From Amphibalanus amphitrite (lineage: Eukaryota; Arthropoda; Thecostraca; Balanomorpha; Balanidae), in assembly GCF_019059575.1 (NCBI RefSeq), contig NW_024881713.1, forward strand, positions 744,001 to 808,000: a stretch of 64,000 nucleotides of DNA. Reading direction: 5' to 3'. This document shows, piece by piece, positions 1-64,000 of the stretch (position 1 is the stretch's first letter; each line of letters opens with the position of its first letter). The notes beneath the pieces are model-generated. The model did no database searches. It saw only the letters and a program-made list of their open reading frames with translations, and was not told the origin of the DNA. The position numbers and the translations under genes are program-made.

Positions 1-1787
1 GGTGTGATGTGAAATACTCTGTGCTGTCTGATGTGCTTTAGCTCCCTGCAGGCTGTCGGAGTGTATAAGCCGCTGCAGTAAACGGACACGTGGATATATT
101 CGTAACAATGGCCTGTATAGCATGACCATAAGGCTGAGCCGCGCTGAGGAATGCCTCGACATGTTTAGAAATCGGCTATTGTCACATTGTGTCAAGTTCA
201 GCCGATCCTCAATTTTATACCTTCTTTTTATTTTTATTGTGCGCGTCGGCTGAATATCGGCGCACGTGGAGAACAATGGGTCATATAACTGGATGGTGGA
301 CTAAAGTAACCGGGAAAACGACCTCAAACTTAACCATTGATTCAAAAATTCAACAGTGAACACGCGTCAACCAGCAGTCGTTGGGGAATTCCATCGAACC
401 CTCCCGAACCTGTCCTTTACCTGCCCTGCAGCTGCGCCGAATATGCCACTCAAAGTGTGTTCGTTAGCCGGAAATGCACCCTTAGCCAGCAGGCCGTTCG
501 TGTCGCCATTGCCAGTGCGCCAGAATCGCCGACAGCCGCGCCGTTTTTGCCGCGCCACTCGGCGTCTTTGTTCTGGCTCATTAGTGGCGCAGTCTTGTCA
601 GAGGTGCGCGGCTAATTTGAATCAGCGAGATCGGGCACCCGCTCCCGAGGGCGGGACCGCCTACGGAGGATTTGTCAGGGCGCACCGGCCGGAAGAATTG
701 GGCCATTTGGCAGGGCTGTTTCACACTGCCAGAAATCAGCGGAATCAGTAGACTGCAATGACCTGCTGATTTGAAGGCATGAAATCGTAGCTTGAACTTG
801 TCAGCTTTTTAAGAGCTGCACGCCCTTCTCGGTACCCTACATTCCAATAATTCAACGTTTCCTCACATTCTTGTTTTCGATAATCTTTCCTTGACTTGTC
901 GACAAAACAAATATTTGTTTTGTCAAACAAATATTTGTTTTGTCGCACCCGTAAGACCAGAAATGCCAAAGTTATCGGTTTCACGTCTCTAATTTCTTGA
1001 AGTTCGAAATCAATGAATTGCATCAGATTTACTATTCAAGCGGTGCAATCAGCCACAAGCCTGCAAGAACTAATGTATACCTCAGGTCTGAAGCATGCTC
1101 CTTGCTATGAGACGGGTCGAGGACAGTCAGAGTAACAGGGCCTCTCGCTGGCCATCTGGTCACTGCAGTCTGCGACCCCAGAAGCGATGGGAACGGGACC
1201 CGGGGGCTCCTCTCAAAGTGGAGATACCCGCCATAGAGCCAGCGTCGGCTTGATTTAGAGCCACATAGCCAATCAAAATGCAAATCAGCCCGGCGGCCGG
1301 CGCGGCGCGCGACAATTGCCGCCCGTGAGAGCGCTGATTGCGCCGCCGCTCCGACTGTCTTCCATTCAGGTGCTGTATGGCCAGATTGGACTCCGACATA
1401 AACAACTATTGTCAGTGGATTAGCTTGTCGAACGCCGCGCGGCTCTTTAAAGCCGTCGTAGTCGAAATGCAGGCCGACCTGACCCCGCCGCCTCCCGCGG
1501 CCCGCGCCCTTCGGGTCGGATGTAGTGTAACAGAACTGATACATAGATGGCTCACTCCTCGCCTGCAAATAGAGGCCCCACTGCCCCGCCATTTGCGTCC
1601 AACGCACGACAGAATTGCCAGAATAGATTCGAGAGTTTCCGAGCAATTTAATGCGCACACATTTGGATATCATCAAACTGCTTCATGCCTTTTTGATTTT
1701 GATTAGGTATCGCAAAATCATTTGCCAAGCATCTCAGATAGAATCAAAGGAAAGGCGGCAAAAGTTTAAGCTTCAAGATGGAATGAC
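1..1787. other. No recognisable gene
   Basis: Moderately GC-rich sequence with several short overlapping frames on both strands (for example 356-751 + and 1032-1676 -). None shows a recognisable domain, splice structure or repeat homology. I see nothing here except the palindrome at 901-945. Confidence 0.5.
901..945. repeat. AT-rich palindrome with tandem duplication
   Basis: Positions 901-924 are a perfect 24-bp palindrome (GACAAAACAAAT and its reverse complement). Its last 20 bases are repeated directly after it (925-944). The result is a short cruciform-capable block. Function unknown. Confidence 0.8.
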
Positions 1788-1791
1788 TTAA

Positions 1792-2680
1792 CCCTCGCAT
1801 GTGTGCGGCGTTTGCCAGCTTCTAATGTGTAGGGGGGGGTCGGTTGGACCCCCCCTTGCCGTTTGGCCCCTGATCGAGCTAGAGCTTCGCGGAAAAAACG
1901 AGCGTGTTGCCCGTGACGAGAGGAAGCCGATGATACCCAATTTTAAGGTCCTAGGTCATTGGTTGACCTTCCAGGTCAGGTCAATGACCCAAAGTCGGGA
2001 AAATCGGGACCTGTTAGAAAGTCGTAAAGTGTGGCTGCTAAGGGGTTTTTCGGGGTGCTGATCACGAATATCGTGTTAGTTTTGATCACAGATGATGTCT
2101 TTAAGCATTTAGACCAGGTCGGGTCAGGTCAGGTCAGGTCAACCAGTAGGCGTCGTGACGGGTATTTGTAGTACGTGTCAACCGCCTCTGACAGCTTCGT
2201 AACATGTTACGAAGGCACCAAAACTACTTCGTAAATGTTCAAATGGTTGCTAAATTCGAATTCAGCTCCAAAAACTAGCCTAGAAACATGTACAGCTCGA
2301 AAAAGTGAACCGAGGTCACCCGAGGTCACCAAAGGTCAATGACCTGACCTGACCTTCAGGTGACCTTGACACCCATCCTAATGCATGGAAGCAACATCAA
2401 ATCACATGTTTGAGCGTTTGAAACCACGAAAAGCTTGCAAACGCGCGGCTAATGCAAGCCGACATACGCAGAATCGAGATTCCGGCCAAACATAGTCTCG
2501 GAAAAGAGGTCACAGGTCAAAGGTCATTTGGGTCAGGGTCATGAAATTTTCAGGGTATGTGTAACATTGATCAATGTGAGGGTACTGAAAGTTTCGTCGC
2601 GATCGGCCGCATTTTACGCGAGTTATTCGCGAAAAACCATGGGGGGGTCCATCCGACCCCCCCCCCTACACATGCGAGGG
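1792..2680 (+). mobile_element. TTAA-flanked G-hairpin element A (piggyBac-like, non-autonomous)
   Basis: The element is flanked by TTAA at 1788-1791 and 2681-2684. The ends CCCTCGCATGTGT and its reverse complement match for 13 bp. A G-run hairpin follows each end (about 1832-1856 and 2641-2666). On the left the tail of the terminal repeat (ATGTGTAGGGG) is repeated at about 1824 after a short spacer. The interior has many AGGTCA/TGACCT words and a 20-bp palindrome, CTTCGTAACATGTTACGAAG, at 2195-2214. No transposase is present. Element E is an inverted copy of the same family. The TTAA duplication and CCC ends suggest piggyBac; the superfamily call is inference. Confidence 0.82.
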
Positions 2681-2684
2681 TTAA

Positions 2685-4398
2685 AATCTGAAAGGAAAGC
2701 GGGTACAGAAGAATTCTGCTATGTGGGAGACAAATAGTGGGAATATCAGTGGCGGACAAATGGGCTCAGTTGGGGCGGAAAATTGCGACGATTGCGGTGG
2801 CCGTTAGCGGACACGCCCCCGCATTAATCTGCGGGGCTGGACGGGCTCGCCCCTATGTCTCCGGCAGACGGCAGACGACAGACGGGTCTACGTCTCCGGC
2901 AGCCGGCGCGGCCCGTGGCCCAGCAAACGGCGAGGAGGACGGGGGAAGGTCACTCAGAGCAGAGGGGGGAGAGGTCCGAGTGAGCTGACCCGTTGCCAGA
3001 AGGCGAAAGCCAGATAGATCTCAGCTTTTCCCTTGGTGTGATGCAATGTTTGGCGAAATATCAAATATACAGGCCTATCCTTCACATCTCCAAAATTAAA
3101 ATAGATTTTGCCCCGTCAGTGGATAAGATTACGAGCTGCGCCATATCGACGACAGGGTGCTCACAACTACAAATTTTACTTTCAATGGATAGTCTGACGG
3201 GTATTTAGCGGGTGTGCAGACTGTGCTAGGTGTTAGCGATGGGCGCGAGCTCAGAGAGAATGGCGGGTCCTGTACGGTGCACTGCGCTAATACTTCTGAA
3301 TACGCGACTCCCTCTAAATGACTAAGACTTTTGGTCCTCCAGGAAATCGTGTGAATCAGAGTCCCGAACTCCCGACGCAGGGGGTGGGTCCCATTCCCAC
3401 TTCCACCCTCGCCCTTCTGTTCAAAGTTATAACTCTACTTTAGTCAAACAGCCTCTTCAAACGCCACTGATCTGGGTAATCGATAGAGTGAGTCAGATAG
3501 TCCAACATCAGAGTCCCGCTGTATTTATTCGTAGAACGGTAGCTGGCAGCAGGGCGCCACTGCTGTCATAATCACTAATCATCCAAACAGCGCGCCACTC
3601 AGGCAGTGGTGCCAAAGCGACACGTTAACCCCGAACGAGTGGGGTAAGCTCACCTATACACTGCTTCCGGCCCTATTACAGCGTATGTACGGGCTACACG
3701 ATCATGTCATGTGACATTGGTGCCAGCGTCCCTTTTTGTACAGTGTTCTATCACTACAGCGGCGCCGGCGAGCGTCGTCACATCACCTCCCCAAGCAACC
3801 GCTCCTCCCGGCCAGACCCACCCACCGCCCCAGTCCTCCTCCCTCCCCAATCACCCCCCCCCCCTCCCCACCTGTCATCGGCTCGTCGTCGGCCGTTCGC
3901 AGTTCTAGTGAACATTGAAAGTTGACAGGGCCTGCGAGTTGCGGTCCAGGTCGACGAGGGTTCGATGGCTCAAGAAACAATGGGCTTACGATTCACGATT
4001 TATAGTAACCGTGGATACGTCAAGCTAACACCGGCTATAGTTGCTCACTGCTCAGGTTAACACCTGCTCTTGGGATAAGTAAAGAGGGACAATATGGAGC
4101 TTGATGCTTAGTGCTCAGGTCAAAGCGGATGCTTCCCATGTCAGTGAATGAGAGGTCGTGCCCCAGATCAGTACGGTGTCTCTCTCCAGGTCAGCAGTGT
4201 GCCCTGCCCAGAGGTGACGGCTATACCGCCGCCCTGCCCAGCCCGGGCCGTGCGGGGGAGGCAGGGTGGCATACCGGTCTCGTTGGACGGCCGAGGGGTG
4301 CCGACGGACAGCGCATTTGTAAACTGTGAGTGGCAGCGTGCTGGCTCCGGCAGCGGGCGACGGGTCAGGGGAGTATAGGTCAGTCGATCGGAGGGAGA

Positions 4399-4403
<5 letters not shown>
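2685..4403. other. No recognisable gene; C-rich tract inside
   Basis: Nothing recognisable apart from a strongly pyrimidine-rich stretch at about 3785-3875 with runs of C. Open frames here are short, overlap on both strands and look like chance. Confidence 0.5.

Positions 4404-4475
<72 letters not shown>
4404..4475. repeat. (GA)n microsatellite
   Basis: An uninterrupted GA dinucleotide repeat of about 36 units. The Ser-Leu and Arg-Glu frames that run through it are repeat shadows. Confidence 0.97.
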
Positions 4476-4478
<3 letters not shown>

Positions 4479-4685
4479 TTTCCGAGAAGATGTGAGGGAA
4501 ACACACGATGAACATACGAGCATTTGACAATATATGGTGAGAGCTTGCTCATCATGATGATTAATCAATCATAAACATTCCGCGCAGGGCGTTTTAGGAT
4601 ATTTCCACACACTTATTTCTGAAGCCAGTGAGGTGTAGTAACAGGCACAACTACTCGAAATGCCATTGCAGGTGTTGTTCATAAA

Positions 4686-4816
4686 CTAATTACACTTTGG
4701 ATGGTTTCTTTTGGGATTATTATCTGGGATAATAATATCTAACCCAGACATGGACTTCTGAGTTAGATATTGTTATCCCAGAGAATAATCCGAAAAGTAG
4801 CCATCCATAGCTAATT
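4686..4816. repeat. Imperfect foldback, about 130 bp
   Basis: Two arms of about 55 bp (roughly 4686-4742 and 4762-4816) are imperfect reverse complements around a loop of about 17-20 nt near CAGACATGGACTTCTGA. Matching blocks include TGGGATAATAATATCTAAC against GTTAGATATTGTTATCCCA, and GGATGG against CCATCC. It could be a small foldback MITE or a hairpin RNA precursor. I see no clear target duplication. Confidence 0.65.
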
Positions 4817-5350
4817 TCCTGGGAAAAAATGATTTTAAAACAACTAATTACACTTCTTTACATGAACGTTACCAAATTTGGTAATAAGCAAAATTGTCTA
4901 AAAAAAGTGAAAAGGAGAATAATCAAAATAAACGGTGAAAGAGTTGCTCCGTTGTTTCTAGAGGATGCCAATTACACGTAAGAATTAGAATATCTTCTGC
5001 ATACCGTCATAGCTCTCACGGCAAGTCTCCTGCAATTAAGCAGGTGATTTATCAGACTGCAAATCAAGCTTTACCGTCGTCCAATGCTCGTCATGACAGC
5101 TGTTATTGTCGTGTTGGCGCCCAGCGCCCCATAAACATGTAAATATTCCGCCGTGCAAATCTCAGCGCGCGACAGCGCCAGCGCGCTTTGTCTGGCAACA
5201 AACTGCCGCCGATCTGGCAACAGCGCCATAAAACCTCCACACTCATCTTACGAATCGCCGTTTTACGAGTCGGTCCACCTAGGGGACACGCGGACCGGTG
5301 CCGCAGGGACCAGGCAGAGATGATCGACTGTGGCTCTTGACGCGAGGACT
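4817..5350. other. No recognisable gene
   Basis: AT-rich to mixed sequence with no feature I can support. Confidence 0.5.
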
Positions 5351-5358
5351 GCTTTGTA

Positions 5359-5711
5359 TTTTTTTTTTTTATAAATTTAGTCCGAACCTTCTGATGGGAA
5401 GGATTCACAAGGCCAGAGCCACCGCTAAGCGAAGCTTGTGGCGGTGATCCTACCCTCTACCCTCCGAGCGCGCAATTCCAGTTCTATGGCAGAATTTAGA
5501 GTCCAAAGTTTAACGTGCGCACATAGCCGCGCACGGCCGGTCCCCTCACTGACTTCACCTGGCTACGGCCTGCCACCAACCACAACCATACCTGTCAGGA
5601 GGCCCATAAATGTCAAGCGCCCGTCGCGCTTCGAACCCGGACTGTTGTAACCGGGAACGCGTGCTCTCACCACGTGGAGTCCAACGCTCTACCAACTGAG
5701 CTACGGGACCG
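5359..5711 (-). mobile_element. tRNA-derived SINE
   Basis: Read on the minus strand, the head is tRNA-like. It has a clear RNA polymerase III A box (TAGCTCAGTTGGTAGAGC, about 5682-5699 on the plus strand as its complement) and a B-box-like GGTTCGAAGC near 5625-5640. The gap between the boxes and the weak T and acceptor stems do not fit a functional tRNA. The body of about 250 bp ends in a 12-bp A tail, seen as T at 5359-5370. Flanking words GCTTTGTA (5351-5358) and GCTTTTGTA (5712-5720) look like a target-site duplication with a one-base indel. That places the ends and supports retroposition. Confidence 0.7.
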
Positions 5712-6458
5712 GCTTTTGTACATAGAGCTTACAGGCTACAGCAACAGCAGTATGCCTAGTGAGTCATTTTTAACTACAAACTCCACCAATAACTCTCACT
5801 CCAAATAGTAATATCATGCATTGATGCAATTCAACAGATTCCCCAATTCTGTCTGCTTTTGTTGGATTGTGTCGCCCCTGTCTGTTTCGGCCATTCATAG
5901 GACTAAGCCATGGGATTATTAGCGGGAGTCGTCGAGCTGATTGGCCCTCAGACTGATGTCAGGTGTCAGGTTTGTCCTCGATGCTGAGTAGTGAGTATGT
6001 GGGCTGAGTGTGTGCCGGTGGGACGGATCATCGAGCCGGTCCAACGGTCACCCCCAATGGTATTGTCCTTCTGGAGCACACCACCTATACATATACCGTC
6101 TGATTAGCTCTGGTGAGGTGACCATCAGCCCTGAACAGGGAAGCGAAATCAAGAATACTGTTGGGCTGATCCTGAAAATGAAAAAAAATGCTCCAGGCGG
6201 ATGCTCAAACTTCAACGTTTGCTTTGATTGGTCAGTTGAAGGATCAGTCGTGCAGTGCAATATGAAGCGGTACTGAAGCACATCAGTATTGTTTCTTTGG
6301 TCATTGATTGGATCTGTGGTTGGAACATGAGAGCCGTGCATGGACATTATCCCGGGTTACACATTGGTGTTGAATGTGAGATCAATTGTGATGGTCAGTT
6401 TCTCACATAAAAACGCCTTGCAGCGACCGTCGGCGGCAAAGGCTGCAAATCTGCGGCA
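5712..6458. other. No recognisable gene
   Basis: Unremarkable sequence. An 88-codon frame at 6010-6276 (+) and a 99-codon frame opposite it show no recognisable motif. Confidence 0.5.
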
Positions 6459-6462
6459 TTAA

Positions 6463-7648
6463 CCCGGCAGGCGGTGGGCCTACCAGCCACCTTCCACGCG
6501 GTGGGGGGGCACTTTTTTGCCCCCCCCCCGTATCTCCGAAACTACTGGACGGATCCGGAAAATTCAAACGGCGTTCGATAGCCCTGTCAAATTTGTCGAA
6601 GGAAACCAAATTTCATTGACCTCGGGGTCACCGATGACGTCACAGGTCAGGTCAAAGATAAAATGTTTCACCGTTCACAGGGCTTCTAGGGAAAGCGCTA
6701 TAACACCGAGTAAAACGCATTTTGTCGAAAATCAGCGATAAGGCGTCAGTTGTCTAGTATATATGTTGCTATTAGAGGTCACTGGTTATATCAGGTCAGG
6801 TCACAGGTCAGGTCATCAAAGGTCACCAAGGGTCACCACATGAGCCCAACTTTACTAAGGTTATGTGATGCATGTTTTATGGCCAGTTTTTCATTTCCAA
6901 CTCAATGGTGTTGGTTATAAGACCATCAGGTACGGTTTAGGTCACTTTCTGGTGGAGGTCAGGTCAAGGTCAGGTCAAAAAAGGTCAAATTTCAAAGTTG
7001 ATATTTTTGCATAAAATGGTTATCGATTCGATGCAGCTCGTCACGGGAAGTCTAATGGTGGTCTTTGTTTTGCGCTACGAGGTCTAGAATTGCTAAAAAT
7101 TGAGTTTGAAAATTTGACGTCATCAATTTTGAACAGTTTTTTCGCTATAACTTGGCCAAAAAACGAGGTATCGATCTCAAATTTGGTATGTGAATAGAAG
7201 GCGGTAGGGACTATCACATATATTCCGGTTTTTTCGAAATTCAAAAAACTTTTTGGATTTTTTGGCTATTATATTCAAAAAATCTATTTTTTGATTTTTG
7301 GGGGTCAAAATCCAAAAAAAATCGAAAAACCGAAATAGCAGTTTAATAGCCCTTTTGATTCCACACCTTTTATGTCTAAAACATTTTTCTGTATCTCTAA
7401 AGCTGTAGGCCTGACAGCTCTTCCCGCGAAACCTTTTTTGGGGTCGAAAATGGCAAAAATGACGTCACTCTTACGTCATTAGCGGCCAACCTATCATAGT
7501 CTTTGGAAAAAATTTTGGTCACCATGTGCGCTAGCTGCTCCCGGGAGGGTACTGAAAGTTTGGTGACGATCGGCGCAGCGGTTCTCAAGATATAGCGAAA
7601 AAAGTAAAGGGGGGGGGGGCAAAAAAATGCCCCCCACCGCCTGGAAGG
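6463..7648 (+). mobile_element. TTAA-flanked G-hairpin element B
   Basis: Flanked by TTAA at 6459-6462 and 7649-7652. The left end CCCGGCAGGCGGTGGG mirrors the right end, whose reverse complement is CCTTCCAGGCGGTGGG. G/C-run hairpins enclosing GCA-T-run cores sit at about 6502-6530 and 7610-7640. On the left, GCGGTGGG is repeated about 30 bp in, before the G run. The interior has dense AGGTCA words (for example 6640-6850 and 6955-6990) and a T/A-rich block at 7230-7340. Element D is the same family in the same orientation. There is no coding capacity for a transposase. Confidence 0.82.
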
Positions 7649-7652
7649 TTAA

Positions 7653-10011
7653 TCAGGACTCTTCCATTCATTAGGGAAGCGGTGCACTGGCCTTCCGAGT
7701 AAGTGCGGGTCAATGGAATAAAAGTAATCCTGAACAGCCCACTGTGCGGCACTGCTGCTGCACAATGACAATTGACACCGGTAGCCAGGGAAGGACAGGC
7801 TCGTTAACCGGTCCGGGTCTTCACAGCATTCACAGTGCACACAGAGCAAGTAGTTGTAATTACAGGCCATCATTCAATTATCTAGACTCGGAGAAATAAA
7901 AATGCAAATGGACATTGATAAGCAGCTTCTGCCTTCTGAAGAATAATTTGACTAGTCTTACCGTATCTGGGCTGGGGTATTTTTACAGCGCAATGCTGAT
8001 TAGGCTCCATAATTGGTCATTAGTGCCAACACGTTAACGTTATCAGTGTTCGTTGAAGTGGGCTCATCTCTGATCTGTCGGCACACAAAAGATAACGACC
8101 AGTGGGGCGATCCGTCAGTGCAGCCTCTGCCGTCTGCAGGCCTCGGTACGAGCCGGCAGAGCTGCAGTTTCCCATCATTCAGCGAAGGGCCCAGCATGAG
8201 AACAGCCACCAGACCTCAGCCAAAAGGCGGGTGTACATATGTTGTCGTTGCTGAATCGACGCATCACGTATCACGTATCCCGTGGGTTCCTGTGCTGCGG
8301 ATTGAGCGGGACTTCAGACCAAAAGTATAATGCCAGAATCGCCCGAATGCTCCGGGACCACCTCCTCCCCCCACAACCAGCCGCCCTCGCTGACAGGTTA
8401 CAGGTGTCACTGTGTTACAGGTCTGCTGGTCGGTCGGTGTGTCAGGTCGGTCTGGGTGCCCGACGGCAGTCAGTCGGTCATCGGCGGTGCCCTCCCTGCC
8501 GACAGTTCGACTCGTCGGCTTCCAAATCCAGGTCACCTGCGTGGAGACCGCATTGGGGGCGTGCCCGTTCTCGGGGACACGTGTGTTGTTTCGGTCAGAC
8601 GTGGGAGCTGGCGTGACGACGTGTAGCGAATTCCGCGCGCTCAGGGCCTTGACGGGACGCGGCGCCTGCCACAGCCGTGTTACAGGTCTGCAGGCATACA
8701 CCCATCGGTGCTAGTCCTATTGAATGGCGACCCCGATCAGCAAAAAGCTACGATCGACCCCCGGCCCGGTCGGGCGCTGATTCGAGCCGCTCACCGCGCG
8801 GCCACAATGCCGTATTTAGCATAGCGCCATCTTCTTAACATAAACCGCGCATTAATAAGCGGCCACGGGTCGTCAGCGTCGCCGATGACGCCGGTCAGAA
8901 TGACGACCCGGCGCGGCGGCGGGGGCGCCGTCTTTGTCCGACGCGGCGCCCCCGCGGCGCCCCGGCCGGCGCACTCGGGCCGGCACTGAGTCGATTGGTG
9001 GTGTCTTTTTTAGTGCGCGGGTCCCCGCTGTGCGGCAGCACTGTTGATTCATGAGCAGCACCGCGCACAATCGGGCCGATGTCAAACAGAGGGGTATGGG
9101 TCCGGTCGGCCGCCCGGGCGGCGCGGGTCGTCCGGTGTTGGAGCCTTCCGGGTCACTTGCGACGTGCTGCGGCGATCCCACGAAGAGAGGGAGGGGGTAT
9201 GTTGGCTCTGCAGCGGTCTGGGACAGACAATGGCACGTGCACAGAGCGCGCGGCGCGTGCCGGCCGGGTACACGGCGCCGGTGGTCCCCGGCGCACCTCC
9301 GAGTCGACGATAAACAGGCGGGAAGAGCGCAGTCATCGCCGCAATGGATGGCGGTTCGCCCCGGGGGTCGCCGCGACTCATCTCCCGGCGGGTTGGAATC
9401 GCTGCACCGCTGGGCATGGTTCCGCGACACTGATGGGAAACGGGCTCCGCGGGGTCGCAAAAACAGCCGCCGCCGCTGACCCGGCAAGGCCGGCCTGTTT
9501 GGAAGGTGCCGGTCACAGGACGGACGGTGGTGAGTTGGGGTATGGTGAGGTGAGTCTCGCGCAGGTCGTCCGCCACGGCTGGGCGAGTCGCGCTGCCGAG
9601 GACCGATCCGCTGACATACGGTGACGTGGTGGCCGTTACAGAGGCGGCCGTCGAGGGTCGTCTGTTAGAGACATGGCTGATATCCCCTCAGAGGTGTGAT
9701 CAGAGCAATAGGTCTGTTTTATTACGGCATAAATCCCGATAGCGTTAGTCGCAGACATGAATGAACGCAGTGCAAAGACATCAGACAGATGGCATCAGGC
9801 ACATGTGTCTTCTCTGTGTCTCCGATACGGAGATTGTCTACAGGCCAGAGGAGGGTCGATGCGGCACGGTAGATCGGCAGATCACCTTGGGTCTCCGGTC
9901 TGTGTTGCTGCAAGGCATGCCATGCATGCAAGATTCAATTATGCAAGATAGGTACGCGATCGACATCAGATAGGTACTCAGTAAGGGAGATTGGTATTCA
10001 ACCTCAGCATT
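7653..10011. other. No recognisable gene; GC-rich stretch
   Basis: Positions about 8340-9660 are GC- and CpG-rich with many overlapping frames on both strands (up to 204 codons, 8873-9487 -). None has a recognisable domain, and several overlap in opposite frames, as expected of GC-rich DNA. An unmethylated CpG-rich regulatory region or an unrecognised exon cannot be excluded. Confidence 0.45.
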
Positions 10012-10015
10012 TTAA

Positions 10016-11021
10016 CCCGCGCACCGACGGGGGTCTGCGCCAACTTAGTACCGACGGGGGGGGGGGCGGATGACCGCCCCCCCCCCCCTGAGATCTCGAG
10101 AACGAAGCAAGATAGCGACAAGCGGTAAACGGCATCGGATACGCACGGTCAAGATCTACAATTTTTACTAAGGTCATTTTCAGGTCAGGTCAATGATGAC
10201 GTCACAGGGGTCGAAAAAGTCAAAATGGCGGCGCTAAATATGGAGAGAGTTTTTCTCGAATAACTTTCGAATTAGTCAAGATAGGAACAAACTAAGGGCA
10301 TCATCGTGATCCTCTCGTCAATCCGCATCGAATGATATATATGTTGACCTCGAAAGGTCAAGGTCAAAGGTTGACCTCAGGTCACGTGACCTCGAGGTCA
10401 TCATGTATATCATTCGATGCGTTCTTACGAGCTGAACACAATGAGACCATCCACGCGTCTGTATCTTGTTCCTGTACGGAGTTATTGGCCAAAAACCTTT
10501 GGTGACCTTTGATGACGTCACATGACCTCACAGCTGCCCAACAGCAAAACAGACCTCAAGGTAGTGAAGGTTGATCGTATATGAAGTCATGTATGGTATA
10601 TGGGGCCATTCCGACCCGTTTTAGTGGTAAAAACAGGGAGTTGATTTTTCCCCCATTGACTTATAATGGGGAGGTCGCGAAATTGACCTGACCTTAGGTC
10701 ACCGATATCAAAATTCCGAGATATACAAATTGTAGCTACTAATGACCTAATAACATCCTGCGACTTTCAAAGGCCTCCGACATCTACTGTAGCTCTGGCA
10801 CGGTGACAAAGTTGCAAAAAAGTGACTTGAGGTTGGGTCATTCAAAGTGACCTGGTGACCTGACCTTGAAAGGTAGGAGGTTCAAACTTGCACACCATGT
10901 GTAAAATTGATAAGGGAATAGTCATACCAAATTTCGCGGCGCTACGCGCCGCGGTTTTCCCGCTATTCGCGAAAAACCTCAGGGGGGGGCGGATATCCGC
11001 CCCCCCCCGTCGGTGCGCGGG
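10016..11021 (+). mobile_element. TTAA-flanked G-hairpin element C
   Basis: Flanked by TTAA at 10012-10015 and 11022-11025. Terminal repeats are CCCGCGCACCGACGGGGG and its mirror. On the left ACCGACGGGGG is repeated about 35 bp in, ahead of the G run. Hairpins lie at about 10058-10088 and 10982-11009; the right one has the core CGGATATCCG. Centrally, GCATCGAATGATATA and its inverted copy bracket a block of AGGTCA words and CACGTG (about 10323-10420). Element F is a diverged copy in the opposite orientation. A 67-codon minus-strand frame (10318-10521) is shared with F but is not clearly coding. Confidence 0.82.
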
Positions 11022-11025
11022 TTAA

Positions 11026-12401
11026 TATTCTTATTTTGGCGAAACCTATATGTTCGGTCGACGTTGCAAGCAATATCAGTGCAGTTTTCCAGCAAGCCTC
11101 GCTACCATTTAGTTGATTATGACGCTGCCATCATACCGTTAGAACGGCCCGGATACCAAGGATTGTCGCATTTGCAATTCATTTCATTTCGTAACAGACC
11201 ATTTCCCCAACTTTCGGCAGACTGGAACCGTCCAAAACGCTCTGGAGCGAATTCAACAGCCTCTTAGGCTTACAGCATCTTCAGCATTGCACATTTGGGG
11301 GGACGAAGTCGAGCAGAAAGGCTGTCAGCGGCATGATTCAACGATGTAACGTGCCCATGCGACACTTGTGAGGCCTAGTTTCGGTTTATGATGGCCGGAA
11401 AACAGACGCTGAGTGGTTTCTAAATCGCTGATCGGTGGCCTTTCGATGTCAAGTGAGACGATGCCGGAAGGCCAACTTTAGTTTATGGGACAAGAGTCAA
11501 CTGCGATGCGACATACGAGTATAACTGGTAAAACACAACCCGTCACCGAACAATTAAAATGCGCATCAGACAAATTAAATGTAAATCAAAATGCGCAATA
11601 TACAAATACATGTATATTGTATAATTTTGCACGCCTATGTCTTTCGCAAAAAGCCATGGTTTGAATGCTGATTAAACGTAAAAGCATTCGCCGTCGCTGC
11701 CTTACATACTTTTGTCGCTGAGTGATTTGTACAATCTAATCTGCCAACTTCTCAAGGATTCAGTGAATTCCGAATTGCAAACGTTGCTTGAATTCAAACT
11801 CGATGTTGAGAGCTCATCGTACCTGTAACCACGGAGAGAAGCCAGATCGTTGCCGTGCGCGGAACTTCCGGTATAAGGAGGAGCCACCACGGCGCCGAGC
11901 CGCCTGAGTTTACGGCGCTATCCATCCGCAGTGGGCGGATGTTTGACCGCCGAGGCTCGTGGCCACTAAATCAGAACCCGAGTGAAATACAGTCCACGGC
12001 GGGGCAGGCCGTCACCTCCGGAGACAGGCGCACAGCAGGACAGGAAGACGAACGGCCGAGGGGGATTATTCCAAACTCATGAGGCCAATAACTCGCTTAC
12101 AGTATGGCCGAGTCTGTCAGGAGCAGGACACGTGGGCACACCGGAAGACCAAAGTTAATGCTTAGTTGATCGAAAACCCAAACAAGCGGACAAAGGAAGC
12201 TGCACACCAGAACTATACCACCGTAACAGGATGGACAGTGGGCATTAGTCGTAACTCTTGCCATATGGCCAGTCTAGGATCGGGAACAGCTCGGCTGCCG
12301 CCGTTCCACCGCCAGGGGTGAGGCGCGGCGGCGGCCACCCTCCAGTCCGTGACCGGATCGCCTGTGCTGTATGAAGTAGGTATCCGCTGGCAGACGGCTG
12401 T
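11026..12401. other. No recognisable gene
   Basis: Mixed sequence, GC-rich after about 11850. No feature I can support. Confidence 0.5.
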
Positions 12402-12553
12402 AAAAGGCTGTAAAAGGTCGGCAGCTCGCTGTAACAGGTCGGCAGCTCGCTGTATCAGGTTTGCAGCTCGCTGTAACAGGTCGGCAGCTCGTTGCAGCAG
12501 GTTGGCAGCTCGCTGTAACAGGTCGGCAGCTCGCTGTAACAGGTCGGCAGCTG
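12402..12553. repeat. 21-bp minisatellite, about 7 copies
   Basis: Tandem variants of AACAGGTCGGCAGCTCGCTGT. The repetitive protein frame on the plus strand is a shadow of the repeat. Confidence 0.92.
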
Positions 12554-12799
12554 AGCTAGATCGTCTGACGCTGGGTAGGGCGAGCTACTCATTAGCGGCC
12601 TGCGGCGTAATGTTGGCAGCAAAAAGCCGATCGGCTCGATGGGATTCCCTGGTCGCCGGAAAAGGTACAGCCCACCGCTAAAGTAATGTAGGGTTTTACC
12701 AATCAATCTCAACGGTTGGCTTTGACTGGCGATTGTTTAATGCGGAGTGATCAAAAAGAAGATGTCAATAGCTAAAGTTGCAGCTGCAAGGGTGACGAT

Positions 12800-14550
12800 T
12801 AGAGTTGCAAAATTTCCCCCAAAGTCTGCTACCGGCACCGCCCCGCCCCACACAAATTTTCTGGGATACCGGCATGCTACCACGACCCAAGCAAAAACAC
12901 CACCAAATTACCGGCATACTAAAAAAACTGCAATGTTGATTCTAGCTTACCCCTACAAGAGATGCCATTCTTTGGCAATTTCAGTACCCATCCCAGTTCC
13001 CACCCAGCAGCCACCCAATGTCCAACCTAACTACAAACAGGATGATTTTGGCTCAGTTGGCCCCACAAATACCCACAATTTTGAAACTCAGTTCCAGTCT
13101 ATAACTGTTAAAATATCACGTGTAATCAAAGAGGTATTACCTACAAAAAAGCAGTAAGAAAAAAGCATAAAAAAGCAATGACAAAAAGAACTTAAATTAC
13201 TGAATTGTTTCTGAAGACTGGACAGTTCAAGTTAGCAGTAATCACATTAACATTCCAGAGGTGTTCTACTATTCCACATTCTCCTAAAATGTTGCAGGAA
13301 CCTACCAACCAAAATCAAATTTTGAAATCTAGATGGCCACAACATAAAAAGTACCTACAGATTCGGCCATGTGCCTGAGGAAGCGAGATCAGCAGCTTTT
13401 TTCCTTTTCGCCATGGCTTGCTGGCTCATGAATAAGATACGAATCATTTGAAAAATTTGAAAAACTCACTTGTCCTGAGAACAGTCACAAAATAATATGC
13501 ATAAGAACGATATATAATACCCGCTTTTTCGAAGAATCTTCCTCTCCAAACACAAGGTTATCAACTATCAAAGATTTCGAAACAGATGCGCCATAATAAC
13601 AGAAACTTTTGACCAGCTGATTAAATTGCTGCAAAAAAAGTTTCTGAATTGTAGCAAACTGCCCCATGAATGATTTGTTGATGTAAATGATCCAAAACGA
13701 TATTGGATTCTGATGTTATCAACATTGTGAGTTTAGTTCACTACAAGAAAATGCATTCCCTTTCAGGAATTAAACCGAAAAGGCATACGAATAAATATTA
13801 CGTCATCATCTTACATCCTTCCATCAGGGGAGAGAACATCTAAAAAGTAAATCCTTGGTTCCCCTGTTATTCTTCGCCACTTTGTTTATTTTGTATGCAT
13901 ATTGTGTTTTCTTGTAAAGATGAGACAAAATGCCAGTTTATTTGATTTTCATTTCATTTTTGGGACCAAAGTCAGGCTCAGGGCTACCTAATACCTGCCT
14001 TTTCAGCTGGATTTTCAGTGTCAAATACTTTGTAGAGTATCTCAGACCACAACTCAGGAGCAGGACTCCAGTTTCCAAACAATGTGTTTTGTGGTGTTTT
14101 GATTCTGCCTTTTCCTCTAGGGAACGTTGTCATGAACATTTATTTATTTTGTTGTATTTTACCTATTACATACCATTAGACTTACTGATTGATCGAGCTT
14201 TTGCAGCATGAATAAGTATTCTTCCATTTATTGACCACAGTAGATTCTTGACAATCCTAATTATAACGAAACCTGTGAATCGCTGAGGTCCATGTGTTAT
14301 CCTTCCCTACCCTTAGCAATGTAACTTCTACCACAAAATGTATTTTGCAGTGGCTTATATTGCTGTAATTATAATTTGATAGCCTCTTAGTGCCCAAAGT
14401 TTAAACCATATGCTGATATTTTCTATTTTTGTGCAAAATCAAAAATACCGGCATGCTACCGGCAAGACATGCCAGATACCACGAAAAAACCTGCGGTAGT
14501 GAAAATTTACCGGCATGCCGGTAGTGCGGTAGGGAAACTTTGCAACTCTA
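12800..14550. mobile_element. hAT-like non-autonomous DNA transposon
   Basis: The 8-bp direct repeat GTGACGAT (12792-12799 and 14551-14558) flanks terminal inverted repeats TAGAGTTGCAAAATTTCCC (left) and the complement of TAGAGTTGCAAAGTTTCCC (right). An 8-bp duplication with a TAGAG end is typical of the hAT superfamily. Subterminal regions repeat TACCGGCATGC-type words (near 12870, 12911, 14447 and 14502), a common arrangement for hAT transposase binding sites. The 1.75 kb interior is AT-rich with only short frames, and I recognise no transposase or BED zinc finger. Orientation cannot be set. Confidence 0.85.
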
Positions 14551-14558
14551 GTGACGAT

Positions 14559-15664
14559 ACATATAAGCTACATTTAAAGTTTCATTGTAGTCTGGCTAAT
14601 CGTTCCTAAGCTTCAGAAGCAGAACATACCCATGACTGAAACCACACATTACTTCTGCTGTGGACTGTACGAGTACCTAGTACATACCTGCAGCTTCTCC
14701 GGCCTCCCAAATCGACCCAGATCCATAGGCTGAGTGCCTCGGATTTAGATAAGAAGATCACAGTACGAAACAAAAATATCATACGTGCTCTGTTCAGGCG
14801 TCAGTCATTGAAGATGAGTGGTCAAGTGGTGCTTTGCCACTATATTTATACTATGCGCCAAAAGCATGAAGCTTTATTTCTATTATTTCTAAAGCAAGGA
14901 ACGGGACCGGAATGTTAAAGATAATGCATTAGCCCAAAGCCAAGCATTTTCTGTACTTCTTGAGCAGCTGATAAGACTGTTTTGCTTATTCATATTGTCG
15001 GTGGAGTGTATCTCAGCGACAGACCGCCGCGCTGTGACGCGGGTCACCACCTCCGGATTACCCCAGGGAACGGTGCCCCGGCCAAACTCTTCCCCTCATC
15101 GCTCGAAGCCAGCGTGCCTCGATGACATTTGGCCCGGTTGCGGCTCGTAAAATTAATGTGTTTGTTTTTCTCATTCCGGAATTTGTATGCAAATTGGGCC
15201 GACCGGGTAAGCAGCGTGCACCGGGGCAATCTGTCCGGATGGGACGAGAACGCTCCGTCTTATCTAGAGCGGCACGTGTGCATCTTCATTCGGAGCCGGT
15301 CAGGCGCGGGAACATCAAAGGAGAACAGAGAGCCGCTTGTTTTACCCATAGTCACGCCGAGATGGAACTCAGATTGTGTCTGTTTTTATGTGACCCAAAC
15401 ATGTTTTGCATTATGACATCTTACCTTAAACACACTAAGGCGTGATTTAGAGCCGTCTTGGTCCACATTTTCATGCTCCCTTTCTCGGTCAGAAAGGTAA
15501 GTGGAGCAGCATGCGGAGTCACAAAAGGTGTGGCCGGTGACATGGTAAATGCCAGCATACCTTGCTATCACAGTTCCCATTTAGAGTTGGTACTTGAACC
15601 ATTATCTAAGGATTAATTTTACTATCTATGTGCTGGCACCATATCAGTTATAGCATCTAAGTTC
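14559..15664. other. No recognisable gene
   Basis: Mixed sequence with short frames of about 100 codons or less at 15122-15445. No motif recognised. Confidence 0.5.
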
Positions 15665-16520
15665 TTAACCCGGCAGGCGGTGGGCCTACCAGCCACCTTC
15701 CGCGCGGTGGGGGGGGGGCACTTTTTTGCCCCCCCCCCCGTATCTCCGAAACTACTGGACGGATCCGGAAAATTCAAACGGCGTTCGATAGCCCTGTCAA
15801 ATTTGTCGAGGGAAACCAAATTTCATTGACCTCGGGGTCACCGATGACGTCACAGGTCAGGTCAAAGATAAAACGTTTCACCGTTCACGGGGCTTCTAGG
15901 GAAAGCGCTATAACACCGAGTAAAACGCATTTTGTCGAAAATCAGCGATAAGGCGTCGGTTGTATAGTACATATGTTGCTATTAGAGGTCACTGGTCATA
16001 CCAGGTCAGGTCACAGGTCAGGTCACCAAAGGTCACCAAGGGTCACCACCAGGCATCGGTAAAATCCTTTTTGAAAGGATTGCATTCCCAATCCACATTC
16101 CTAGTGCCGAAGTGGATTGCATTCCTACCCGCAATCCCCTTTTTTCACTTGGATTGTGATCAAATCCGCAATCCTTTTTTGCAATCCTGTTGTATTATTA
16201 TGTGCACTAGTGGATCTGGGGGAGGGAGGGGGCATAGGGCCGTGCCTCCATCCCCAAATCACCCATTTCTAGTACCTAGTCTTGCGAGTAATTCCTATCT
16301 AAGGCACAAGTATTTTATGGGAAATATTTTTTGCCTCAAACACCCCCACATTTAAACCTCTACCCAACCAGTGTTTTATATTTTTAAAACTCGCCCTAAA
16401 ATACGTAATTTTGCCCTTCCTATGTAGTTCATCAGCGTATATTATTTTGAGCGTTTAAATTAAAAGCGTTTAAACTATTTCAAGTTTCGATGTAAAGCCC
16501 TTGATAGCAAAGTACATTAA

Positions 16521-16987
16521 AGGGACCCTCCCACCTTCAAAAAAGTTTATGAATTGGCATGAAAGTGATGTCGCTCGGTTCAGAAAGAGCAAAAACGAAT
16601 ATCTACCAAATTTCATCGAAAAATCACCGGTTTTCAAGATATTAGACTTTTACTTTTGTTTACTTTTTGGGATCTCCGCTGTTCCTATAGCGACTTTATT
16701 TGAAAGTGCGGCATTTGTTGCGCGCAAAGCAGCATATACCACCGCGTGCTACAAAACGTTTTAGTCAAACATTTAAAAATCGTTAGATATCTGCGCTGAC
16801 GTCACACATTCAGAGGGTTATTCCTATGCATTAGCCCCTCTGAATCAAAATGCTGCAATTTTGAAATTCAATATTTCCGATTTAAGGCATTTCTCGATGT
16901 TGTGAGTGCCGAAACCGGTAATTGTGAGCCAGGGACCCCATTTTGGCTATCTCAACTCAAATCTAATGTTAAGGTGGGAGGGTCCCT
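16521..16987. mobile_element. Small TTAA/TA-flanked inverted-repeat element K (MITE)
   Basis: A 467-bp element with perfect 17-bp inverted ends AGGGACCCTCCCACCTT, flanked by TTAA at 16517-16520 and 16988-16991. The flank could also be read as a TA duplication with ends starting AAGGGACC, so piggyBac-like and Tc1/mariner-like readings are both open. It is nested in the hAT-like element and shares its right TTAA with element E. Confidence 0.82.
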
Positions 16988-16991
16988 TTAA

Positions 16992-17886
16992 CCCTCGCCC
17001 GTATAGGGGGGGGGGGGGTCGAACGGACCCCCCCCATGGTTTTTCGCGAATAACTCGCGTAAAAAGCGGCCGATCGCGACGAAACTTTCAGTACCCTCGC
17101 GTTAATCAATTTTACACCTACCCTGAAAATTTCATGACCCTGACCCCAATGACTTTTGACCTGTGACCTACTTTTCGAGACCATGTTTGGCCGGAATCGC
17201 GATTCGGCGTACCTATGTCGGCTCGCATTAGCCGCGCGTTTGCAGTCTTTTCGTGGTTTCAAGCGTTCAAACATGTGATATGATGCTGCCCCCATGCATT
17301 AGGGTGGGTGTCAAGGTCACCTGAAGGTCAGGTCAGGTCATTGACCTTCGGTGACCTCGGTTCACTTTTTCGAGTTTTGCATGTTTCTAGGCCAGTTTTT
17401 GGAGCTCAATTCGAATTTAGCAACCATATGAACATTTACGAAGTAGTTTTGGTGCCTTCGTAACATGTTACGAAGCTGTCAGAGGCGGTTGACACCTACT
17501 AGGAATACCCGGCAGGACCCCTACTGGTTGACCTGACCTGACCTGACCCGACCTGGACTAAATGCATATAGACATCATCTGTGATCAAAACTAACATGAT
17601 ATTCGTGATCAGCGCCCCGAAAAACCCCATAGCAGCCACACTTTACGACGTTCTAACAGGTCCCGATTTTCCTGACTTTTGGGTCATTGACCTGACCTGC
17701 AAGGTCAACCAATGACCTAGGACCTTAAACTTAGGTATCATCGGCTTCCTCTCGTCACAGGCAACACGCTCGTTTTTTCCGCGAAGCTCTAGCTCGATCA
17801 GGGGCGAAACGGCAAGGGGGGGTCCAACGGACCCCCCCCCCCCCCTTATACGTTCGCGGCTGGAAAAACACCAATACGGGCGAGGG
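16992..17886 (-). mobile_element. TTAA-flanked G-hairpin element E (inverted copy of the A family)
   Basis: Flanked by TTAA at 16988-16991 and 17887-17890. Ends are CCCTCGCCCGTAT and its mirror. G hairpins lie at about 17007-17036 and 17815-17845. The duplicated terminal word (ACGTATAAGGGG in reverse) and spacer are on the right, the same biological end as in A once orientation is allowed for. The interior matches A inverted, including the 20-bp palindrome at 17456-17475 and the AGGTCA tracts. It lies directly next to element K, sharing one TTAA. Confidence 0.83.
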
Positions 17887-19426
17887 TTAAGCCGATGAAG
17901 CCGATCTCATAATTTTGAATTACAGCAAACCATTTCAAAGCACTAATCAAACACAATCCGGATTGGATTGCAAAAATTGGAAGTATGATGCAATCCAATC
18001 CGCAATCAAATCCTGTTTTTTTTTAATGGATTTCAAAGCCAGGTGCAATCCACCAAAAAGGAATGCAATCAGGATTTTGCAATCCTGCAATCACAATCCT
18101 TCCGATGCCTGGTCACCACATGAGCCCAACTTTACTAAGGTTATGCGATGCATGTTTTATGGCCAGTTTTTCATTTCCAACTCAATGGTGTTGGTTATAA
18201 GACCATCAGGTACGGTTTAGGTCACTTTCTGGTGGAGGTCAGGTCAAGGTCAGGTCAAAAAAGGTCAAATTTCAAAGTTGATATTTATGCATAAAAGGGG
18301 TATCGATTCGATGCAGCTCGTCACGGGGAGCCTAATGGTGGTCTTTGTTTTGCGCTACGAGGTCTAGAATTGCTAAAAATTGAGTTTGAAAATTTGACGT
18401 CATCAATTTTGAACAGTTTTTTCGCTATAACTTGGCCAAAAAAAGAGGTATCGATCTCAAATTTGGTATGTAGATAGAAGGCGGTAGGGGCTATCACATA
18501 TATTCCGGATTTTTCGAAATTCAAAAAAAAATTGGATTTTTTGGCTATTATATTCAAAAAATCTATTTTTTGATTTTTGGGGGTCAAAATCCAAAAAATC
18601 GAAACACCGAAATAGCAGTTTTGTAGCCCTTTTAATTTTACATCTTTTATGTCTGATACATTTTTATGTATCTCTAAAGCTGTAGGCCTGACAGCTCTTC
18701 CCGCGAAACCTTTTTTTGGGTCGAAAATGGCAAAAATGACGTCACTCTGACGTCATTAGCGGCCAACCTATCATAGCCTTTGGAAAAATTTTTGGTCACC
18801 ATGTGCGCTAGCTGCTCCCGGGAGGGTACTGAAAGTTTGGTGACGATCGGCGCAGCGGTTCTCGAGATATATCGAAAAAACTAAAGGGGGGGCAAAAAAT
18901 TGCCCCCCCCCCCACCGCCTGGAAGGTTAACAATGCTGTTATAAGAGTGAATTTGTTCAAATATAAAGCACCATAGGAGCTCTACCTATAGGTATAGGTA
19001 GAAATATTACACGATGAAGTTATTAAGCCATGCGCATGAGTCAAATCGGTTTGAGGGTACCTGGAAGTGTTTTATTTTCATTCTAACTATAGTTGTTTTC
19101 GGATAGCCTGGCTTCTGAAAGTTTTAACGAGCTCCCTTCAAACTTCAAATGCAAGTGGAATGTCATTAGCCTTTCAATCACCCTTTACAGGGAACACGCT
19201 TTTCAGATCTCCGGCCAAGCAAATCTCAACAACTTTAATCAGGCTTTCCTAGAAACATCTTCGGTGTGCAAACAGCCATTTCCAATGCACGTGTCGACAA
19301 ATGTGCAGCGCTACTAGGCGGGTTCCCAAAGTTTTCTCTCAGCGCAGTGAGAGCTGTGAGCGGAGGTCGTCCCCACGATGCCAACGCCCCGTGACAAACA
19401 GGATTTATCCAGCATCCGTACTCCAT

Positions 19427-19484
19427 TCTTATACCTTTCCTCGTATGAAGATATGCCGTCCTTCATACGAGGAAAGGTATAAGA
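19427..19484. repeat. Perfect 24-bp hairpin
   Basis: Arms 19427-19450 and 19461-19484 are exact reverse complements (the left arm begins TCTTATACCTTTCC) around the 10-nt loop ATATGCCGTC. The size would suit a hairpin RNA or a small foldback. No target duplication is evident. Confidence 0.9.
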
Positions 19485-19834
19485 GACATGACCGATGGAC
19501 CACCCACGCACGCGCCTCTCTGCGGGACATTCATCGCGTCCCCGTCCAGTTCCACAGTCGCTTCCAACACCGTCATCGCCACCGGCCACGAGGACCGCTG
19601 TGATCCGGCGGCCGGCACCTGAAAAACGAGCGCCCCCGCTGAGCGCTGCCGCCGGTAAGGAATCGACAGCGCACTCGATAGTATCGCGAACGGCACAGAC
19701 GATGCTCGGTGATACAGACGATACTCTATGATACAGACGCACAGGGTGAAGGGTTCATCTCCTACCCGCAGCGCGCCCCGCCGGGACCGATTGGAGACGC
19801 TTTCTGCCGGCGCCATTCGTCAGCGACTGCATCG

Positions 19835-20000
19835 GACAGCATCAGACGGCAGCAGATGCGTCATCGAGCTTCATCATCCAGCGTCACCCGGCGGCATCAG
19901 ACGGCATCAGATGGTGTCATCCGGCGCCATCAGACGGCTTCATCTGGCGACATCAGACGGCGACATCAGACGGCGTCAGACAGCGTCAGGTGGCGTCATC
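19835..20000. repeat. Degenerate minisatellite, CATCAGACGGCG type
   Basis: Repeated variants of CATCAGACGGCG (10-14 bp units), partly as GCGTCATC and GGCATCAGATGG. Copy boundaries are imprecise. Confidence 0.7.
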
Positions 20001-21242
20001 ACCCAGCGCTGCCTCAACCACCAAACGGAAACGAGCAAACTTTGCTAGCAACTGGTGAAGGGCCCTGACCGGAGACAGCGAACTGTTTGATCACGCAGAA
20101 TGACCTGAAATGACCTCTGGGGCTACTCGGAGCTGGTCGTCCCGCGGGTCGCCTGCCGCCGATGATCACGGGCCAACGGTCTGGGGGTGATTCCTAGCCA
20201 TCCCGCCGGGTAGCTAATGGTTTTAGTTCAGTGAGTTCGCAGATACATGGCACAATTCATACCGCTGCATGTCCACAGAAGCGACAGCTAAGTCAGAGCC
20301 GATGTGCTGTTCGTCGGGACGCGTCAGCGTGAGGGCGAACTGCTACTGAGGGGACGACTCCTAGCGCTGTGGGAATTTCATCCGTCGGAGGCGGCACGTC
20401 TCACCACGTCCGGCACGACTGGTACGGCCGGCTCGCCACGCCCGGCACGGCTCTCTGGGCCGTAGCAGGTGACGTACCGCGACACAATGCCGACAGACAA
20501 TGCAAGCACCACCACTATCGAGGGTGAAATTAGCCTGGTCGGCACTGATGGCACGCCGGCTATGGTAACAGCCACCGGAGAGGAAGTGTGAAATGTCAAG
20601 GATGCAGGCCGAGAAACGATAAGAGGTAGCGGCGAGGTCACGGATATTAGCAGATAGAGAGGGAACAGCTGAACCTGCGACCGGGTCAGGTCAGATGGGA
20701 GAGGAGGAAAATGAACTGATCGGTACTCTGAGCGTGCAGGGGGCGGGGAGGAGGGACGTGGGCGTCGTGTACCGGAGGGGAGGGTAATTAATTGAGCTGT
20801 GTGGGTGGCAGAGCGCCGGAGTGGAGCGTGGCAGAGGGAGGAGGGTGGACGGAATGCGTCGGCGCTCATTGAAGATGCGGAAGAGGTGGAGAAGGGTGTG
20901 CGTGCAATCACATTAGATTAGGAATGGGAGTGAATCTCATTCCATAGCTTACCGTTATGACCAATCAGTAATGTGTCGTAATGCGTTGTTTTGGAGAAAA
21001 CGTCCCATCATTATTGAGTAAATGCTCATTTAGAGCAATGCACGCCTGTTTTGTTGCGTCTGTGCGTTGATTTGTATAGTTAAATCTTGATTAAATCACA
21101 AGGAACGTTTGAAATCAAATACTTAAATTAAATACCACTTAGCAGTTGACATATAGAAAAATGATATTGAACATTTCAATCACTTCACGCTGATTTTTCT
21201 CATGTAGGTATGACAATCACTCAAACACCTCCATTGTAAGTA

Positions 21243-22421
21243 GGGGAGAGTGGGGAAAGATGCCCAGGGTTTTGCTATGTCATATATTATTCGAAAATGA
21301 CGATGGGAAAGTAAAAACTTGGAGTTTCAACGGAAGCCGACATCATTTTTCTCCAAAAATATCACACTTTCGTGCCTGAAATATTATAACTTTTTTTTTT
21401 TTGCTTTTAAGCATTTTCCAGAAGAAGTGAAAGGGGGCATCTTACCCCACAGGGTGGGAAAGACGCCCCCTGACGTTGGGAAAGATGCCCCCTGCACTAT
21501 AAGTGACATAAATGGGCACGTGATTCGCCTGAACGAATCAGTAGTCCCTTCGAGCCTGCAGTAGACACCAAACGTCATCAAAGGGCCCTCAAAAGTAGTC
21601 TGTAAGGGGCTTCAGAGGTCATCGTTAGGGCCATCATACTCCAGCGCGGTCAAACAAGCCTCCGTGGTGGCGTTCGGAGACCACTGTGGGGCTCTTATAG
21701 GTCTTCATGATGCTTGAGGGCCCTCGAGCCCATCGTGGGGACCTCCGATGCCAGCGCGGCCCGTGGGGCCAACGTGGGTGCCCTCAAAGGATGTCGTGAG
21801 GGGCCCTGGAGCCAATAATGGGGCCCACAGAGGCCGTCGTGAGGGCTCTCAGAGTCAGATGCCGCCCAAAAAGTCGCTATGTGGGCCGAGAGACCGGCAT
21901 GGGGAGCACCCGACCATACTGGACTCTCAATAGTCCCAGATCGGCTTTTGTCTACATCACAAGTATGTAATAAATGATTTGACAGGCTGTTTGAAGGACA
22001 GCCTACGGATTTAGGGGGGCGTCTTTCCCCATCAGGACAGGGGGCATCTTACCCCAAGGTACCGAATTAATAGTAAATCAGTACAGTTTGTTAGCCATAA
22101 AACTACACCCTGAAACAAACTGTTTGGACACAGTACACGCATGCTAATGTATCACGACTATAGCAAGGGACGCAAAAATTATTTACCTTCTTTGATATTT
22201 ACAATGTTTTGACACCAAAATATTTTTTGAAAGCAGCAAATAAAAAACATGCAATCATCAGCCAGCCGTTGCCCAACTGAGCTTCGCAAATTTTTGTGCA
22301 GTTAACAAGGCAGGCTTCCGCTTTACGCTAAGAACATCAATTTCCTGGTCCGATTCTTTGTTTCGCCGCTAGAGGGGGTGGGGCGTCTTTCCCACCCTAG
22401 GCATCTTACCCCACTCTCCCC
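21243..22421. mobile_element. TA-flanked inverted-repeat element with reiterated end motif
   Basis: Ends GGGGAGAGTGGGGAAAGATG and the mirror-image CATCTTACCCCACTCTCCCC are flanked by TA at 21241-21242 and 22422-22423. Versions of the end motif (GGGAAAGATGCCCCC or GGGGGCATCTTACCCC) recur inside at about 21433-21497, 22014-22060 and 22378-22412. The interior holds a GC-rich degenerate repeat (21595-21925) and a T run at about 21391. No transposase is visible. A TA duplication suggests Tc1/mariner or a relative; this is inference. Confidence 0.72.
21595..21925. repeat. Degenerate GGGCCCTC-type repeat inside the TA element
   Basis: About ten diverged units of roughly 30 bp built on GAGGGCCCTC...GCCATCGTGGGG. 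The period drifts, so it is best called a degenerate minisatellite. Confidence 0.55.
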
Positions 22422-22423
22422 TA

Positions 22424-24665
22424 CATACCAAGCACCTACAATATGTAAGTACAATGTAAGTAGGTACCTACAATACGTGCGTTTTTACTCTGTTTCAATA
22501 GCAATAGGATGTGCACATATAAAGCATGCAAAAAAAGAAATAACTAACCGAAATTACAGAAATATGCACTTGCTGGTTAGGGAAAACTGATGAATTTATC
22601 GGGTCGGTTCCCTTACCCCAAAACTCTCGCCTCCACGCCTCTTTATCAGTTCACCCACACTCTCTGCAGTCTGCACTGCCTCCTCGCCTCGTCGCTCCCT
22701 CCCTCCCGCGGCACGTACTTCCCGCCGCGCGCGTGTCCGTGGCGCGCGGGGAATGCGCCGCGAATCGCGCGATGGCGCCGCAGAATGTCTCGTCCGTTCG
22801 TCAGTTCGTCACCTAATCGCCCGGGTGACAGCTCGGCCGCATCGCCGCGTCTTCCAGCCGATATCGTCAATGTGCACACCGTCCTGTGTATTACTGAGCA
22901 ATAAACTCACAGAAATTCTGGAACCCCAGACTAGACCGTCGAAGTGTGAGATATGCTACTTTCAGCAGGCATTCCAGATGCTGAGGCAGATAACGCCGTC
23001 ATAGATTTTGCTCCCCACAGGTTACCACCCTGATGAAGTGAACGGAAGCGTCTAATATTTTATTGGAGCTGTTTTTCAGAAGCGGAGGATTCTAATGGTG
23101 AGGTCTAGAGTTGGGGATACGGACGATGAAGGAATCCAAAACTGTCAGCATGCGGCGAGACCCTAATGGCGCCCATGTTTAATTCAGCAAGTTTCGATTC
23201 AATCACTTCACAGACTGTCTGTTACGGGCGACTGCAGACTACACTACAAGGTGATCTGCTGAAGTATCTATCAAATGAGGTCTTACGTTGCGTCGTAACG
23301 TGTTGTGGCAAACGCTGAGACTTCTCGTGGATCTCGTGAAACCCATGATCTCTTTAATGCATTCATTGTTCTGACCAAATACCTTCATCAGCCAGATATA
23401 GCTATGTACTCACTCCTGCTGCGTGCATTTTTCTGCACGCCTCCCTCCAAACGACAGCACATTTCCACTCAGAGGGGCCTGATCCCCCGAGTCACCCACC
23501 GGCACCGTGTTATAAATGTCCGACACTGCAGCAGACACCCATCATCTGCCGCAGCGTACAATTGACATGTCGTCGGTCCGCGCGGACGGCCTCCTCACGG
23601 GACCGGCTCTGGACGGGCGCTTCATCAAACAACAGAGCGCCGTGCAGTCGCGTACGGCCACACTCCCACGCTACGGCTGCTGCGAGCGAGGATGATGAGT
23701 GGTGCATTTTCGGGAGTTATAGGTCGCGGTGACTCCTGGTCGGCTCAGTGGCCTTGGGCGGGGACATTTTGCGGTGACGTTTGAGGCGAAACACTTCATC
23801 ACGTGCGGCGCGGACAGTGAATTACAGAGCGACAGCTGTGGCTGAATTGTATAAATGAGTGGAACTCCGCGGTATTGGTATAACATTCTCACACTTGATT
23901 GGGCCATGTGGTCTCGCAAAATAACGTCCTGTCGTGGATTTTGAATTGCATGCCCGTATGTTTCCACTCGTAGAATTCGCATGGCTTACTTTCGCTAGCC
24001 AGCTTTTGCTCCGAACGAACGTTATGACCCGAGTGGGTGCCTTTATCGAAATGACATTCAGTCGCTGACTGTTGAGCTGAGATGTCGCCCAGCCGTTACC
24101 GATGCCTCCTTGAAAGCCTGGGCCGTCTGAACGTCGGTCGAGCACGGCGATTCGCCCCTACACCATCACCATTCGCCGGGATTCGGATCGGGCTGTCGCT
24201 GCTCCGTCATCCTCGGCAGCTATTCTCTGCCGGCGCCGAGATCAAACTGCAATCAGCAGCCGGACCCACCCATTCCCCGCTCCATCCGAGCCTTTGGCTA
24301 CATCTGAGCCGGTTTTGAGACGAGCCGCGTCTCCCAGACGGACCGACAATCAGAGTCCGCGCCCGAGATTCCGCTCACGCTGGGCCTGATAATAACGGTT
24401 GTGTTTCAGCCAATAATGGCTCAGAGCTATCGGCTGCAGCGGCAAGAGCGTTCTAATTCGCATTCCGCCGAGAATCAGCGAGAGTTAAAAGAAAAAACCT
24501 GAGAGGCAGGGAAAGCTGTTTGCTGGCAGTTGAGTGGAGTATAACGTCTCCTAGCTTTATTGCTATAACGCGATGCTATGGAGACTGCGTTGCAAACTAA
24601 TCATAACATAAGAGTGCCAGTAGCGATGACACTGAATTGTCACATAGCGCTACTGTCGTCCAGCG
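22424..24665. other. No recognisable gene
   Basis: GC-rich patches at 22600-22890 and 24070-24350 among ordinary sequence. Short frames only, none recognised. Confidence 0.5.
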
Positions 24666-24935
24666 CAGCTTGTTCACCTCCTGACTACCCCTGACCACTG
24701 CCCGTCCACCTCCTGACTACCCCTGACCACGTTGGCTACTTCCTGACCACTGCGTGAAACTCCCGTCCTCTACCCGTCCACCGCCCGTCCACTTCTGACC
24801 ATCACCCATCCACCATCCGTCCACCTCCCAGTCCTGACCTCACCTGTCACCACCCGTCCACTCGTCCACATTGGTCACCTCCTGACACCACTCGTCCACA
24901 TTGGCCACCTCCAGACCACACCATCCACCTCCCGG
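24666..24935. repeat. Degenerate C-rich minisatellite
   Basis: Variants of CCCGTCCACCTCCTGACTAC recur with irregular spacing. The strand is strongly C-rich. Confidence 0.7.
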
Positions 24936-27189
24936 CCACCCGGCGCGGCCGTCACCCGGCGCTGTCTATCGCAGCTGATTAGTCCGGAGTTAATTTGTCA
25001 GTCTCGGCGGCCGCTTCAATTACTATCCGTCCGTTTTTGTCCGACCGGCCCGCGGACCGAGCCCCGTGCGGACGTCCGCTGCACAGGACAAGCTTCTGTG
25101 CCGGCACCGCTGCAAAAAGCTCATGAATAATTGTGAGCCAGGCGCGAGTGGCGGCTGCCGGAGCCGACAGCGCTGATCGAACTGGCTTTTTAGAGGGCTG
25201 CGGCGATGTGCGGCGATGTGCGGCCGACTGTTTCCTGTCAGGGGGACTGTCAGGGCTAGCACGACACGGGGGGACGGAAAGGTGGGGTGGAGATATGTGC
25301 CTGATTTCAATCGAGGAGCAATTTGGGCTCGGATGGAGCGGCTCGAGGTACTTTCGGTAATTTAGGCCTGAGAGTGAGTACTACGCATAGAAGCCGAAAG
25401 TTGTTTGTGCTAGATCTAGATACATGTATGAAAACTAGATCATGCAAGTTTTTTGCAAACATTTTGCAGCTAAATGTGAGCCCCTCGCCGCCCTGTTGGT
25501 GCTCCGCGTGCTGCCAGAGTCGCTGACCTGACAATCACGTGAGTGCCGCGCTGCTAAAAGCGCGAGCGGGCTCTGGCAGTGGCAGGTCATTTGCGGTCAG
25601 TTGAGAGCAGCCAAAGAATCCGAGGTGCCGTCCAGAGGTGCTGTCAGCGACAGACTGGCCGACCCATGTCGCCCGAGCTTTGTAGGGGAAAAGGCAGGTG
25701 TGTGAGTGGCAGCCGCTTGCTGTTTGCAGCGCCATCATGGAAAGTAGGTACGTTACGCGGCACGAGTGGACATCGATAGCAGCGCCTCTATCGGTCACTA
25801 GGGAAAGCTGGGCTTTAGGCGACGAAATACCGGCTGAGTTGTCACATGTTGAATAGGTTTATAGACATCCGTCTTGTGAAAAAGTTGAACTTTTGCCTTC
25901 AATATTTCTACAGGCCATTTTAGAAGTGTCTTCGCATAGATTACAAAACCGTTTAGATTATTGTATTCACTTCAAGCCTCCCCTATTGTTCTTGATGATG
26001 CAGGAACTATTTCTAATTAGTGTTTCTAGCTTAGTAAAAGAACATATTGTGCAAACGATGAAAAAAGCATAAATGGAAGATTTTAAATGCAATTTTCTCT
26101 AACAATTAATGGTAAATTCTCTACATATCAAGGAAAAGGTGCATGCTAACTGATAATTTAAAGTTCTTGGGGCCAGTTGTTTTCTTCTTTTCTTACGTCG
26201 CCCCAATGGCCGCGAATACACCTGTGATAACGCCTATCGATATAACATCCAGGATTGCATAAGATAATAAGAATTAAGGGTTTGAGGACATGTTTGTATA
26301 AATAAGGTTTGTGATAAAGACAGGGAGTTTGTAAGGTGGCAAACTTTGTACGCCGCCTGACCTCATGTCACATTTTACTTCGCTTTCACGTCCTCTCTCC
26401 GTGTCTAAAGTAATGATGTCAATTGCATATAATTTGGAAACAGTTTGCAAAACCAAACACTAAAAAAGGGAAAATACCAAAACGAAACCAAGTTTCGATA
26501 TTGAAAGAAGTAGGTACGTTTTACCAAGCTCAGATCATTCAATAAATAAGTGAGTACTCATAATAGATAACAAAATACCAAACATAAAATGTGCTGGCAT
26601 GCAATTTCCAAATCCCATCATGGTCTCGGTTCAGTAAGGTATACCAAAAAGTTTGCATTCGATTTGTTATAAAAATGCAATATTTTTCATGAAAGCTGGT
26701 GCAAAAATATCGTTCAAAGTGAATATGTAATTGTCAATGCTATAAACATGAAGGCAAATATTATACGTAAGTACATTCCAATGTGCGAATGAAAAAGAAT
26801 CGGCACTGACTACCGAGGTTGGATTACTTACAGGGATCCAGCTGCGCACGTTCCTGGCATAGCGCACCGAGCTCCGCGCGACGGGCGGCCAGCCGGAAAA
26901 TTGGCCTGAAAATGACCACACACGTAACTGATTGGCTCTAATTAGATGTCATCATTTTCTGTACACCGTTATCAGGCTGTCGCGGCGCTGACGGGGCCGA
27001 TTTATGGTTGCAGGTGCCGGCTGTCACGCTGCCGAGCGGCGACTTTCATGTCGCTCTGACAAACGAATGAGAGCCTCAACGAGACGCCATGGCAGTGGGA
27101 GGACGCTCGACCGGAAGTTTCGCCTGCGCCGTCCGCCGGCAGAGACAATTTACATCTGCAATGGCAGATGTAAATGTGTACTGTTTACA
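24936..27189. other. No recognisable gene
   Basis: Mixed then AT-rich sequence. An 11-12 bp hairpin (TTTACATCTGC with its complement, about 27149-27174) lies just upstream of the LINE. The upstream Met-initiated extension of the reverse transcriptase frame (27004-27189) shows no retrotransposon similarity and is probably flanking DNA read through by chance. Confidence 0.5.
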
Positions 27190-28467
27190 TCTGCATTATT
27201 AGCAAAATGTAAGGTACATTGTGGAATGAACGGAAAGCTATTAGGCTGGTTAAGATCATACCTGCACAACAGGACGCATAGTGTGCGTGTGGATAATTGC
27301 ATGTCGAGAACGCCAACAATTAACGCAGGATGCCCTCAAGGATCGGTTTTAGGACCACTTCTGGCATTAGTGTATCTTAATGACCTAGATGGTGTAACCG
27401 AAAATGAGCTACTCTTCTTTGCTGATGACACCATTTTGTTGAAGTCTCATTTACACGGCTCGTCAGAAGCAGAACGATCAATTCAACAAGACATTGCAAA
27501 AATAGAACACTTTGGAGAGAAATGGGCAATCACATTTAACTCGTCAAAAACTACACAGCAAACATTCACTAATAAACGCACACTTAGCCCACCCTCCCTT
27601 ACCTTTGGACGTAGTCCGATCCCCACAGTAGCTAATCACAAACACCTTGGCTTAAATATAACCACTGACCTCAAATTTCATCTGCATACAAAAGAGATAG
27701 TAAGAAGAGCAAATGCTGCACTAGCTCCATTGTACCCCGTGGCGAAATTTATTCCTCGACGCGTTCTAAAACAAATCTACTTAACATATGTACGACCCCT
27801 ACTTGATTATGGAGATGCAGTCTTTCATGACTCCCTTACCTTTAGAGACTCTTTAAACTTAGAAAGGGTTCAAAACAGAGCAGCAAGGCTCATAACCGGA
27901 GCTTTTCGAAGGACACCAATAAAATCACTGCTAGTAGAATTAGGACTTACAACATTGCATACAAGAAGAGAAATAAGCACGCTTAAACTATTTCACAAAA
28001 TCAAGCACCATGCGCCCCGCTATCTATTAGACGTTATCCCCGGCACAAGATACGAACAAACTCAGCGTGACCTCAGGAACTCTCGAAGCATAAGTGCACC
28101 ATTCAATCGCTTATCTTCCTTCAAAAACTCATTTTTTCCTTCGACCATTAAAAGATGGAATCGACTATCAGAACAAACCAAATCAATCAGAAATGCTATT
28201 GAATTTAAACAAACCTTAGAGAAGATGTATGGGGTAGCGAAACCTTTGTTTTATTATAGCTTGGGAACTAAGGGGGATAACATTTTGCACACTCGCCTCA
28301 GGCTTGGTGTGTCCAGCTTAAACTCTCATTTGTTTCAAATAAATTCATCTTTGGTAGATTCACCATATTGCAAATGCAATTCCCTCACAGAATCAGTACA
28401 CCATTATTTCTTGTCTTGTCCGCAGTACGCACAAAAAAGGGAAGAGCTTGAAGCATCGTTAAGACAT
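27190..28467 (+). pseudogene. LINE reverse transcriptase, C-terminal half, broken by element F
   Basis: This would copy LINE RNA into DNA at the insertion site by target-primed reverse transcription. The open frame starts at an ATG at 27004, but LINE-like sequence begins only near codon 63. Visible motifs, numbered from 27004, are KLLGWLRSYL (residues 78-87), GCPQGSVLGP (109-118) and the catalytic FADD (139-142). A thumb-like HKHLGLNI follows, then YVRPLLDYGD, NRAARLITGAF and ELGLTTLHTRREI in the connection region. Near the end is a zinc-knuckle-like C-x-C-x7-HH-x4-C (residues 456-472). The endonuclease and the N-terminal palm, including the first catalytic Asp region, are missing. The frame is otherwise uninterrupted until element F at 28468, after which about 16 codons are transposon sequence. 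The frame is intact for over 400 codons, so this is a fairly young copy, but it is dead by truncation. Confidence 0.9.
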
Positions 28468-28471
28468 TTAA

Positions 28472-29458
28472 CCCTATTCCTGGCGGGGGGGGGGGCCTCA
28501 GGAGCCCCCCCCTGAGGTTTTTTGGTTATTTCTCCCAAACGCGTTGAGCTAGGAAGCTCAAATTTTCTGACTTTTCCTAAAAGGCTTCTACGCAACATGT
28601 CTGAAAATTTTGAGTTGATCTGACCTCAGGTCAGGTCACCAGAGGCGGTTTGGTGACCCTTCCTCAGAAAAGTTTACAATCACGCCAGAGCTAGAGTTTT
28701 TGACCGATCAATTTCTTCTCTTCAGGGTTTAGTAAGGGTACCAGTATGTGCAATTTGTATATCTCGGAATTTTGATATCGGTGACCTAAGGTCAGGTCAA
28801 TTTCGCGACCTCCCCATTATAAGTCAATGGGGGAAAAATCAACTCCCTGTTTTTACCACTAAAACGGGTCGGAATGGCCCCATATACCATACATGACTTC
28901 ATATACGATCAACCTTCACTACCTTGAGGTCTGTTTTGCTGTTGGGCAGCTGTGAGGTCATGTGACGTCATCAAAGGTCACCAAAGGTTTTTGGCCAATA
29001 ACTCCGTACAGGAACAAGATACAGACGCGTGGATGGTCTCATTGTGTTCAGCTCGTCAAGACGCATCGAATGATATACATGATGACCTCGAGGTCACGTG
29101 ACCTGAGGTCAACCTTTGACCTTGACCTTTCGAGGTCAACATATATATCATTCGATGCGGATTGACGAGAGGATCACGATGATGCCCTTAGTTTGTTCCT
29201 ATCTTGACTAATTCGAAAGTTATTCGAGAAAAACTCTCTCCATATCTAGCGCCGCCATTTTGACTTTTTCGACCCCTGTGACGTCATCTTTGACCTGACC
29301 TGAAAATGACCTAGGTAAAAATTGTAGATCTTGGCCGTGCGTATCCGATGCCGTTTACCGCTTGTCGCTATCTTGCTTCGTTCTCGAGATCTCAGGGGGG
29401 GGCCGAATCGGCCCCCCCCGCCAGTTTCTTGTCCCGGCGGAGCCCGCCAGGAATAGGG
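28472..29458 (-). mobile_element. TTAA-flanked G-hairpin element F inside the LINE
   Basis: Flanked by TTAA at 28468-28471 and 29459-29462. Ends are CCCTATTCCTGGCGGG and its mirror. G/C hairpins lie at about 28483-28509 and 29394-29420, the latter with core CCGAATCGG. The CTGGCGGG word is doubled on the right. The interior is an inverted, diverged copy of element C, including the ATGATATA inverted pair (about 29066-29158). Removing the element and one TTAA rejoins the LINE frame, which is direct evidence of TTAA duplication. Confidence 0.9.
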
Positions 29459-29462
29459 TTAA

Positions 29463-29602
29463 TAAATAATTACCATACGCTTAACTCAAAAGATAAATTA
29501 ACTATTATACTTCATGGTCCTGGAAAAAACAGTAGCCTGTGTGTGGCTGTGGCTGCTTCGGTACAAAAGTATATCAGGGAAACCAAGCGCTTTGAGTCTT
29601 AA
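29463..29602 (+). pseudogene. LINE ORF, last 46 codons after element F
   Basis: Counting the TTAA as duplicated, the reading frame before 28468 continues here without a shift to a stop at 29600-29602. The segment starts LINNYHTLNSKD and ends YIRETKRFES. It is the C-terminal tail after the zinc-knuckle-like motif. A Met-initiated frame at 29348 runs into it but starts inside the transposon and is an artefact. Confidence 0.85.
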
Positions 29603-29797
29603 ATATGAGATACTGTAAAGAAATATGATTTGTTAAAGGTAGGAAAGCCACGGAAAAGTGATGTGTGATGTGGGGTGTTTGTTGTCAGTTCTCATGGACC
29701 AGTGTGAATGATGTACCTCGACTTAAGCACGTAAGTGCTTTTGTACTAATTCATACATGCGTCTGGATGTTCAAATACATGTGATTGATTGATTGAA

Positions 29798-30103
29798 AAA
29801 TGGCAGCAGTGATTGTGTTTATGGAGCAGTTACAGGCCTTTCGGCTTGTTGGGGCATGAGTTTTGTCTGATGTGAGTCGGAGCGAGAGCGATAGATGCAT
29901 TGAAGACGGCATCGAAGTATAGCATACATTGGATTTAGATATTGCACGCGATGAGTCCTGACTACTGAGACAGAAAGCCACGCGACGCCACTGAAGTTAT
30001 TTGACTTCTTATGCCTCCAACCATCCGGGCTATGAACTAAATGCATTTTTACCCATGCTGAAAAGTCAATTGGATACTGTTTTAAACACACAACCTTCCT
30101 ACT
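29798..30103. other. No recognisable gene
   Basis: About 300 bp with nothing I can identify. Confidence 0.5.
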
Positions 30104-30107
30104 ATAA

Positions 30108-30532
30108 CCCTCGCCGGCCGAGGGGGGAGGGGGTGGTGCCGCCCCCCCCCCCCCATAGGATTTTTTTCGCGATAGCACCGAGCACGCTGGCGGTAGAGAG
30201 CTAAAATGACTAGACCCAAACAAAAAGTACATCATTCGACGCGCCTGAGCAAGGCGAACACGATGCTGCCAAAATCGCGGCTCTGCGGCCGTTTTTTGCG
30301 AATTTATTCACCAAAAACTGAACCGTATCTTGGGGCACTTGACCTGACCTCAGAGGTCACCGGTTGACCTAGGACCTTAAAATCGGGTACCAATATCTGC
30401 GTCTCGTAACGGCGCACACGCTCGTTTTTCCGCGACGCGCTATCTCCACCAGGGGCGAAACGGCGAGGGGGGTCGTACCCCTCGCCCTCCTCGGCTGGCG
30501 CGTATGTAGAAAACCAATAAGTCCGGCGAGGG
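30108..30532 (+). mobile_element. TTAA-flanked G-hairpin element G (internally deleted relative of J)
   Basis: The right flank is TTAA (30533-30536). The left flank is ATAA (30104-30107), probably a mutated TTAA. Ends are CCCTCGCCGG and its mirror. Left G hairpin is at about 30120-30156. Both ends match element J in order and orientation, but roughly 600 bp of J's interior is missing (the join is near 30210). The shortened form shows how smaller derivatives arise. Confidence 0.8.
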
Positions 30533-30536
30533 TTAA

Positions 30537-32346
30537 ATATCATATAATCGCTCTACTAAGTATTCCCAGCATTCCCATTCAGGTAACTAGCACTGAATAC
30601 TAAACTATTTTCAACAAGAGGGCAAAAATGAGTGGATGAAATATAGGCAAGTACATACCTAGGAACCGCCTCACTTAATTTCCTTACGAATATGTAACGC
30701 AAAAACGTTGGACCTATCTTCGGTGGCGTTTCTGCCTTGAAGGGTGCGTTTTTACCGAGCGTGGCTTTTGTGGGACTTGATTAGCGTAGCCGTGAAACGA
30801 GGTTAGGGGACACGCCTCTGCTGAATAACATGTCAAAACTGACAGCCCACGAAAATTGGATTCAAACGATGGTGGCCATAAGTGAAAGGGCTTAAATGCT
30901 CTGGCTTGAAACACTTCATGCATCCGAAGCACCCCTGAGCGGAATATCTTTTGAGGCGTCTAATCCCCAAGACTGCCGTCTACTTCTTTTGCTCGTTTAG
31001 CAATGTGCACCATGCAGTGGGCAGCTTTAGAGCGTCTGCTGGCATTCACTGCTCTGGAAGAAAAACAGATGATACATTCAAAGCAAAAACCTCAGCTCCA
31101 ACACTTTAGTTACCGCAGGTTACAGTCCAGGACTTCTGGCTCCTACCCATCAACGCTTAGGTGACAACAGGAAACGCATATTGCATCTAACAGCCATTGT
31201 TTCGGATTCTGCCTCTCTGTGTACAATATTCGCTGAACTCTCAGCACCTGACTGCGCGGTGGATCGAAGGAACCGCCAGACGCCACGCGTCTCCCGGTGC
31301 ACGGCGCGCCGCTCCGCGGGCTGTGTTTAGCGGTGGCGGCGTCCGTTTTGGAGCGCCGCCGGTGCCGATTGGTCATACACCGATGGTCACTAATTTGGAG
31401 CCACTGCCGACAGTGCCGCCTGGTTAGGACCGTGATGAAGCACCCTCGCCATCCCGCCGGCTGACAATACACCAACACCGCCGCCTGCCATGCAATTCTG
31501 CTGTGTTCGCGAGGCAGTGCTGAGCGTGCTGGCCCTCTCCTTTCAACGAAGACCTCCACAGAGCTGGGAGCCCAGGTCACCAAAAGCCACATACAGCTGA
31601 GAGCTGGGTCACTTAAGAACACACCCAGGAGAGCCTGGGTCACGGAAGGTTGTGTACAGAAGAGTCTGCGGGTCACTGAAGGTCGTAGTTAGGAGAACCT
31701 GGGTCACTGAAGAGCGTATGTGGAAGAGCCCTGGTCACTGAAGGTCGTTTCAGCACTCACGTCACGTTCCCATCAGTACCACTGCAGCGCCCATATGAAT
31801 CCACTTACAAGCCTCTCGGTCGGATAGCCTATTTGGGGGCACGTTTTCCGATTGCGGCGACACCCGAGAGACGGGGTGGAGCGGTCTGTTGTCTAATTCG
31901 CCGCGCGGCGCGGTCGGATTCCGAGATTGTCCCGGTCGCTGAGTGCGGGTCGGCCCGGCTCGGAGGGACCTGTCGGCCCGTATACGAAGTAACCACGTCA
32001 CCGGTCGAACACGAGCTATCAATCACGCAGCGCTGTCCGCGGCGGCCGGCATCTGACGGCGGGACGGCCGCGCCGCCTGCTTCAAATTCAGAGACCGTGT
32101 CGAATGCAGAACCGAACATGATTGACAGGCGTCGCCGGCATTCGTGCATTTGGTCTGTACATGTACGTTATTGCATAAAACAATGAGTCATATGGGCCAG
32201 CACTGAGCAGGAATGGCCTTACCACGTCATACGAGCGAAGGGGCTATCGTTTTTGTCTTATTGTGATGTTATTGTAATGAACAATACACAGTGGACATAC
32301 ATATTTGGTATAGTCCCAAATGAGCACGAAACCCAACAAAGGAAAT
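30537..32346. other. No recognisable gene
   Basis: Mixed sequence; GC-rich at 31240-31500 and 31800-32120. Contains a minisatellite at 31555-31750. Open frames up to 177 codons (31143-31676 -) run through that repeat and show no domain. Confidence 0.45.
31555..31750. repeat. Degenerate 35-40 bp minisatellite, about 5 copies
   Basis: Repeats of the pattern AGAGCCTGGGTCACTGAAGG followed by a variable TCGTATGTAG-like segment. Confidence 0.8.
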
Positions 32347-32350
32347 TTAA

Positions 32351-33363
32351 CCCTCGCCCTGGCAGGGCATTTTTCATAACACGGCCTGGCAGGGGTGCCC
32401 GCGATTGGCTCCTATGGCACCTAGAAACACCAAATTTGGTAGGTAGGTGGGCCCCCTGGAGTTCTCGCCCCTGTGCAAATTTGGTTGCTCTAGGTCAATA
32501 TTTAGGGGGGTTTTGGGGGGTATAAATGCAAAAATTTCGCTAAAAACAGGTCAAAAGTTTTTCGCTTATAACTTTTGATCTAATTAAGATAGAGCAAAAA
32601 GAAAAGCACCAGTGAACTCAGCACGTCAAGGCGCGTCGAATGATATACTTTATAGCTTGCTTAAGTGTACTTAAAGTTTTTCTTAAATTTTAAGTAAACT
32701 TAAATTAATAAATTAAGTTAAAGTTAACCAAATTGCATCATATCGCATATCATTCGATTCGGCTGATCACCAGGAACACAATGATACCATTTTTTAAGCT
32801 CTAGCGTCATTATGTGCCAAGTTATTGGCAAAAACGTCATTTGACCTCAGTTGACCTCATTTGACCTGACCCATGGATAAGTACACCAAACAAAGAAGCA
32901 CCAAGTGACCTGCTGTTAAGTACTGTGGTTTCAAAGCACAAAAGTGATAGAACAAAGCGGATATCTCCAGTATTTTCCGAATTTAGTATATTCCCATAGG
33001 CTTAACATTACGACGTAATGACCTCTAACTGACCTCAGGTCAGTGACCTCAAAAAACCTGAACTATATGTTATACAACTCGGTGAACTTACCACATCCTG
33101 AAAGTTTGAAGGAAATCAGTGTAAAACTGTGAGTTGGACAGGTGCAAGAAGAAAATTGAAATTTGACCATGACCTTGTACCGGTTTTTCTGACCTGGTGA
33201 CCTGACCCAAGGTCACCCGGACCTGAAATTTTCAGGTCATATGTAAAAAGGTTGCCCCATAGGCTGTGCCAAATTTGGCGGCGCTGCGCGCCGCCGTTTT
33301 CACGCTATCTCCGAAAAACCTTAGGGGGGGGTCGCATCGACCCCCCCCCTGCCAGGGCGAGGG
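32351..33363 (+). mobile_element. TTAA-flanked G-hairpin element H
   Basis: Flanked by TTAA at 32347-32350 and 33364-33367. Ends are CCCTCGCCCTGGCAGG and its mirror. CCTGGCAGGGG is repeated at the left about 30 bp in, but the left G-run hairpin is weak or lost. The right hairpin (about 33324-33349) is strong, with TCGCATCGA in its centre. Centrally, GTCGAATGATAT and ATATCATTCGA (about 32634-32760) are inverted around a T/A-rich TTAAGT stretch instead of AGGTCA words. AGGTCA/TGACCT tracts follow at 32840-32880 and 33030-33240. Confidence 0.82.
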
Positions 33364-33367
33364 TTAA

Positions 33368-36171
33368 AACGCATTTTTTTCTTATAGATCGGTCTTAACA
33401 AAAATAGTTTCTATTTACGTTCGTATCGGAAATTTGGACATCTAGCAACCACGAGCATCACCGATATAAAGTCAATAAAAAGCCTTCAATTCAAGACCAG
33501 CCAGCATGCTCCTGAGCGGTCAGTCAGTCTGTGTCACGTCAGTAGCGCACGTTTTGGCTGCTCGTGACGTGGGTCAGTCGGGGCTGTTTGTTTCTAAATG
33601 TCTGAGAATTGAATACAAGCCGTACAATTTAGGTGGCGACCGCCGGGAGTCTGGCTCGTGTCAGTCGACCAGCGCTGTGTCTGACTTCATCAGACGGACG
33701 ATCACCGCGCGTGTGGGGCCGGACGACATCACAATTCACGATCGTGTAACGTTTAAGCGAAGGTGACCGCAGCCAAATCATCTCACATTGCTAACTTCGA
33801 TGACTGCTTGGTGACCCTAGACAAATGACCTCAGGTGCTGGCATTTGACCGTAATACAGACGGATCACCCTTGCGTCTCTGTGGAAGATGCACGTGCTGG
33901 CATCGCACCGACCATGTGAGCCCGAGGGGCACCTGTCGATCGCAGTCTGGCTCAATCACGCAGCCGCCCAGACATGCAGCCCTGACCGCATTGCTGACCG
34001 GCTCGACTGCCCACTCGTCTCCCGTCTCCCGTCACTCGTCTCCCGTCTCCCGTCGCTCGTCTCCCGTCTCCCGTCACTCGTCTCCCGTCTCCCGTCGCTC
34101 GTCTCCGTCGCTCGTCTCCCGTCTCCCGTCGCTCGCCCTCGTCTCCCTGTCTCTGGTCAGGCACACCTCTCACGCACGACTGCCACCGCTGCGCCGATTG
34201 AGCGGCCACGACAGCAGGCAGGTCACCGTGCAGTGGTTCGCCTTCGCACGACCGTCAGCAGTGAGCAGGGCCTTCTCACGTCTCTGAATCTCCAACCCTT
34301 CCCCGACCGCCTACAGGTAACTGAGTACTCCGACTCCGACTTCGACTCCGACTTCCACTGTGACTCATGCTGACTCCGGCCCCGTCACCTGGCGCTGTCT
34401 CTGTGTTTGACTCTGACTCCGACTCTGGCACCGATTCCTTTCTCTCCAGTCTCCCTTCCTGAACAAAACCGCCGCGTGCCGAGCTGTCGATCGCCGCCTT
34501 TTTCTGCGCCTGTTGCTATCGATGCGAATCGACGGGCCGAGCGGCTGTCGACTGTTCCTGCCCCGATCCCCCTGTCGAATGTAGCTGTTCCTGTCGGCTG
34601 GCCACGTCAGTTCCGAGTCTGTCGCCAAGATCTGTAGGAAGATGCACCTGTGCGCAGCGGGTCGCGAAGATGGGACATCAAAATTCAGTTTCGTCAGAGC
34701 AAGTGAAATGCTTTGTGCTCTGCGAGGCAAACTGTTGTGCATGTTATTTGACTAAAAAAAAAACGATGGTTCAATCATTTTTAGTGTGATAGGAAAAAAT
34801 GTGTATCTAATGGAACATTCGGCAGCCTTACATGCAATATTGGCAACAGTTATCTCGGGTAATAACTATCCGAGCATAACAAATTTATTGCATAGCATCA
34901 ACAAAGTCACTTTAACTTCAGCTCCTTCTTCCTTCTTTCTCTAGCTCCTTCAGGCTTCAGCTTCTTCAGCGGCAAAGACGAAAATAGCAGTTCCGATATT
35001 CGACTGGCGCAAATGAAGCGCCAGCGAGCGTCCACACTCGACGTAAAGCAGTCTTTGCGATTATGCGTCATCGCCATTCATTCTCGACATACTCGTATAG
35101 ACTTACATGGGCTCGCGTGCCTCTATTGTTTGCACAAGTATGTATGTTCATTGTTAGTTCGTTTTATCGTTTAGCTGCACGTTGAAGAAAGCTGTGCAAC
35201 GTAATGTCGTTTGGACAAGGAGTGCTAAATAGGACGAGGACAATGGTTGTGCATGTTGAGGTGCTAAATGCTCATTGGTATGAGTCACAAAGCCGTGCTA
35301 AATGGATGAGGTTCTGATCGATTCTGGGGGTGTTCGAACTGAAATGGGAATGGGCAGCCGGTCGTGGTTTCCAAGAGGAATGTGAAGTGGACTCACTCGT
35401 CGCCTGGCCACGCGGCTTCATAATCATTTGTAGTCGATCCATGTCTTACCCTGCGACCTTTGCCTCTTCAACACTATCTCTTAGTGAATATGCATATATA
35501 AACACACATGCAACGCATATAACCAAAGCACTTTGCAAATGGAGCATCTTAATTGGTGTTTTGTTCGCTTATAACAGATCAGACAGCAGGTTAGCGACCT
35601 TTCACTCGATCTCGTGCTCAATCAAGATGACTCAAAGTTAACGGACACCTTTTTGCATCTATAATTAGTGATTCTAGCCGATAAGGTTGTATCTCGCGTG
35701 CGGCATCTGACACGGCCTCGCCATTCACAGAAGCTCCAACGAATAGGCGGAGGCATTTCGGGCGGCCGCAATTTTCGCCTTTATTCTCGGTGGCTGCGAG
35801 GCAGTGCGCTGAAAAGGAAGTGTGCCGGCAAATGGTTCTGTCTGCTCGGGGAGCGGCTGGGGGCGGGTCGGGGCACCTCCCACACATTAGGCCGGCCGGC
35901 GCCGCCCCCGCTGCACGGGGCGAGCTGTCTGCGGTCCAGTCCAAGTTGCAACGCTCGGCGGTCCGGTCCGGTCCACCGCGCTGCACCTATGTGGTTCGGA
36001 TCATCACTGTGGCCCAGTGGCTTGTTGTCTTCTTCCCAGTCTGGACAGAGGGTCAGGGCACCGATATATCAGCACACAAGCACGGCTGATGAGACGATTA
36101 CCTGCATTCCGGCAGCACACAGCGATGAAGTTTTGTGACATCCCGCCGGGAACAAGTTTTCAGCATTTATT
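33368..36171. other. No recognisable gene; several simple repeats
   Basis: Contains the minisatellite at 34013-34140 and a GACTCC-rich stretch at about 34322-34430. GC-rich at 33830-34660 and 35690-36100. Frames up to 161 codons overlap these repeats. No domain recognised. Confidence 0.45.
34013..34140. repeat. CTCGTCTCCCGTCTCCCGTC minisatellite
   Basis: About five or six copies of a 20-21 bp pyrimidine-rich unit, alternating CGTCA and CGTCG endings, with one shortened copy near 34098. Confidence 0.9.
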
Positions 36172-37555
36172 ACGGAGCGAGCGAAGCGAGCGGAGTCTTT
36201 ACGGAGCGAGCGAAGCGAGCGTAGTCTTTCCTTAGATTAACGGAAATTTCTGAGTATGAGCGGCCGGCCGGCCGGCCGGCCGGCCGTGGTCACGCTTTTG
36301 CGAGGCTTATATCTCAGCAACCACTTGACCGATTTACATGCGGTAATTTTTGTAGGGTAGCTTCATTCCTTCTACCAAGTATTGCACTATTCCCGATGCA
36401 TGTGGGTGACCCCTTATGCACGTGCCACCTGCAAAACGAAGAGGTGTCACTTTTGTAATTGTTGCAATATCTCGCTAACTACTGGGCTGATTGCGCTGAG
36501 AGTTGGCATGAAGGTAGGCACCCACTAGGCAATGCATATCCATGTGCCAGAATTGGGGTGCTGCTGCACGTGCGCACGTGCAGGGGGCGATTCCAGATCC
36601 CGAGAACGGCTGGACCGATGGCGCTCAAATTTGGTACATGGTTAGGGACCGGTTAGTAGGGTGCCGTGCAAAACTCAGTTGGGACCCATTTTGCACGTGC
36701 GCACGTGCAGGGTGCCGCTTCCAGATCTCGAGAACGGCTGGGCCGATTGTGCTCAAATTTGGCACATCGCTAGAGACCGGTTAGTAGGGTGCCGTGCACA
36801 AGTCAGTTGGAGGTACCTCGTCGAAATTTCGCACGTGCAAGGCTCACCCTCTCGCTCGCTCCGTTAGTCGCCCCAAAAGGCGTTATACTGGTACGTAGAA
36901 TAACGGAAATTTCTGAGTATGAGCGGCCGGCCGGCCGGCCGGCCGGCCGTGGTCACGCTTTTGCGAGGCTTATATCTCAGCAACCACTTGACCGATTTAC
37001 ACGCGGTAATTTTTGTAGGGTAGCTTCATTCCTTCTACCAAGTATTGGACTATTCCCGATGCATGTGGGTGACCCCTTATGCACGTGCCACGTGCAAAAC
37101 GAAGAGGTGTCAGTTTTGTAATTGTTGCAATATCTCGGTAACTACTTGGCCGATTGCGCTGAAAGTTGGCATGTAGGTAGGCACCCACTAGGCACTGCAT
37201 ATACATGTGCCAGAGTTGGGGTGCTGATGCACGTGCGCACGTGCAGGGGTCGTTTCCAGATCTCGGGAACGGCTGGACCGATTGCGCTCAAATTTGGTGC
37301 ACGGTTAGGGACCGGTTAGTAGGGTGCCGTGCACAAGTCAGTTGGGACCCATTTTGCACGTGCGCACGTGCAGGGTGCCGCTTCCAGATCTCGAGAACGG
37401 CTGGGCCAATTGTGCCCAAATTTGGCACATCGCTAGAGACCGGTTAGTAGGGTGCCGTGCACAAGTCAGTTGGAGGTACCTCCTCGCAATTTCGCACGTG
37501 CAAGGCCCACCCTCTCGCTCGCTCCGTTAGTCTCCCCAAAAGGCGTTATACTGGT
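36172..37555. repeat. 663-bp tandem duplication with GGCC tracts and CACGTG motifs
   Basis: The segment starting TAACGGAAATTTCTGAGTAT at 36238 is repeated at 36901. Each copy holds a GGCC repeat (36261-36286 and 36924-36949) and two subunits that begin CACGTGCGCACGTGCAGG about 127 bp apart (36567 and 36694 in copy 1). On the left is a 29-bp direct duplication (36172-36200 and 36201-36229). Its start ACGGAGCGAGCGA is matched in inverse at the right end (37515-37527). This could be one repeat-bearing element with 13-bp inverted ends. No coding motif. Confidence 0.85.
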
Positions 37556-38472
37556 TCGGCATTGTTTTCAACTTTTCAAATTTAATTTTAGCTATCTAAG
37601 ACTAAGACGATTACCACTAAGAACCACTTGAGCCGAATAAGTCTCGACGGCTTCCTGCTATGCATATAACCCCTTCCCTGGAATAATCGCTCCCTGACAC
37701 GTGCCCTGTCGCGGCGCCGCGTTTCATGTGGCTGGTCCACCCTGCAGTCCGCGGCCCGCAGCCCGGGCGGTGAGTCGGTGACAATGGCACTGACGGCCGC
37801 GACTCATCCTCTGCCAAGAGCGGCGCCGGGGGTGACTCGGAGCTGCTGACTCAGTCAGCTGGAACAGCGGAGTTTGTGCTGTCAGCCGCTTCAAATGGGA
37901 GGTGGTGCTGCAGGCAGAGATGTGTGGAAACCATGGCGAACGACTGTAGGTAGTTACCTATCGCCATAACAACCATCCTGTGGACTGCCAGTTACGAGAT
38001 GAGCCATACACCGCAAGTGATTATTTGTAGGGAAATAAATGGCATTTTGATTATGCCACACCAGGACCGCAGTAAAAAGATCCACCAGCAGAGACAACAC
38101 GAACGCAGGGGAAACAGTCTGCTGCGTGTATTGGGTCCGACTCGCGCTGCTCCTATTTCGCTGCCCAACTGCCACCCCGTAAATCATCGCCTTTTATTTG
38201 CCTCAGCTGGAATGGCACATCAAAAGTTATGACACTTCTGTGACTGGATACTGTTCTATTTTGCCACGGTGTCCCTTCCACGAGAACAAAGAAGTCATAA
38301 AAGAAGGATGATCTATTTCTCTTGTTATACACCGTCGTAACGCGAATGAAAAGCATTCGGTTCATTTCAATGAGTTTTATGCTGCAGTGGACCACCGAAG
38401 ACGGCCCGTTATAAGGTGAGTGACACCGCTCTTATTGCAAGGAGCAGGCCGAAAATTTCTACGCACACTGCT
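37556..38472. other. No recognisable gene
   Basis: Mixed sequence. Nothing recognised. Confidence 0.5.
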
Positions 38473-38476
38473 TTAT

Positions 38477-39386
38477 CCCTCGCCCGCACATGGGGGGGGG
38501 GGGTGGTTGCCACCCCCCCCCCCCAGGTAGTCTTTCTGCTCTGCACTCAACATTTTTAGAGCTAGAAGGCTGATTTTTCGTATAGCTGCTCCTCTATCCT
38601 TTCTTGATGTCCACTGAAAATTACAAGTTTCTGTGATTTTTGGTTTCGGAGATATGACCTTGCTTTTCAGGTCATGTCATGACCCAAAGTGCCAATTCTC
38701 AACATCTTGCGTTTGCCATGGGCCTTATGAGCTTTTGACACCCTGATTTCGGCCTTTTTTGCCAGTCTTACCTCCTACCTATCATGGAACATGTTGTTCG
38801 ACGATGTACAGGGGTAAAGGTCAGGGTCAAGGTCAACCTAGGTCACCTAAGATAATTGCGTTTTAGGCAAGCTGAATTTACTTTTTTTGAAGTTTTTTGA
38901 CTGCATTTTGGGTAAAAGCTTCTCAGATCATGATTTCATGTAATATGGACCCAAAAACAATCGGTGCACACATCAGTATACACACAGACACACAGAGACA
39001 TACAAACACATATAATTGACCTTGACCTAACTTGACCTGAAATGACCTCAGCAGCAAAATTCTGGTCGGGTAGTGTGACAAAGAGGTTCTAGCTGGCTTG
39101 GCACCAGAAAACAGCATCGTCATCGGTATTTGATAAGCAGCACACTTGATATCCAACGGTGACCCAAAACAGCAACATTTTTTAGTTTGACCTGACCCGG
39201 AAGGTCAATGACTGACCTGAGAAGGTAAAACTGGGTATCATTGGATTCGTCTCTTCCCAAAGAATCTTTTTGGTCTTTGCTGCTAAGCTCTATCTCCAAC
39301 AGGAACGAAATGGCGCGGGGGGGGGGTGGCAACCCCCCCCCCCCATGTGCGTTCTAGGATGGGAAAATGGCATGTGCGGGCGAGGG
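38477..39386 (+). mobile_element. TTAT-flanked G-hairpin element I
   Basis: Ends are CCCTCGCCCGCACATG and its mirror, with long G/C hairpins at about 38492-38524 and 39316-39344 around cores such as GGTGGTTGCCACC. CGCACATG is doubled at the right about 28 bp in. Unlike its relatives, both flanks read TTAT (38473-38476 and 39387-39390), so the duplicated target appears to have been TTAT. The interior has fewer AGGTCA words (for example 38815-38850, 39018-39050 and 39188-39222) plus a CA-rich patch near 38970. Confidence 0.8.
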
Positions 39387-39390
39387 TTAT

Positions 39391-40040
39391 GACACACAGT
39401 GTACGTGTCTCCCTCTGGATCCCTCCGGCATTGTATGTAAAATGAAAGATGAAATTCATCTTATTCACTCTATTCGGACGTTATAACATCGCGAATCTGC
39501 TGTTGGCACCCTCCACCCCGCGTTGTCACGGCGTGGTCTCTGTGTCGCCTTTTTACCTGTGGCCGTCAGCTGCGCAGCTGATCTGTGTCGGATGTCTCGC
39601 TGTCAATCTGCACAGATCGCCGACACAGAGGATGTCGGGCCGGGCCTCGTCGTATAGGCTTAGGGGTATAGGGGTGACCACTGAGTCACTGACCACTCAA
39701 GCTGCACGAGGGGAAAGGGAGTGAGAATGTCCAGTGACTGTGGTATCAATCAGCGCCGAATTGGCCAAAATCCCAATGGAACCTTCGATTCAATAAATGA
39801 TAGACAATGGCGAAACGACAAAGGAAAAAACGATGAGTTTGTCTCAGCAATTATCTACTGTATGAAACTGAGAATTGTTCGTAATACTCTCATTCCAATA
39901 AACTATTGAATAGACCAAACCATTTCATTTTTAAACCATTCGCAGGGTGCAGATTTGTTAGGTTTTGTAAAAGGACTGCTTATATGAGTCGTTAAGACAG
40001 TAAGTATATAAAAGCAGGTACGTTCAGATCTTTCTTCCGT
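39391..40040. other. No recognisable gene
   Basis: Ordinary sequence between element I and the tandem array. Nothing recognised. Confidence 0.5.
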
Positions 40041-42313
40041 ATCCGAAGGTTGGGACTTTTCAATTAAGAACAATCACTATTCTTTAGAATTGTGATTTTC
40101 TATTGAAAATCCCAACCTGAGCTACCTCTCTAGGGGGACATTTGCGTTTCTGCCGGAAATTGGGTCATCTTGATACCCTCGAAAACGGCACGGTAGAATT
40201 TCTTGCCATTTTCAGCGTTTGGTCCCGTGTGGGGGAGCTACCGACTGGTACCGGTCGCTTGAAATATAATTAACCCGTTTTGGGGTAATCGGCACGTGCA
40301 TTTTTCCATAGGGTTAACATGAGGAAAAATTTAAAATGCGATTTGCGCAAAATCTGTTCAGTAATATTTGTCCACTTTTTTAGGGTCAGTTCTTGGGCCG
40401 GCACCTCACCTTCTGGGGGTAATTATTTAAAAATCATAGGGTACAGTTTCGGGTAATCGTGACGGACAGTTACCCCATGTTGAGCCTATGGCGATTTCGA
40501 AAAATTATTTTCAAATCGATTTTGCAAAAAATTTCCACGTTAGATTTTGAAAAAGCTCCAATATGTTGTGCACCGGGGTGTCGGCTACCACGTGGTATGG
40601 GTCAGATATGGGGCGATTGAAAAGCACGTGCCACGTGCAAACGTGTTTGATGGGGTAACCTCCGGGAAAATCAGACATTGGCCAACTGGGGGTCCTATGG
40701 CGTGGAAACCACTCCACCTAGCGACACCAAATCAACGCAGCCGGTGAGCAGATGAGTCCAGCTTGTCGCACTAGTGGTCACGTGGCACACGTGCTATTGC
40801 ACGTGCCGTGGCACGGGGTCAATTTTTGTGCTTAAATACACCAACAATGAAAAATGCAAGGAATGGGGGAAATCGCCGTCAGGCCGTCAGATTTTATGAT
40901 AGGGTCGATCTGAAAACGGGTGTAGGCACAGAATGAAGGGGGCTAAAAAACTGCTATCTCGGATTTTTTGTAAAATCTAAAATCCAAAATTCTGGGGAAA
41001 TTATATATTCGAAAGGTGAAATTTCCCTAAATTTTCCCGTTTTTCGAGTTTAGCCGTCCACTGTTCAGAGACGGCGACACCGGCCGGGGTCATCTTTTAC
41101 ATGCCGTTGGCCACTTATATTGGTCATGACGTGGCGTGAGCCGTTAAGCTGTCACCGGTCCGGCACGTGCCACGTGGCCACGTGTTTGAGTCGAGTACCT
41201 CCCAGATTATCGTGTGTTTGCCGACTTGTTGCCTTATAGCACGAAAACAGCAAAAGTCAGGAAGCCTGAAATGGAACAATCGGTGAGGGGACAAGCCCTG
41301 CTTGCACCACCGGTGGTCACGTGGCACACGTGCAAATCTGGGCACCTCCGTTGCGGAGATATTTTATAGTGAAATATTCATATGTAAATAACTTTGTAAG
41401 TTTAAGACCGATTGGGCTAGAATTTGGTGGGTGGATGAATTGTTAAGCGACATGAACGAATGCGCCATGTCTGTTGCAGTGCGCCACGTTTGTCTCAAAG
41501 CGCCATTTTTGCCGCAAAGCGCAGAATGTGCCTAACTTTGTCGAACATTGGACGATTAGTGTGCTCTGTAATTAAGGGATGGCTGCTTAAACGGCAGATA
41601 TGAATGCACCACATTTGCCGCAGGGCGCCATATTTGTCTGAATGCGCCAGTGTTTGCGTTTTGCCTACGGCGGGCGTTTTTGCGGCGGTGTTTGCGTTTT
41701 TTTCGGTGTTTGCGTTTGGCGGCGGGCGGCTATTTTCGCGTTTTTTGCGGTGTTTGCGTTTGGCGGCAGGCGGCCGTTTTTTTGCGGCGTTTTGCGGTTG
41801 GCGGCGGGCGGGCGTGCGTTGCGGGCGTTTTTGCGTCGGTGTTTGCGTTTTTTGCGGTTTTTGTGTTTGGCGGCGGGCGGGCGGGCGATGCGGGTGTTTT
41901 TGCGTTTGGCGGCGGGCGGCCGTTTTAGCGGCGGTTTGCGGCGGGCGGCCGTTTTTTTGCGGCGTTTTGTGGTCCGGCGGATGGCCGTTTTTTGCGGCGT
42001 TTTGCGGTTTGCGGCGGCCGGCCGTTTTTTGCGGCGTTTTGCGGTTGCCGGCGGCCGGCCGTTTTTTGCCGCGTTGCGCGGTTGGCGGCGGGCGATGCGT
42101 TTTTTTTGCGGCAGCTGTGTTTGCGTTTTGTGGTGGACGGGCGTTTTTTGCGGCGTTTTTTTCTGCAGTTTTCGGCGGGCGGGCGATTGTTTTTTTGCGA
42201 AGTTTGCGTTTGCGTTTTGCGGTTTTGCGTTTGGCGGCAGGCGGGCGGTTTTTCACAATTCAAGTCCCAACCTTCGGATCCGCAGTGCTGTTCGACAAGC
42301 GCTGCCCGGGCCT
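40041..42313 (+). repeat. Array unit 1
   Basis: A 2,273-bp unit with the shortest minisatellite (about 41650-42255). The opening hairpin is at 40047-40115. It differs from the others by scattered substitutions and by CGCTTGAAATATAATTAACC near 40257, as in units 2 and 5. Confidence 0.9.
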
Positions 42314-44706
42314 ATCCGAAGGTTGGGACTTTTCAATTAGACAATCACTATTCTTTAGAATTGTGATTTTCTATTGAAAATCCCAACCTGAGCTACCTCT
42401 CTAGGGGGATGTTTAGCGTTTCTGCCGCGATTTGGGTCATTTTGATCGCCGCCGAAACGGCTCGGTAGATTTTCTTGCCATTTTCAGCGTTTGGTCCCGT
42501 ATCGGGGAGCTACCGGCTGGCATCGGTCGCTTGAAATATAATTAACCCGTTTTGGGGTAATCGGCACGTGCATTTTCCCATAGGGTTAACATGGGGAAAA
42601 ATTTAAAATGCGATTTGCGCAAAATCTGTTCAGTAATATTTGTCCACTTTTTTAGGGTCAGTTCTTGAGCTGGCACCTCACCTTCTGGGGGTAATTATTT
42701 AAAAATCATAGGGTACAGTTTCGGGTAATCGTGACGGACAGTTACCCCATGTTGAGCCTATGTCGATTTCGAAAAATTATTTTCAAATCGATTTTGCAAA
42801 AAATTTCCACGTTAGATTTTGAAAAAGTTCCAATATGTTGTGTACCGGGGTGTCGGCTACCACGTGGTATGGGTCAGATATGGGGCGATTGAAAAGCACG
42901 TGCCACGTGCAAACGTGTTTGATGGGGTAACCTCCGGGAAAATCCGACATTGGCCAACTGGAGGTCCTATGGCGTGGAAACCACTCCACCGAGCGACACC
43001 AAATCAACGCAGCCGGTGAGCAGATGAGTCCAGCTTGTCGCACTAGTGGTCACGTGGCGCACGTGCTATTGCACGTGCCGTGGCACGGGGTCAATTTTGG
43101 TGCTTAAATATACTAGCATTGTGAAATGCAAGGAATGGGGGAAATACCCGTCAGGCCGTCAGTTTTTATGATAGGGTCAATCTGAAAACGGGTATAGGCA
43201 CAGAATGAAGGGGGCTAGAGAACTGCTATCTCGGATTTTTTGTAAAATGAAAAATTTAAAATTCTGGGGAAATTATATATTCGAAAGGTGAAATTTCCCT
43301 AAATTTTCCCGTTTTTCGAGTTTAGCCGTCCACTGTTCAGAGACGGTGACACCGGCCGCGGTCATCTTTTACATGCTGATGGCCACGTCGATGGGTCATC
43401 ACGTGGCGTGAACGGTGAAGCTATCAGAGGTCCGGCACGTGCCACGTGGCCACGTGTTTGAGTCTAGTACCTCCCAGATTACCGTGTGTTTGCCGATTTG
43501 TGGCCTTATAGCACCAAAACAGCAAAAGCCAGGAACACTGAAATGGTGCAATCAGTGAGGAGACAAGTCCTGCTTGCACCACCGGTGGTCACGTGGCACA
43601 CGTGCAAATCTGGGCACCTCCGTTGCGGAGATATTTTATAGTGAAATATTCAAATGTACATAACTTTGTCAGTTTAAGTCCGATTGGGCTAGAATTTGGT
43701 GGTTGGATGAATTGTTAAGCGACAGGAACGAATGCGCCACGTTTGTTGCAGTGCGCCACGTTTGTCTCAAAGCGCCATTTTTGCCGCAAAGCGCAGAATG
43801 TGCGTAACTTTGTCGAACATTGGACGATTAGGATGCGCTGTAATTAAGGGATGGCTGCTTAAACGGCAGATATGAATGCACCACATTTGCCGCAGGGCGC
43901 CATATTTGTCTTAATGCGTCAGTGTTTGCGTTTTGCCTACGGCGGGCGTTTTTTTTTTGCGGCGGCGTTTGCGTTTTTTTCGGGGTTTGCGTTTGACGGC
44001 GGGCGGCCGTTTTTGCGTTTTTGGCGGTGTTTGCGTTTGGCGGCGGGCAGCCGTTTTTGGCGGCGTTTTGCGGTTGGCGGCGGGCGTGCGTGCGTTGCGG
44101 GCGTTTTTTGCGGCGGTGTTTGCGCGTTTTTTTTTGCGGTTTTTGTGTTTGGCGGCGGGCGGGCGGGCGATGCGGGTGTTTTTGCGGTGTTTGCGTTTGG
44201 CGGCGGGCGGCCGTTTTAGCGGCGGTTTGCGGTGGGCGGGCGTTTTTTGCGGCATTTTGCGTTTTGCAGCGGGCGGCCGTTTTTTGCGGCGTTTTGCGGT
44301 TTGCGGCGGGCGGTCGTTTTTGCGGTTTTTTGTGGTTTGCGGCGGGCGGCCGTTTTTTTGCGGCGTTTTGCGGTTGCCGGCGGCCGGGCGTTATTTGCGT
44401 TGTTGCGATTTGCGGCGGGCGGCCGTTTTTTTGCGGCGTTTTGCCGTTGGCGGCGGGCGATGCGGGCGTTTTTTTGTTGCGGCGGTGTGTGCGTTTTGCG
44501 GCGGACGGGCGTTTTTTTGCGGCGTTTTTTGCGTTTTTTTTCTGCGGTTTTCGGCGGGCGGGCGATTGTTTTTTTTTTGCGAAGTTTGCGTTTGCGTTTT
44601 GGGCGTGCGTTTTGCGGTGTTTGCGTTTGGCGGCGAGCGGGCGGTTTTTCATAATTAAAGTCCCAACCTTCGGATCCGCAGAGCTGTTCGACAAGCGCTG
44701 CCCGGT
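42314..44706 (+). repeat. Array unit 2
   Basis: A 2,393-bp unit, minisatellite about 43930-44655. Nearly identical to unit 5 throughout, including private variants such as GTCGATTTCG near 42761 and the CCCGGT linker. Confidence 0.9.
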
Positions 44707-47100
44707 ATCCGAAGGTTGGGACTTTTCAATAAAGAACAATCACTATTCTTTAGAATTGTGATTTTCTATTGAAAATCCCAACCTGAGCTACCTCTCTAGG
44801 GGGGTGTTTAGCGTTTCTGCCGCGATTTGGGTCATTTTGATAGGGAAGAAAACGGCACGGTCAACTTTCTTGCCATTTTCAGCGTTTGGTCCCGTATGGG
44901 GGAGCTACCTTGTGGGGAAGTTGTATAAAATATAATGGGCCCGTTTTGGGGTAATCGGCACGTGCATTTTCCCATAGGGTTAACATGGGGGAAAATTGGA
45001 AATTCGATTTGCGAAAAATTTCGTCAATTATATTTGCTGATATTTTTAGGGTCGGATCTCGGGCTGGCACCTCAACTTTTGGTGTTAATTATTTAAAAAT
45101 CATAGGATACAACTTCGGGTAATATTGACGGACAGTTACCCCATGCTGAGCCTATGGCGATTTCGAAAAATTATTTTCAAAGCAATTTTGTCAAAAATGT
45201 CCACGTTAGATTTTGAAAAAGTTCCAATATGTTGTGCACCGGGGTGTCGGCTACCACGTGGTATGGGTCAGATATGGGGCGATTGAAAAGCACGTGCCAC
45301 GTGCAAACGTGTTTGATGGGGTAACCTCCGGGAAAATCCGACATTGGCCAACTGGGGGTCCTATGGCGTGGAAACCACTCCACCTAGCGACACCAAATCA
45401 ACGCAGCCGGTGAGCAGATGAGTCCAGCTTGTCGCACTAGTGGTCACGTGTCGCACGTGCAATTGCATCTGCCGTGGCACGGGGTCAATTTTGGTGCTTA
45501 AATATACTAGCATTGTGAAATGCAAGGAATGGGGGAAATAGCCGTCAGTCCGTCAGTTTTTATGATAGGGTCGATCTGAAAACGGGTTTAGGCACAGAAT
45601 GAAGGGGGCTAAAAAACTGCTATCTCGGATTTTTTGTAAAATGAAAAATTTAAAATTCTGGGGAAATTATATATTCGAAAGGTGAAATTTCCCTAAATTT
45701 TCCCGTTTTTCGAGTTTAGCCGTCCACTGTTCAGAGACGGTGACACCGGCCGGGGTCATCTTTTACATGCTGATGGCCACGTCGATGGGTCATCACGTGG
45801 CGTGAGCGGTGAAGCTATCAAAGGTCCGGCACGTGCCACGTGGCCACGTGTTTGAGTCGCGTACCTCCCAGATTATCGTGTGTTTGCCGATTTGTGGCCT
45901 AATAGCACGAAAACAGCACAAGCCAGGAACACTGAAATGGTGCAATCAGTGAGGGGACAAGTCCTGCTTACACCACCGGCGGTCACGTGGCACACGTGCA
46001 AATTTGGGCACCTCCTTTGCGGAGATATCTTATAGTAAAATATTCAAATGTGCATAACATTGTCAGTTTAAGTCCGATTCGGCTAGAATTTGGTGGGTGG
46101 ATGAATTGTTAAGCAACACGAACAAATGCGCCACGTTTGACTCAATGCGCCACGTTTGTCTCAAAGCGCCATTTTTGCCGCAAATCGCAGAATGTGCGTA
46201 TCTTTGTCGAACATTGGACGATTAGGATGCGCTGTAATTAAGGGATGGCTGCTTAAACGGCAGATATGAATGCACCACATTTGCCGCAGAGCGCCATATT
46301 TGTCTTAATGCGTCAGTGTTTGCGTTTAACGGACGGCGGGCGTTTTTTTGGCGGCGGTGTTTGCGTTTTTTCCGGTGTTTGCGTTAGGCGGCGGGCGGCC
46401 GTTTTTTGCGTTTTTTTTTTTGCGGTGTTTGCGTTTGGCGGCGGGTAGCCGTTTTTTTGCGGCGTTTTGCGGTTGGCGGCGGGCGGGCGGGCGTTTTTTT
46501 GCGGCGGTGTTTGCGTTTTTTTGCGGTTTTTGTGTTTGGCGGCGGGCGGGCGGGCGATGCGGGTGTTTTTGCGGTGTTTGCGTTTGGCGGCGGGCGGCCG
46601 TTTTTGCGGCGGTGTGTGGCGGGCGGCCGTTTCTTTTGCGGCGTTTTGCGGTTTGCGGCGGGCGGCGTTTTGCGGTTTGCGGCGGGCGGCTTTTTGCGGC
46701 GTTTTGCGGTCGCCGGCGGCCGGCCGTTATTTGCGGTGTTGCGGTTTGCGGCGGGCGGTCGTTTTTTGCGGCGTTTCGCGGTTGGCAGCGGGCGATGCGG
46801 GCTTTTTTTGCGGCGGCGGGGTTTGCGTTTTTTGCGGTGATCGCGTTTTCCGGCGGACGGGCGTTTTTTGGCGTTTGGCGTGCGTGCGATGCGGGCGGTT
46901 TTGATTTTTTGCTGCGTTTTTTTTATTTTTTTTTGCGGTTTTCGCGGGCGATTTTTTGCGGCATTTGCGTTGGCGTTTTGGCGTCCGTTTTGCGCGTTTT
47001 GCGGTTTTGCGTTTTGCGGCGGGCGGGCGGTTTTTCACAATTAAAGTCCCAACCTTCGGATCCGCAGTGCTGTTCGACAAGCGCTGCCCGGGCCTTTAAT
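44707..47100 (+). repeat. Array unit 3
   Basis: A 2,394-bp unit without a near-identical partner. Minisatellite about 46320-47035, with more diverged blocks near 46860-46970. It ends with the longest linker, containing TTTAAT. Confidence 0.9.
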
Positions 47101-49541
47101 ATCCGAAGGTTGGGACTTTTCAATTAGACAATCACTATTCTTTAGAATTGTGATTTTCTATTGAAAATCCCAACCTGAGCTACCTCTCTAGGGGGGTGTT
47201 TAGCGTTTCGGCCGCGATTTGGGTCATTTTGACTCCCGCAAAAACGGCTCCATTATATTTCTTGCCATTTTCAGCGTTTGGTCCCGTGTGGGGGAGCTAC
47301 CGGCTGGCAAAGTTACAAAAAATATAATTGACACGTTTTGGGGTAATCGGCACGTGCATTTTCCCATAGGGTTAACATGGGGAAAAATTGGAAATTTGAT
47401 TTGCGAAAAATTTCGTCAATTATATTTGCTGATATTTTTAGGGTCGGATCTAGGGCTGGCACCTCAACTTTTGGGGTTAATTATTTAAAAATCATAGGAT
47501 ACAATTTCGGGTAATCGTGACGGACAGTTACCCCATGTTGAGCCTATGGCGAATTCGAAAAATTATTTTCAACTCGATTTTGCCAAAAATTTCCACGTTA
47601 GATTTTGAAAATGTTCCAATATGTTGTGCCCCGGGGTGTCGGCTACCACGTGGTATGGGTCAGATATGGGGCGATTGAAAAGCACGTGCCACGTGCAAAC
47701 GTGTTTGATGGGGTAACCTCCGGGAAAATCCGACATTGGCCAACTGGGGGTCCTATGGCGCGGAAACGACTTCATTTAGCGACACCAAATCAGTGCAGCC
47801 GGTGAGCAGATGAGTCCAGCTTGTAGCACTGGTGGTCACGTGGCGCACGTGCTATTGCACGTGCCGTGGCACGGGGTCAATTTTTGTTCTTAAATACACC
47901 AACATTGTGAAATGCAAGGAATGGGGGAAATAGCCGTCAGGCCGTCAGTTTTTATGATAGAGTCGATCTGAAAACGGGTATAGACACAGATTGAACGGTG
48001 CTAGAAAACTGCTATCTCGGATTTTTTGTAAAATGAAAAATTTAAAATTCTAGGGAAATTATATACTAGAAAGGTGAAATTTCCCTAAATTTTCCCGTTT
48101 TTCAAGTTTAGCCGTCCACTGTTCAGTGACGATGACACCGGCCGGGGTCATCTTTTACATGATAATGGCCACGTCCATGGGTAATGATATGACATAAACG
48201 GCGAAGCTGCCCGAAGCCCAGCACGTGCCACGTGGCCACGTGTTTGACTCGAGTACCTCCCAGATTATCGTGTGTTTGCCGATTTATGGCCTTATAGCAC
48301 GAAAACGGCACCAGTCAGGAAGCCTGAAATGGCAAAATCGATGAGGGGACAAGTCCTCTTTACACCACCGGTTGTCACGTGGCGCACGTGCAAATCTGGG
48401 CACCTCCGTTGCGGAGATAATTTATAGTGAAATATTCAAATGTACATAACTTTGTCAGTTTAAGTCCGATTGGGCTGGAATTTGGTGGGTGGATGAATTG
48501 TTAAGCGACAAGAACGAATGCGCCATGTTTGTTGCAGTGCGCCACGTTTGCCTCAAAGCGCCATTTTTGCCGCAAAGCGCAGAATGTGCGTAACTTTGTC
48601 GAACATTGGACGATTAGGATGCGCTGTAATTAAGGGATGGCTGCTTAAACGGCAGATATGAATGCACCACATTTGCCGCAGGGCGCCATATTTGTCCTAA
48701 TGCGTCAGTGTTTGCGTTTTGCCTACGGCGGGCGTTTTTTGCGGCGGTGTTTGCGTTTTTTTCGGGGTTTGCGTTTGACGGCGGGCGGCCGTTTTGCGTT
48801 TTTGGCGGTGTTTGCGTTTGGCGGCGAGCGGCCGTTTTTTGCGGCGTTTTGCGGTTGGCGGCGGGCGGGCGTGCGTTGCGGGCGTTTTTTTGCGGCGGTG
48901 TTTGCGTTTTTTGCGGTTTTTGTGTTTGGCGGCGGGCGGGCGGGCGATGCGGGTGTTTTTGCTGTTTGCGTTTGGCGGCGGGCGGCCGTTTTAGCGGCGG
49001 TTTGCGGCGGGCGGCCGTTTTTTTTGCGGCGTTTTGCGGTTTGCGGTGGGCGGCCGTTTTTGCGGCGTTTTTTGTTTTGCGGAGGGTGGCCGTTTTTTAC
49101 GGCGTTTTGCGGTTGCCGGCGGCCGGCCGTTATTTGCGGTTAGCGGCGGGCGGCGGGCGGTCGTTTTTTGCGGCGTTTAGCGGTTTGCGGCGGGCGGTCG
49201 TTTTTGCGGCGTTTTGCGGTTCGCGGCGTGCGGCCGTTTTTTGCGGCGTTTCGCGGTTGGCGGCGGGCGACGCGGGCGTTTTTTTGCGGCGGCGGTGTTT
49301 GCGTGATTTGCGGTGTTTGTGTTTTGCGGCGGATGCGCGTTTTTTGCGGCATTTTGTGCGTTTTTTCTGCGGTTTTCGGCGGGCGGGCGATTGTTTTTTT
49401 TGCGAAGTTTGCGTTGGCGTTTTAGGCGTGCGTTTTGCGCGTTTTGCGGTGTTTGCGTTTGGCGGCGGGCGGGCGGTTTTTCACAATTAAAGTCCCAACC
49501 TTCGGATCCGCAGTGCTGTTCGACAAGCGCTGCCCGGGCCT
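47101..49541 (+). repeat. Array unit 4
   Basis: A 2,441-bp unit, minisatellite about 48715-49480. Nearly identical to unit 6, sharing private variants such as GACTCCCGCAAAAACGGCTC near 47230. Confidence 0.9.
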
Positions 49542-51936
49542 ATCCGAAGGTTGGGACTTTTCAATTAGACAATCACTATTCTTTAGAATTGTGATTTTCT
49601 ATTGAAAATCCCAACCTGAGCTACCTCTCTAGGGGGATGTTTAGCGTTTCTGCCGCGATTTGGGTCATTTTGATCGCCGCCGAAACGGCTCGGTAGATTT
49701 TCTTGCCATTTTCAGCGTTTGGTCCCGTATCGGGGAGCTACCGGCTGGCATCGGTCGCTTGAAATATAATTAACCCGTTTTGGGGTAATCGGCACGTGCA
49801 TTTTCCCATAGGGTTAACATGGGGAAAAATTTAAAATGCGATTTGCGCAAAATCTGTTCAGTAATATTTGTTCACTTTTTTAGGGTCAGTTCTTGAGCTG
49901 GCACCTCACCTTCTGGGGGTAATTATTTAAAAATCATAGGGTACAGTTTCGGGTAATCGTGACGGACAGTTACCCCATGTTGAGCCTATGTCGATTTCGA
50001 AAAATTATTTTCAAATCGATTTTGCAAAAAATTTCCACGTTAGATTTTGAAAAAGTTCCAATATGTTGTGTACCGGGGTGTCGGCTACCACGTGGTATGG
50101 GTCAGATATGGGGCGATTGAAAAGCACGTGCCACGTGCAAACGTGTTTGATGGGGTAACCTCCGGGAAAATCCGACATTGGCCAACTGGAGGTCCTATGG
50201 CGTGGAAACCACTCCACCGAGCGACACCAAATCAACGCAGCCGGTGAGCAGATGAGTCCAGCTTGTCGCACTAGTGGTCACGTGGCGCACGTGCTATTGC
50301 ACGTGCCGTGGCACGGGGTCAATTTTGGTGCTTAAATATACTAGCATTGTGAAATGCAAGGAATGGGGGAAATACCCGTCAGGCCGTCAGTTTTTATGAT
50401 AGGGTCAATCTGAAAACGGGTATAGGCACAGAATGAAGGGGGCTAGAGAACTGCTATCTCGGATTTTTTGTAAAATGAAAAATTTAAAATTCTGGGGAAA
50501 TTATATATTCGAAAGGTGAAATTTCCCTAAATTTTCCCGTTTTTCGAGTTTAGCCGTCCACTGTTCAGAGACGGTGACACCGGCCGCGGTCATCTTTTAC
50601 ATGCTGATGGCCACGTCGATGGGTCATCACGTGGCGTGAACGGTGAAGCTATCAGAGGTCCGGCACGTGCCACGTGGCCACGTGTTTGAGTCTAGTACCT
50701 CCCAGATTACCGTGTGTTTGCCGATTTGTGGCCTTATAGCACCAAAACAGCAAAAGCCAGGAACACTGAAATGGTGCAATCAGTGAGGAGACAAGTCCTG
50801 CTTGCACCACCGGTGGTCACGTGGCACACGTGCAAATCTGGGCACCTCCGTTGCGGAGATATTTTATAGTGAAATATTCAAATGTACATAACTTTGTCAG
50901 TTTAAGTCCGATTGGGCTAGAATTTGGTGGTTGGATGAATTGTTAAGCGACAGGAACGAATGCGCCACGTTTGTTGCAGTGCGCCACGTTTGTCTCAAAG
51001 CGCCATTTTTGCCGCAAAGCGCAGAATGTGCGTAACTTTGTCGAACATTGGACGATTAGGATGCGCTGTAATTAAGGGATGGCTGCTTAAACGGCAGATA
51101 TGAATGCACCACATTTGCCGCAGGGCGCCATATTTGTCTTAATGCGTCAGTGTTTGCGTTTTGCCTACGGCGGGCGTTTTTTTTTTGCGGCGGCGTTTGC
51201 GTTTTTTTCGGGGTTTGCGTTTGACGGCGGGCGGCCGTTTTTGCGTTTTTGGCGGTGTTTGCGTTTGGCGGCGGGCAGCCGTTTTTGGCGGCGTTTTGCG
51301 GTTGGCGGCGGGCGTGCGTGCGTTGCGGGCGTTTTTTTGCGGCGGTGTTTGCGCGTTTTTTTTGCGGTTTTTGTGTTTGGCGGCGGGCGGGCGGGCGATG
51401 CGGGTGTTTTTGCGGTGTTTGCGTTTGGCGGCGGGCGGCCGTTTTAGCGGCGGTTTGCGGTGGGCGGGCGTTTTTTTGCGGCATTTTGCGTTTTGCAGCG
51501 GGCGGCCGTTTTTTGCGGCGTTTTGCGGTTTGCGGCGGGCGGTCGTTTTTGCGGTTTTTTGTGGTTTGCGGCGGGCGGCCGTTTTTTTGCGGCGTTTTGC
51601 GGTTGCCGGCGGCCGGGCGTTATTTGCGTTGTTGCGATTTGCGGCGGGCGGCCGTTTTTTTTGCGGCGTTTTGCCGTTGGCGGCGGGCGATGCGGGCGTT
51701 TTTTTGTTGCGGCGGTGTGTGCGTTTTGCGGCGGACGGGCGTTTTTTTGCGGCGTTTTTTGCGTTTTTTTTCTGCGGTTTTCGGCGGGCGGGCGATTGTT
51801 TTTTTTTTGCGAAGTTTGCGTTTGCGTTTTGGGCGTGCGTTTTGCGGTGTTTGCGTTTGGCGGCGAGCGGGCGGTTTTTCATAATTAAAGTCCCAACCTT
51901 CGGATCCGCAGAGCTGTTCGACAAGCGCTGCCCGGT
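49542..51936 (+). repeat. Array unit 5 (near-identical to unit 2)
   Basis: A 2,395-bp unit. Differences from unit 2 that I can see are mainly lengths of T runs inside the minisatellite (about 51150-51880). Confidence 0.9.
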
Positions 51937-54376
51937 ATCCGAAGGTTGGGACTTTTCAATTAGACAATCACTATTCTTTAGAATTGTGATTTTCTATTGA
52001 AAATCCCAACCTGAGCTACCTCTCTAGGGGGGTGTTTAGCGTTTCGGCCGCGATTTGGGTCATTTTGACTCCCGCAAAAACGGCTCCATTATATTTCTTG
52101 CCATTTTCAGCGTTTGGTCCCGTGTGGGGGAGCTACCGGCTGGCAAAGTTACAAAAAATATAATTGACACGTTTTGGGGTAATCGGCACGTGCATTTTCC
52201 CATAGGGTTAACATGGGGAAAAATTGGAAATTTGATTTGCGAAAAATTTCGTCAATTATATTTGCTGATATTTTTAGGGTCGGATCTAGGGCTGGCACCT
52301 CAACTTTTGGGGTTAATTATTTAAAAATCATAGGATACAATTTCGGGTAATCGTGACGGACAGTTACCCCATGTTGAGCCTATGGCGAATTCGAAAAATT
52401 ATTTTCAACTCGATTTTGCCAAAAATTTCCACGTTAGATTTTGAAAATGTTCCAATATGTTGTGCCCCGGGGTGTCGGCTACCACGTGGTATGGGTCAGA
52501 TATGGGGCGATTGAAAAGCACGTGCCACGTGCAAACGTGTTTGATGGGGTAACCTCCGGGAAAATCCGACATTGGCCAACTGGGGGTCCTATGGCGCGGA
52601 AACGACTTCATTTAGCGACACCAAATCAGTGCAGCCGGTGAGCAGATGAGTCCAGCTTGTAGCACTGGTGGTCACGTGGCGCACGTGCTATTGCACGTGC
52701 CGTGGCACGGGGTCAATTTTTGTTCTTAAATACACCAACATTGTGAAATGCAAGGAATGGGGGAAATAGCCGTCAGGCCGTCAGTTTTTATGATAGAGTC
52801 GATCTGAAAACGGGTATAGACACAGATTGAACGGTGCTAGAAAACTGCTATCTCGGATTTTTTGTAAAATGAAAAATTTAAAATTCTAGGGAAATTATAT
52901 ACTAGAAAGGTGAAATTTCCCTAAATTTTCCCGTTTTTCAAGTTTAGCCGTCCACTGTTCAGTGACGATGACACCGGCCGGGGTCATCTTTTACATGATA
53001 ATGGCCACGTCCATGGGTAATGATATGACATAAACGGCGAAGCTGCCCGAAGCCCAGCACGTGCCACGTGGCCACGTGTTTGACTCGAGTACCTCCCAGA
53101 TTATCGTGTGTTTGCCGATTTATGGCCTTATAGCACGAAAACGGCACCAGTCAGGAAGCCTGAAATGGCAAAATCGATGAGGGGACAAGTCCTCTTTACA
53201 CCACCGGTTGTCACGTGGCGCACGTGCAAATCTGGGCACCTCCGTTGCGGAGATAATTTATAGTGAAATATTCAAATGTACATAACTTTGTCAGTTTAAG
53301 TCCGATTGGGCTGGAATTTGGTGGGTGGATGAATTGTTAAGCGACAAGAACGAATGCGCCATGTTTGTTGCAGTGCGCCACGTTTGCCTCAAAGCGCCAT
53401 TTTTGCCGCAAAGCGCAGAATGTGCGTAACTTTGTCGAACATTGGACGATTAGGATGCGCTGTAATTAAGGGATGGCTGCTTAAACGGCAGATATGAATG
53501 CACCACATTTGCCGCAGGGCGCCATATTTGTCCTAATGCGTCAGTGTTTGCGTTTTGCCTACGGCGGGCGTTTTTTGCGGCGGTGTTTGCGTTTTTTTCG
53601 GGGTTTGCGTTTGACGGCGGGCGGCCGTTTTGCGTTTTTGGCGGTGTTTGCGTTTGGCGGCGAGCGGCCGTTTTTTGCGGCGTTTTGCGGTTGGCGGCGG
53701 GCGGGCGTGCGTTGCGGGCGTTTTTTTGCGGCGGTGTTTGCGTTTTTTGCGGTTTTTGTGTTTGGCGGCGGGCGGGCGGGCGATGCGGGTGTTTTTGCTG
53801 TTTGCGTTTGGCGGCGGGCGGCCGTTTTAGCGGCGGTTTGCGGCGGGCGGCCGTTTTTTTTGCGGCGTTTTGCGGTTTGCGGTGGGCGGCCGTTTTTGCG
53901 GCGTTTTTTGTTTTGCGGAGGGTGGCCGTTTTTTACGGCGTTTTGCGGTTGCCGGCGGCCGGCCGTTATTTGCGGTTAGCGGCGGGCGGCGGGCGGTCGT
54001 TTTTTGCGGCGTTTAGCGGTTTGCGGCGGGCGGTCGTTTTTGCGGCGTTTTGCGGTTCGCGGCGTGCGGCCGTTTTTTGCGGCGTTTCGCGGTTGGCGGC
54101 GGGCGACGCGGGCGTTTTTTTGCGGCGGCGGTGTTTGCGTGATTTGCGGTGTTTGTGTTTTGCGGCGGATGCGCGTTTTTTGCGGCATTTTGTGCGTTTT
54201 TTCTGCGGTTTTCGGCGGGCGGGCGATTGTTTTTTTGCGAAGTTTGCGTTGGCGTTTTAGGCGTGCGTTTTGCGCGTTTTGCGGTGTTTGCGTTTGGCGG
54301 CGGGCGGGCGGTTTTTCACAATTAAAGTCCCAACCTTCGGATCCGCAGTGCTGTTCGACAAGCGCTGCCCGGGCCT
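51937..54376 (+). repeat. Array unit 6 (near-identical to unit 4)
   Basis: A 2,440-bp unit, differing visibly from unit 4 by a T-run length near 54230. Confidence 0.9.
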
Positions 54377-56819
54377 ATCCGAAGGTTGGGACTTTTCAAT
54401 TAAGAACAATCACTATTCTTTAGAATTGTGATTTTCTATTGAAAATCCCAACCTGAGCTACCTCTCTAGGGGGGTGTTTAGCGTTTCGGCCGCGATTTTG
54501 GTCATTTTGATTCCCGCCGAAACGGCTCGGTAGATTTTCTTGCTTTTTTCAGCGTTTGGTCCCGTATCGGGGAGCTACCGGCTGGCATCGGTCGCTTGAA
54601 ATATAATTAACCCGTTTTGGGGTAATCGGCACGTGCATTTTCCCATAGGGTTAACATGGGGGAAAATTGGAAATTCGATTTGCGAAAAATTTCGTCAATT
54701 ATATTTGCTGATATTTTTAGGGTCGGATCTCGGGCTGGCACCCCAACTGACGGTGGTAATTATTTAAAATATAATTGACAAAATTTCGGGTAATCGTCAC
54801 AAACAGTTACCCCATGTTGAGCCTATGGCGAATTCGAAAAATTATTTTCAAATCGATTTTGCAAAAAAAATCCACGTTAGATTTTGAAAATGTTTCAATA
54901 TGTTGTGCCCCGGGGTGTCGGCTACCACATGGTATGGGTCAGATATGGGGCGATTGAAAAGCACGTGCCACGTGCAAACGTGTTTGATGGGGTAACCTCC
55001 GGGAAAATCCGACATTGGCCAACTGGGGGTCCTATGGCGTGGAAACCACTCCACCTAGCGACACCAAATCAGTGCAGCCGGTGAGCAGATGAGTCCAGCT
55101 TGTCGCACTAGTGGTCACGTGGCGCACGTGCTATTGCACGTGCCATGGCACGGGGTCAATTTTGGTGCTTAAATATACTAGCATTGTGAAATGCAAGGAA
55201 TGGGGGAAATAGCCGTCAGGCCATCAGGTTTTATGATAGGGTCGATCTGAAAACGGGTATAGGCACAGAATGAAAGGGGCTAAAAAACTGCTATCTCGGA
55301 TTTTTTGTAAAATGAAAAATTCAAAATTCTGGGGAAATTATATATTCGAAAGGTGAAATTTCCCTAAATTTTCCCGTTTTTCGAGTTTACCCGTCCACTG
55401 CTCAGGGACGGTGACACCGGCCGGGGTCATCTTTTACATGCTGATGGCCACGTCGATGGGTCATCACGTGGCGTGAACGGTGAAGCTATCAAAGGTCCGG
55501 CACGTGCCACGTGGCCACGTGTTTGAGTCGCGTACCTTCCAGATTATCGTGTGTTAGCCGATTTGTGGCCTTATAGCACGAAAACAGCACCAGTCAGGAA
55601 GCCTGTAATGGAACAATCAGTGAGGGGACAAGTCCTGCTTACACCACCAGTGGTTACGTGGCACACGTGCGAAGGTGGGCACCTTCGTGGCGGAGATACT
55701 TCATAGCGAAATATTAAATATGCATAACTTTGTCAAATATGGTCCGATTGGACTAGATTTTGGTGGGTGGATGAATTGTTAAGCGACGTGAACGAATGCG
55801 CCATGTTTGTTGCAGTGCGCCACGTTTGTCTCAAAGCGCCATTTTTGCCGCAAAGCGCAGAATGTGCGTAACTTTGTCGAACATTGGACGATTAGGATGC
55901 GCTGTAATACTGGGATGGCTGCTTAAACGGCAGATATGAATGCACCACATTTGCCGCAGAGCGCCATATTTGTCTTAATGCGTCAGTGTTTGCGTTTTGC
56001 CTACGGCGGGCGTTTTTTTGCGGCGGTGTTTGCGTTTTTTCGGTGTTTGCGTTTGACGGCGGGCGGCCGTTTTTGCGTTTTTGGCGGTGTTTGCGTTTGG
56101 CGGCGGGCGGCCGTTCTTTTGCGGCGTTTTGCGGTTGGCGGCGGGCGTGCGTGCGTTGCGGGCGTTTTTTTTTGCGGCGGTGTTTGCGTTTTTTGCGGTT
56201 TTTGTGTTTGGCGGCGGGCGGGCGGGCGATGCGGGTGTTTTTGCTGTTTGCATTTGGCGGCGGGCGGCCGTTTTAGCGGCGGTTTGCGGCGAGCGGCCGT
56301 TTTTTGCGGCGTTTTGCGGTTTGCGGCGGGCGGCCGTTTTTTGCGGCGTTTTGTGGTTTGCGGCGGGCGGCCGTTTTTTACGGCGTTTTACGGTTGCCGG
56401 CGGCCGGCCGTTATTTGCGGTTAGCGGCGGGCGGCGGGCGGTCGTTTTTTTGCGGCGTTTAGCGGTTTGCAGCGGGCGGCCGTTTTTGCGGCGTTTTGCG
56501 GTTCCCGGCGTGCGGCCGTTTTTTTGCGGCGTTTCGCGGTTGGCGGCGGGCGATGCGGGCGTTTTTTTGCGGCGGCGTGGTTTGCGTTTTTTGCGGTGTT
56601 TGCGTTTTGCGGCGGACGGGCGGTGTTTGGCGGCGTTTTTTTGCGTTTTTTTCTGCGGTTTTCGGCGCGCGGGCGATTGTTTTTTTTTTGCGAAGTTTGC
56701 GTTGGCGTTTTGGGCGTGCGTTTTGCGCGTTTTGCGGTTTTGCGTTTTGCGGCGGGCGGGCGGTTTTTCACAATTAAAGTCCCAACCTTCGGATCCGCAG
56801 TGCTGTTCGACAAGCGCTG
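54377..56819 (+). repeat. Array unit 7 (right end of array)
   Basis: The most diverged unit in its first kilobase (for example near 54740-54790 and 55660-55745). Minisatellite about 55985-56765. It ends in the terminal hairpin at 56798-56819 with no linker, followed directly by unrelated sequence. Confidence 0.9.
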
Positions 56820-58380
56820 TATTCCTGCTTCTAATGCAAAATGTGAAAGCGGGCTGGCCGTTGGTTTGCTATAAGTGCAATCGGCAGCATTATTATTCAG
56901 ATCCAGAACACTCTGCATTCTTTAGTGCACGTGAATTATCGATCGGAGTTTACTTAGGATTCGCTGCATGAACAGGATCTCCTGTATCCGATTGCCTATC
57001 TTTACGATAGTGTTTCAAAAGCGATTTATCACTAAACATCAGCTAATTCAATTAGCCATTCGAGAAAAAGCGGTTTGTAATCTCTGGAGCGGCGGCACCC
57101 GATGAAACATGATCGCCACGGTTGCGGGCAGGTGGCACGGTGTAAATCAATCGATAGTGACTCGTTGGATCATATATGTCAGATAATATAGAATCACGCG
57201 TCCACAGTGCAGAGTTCCTGCAGGAGCTTACCGGACGACCTGCGGCAGGCTGCTGACCTTACGGTACGACCTGCACGGCAGGCTGTTCACCGTTACCGGG
57301 GATCATTCTACTGCTAATCCCCATGGCGTTACTCCTCGGCCTTTTACGGACATCAGCGTTCCGACAGCGCTTCTGAGCACTCTTCTGGCTTATCACCGAT
57401 TGACGTATATGTATATGCGCATACCTACAGTTAAATTAGCCAAACAATGTAAGCGTGACGCGGGTAACATGGGTATACCACGGAATGTCGTAGACTATAT
57501 ACAAATTCAATTTATGTATATTCCGTGGGTATACATACACTATACGCGCTGATAAAGGCTTTTTCAAAAAGAGACGGCATGATATCAAACATTTGTAGTG
57601 TAATGTGGATTGTAAGGTATGTAATATATCAATTATATTATGAATATATGCAAAACATACTAAAAAATACTGAATGAGAACAAGCATGTTCTTCCAAACT
57701 AGATGTAGAAGTACGTTCTGCGAACCATTGCCACGATAACGAGCACTGGTCACTGCAGAGTATGTTGCACATCCTGCACCCCAGCTTCTGACATCCCAGT
57801 TCTGTCTCTGGTGACTCCCGCGCTGCTAGCCCCGCACAATTGACGTCACTGGTCGCACGGTGGTCCGGCGCGGCGGTGTTACATTCAATTCGCCACTGGA
57901 CAGGCGCACTTCATCATTGGCTGAAAACCTTGTGACGCGTCAGATGTGTTAACGCCCTGTTGCACAATGTGTGCCTGAAAGCTCTTCTCCTACCAGGCTA
58001 AATTGGTGATAAATGTCACTCAATTACCAGATAACCAGAATGAATGTTCACCGCAAAAACATAAATCAGAATGTTCTGCCGTTTATTATGAGCGATAACG
58101 TCAGCGACGACGACGATTTTCAAATGTGTGGCGTTATATATAAAAAACGACAATGTATTCAAATACACAATTAAAAAACAAACCTCTGCTGTTTAATAAG
58201 TGTAGCGTTATACTGACAATCTCTTAGGTAGAAATGAATCATATTGTCTGTCCCAGGAATTTCACAAATTCCTGGCAACTAACATAGTAAGGTATCGAGC
58301 AGCTAGAGTTTCGCCTAAAATAAAAAAGCTCCGTTTATCAAAATTGAATGCAACTACGAATTGAATGAAGGCTGCTATAG
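56820..58380. other. No recognisable gene
   Basis: AT-rich to mixed sequence. Nothing recognised beyond short inverted words near 57470-57540. Confidence 0.5.
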
Positions 58381-58394
58381 TACACTGAAAAAAA

Positions 58395-58705
58395 TAATGA
58401 CACCTAAAAGGGGTGTTTTTTGAAGCGTACCAAAAACGCGCAGTTTTCTGGAGTCCGATTACACCCGGAATCAGACACTTTCTAGGGTATTATGACACTG
58501 GTTGAGGGTGTATTTTTACACCGTACGTCGTCAAATGATTCCCGGAATCATACGCCTTATGGAATAAATATACACCCCAAATCAGAGTCATAATACTCTA
58601 GGAAGTGTCTGAAGTGTCTGATTCCGGGTGTAATCTGACTCCTGGAAACTGCGCGTTTTTGGTACGCTTCAAAAAACACCCCTTTTAGGTGCCACTTCAG
58701 GGAGT
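58395..58705. repeat. Large imperfect inverted repeat
   Basis: About 58395-58495 (beginning ACACCTAAAAGGGGTGTTTT) is closely complementary to about 58585-58692. The word GCGTACCAAAAACGCGCAGT on the left faces its complement near 58650-58670. Arms are about 100 bp with an 80-90 bp spacer. Confidence 0.85.
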
Positions 58706-59327
58706 AATCGGATCTTGAGGGTGTATTTTGATCCCACACGGTGTATGATTCCGGGAATCATTTGACGACATGTGGTATAAAATACACCCCAAATCAGAGT
58801 CATAATACTCTAGGAAGTGTCTGAAGTGTCTGATTCCGGGTGTAATCTGACTCCTGGAAACTGCGCGTTTTTGGTACGCTTCAAAAAACACCCCTTTTAG
58901 GTGTCACTTCAGGGAGTAATCGGATCTTGAGGGTGTATTTTGATCCCACACGGTGTATGATTCCGGGAATCATTTGACGACATGTGGTATAAAATACACC
59001 CCAAATCAGAGTCATAATACTCTAGGAAGTGTCTGAAGTGTCTGATTCCGGGTGTAATCTGACTCCTGGAAACTGCGCGTTTTTGGTACGCTTCAAAAAA
59101 CACCCCTTTTAGGTGTCACTTCAGGGAGTAATCGGATCTTGAGGGTGTATTTTGATCCCACACGGTGTATGATTCCGGGAATCATTTGACGACATGTGGT
59201 ATAAAATAAACCCCAAATCAGAGTCATAATACTCTAGGAAGTGTCTGATTCCGGGTGTAATCTGACTCCTGGAAACTGCGCGTTTTTGGTACGCTTCAAA
59301 AAACACCCCTCGTAGGTGTCACCTCAA
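58692..59327. repeat. 212-bp tandem repeat, 3 copies
   Basis: Copies at about 58692-58903, 58904-59115 and 59116-59320 are almost identical; the third lacks about 10 bp of a GAAGTGTCTGA duplication. Each ends in the arm of the inverted repeat at 58395-58705, so the array appears to have grown from that arm. Confidence 0.92.
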
Positions 59328-60389
59328 CGGTGTCAAATGACTCTTGGGATGGTTTTTCTATACCGGTTCAGAGCCTGTTCCTGTTAGCGTCATACATCAG
59401 CTAATATCAATATTACCGGTACTATTGGTCTCCTATATAAGAAATACCGGTAATATTCGAGTGCGGGGATTGGGTTGTGTGCTGTGCAGGGGTGAGGGAT
59501 GCACTCGAACCGAGCTGCGGCGAGGGTATAAAGGGTATATTCATCGCATCAGAAAAACAGGTCGCCTGGGCCCTTATCTTGAGACCAATAGGTACCATAT
59601 ATGGTACAACTAACCAACATACCCATGGGTATGTTCTGCTTCTGAAGCTTATAGGAATGATTAGCCAGACTGCAACGAGACTTTAAATGTAGCTTACAAT
59701 TGTCTTCACCCTTGCAGCTACAATTTTATCTATTGACGATGACGTCTTCTTTTCAATCAGTCTTTATACCAGATATTGTCAAATGATTCTCGGAATCACA
59801 CACCTTATGGGATCAAAATACACTCTCCAACAGAGTCATAATTGCAGTTGTTAACCACGTGACGCAAATTAACAATGCATGCATGTCATTCTTTATCTTA
59901 TATGCAACAATAAATTCCAAAACATTTGGGCACGAAATGTATGGCGAAATCTAATGAAAACTTATCGTAAGGCTCATGGGTCCGTGACTCCATTCACCGT
60001 AAGGAATTACTCACATTTCAACAATGTTCCATCAACCGGTGATTATTGCTACTTACTTAGGTAGAGTTATTCTGCAGCTTAATGACATAAAAACTTACCT
60101 CAGTCTCCATGGTGCGTTGCTATCTTGTCCTACTTCAAAATTTCGCCGAGTGCAGGGCGCCTCGTTGTTTAAATACGCATGTTGAGCAAACTACAAATAA
60201 TATCTGAAGTTTATCGTTAAAGCACTACTACTTGAAGTAAATCTACACTTTAAACAACGTTTGGTGACATTAAAAGCGCGTTAATTCAAATAAGTTCCTC
60301 TCCCCGCTCACACCACACGCACCCACGTGGGCACACTTCCGGCAACTGAAGTCAACGGCTTTCCTAACGGTTTTCCTGCAAGGTCGAGC

Positions 60390-61230
60390 TATTTCATCTT
60401 CGTGGCGGACCGGCATGGCTAGAACACAAATGACGTCACACGACAATGCAGCTTGCTGATTGGCCGGGCATTGACTCAAACCACTGGACCTGAGCTGTGG
60501 TTCGCACCAGGGTTACAGAGTCAGAGTCAGAGTCGGGTGGAGTTGACAGTTGTGGCCGGAGTCAGAGTCGGAGTCGACGGCGACTTTGGAAGCCGGAGCT
60601 GGAGTCGGAGTCTGGGTCACCGAAAATCAATTGATACCGCAGCGTATCCGGACAAATCTTTGCATGGCATTTCTTCGTCGCGCAATTCTTCGTCCGCAAA
60701 ACTTCGTCCGCTCATTTCTTCGTCCGCGCATTTCTTCGTCTCCGCCTTTCTTCGTCTTGCATTTCTTCGTCTCGCATTTCTTCGTCTCGCATTTCTTCGT
60801 CCGAGCATTTCTTCGTCTCCGCATTTCTTCGTCCGCGCATTTCTTTGTCTCGCATTTCTTCGTTTCGCATTTCTTCGTCTCGCATTTCTTCGTCTCGCAT
60901 TTCTTCGCCTCGCATGTCTTCGTCTTGCATGTCTTCGTCTTGCATGTCTTCGTCTCGCATTTCTTCGTCTCGCATTTCTTCGTCTCCGTATTTTTTCGTC
61001 TCGCATTTCTTCGTCCGCACATTTCTTCGTTTCCGCATTTCTTCGTCTCGCATTTTTTTTTCGCAAATCTTCGTCCGCAAATTGACAGTGCAGCCTGCTG
61101 ATTGGGCTATTGCCTATTTCATCTTCGTAGCGGACCAGCCATGGCTAGCTCACACATGACGTCACTCGGGGCATTGATTCAAACCACTGAACCTACACCA
61201 GGGTTACGGAGTCAGAGTCGGAGTCCGTTG
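60390..61230. repeat. Direct duplication flanking a 15-bp minisatellite
   Basis: About 140 bp (60390-60530: ATTTCATCTTCGTGGCGGAC... to the GTCAGAGTCAGAGTC run) recurs at 61118-61230 with substitutions and small indels, including the GACGTCA and GGGTTAC words. Both copies lead into TCAGAGTCGGAGTC repeats (60518-60615 and 61209-61330). Confidence 0.8.
60671..61077. repeat. TTCTTCGTCTCGCAT minisatellite
   Basis: About 26 copies of a 15-17 bp unit (TTCTTCGTCTCGCAT or TTCTTCGTCCGCGCAT). Long Phe/Leu/Arg-rich and Arg/Glu-rich frames on both strands are shadows of this repeat. Confidence 0.93.
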
Positions 61231-61343
61231 GAGTCCGACAAATAGGGTAGTCGGAGTCGGTTGGAAACGACAGTTCTGGCCGTAGTCGGAGTCGGAGTCG
61301 ATATTGGAAGCCGGAGCTGGATTCGGAGTCTGATTCACCGAAA

Positions 61344-61401
61344 ATCTCTTGACTCTGCAGTGTTGGTTCCCATAGGAACCAACACTGCAGAGTCAAGAGA
61401 T
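61344..61401. repeat. Perfect 27-bp hairpin
   Basis: Arms 61344-61370 and 61375-61401 are exact reverse complements (left arm ATCTCTTGACTCTGCAGTGT..., loop CATA). A cruciform or hairpin RNA is possible. Confidence 0.92.
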
Positions 61402-61464
61402 GGTGGTATACCACCAGTGACGTCAAAACAATTTCTGTAATAATTTAGTGTTTTTTGATACTAT

Positions 61465-61779
61465 CATGTGGAGTTTTTGAACCCTATGGGTGTCATTTCA
61501 CTCAGTTGAGCGTTTTCGTAATCCGTGACTCGCTTATTAGGTGTAATTTGACCCTCAGTGGTGCCATAATATTCCGGTGTCATTTGAACCCAATGGGGCT
61601 CAAATGACACCGGAATATTATGACACTACCGAGGGTCAAATTACACTCAATAAGTCATTTGAACGGAATATTATGACACCACTGAGGATCAAATTACACC
61701 TAATAAGGGAGTCACGGATTGCGAAAACGCTCAACTGTGTGAAATGACACCTATAGGATATAAAAACTCCTCACGATAG
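61465..61779. repeat. Large palindrome with tandem duplication in one arm
   Basis: The left arm (about 61465-61591) mirrors the right arm (about 61596-61779), centred near 61593. The right arm carries an extra copy of about 55 bp (GGAATATTATGACAC...GGTCAAATTACAC occurs twice). Confidence 0.85.
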
Positions 61780-62029
61780 CGTCAAAAACGCTTAGATGTG
61801 TTATTTTACACTGACACCGTGCAGGATCTTTTGACACGACACCTAAAATGGGAGTCAAAATTTTGGGAGTCAAATGTCCCTTGGGTATGTGATTCTGACC
61901 GAGATCAATTTACACTAAAAAACGGTGTATGGACACTGTTTTTCAGAATCGGATTACACCATGGGTGTCAGTTGATTCCCAAATAGGGGATCGTGATTCC
62001 CGGGGGGAGTAATTATTTTTCTCCGTGTA

Positions 62030-62550
62030 ATGTTAAAAGTCAAATGCTACGGCGGTGGATATTCCTCAAAAAACAGAAGAGAAGTCAATACATGGCTGAT
62101 GAAATATCACCGGACCAGCACAGCGCGGGTCACACAGATCCTTTTTCACGCGCCTCTGCCATTCGGTGACAGGATAACGCTCTTAACGACCAGCTCAATG
62201 CCTGTGTTGGGCCGCTTTTTGCAGTAGAGCTCATCGGCGACTCGGCGACAAGGTTCTTGTTTCAGAAATGATGTCTGGCCCACGGCATAGCGGGTGTACA
62301 TACTTATGAAATGTCTCGGTATTCAGTGTTAAAACTCGGCATGTAAGTACCTACCTACTGGAAGAAAGGCAGACAGGTGTCATTTGGTCTTAATCGCCGC
62401 CATCGATCACTTGTCACCTGTCACCTCTCAGCTGTCAAATGACGGGTCTGCAGCAGTGTCTCAGACCGCTCAACTCTCAGTATAAGTGCCAAGCGGGTCA
62501 GAAACCGTCTCTAATTAGCTGACTCAGACAAGCCAAATTAGGCATACAGT
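62030..62550. other. No recognisable gene
   Basis: About 520 bp between the composite element and element J. Nothing recognised. Confidence 0.5.
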
Positions 62551-62554
62551 TTAA

Positions 62555-63590
62555 CCCTCGCCGGCCGAGGGGGGGGGCGGGTGCCGCCCCCCCCCCCCAT
62601 AGGGTTTTTTTCGCGATAGCTCCGAACACGCTGGCGATAGAGAGCTGAAACTTGGCATACCTGACCTTTGATCCAAGCCGGATCTTTTGACACCAACCGC
62701 ATTTTTGGGTCAGGTCAGGTCACTGACCTATGACGTCATAAGTGAACCTCTGCACGGTCTTCAGATGTCGCAACTTCGCAACGCCCTCACTGCCAGAGGA
62801 GATGTCACAGGGAATTGAAACTTGCAGGATCTAGTATCCATTATGAGTCCCACAACTTGTATATCTCGGATTTTTCCTAAAGGTCATATGAGGTCAGGTC
62901 ATTTTCGCGACCTCACCATTATAAGTCAATGGGGAAAAATTCAAACTGTTATTCTGGCGCCGGGAACGATCTCCAACTATCTCAAGCACACAGAATCGTG
63001 ATTTGATGCACTCCTTGCAAGGTTAGATGCGTCACTTTTGCAATGTTGACCTTGCGTGACGTCATTTATGACGTCATCAAGGTCATATTAGTTTTTCGTC
63101 AATAACTCTTGATCAAATTGAGCTAGCGAGTCGGGAAAGCCACCAATGGACTCAGGAAGACCTGCCGAATCGAATGATATGCGACATGACCTGTTTCGAC
63201 CAACTTCGTGACCTGGGGGTGCTGACCTGACCTTGACCTGAGGTCAACACCCCAAGTTGACCTGACCCGGACAAAAAGTATATCATTCGACGCGCCTGAA
63301 CGAGACGAACACGATGCTGCCAAAATCGGCGCTCTGCGACCGTTTTTTGCGAAGTTATTCACCAAAAACGGAACCGTACCTTGGGGCACTTGACCTGACC
63401 TCAGAGGTCACCGGTTGACCTAGGACCTTAAAATCGGGTACCAATCTCTGCGTCTCGTAACGGCGCACACGCTCGTTTTTTCCGCGACGCGCTAGCTCCA
63501 CCAGGGGCGAAACGGCGAGGGGGGGTCGTACCCGCCCCCCCCCCCCCCTCGGCCGGCGCGTATGTAGAAAACCAATAGGTCCGGCGAGGG
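62555..63590 (+). mobile_element. TTAA-flanked G-hairpin element J
   Basis: Flanked by TTAA at 62551-62554 and 63591-63594. Ends are CCCTCGCCGG and its mirror. G/C hairpins lie at about 62569-62599 and 63519-63549. GCCGGCCGAGGGG is doubled at the right after about 30 bp. Centrally, TCGAATGATAT (63171-63181) and ATATCATTCGA (63280-63290) bracket a cluster of AGGTCA/TGACCT words. It is the full-length relative of element G. Confidence 0.85.
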
Positions 63591-63594
63591 TTAA

Positions 63595-64000
63595 ACATCG
63601 GTGCGGCCTGATTAGAGCGTAGACACACCAATGCGGTCTTATATAGAACTGATGAATCGAACTGCACGCAACATGACATCAACTCAGCTGTAAGCCGGTT
63701 CTGCTGTAATTCGAAACTGATTTTACAGATGAGCATTCCAATTTACATATTCAAGAAATTTACTACGTTTCCCTTGACTTCCTGGAAGAGACAAATGCGT
63801 ATCGATTGAACCAGTTTGTACGATGCCATTTACAAGGATATGCAGTTTACGTGACCTGATCTGACCTTATCCCTTTGACAAATTTCAATATTCCATGTTT
63901 CGACTCAATATCCTAGTCTTGAGATGAATCTCAATGGTCTGGCAATACCGACGATGGTATTGTACCAGTCATACCCCTGCGGGTCGGCCTTGGAGCTAAG
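63595..64000. other. No recognisable gene
   Basis: About 400 bp after element J with nothing I can identify. Confidence 0.5.

Follow-up and report, generated by a model that had tools for sequence, protein, structure and literature searches.

The ends of piggyBac follow a left/right (LE/RE) grammar, in which a palindrome lies at both ends at unequal distance from the tip and a short word is repeated at the far end; its target is TTAA, rarely TTAT, ATAA or CTAA. In LE35 the palindrome occupies bp 17–33, and RE bp 34–63 are almost identical to LE bp 7–35; the description of the published ends in PMC12324416 gives the distance of the repeats from the terminal repeats as 3 and 31 nt. Randomising the second repeat of the right end or inserting 5 bp roughly halves activity, and the palindrome has been seen bound as duplex. 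In the structural work on piggyBac, its authors termed the right-end layout "a puzzling arrangement"; it is absent from piggyBat, a true member without such a right-end palindrome, so the grammar is not universal in the superfamily. Among Pokey/mPok insertions in Daphnia, TTAT accounts for 5.93% and ATAA for 5.09% (PMC3849761).

Here we describe ten elements (A–J) in a 64,000-nucleotide stretch of Amphibalanus amphitrite DNA (the window). They very probably belong to several families of the piggyBac superfamily as non-autonomous, MITE-like copies, with ends built in the piggyBac left/right grammar. A sequence-only reading of the window knew of no described piggyBac MITE group with such ends, but the layout is that of the published piggyBac left and right ends. 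Particular to these elements are G/C-run palindromes, eight alternative words and mismatches between tips and bodies.

Results

Boundaries and insertion sites of the elements

All coordinates exclude the flanking 4 bp. On the minus strand lie A (1792–2680, 889 bp, word ATGTGT), with its doubled end on the left (hairpin 1832–1855) and its single end on the right (hairpin 2641–2666); B (6463–7648, 1186 bp, word AGGCGGT), with hairpins at 6503–6529 (doubled end) and 7609–7635 (single end); C (10016–11021, 1006 bp, word CACCGAC; 10056–10088 doubled, 10982–11008 single); D (15669–18926), of B's family (15709–15739 doubled, 18886–18913 single); and G (32351–33363, 1013 bp), with a single-end hairpin at 33324–33349 and a doubled end that has the repeated word without a hairpin. 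On the plus strand lie E (16992–17886, 895 bp, word CCGTAT), with hairpins at 17006–17035 (single end) and 17816–17845 (doubled end); F (28472–29458, 987 bp; 28485–28512 single, 29395–29419 doubled); I (62555–63590, 1036 bp; 62569–62598 single, 63519–63548 doubled); J (38477–39386, 910 bp; 38492–38524 single, 39317–39344 doubled); and H (30108–30532, 425 bp), a relative of I with an internal deletion and decayed hairpins (single end 30122–30154). D is interrupted by a nested insert at about 16050–18110, and E sits within that insert.

The sequence-only reading had placed all ten elements at TTAA. TTAA-type sites were found at 10/10, and the target-site duplications were TTAA/TTAA in eight (A–G and I), ATAA/TTAA in H and TTAT/TTAT in J; the TTAT of J, and possibly the ATAA of H, can be compared with the Pokey/mPok insertions. 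Both ends of all ten elements start with CC, so that each element begins CC and ends GG. The terminal motif of the superfamily, CC[C/T]T, gives a mixed picture: CCCT stands at both ends of seven elements (A, E, F, G, H, I and J), whereas the other three depart from the motif, B and D at the doubled end (CCCG, with CCTT at the single end) and C at both ends (CCCG), which counts against the assignment. As expected of MITEs, the elements are short (425–1186 bp, except D including its insert), non-coding and defined at their ends, with several copies within the window.

An empty site could be restored for one of the ten elements, F, which breaks the RT frame of a non-LTR-type retrotransposon (26992–28515, plus strand; PF00078), the last residues of that frame being F sequence. 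With F and one TTAA removed, the site was clean, and the RT frame aligned ungapped with its homologues across the joint, at best with 57% identity across 181 aa. A search for RT homologues scored 7997 candidates, chosen by the number of shared words, and considered the best 120 of 506.

Hairpins and doubled words at the ends

We scanned the 64-kb window for hairpins (G6+, loop 3–14, C6+). The scan returned 18, all of them at element ends (18/18), compared with a mean of 0.01 and a maximum of 1 in 100 first-order Markov simulations, the same type of null as used for the AGGTCA counts below; a chance origin of the hairpins was rejected on this placement. The pattern matched 18 of the 20 ends, imperfectly at the single end of H. 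The paired G-run/C-run noted earlier at the element ends was thus recovered, at both ends in 8/10 elements, the exceptions being the doubled ends of G and H, which lack it. The G-run started at bp 14–16 of the single end in all ten elements and at bp 40–43 of the doubled end in the eight with an intact doubled-end hairpin.

Stem letters differed between families, with pairing kept. In a covariation test of 17 hairpins (without those of H and the doubled end of G), inner stem pairs per hairpin numbered 2.41 within ends compared to 0.55 across families, and 0 of 20000 shuffles were as good; since same-family ends are related, these are fewer than 17 independent cases. No inner pair was gained in the doubled-end stem of I.

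The word preceding the single-end G-run recurred in the doubled end at an offset of 26–28 bp in 10/10 elements (7–10 of 10 letters), whereas a second copy in the single ends never exceeded 6 of 10 letters. These results agree with the earlier claim that one end only has its inner word doubled after a spacer. Divergence of the outer word at the doubled ends of H and I (5 of 8 letters) leaves the inner copy as the only match there. When the register was ignored and the longest shared word was compared with that in random window DNA, the ten doubled ends gave 0.06 (A), 0.0035 (B), 0.0005 (C), 0.0035 (D), 0.18 (E), 0.002 (F), 0.001 (G), 0.6 (H), 0.04 (I) and 0.007 (J); the evidence for the doubled word rests on its constant offset. 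The doubling also falls at the same biological end, as had been proposed: when A is aligned with E, and C with F, the two members of each pair lie in opposite window orientations and their doubled ends coincide. Where at least six families with different terminal words had been suggested, we counted eight words, one common to B and D and another to H and I. A and E share a body, and C and F part of a body, but neither pair shares words.

Mismatch between bodies and tips

Body identity was 96.3% for B/D, 94.1% for A/E and 94.9% of 312 aligned bp for H/I, and C and F share about 640–660 bp at 98–99% (doubled side: 634/641 columns identical). Identity of the doubled tips was 0.97 for B/D, 0.94 for H/I, 0.53 for A/E and 0.43 for C/F; in 41 other pairs it averaged 0.44 (range 0.29–0.63). 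The doubled-end tips of A/E and of C/F are unrelated, with the switch point at the hairpin. The single-end sides of C and F differ over ~290 bp, with a switch point ~290 bp inward, which places the exchange point away from the hairpin at that end.

Fast stepwise change within one lineage, with no exchange of end pieces, could also produce such tips in A/E and C/F. The single-end tips of A and E, with no more than 3 differences in 14 letters and largely agreeing hairpin inner arms, fit this explanation. At the doubled end of C/F, however, everything outward of the inner C-run is unrelated, inner arms included, against 634/641 identical columns inward, and the A/E doubled-end spacer, besides the word, shows an identity (0.53) of the kind seen between unrelated families. 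We regard stepwise change as rather improbable. Whereas the tip/body mismatch is directly observed, its mechanism is probably an exchange of end pieces, by which bodies would change codes, at the hairpin in the doubled ends seen here and perhaps via template switching in shared G/C runs during gap repair.

AGGTCA arrays inside the elements

AGGTCA motifs (hormone-receptor type) numbered 150 inside the elements versus 24 in the rest of the window. They form evenly spaced clusters ~170 bp apart, a period obtained from nine elements (D left out) in six body families that are themselves partly homologous. Between related copies (four pairs, substitutions only), 1/270 AGGTCA positions was substituted compared to 99/2267 other positions; by site, with both sequences of a pair counted, 92/94 were unchanged, one was substituted and one lay within a deletion. 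CpG decay was rejected as the cause of this conservation, as significance holds on non-CpG control columns.

Neighbouring motifs ≤ 12 bp apart formed 89 pairs in the nine elements: 26 were GGTCA tandems (DR-1); the remaining 63 had mixed spacings and orientations (DR4 11, IR5 7, ER1 7 and more). A pentamer microsatellite was rejected as the whole source of the motifs because 63/89 close pairs are not GGTCA tandems. With the motif masked, 30/595 unit pairs within bodies reached z ≥ 6, two of these within one element, and 9/630 did so in window DNA outside the elements.

As a tentative possibility, which we hold to be somewhat doubtful, the bodies may be selected arrays of AGGTCA half-sites, with clusters spaced by about one nucleosome repeat (~170 bp) and set at a constant distance from the doubled tip. 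Bound by nuclear receptors of the host, or by some other protein that recognises AGGTCA, the element would be kept open or recruited to the transposase; the platform would be retained while end pieces swap to follow the active transposase. If constrained arrays were confirmed genome-wide, non-coding transposons would carry a maintained transcription-factor platform.

Searches for a transposase and for related ends

In the window, no piggyBac transposase, the PF13843-type DDD enzyme that mobilises this superfamily, was detected with 120 listed proteins (best tblastn E 0.007 over 38 aa) or a 13-sequence profile (best hmmsearch E 7), whose sequences are all fairly near relatives of the moth protein. 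Pfam comparison of the ten frames overlapping elements (from those ≥ 90 aa) gave no transposase and two weak sub-threshold matches. Such absence is expected for non-autonomous copies, and the enzyme link stays putative. Viral contigs yielded 0 matches to CCCTCGC plus hairpin ends, four loci with piggyBac tips and no palindrome in the stretches examined, and 85 pattern stretches in a profile scan for piggyBac transposases, none confirmed. A scan of genome contigs returned 34 stretches, of which ~100 bp each was inspected; these were G/C-rich or contig-end matches, none like the present ends. Neither a phage collection searched with F nor Rfam at the gathering threshold gave a match.

Discussion

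A working model of the ends

The ends follow a known layout, spelled differently from family to family. A single end consists of tip, word and palindrome; in a doubled end a spacer and a second word come between the first word and the palindrome, which is thereby displaced by 26–28 bp. By analogy with solved transpososomes, the transposase core would read tip and word, and a dimer of C-terminal zinc-binding domains would bind the palindrome, a G-run/C-run stem with family-specific inner pairs. The extra word and palindrome at the doubled end would hold a second, non-catalytic dimer, giving an asymmetric synapsis for which, we propose, one end of each kind would be needed. The doubled word, which the sequence-only reading took for a second transposase site marking one end, is by the same analogy plausibly an inner transposase site. 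Different words would represent the recognition codes of different resident transposases, and the elements would be moved by transposases encoded outside the window.

Alternatively, the doubled word could be a by-product of how the ends originated, and the hairpin could matter as extruded single-strand DNA (cruciform) instead of as a duplex palindrome. Folded as single-stranded DNA, 6/7 end hairpins outperformed their shuffles (z −2.9 to −4.4), the exception being the doubled end of G (z −0.7), and cruciform recognition comes up in discussion of PGBD5. Against this stand the word offset of 26–28, kept in 10/10 elements, and the halved activity of altered piggyBac right ends together with the duplex binding of its palindrome. 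We hold this alternative to be very unlikely.

The assignment to piggyBac-type TTAA elements stands, with TTAA or published piggyBac variants at 10/10. Sola3 combines TTAA duplication with Sola-type ends and transposase. That Kolobok or Sola3 elements came to resemble piggyBac in their end layout is likewise very unlikely. Kolobok also makes TTAA duplications and no transposase from window searches or Pfam decides the superfamily, but Kolobok was rejected because its termini, given as 5'-RR..YY-3' in the description in PMC9587614, occur in none of the ten elements (CC..GG in 10/10). Against an origin from another superfamily there are also the end spacing, which is close to piggyBac LE/RE, and the documented use of TTAT and ATAA sites by piggyBac elements. 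For piggyBac-superfamily elements, near-identical spacing in ten copies with eight words and several palindrome alphabets suggests that selection maintains this layout as a rule in part of the superfamily, and the elements offer natural variants for testing which letters a transposase reads.

Comparison with known systems

Like piggyBac (Ifp2, Trichoplusia ni, LE35/RE63), the elements have TTAA duplication, a CCCT tip (at both ends in seven of the ten), a short repeat duplicated at one end, and a palindrome that begins after ~16 bp at the one end and lies deeper by ~28 bp at the other, a comparison that for the right end rests on published layout descriptions, not letters. Unlike piggyBac, they have a G-run/C-run stem, eight words and no detected transposase. 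They share with piggyBat (Myotis lucifugus) a repeated short motif, a palindrome 3 bp behind it and asymmetric ends; in piggyBat, however, the left end has three motif/palindrome pairs and the right none, whereas here 8/10 elements have the palindrome at both ends. Pokey/mPok MITEs of Daphnia are likewise non-autonomous piggyBac derivatives, and the main text on them (PMC3849761) is without the words subterminal, palindrom and asymmetric. The coral CMITEs of Acropora also have TTAA and, as at most ends here, CC[C/T]T tips, but are ~100 bp long, and the portions of PMC2872659 that describe them make no mention of half-doubled ends, G/C-run palindromes or AGGTCA arrays. In the same description, conservation between families is higher in CMITE interiors than in their terminal repeats, as it is here, and the tip/body mismatches may bear on this feature, unexplained in the coral MITEs.

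Target sites and element boundaries

The ten TTAA-type elements were delimited from their own ends (A, 1792-2680; B, 6463-7648; C, 10016-11021; D, 15669-18926; E, 16992-17886; F, 28472-29458; G, 32351-33363; H, 30108-30532; I, 62555-63590; J, 38477-39386). The TTAA flanking claimed in the sequence-only reading was present on both sides of 8/10 elements; H is flanked by ATAA/TTAA and J by TTAT/TTAT, and both TTAT and ATAA are known minority target sites, as given in PMC3849761 and PMC6651600. A reverse transcriptase frame (PF00078) was interrupted by F; together with the kind of elements present, this retrotransposon frame suggests a probable animal host. The translated joint, with F and one TTAA taken out, aligned to homologues without gaps (best, 57% identity over 181 aa), indicating that the ends of F, the one element of ten covered by this empty-site test, are exact. 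Element D is split by an insert (~16050-18110) that has CAGGCATCGG/CCGATGCCTG as inverted ends and what looks like an 8 bp duplication, GTCACCAC, and which we take to be hAT-like, and E sits within this insert.

Other repeats were also observed in the window. Tandem blocks at ~40000-58000, which recurring matches place at intervals of roughly 2.4 kb, are rich in GCGGCGTTTGCG, and their plus strand is strongly skewed towards G relative to C and towards T relative to A. A satellite-like 212 bp array (3.8 copies, 96%) occupies 58535-59326, and a 15/93 bp array of GCATTTCTTCGTCTC lies at 60667-61078.

End layout and hairpin pairing

The structure of the ten elements is real and regular. At the single end, one family-specific terminal word precedes a G-run/C-run hairpin, with the G-run starting at bp 14-16 in 10/10 elements; at the doubled end the G-run starts at bp 40-43 in the 8/10 elements with a hairpin there. 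The single-end word recurred in the doubled end at an offset of 26, 27 or 28 in all ten elements (7-10/10 letters), while the best second copy in any single end reached at most 6/10 letters, confirming that the word is doubled at one end. In the doubled ends of H and I, the outer word has diverged (5/8) and the inner word matches. When register was ignored and the longest shared word was compared with random DNA of the window, the result was stronger in B, C, D, F, G and J (0.007 or less) than in A (0.06), E (0.18), H (0.6) and I (0.04), where it was weak. Eight words were counted (A, E, B/D, C, F, G, H/I and J). The 64 kb contained 18 G6..C6 hairpins, compared with a mean of 0.01 in 100 Markov-1 simulations. 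All 18 sit at element ends; the doubled end of G lacks one, and the hairpins of H have decayed. Separately, 128 bp tandem repeats at 36565-36810 and 37228-37473 carry a phrase (CGAGAACGG..GACC..CTCAAATTTGGCA) that looks, on visual comparison, like the module immediately inward of the element hairpins.

The inner arms beyond the G and C runs also pair, with letters that vary by family (TC/GA, CA/TG, CGG/CCG, CCGA/TCGG and TGG/CCA). Across 17 hairpins, leaving out those of H and the one missing from G, extra pairs averaged 2.41 within ends versus 0.55 when arms were combined across families. The observed sum was reached in 0/20000 shuffles, a strength that is overstated because ends from one element, or from relatives, do not count as independent cases; this leaves five arm types. 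Exceptions were the doubled end of I (0 extra pairs), the single end of F (1) and the doubled end of J (1). The palindrome is therefore maintained while its own sequence turns over.

AGGTCA sites in the element bodies

AGGTCA is the nuclear-receptor half-site. We found 150 AGGTCA/TGACCT sites in ~9.5 kb of elements, including both parts of D, versus 24 in the other 54 kb, and under a Markov-1 null the mean was 4.4 and the maximum 11. The nine elements without D held 135 sites, compared with a median of 3 for the hexamer's 180 anagrams, and overlapping neighbours such as GGTCAA and AAGGTC reached 51 and 38. Flanks showed only modest preferences (98 sites, six elements). Clusters of at least two sites were spaced 161-207 bp apart in 23/25 cases, the other two being 142 bp (C and F). 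The best period was 175, with 165-180 nearly equal, and 0/5000 random placements were as strong (six body families). The nearest cluster lay 144-186 bp from the doubled tip in 9/9 elements tested, being a lone site in G. From the single tip, the distance was 159-188 bp in six elements (A, C, E, F, G and J) and 166 bp in I, where a lone site at 110 comes first; it was much greater in B (684) and H (246).

With indels excluded, substitutions between related copies affected 1/270 motif positions versus 99/2267 others (Fisher P 0.0002). With the control limited to non-CpG columns, sliding the motif mask gave 9.1 expected, with 6/20000 shifts at or below 1. One AGGTCA site of A falls in a deletion of E. 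Body units were homologous between elements in 30/595 pairs (z >= 6) versus 9/630 outside, and the stretch behind the hairpin, compared in seven elements, was related across most single ends, other than that of J, and across most doubled ends, other than that of G. Common descent thus accounts for part of the AGGTCA enrichment and spacing, but not for the lower divergence.

Mismatch between tips and bodies

Bodies of B/D (96.3%) and H/I (94.9% of 312 aligned bp) were closely similar, and tips were common within each pair (with the first 7 bp set aside, the doubled tips had identities of 0.97 and 0.94). The A/E bodies were 94.1% identical with doubled tips matching at just 0.53; C/F shared 634/641 columns over their common doubled-side part, with doubled tips at 0.43. 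The 41 other pairs span 0.29-0.63 (mean 0.44), which takes in both tip values. In their doubled ends, C/F switch at the inner C-run and A/E at the G-run. The doubled ends are most simply explained if end pieces were exchanged, in both pairs at the hairpin. Stepwise change is possible for A/E, whose single-end tips differ in 3/14 letters and no more. The single-end sides of C/F differ over ~290 bp, placing that break well inward of the hairpin.

Comparison with piggyBac and other TTAA systems

In Chen et al. 2020 (PMC7351741), piggyBac ends measure 35 bp (left, LE) and 63 bp (right, RE), each has a 19 bp palindromic-like repeat to which C-terminal domains bind as a dimer, and the sequences of RE bp 34-63 and LE bp 7-35 are nearly the same. 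PMC12324416 puts the spacings at 3 and 31 nt and notes that piggyBac-like elements may have subterminal or inner inverted repeats. Our elements agree with this layout in order and spacing, so the suggestion that it was undescribed does not stand. The layout of piggyBat differs (PMC11707139, PMC13405395), indicating that this end grammar is not universal. Of the other TTAA superfamilies Kolobok alone was checked, and its RR..YY termini rule it out (PMC9587614). No transposase was detected within the 64-kb window, so the assignment to piggyBac is based on the ends together with the target sites.

In the open-licence literature searched, as far as its text was available, neither G/C-run palindromes nor AGGTCA arrays were described for TTAA elements. 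Specialists would find two features of this window unexpected, the tip/body mismatch and the AGGTCA clusters with their constraint and even spacing. Beside the A/E and C/F mismatch may be set the coral CMITEs, whose interiors are more conserved than their terminal repeats, a pattern left unexplained in the part of PMC2872659 consulted. The most plausible reading of the ten elements is that they form a new set of non-autonomous piggyBac-type families, with the known left/right grammar written in new letters.
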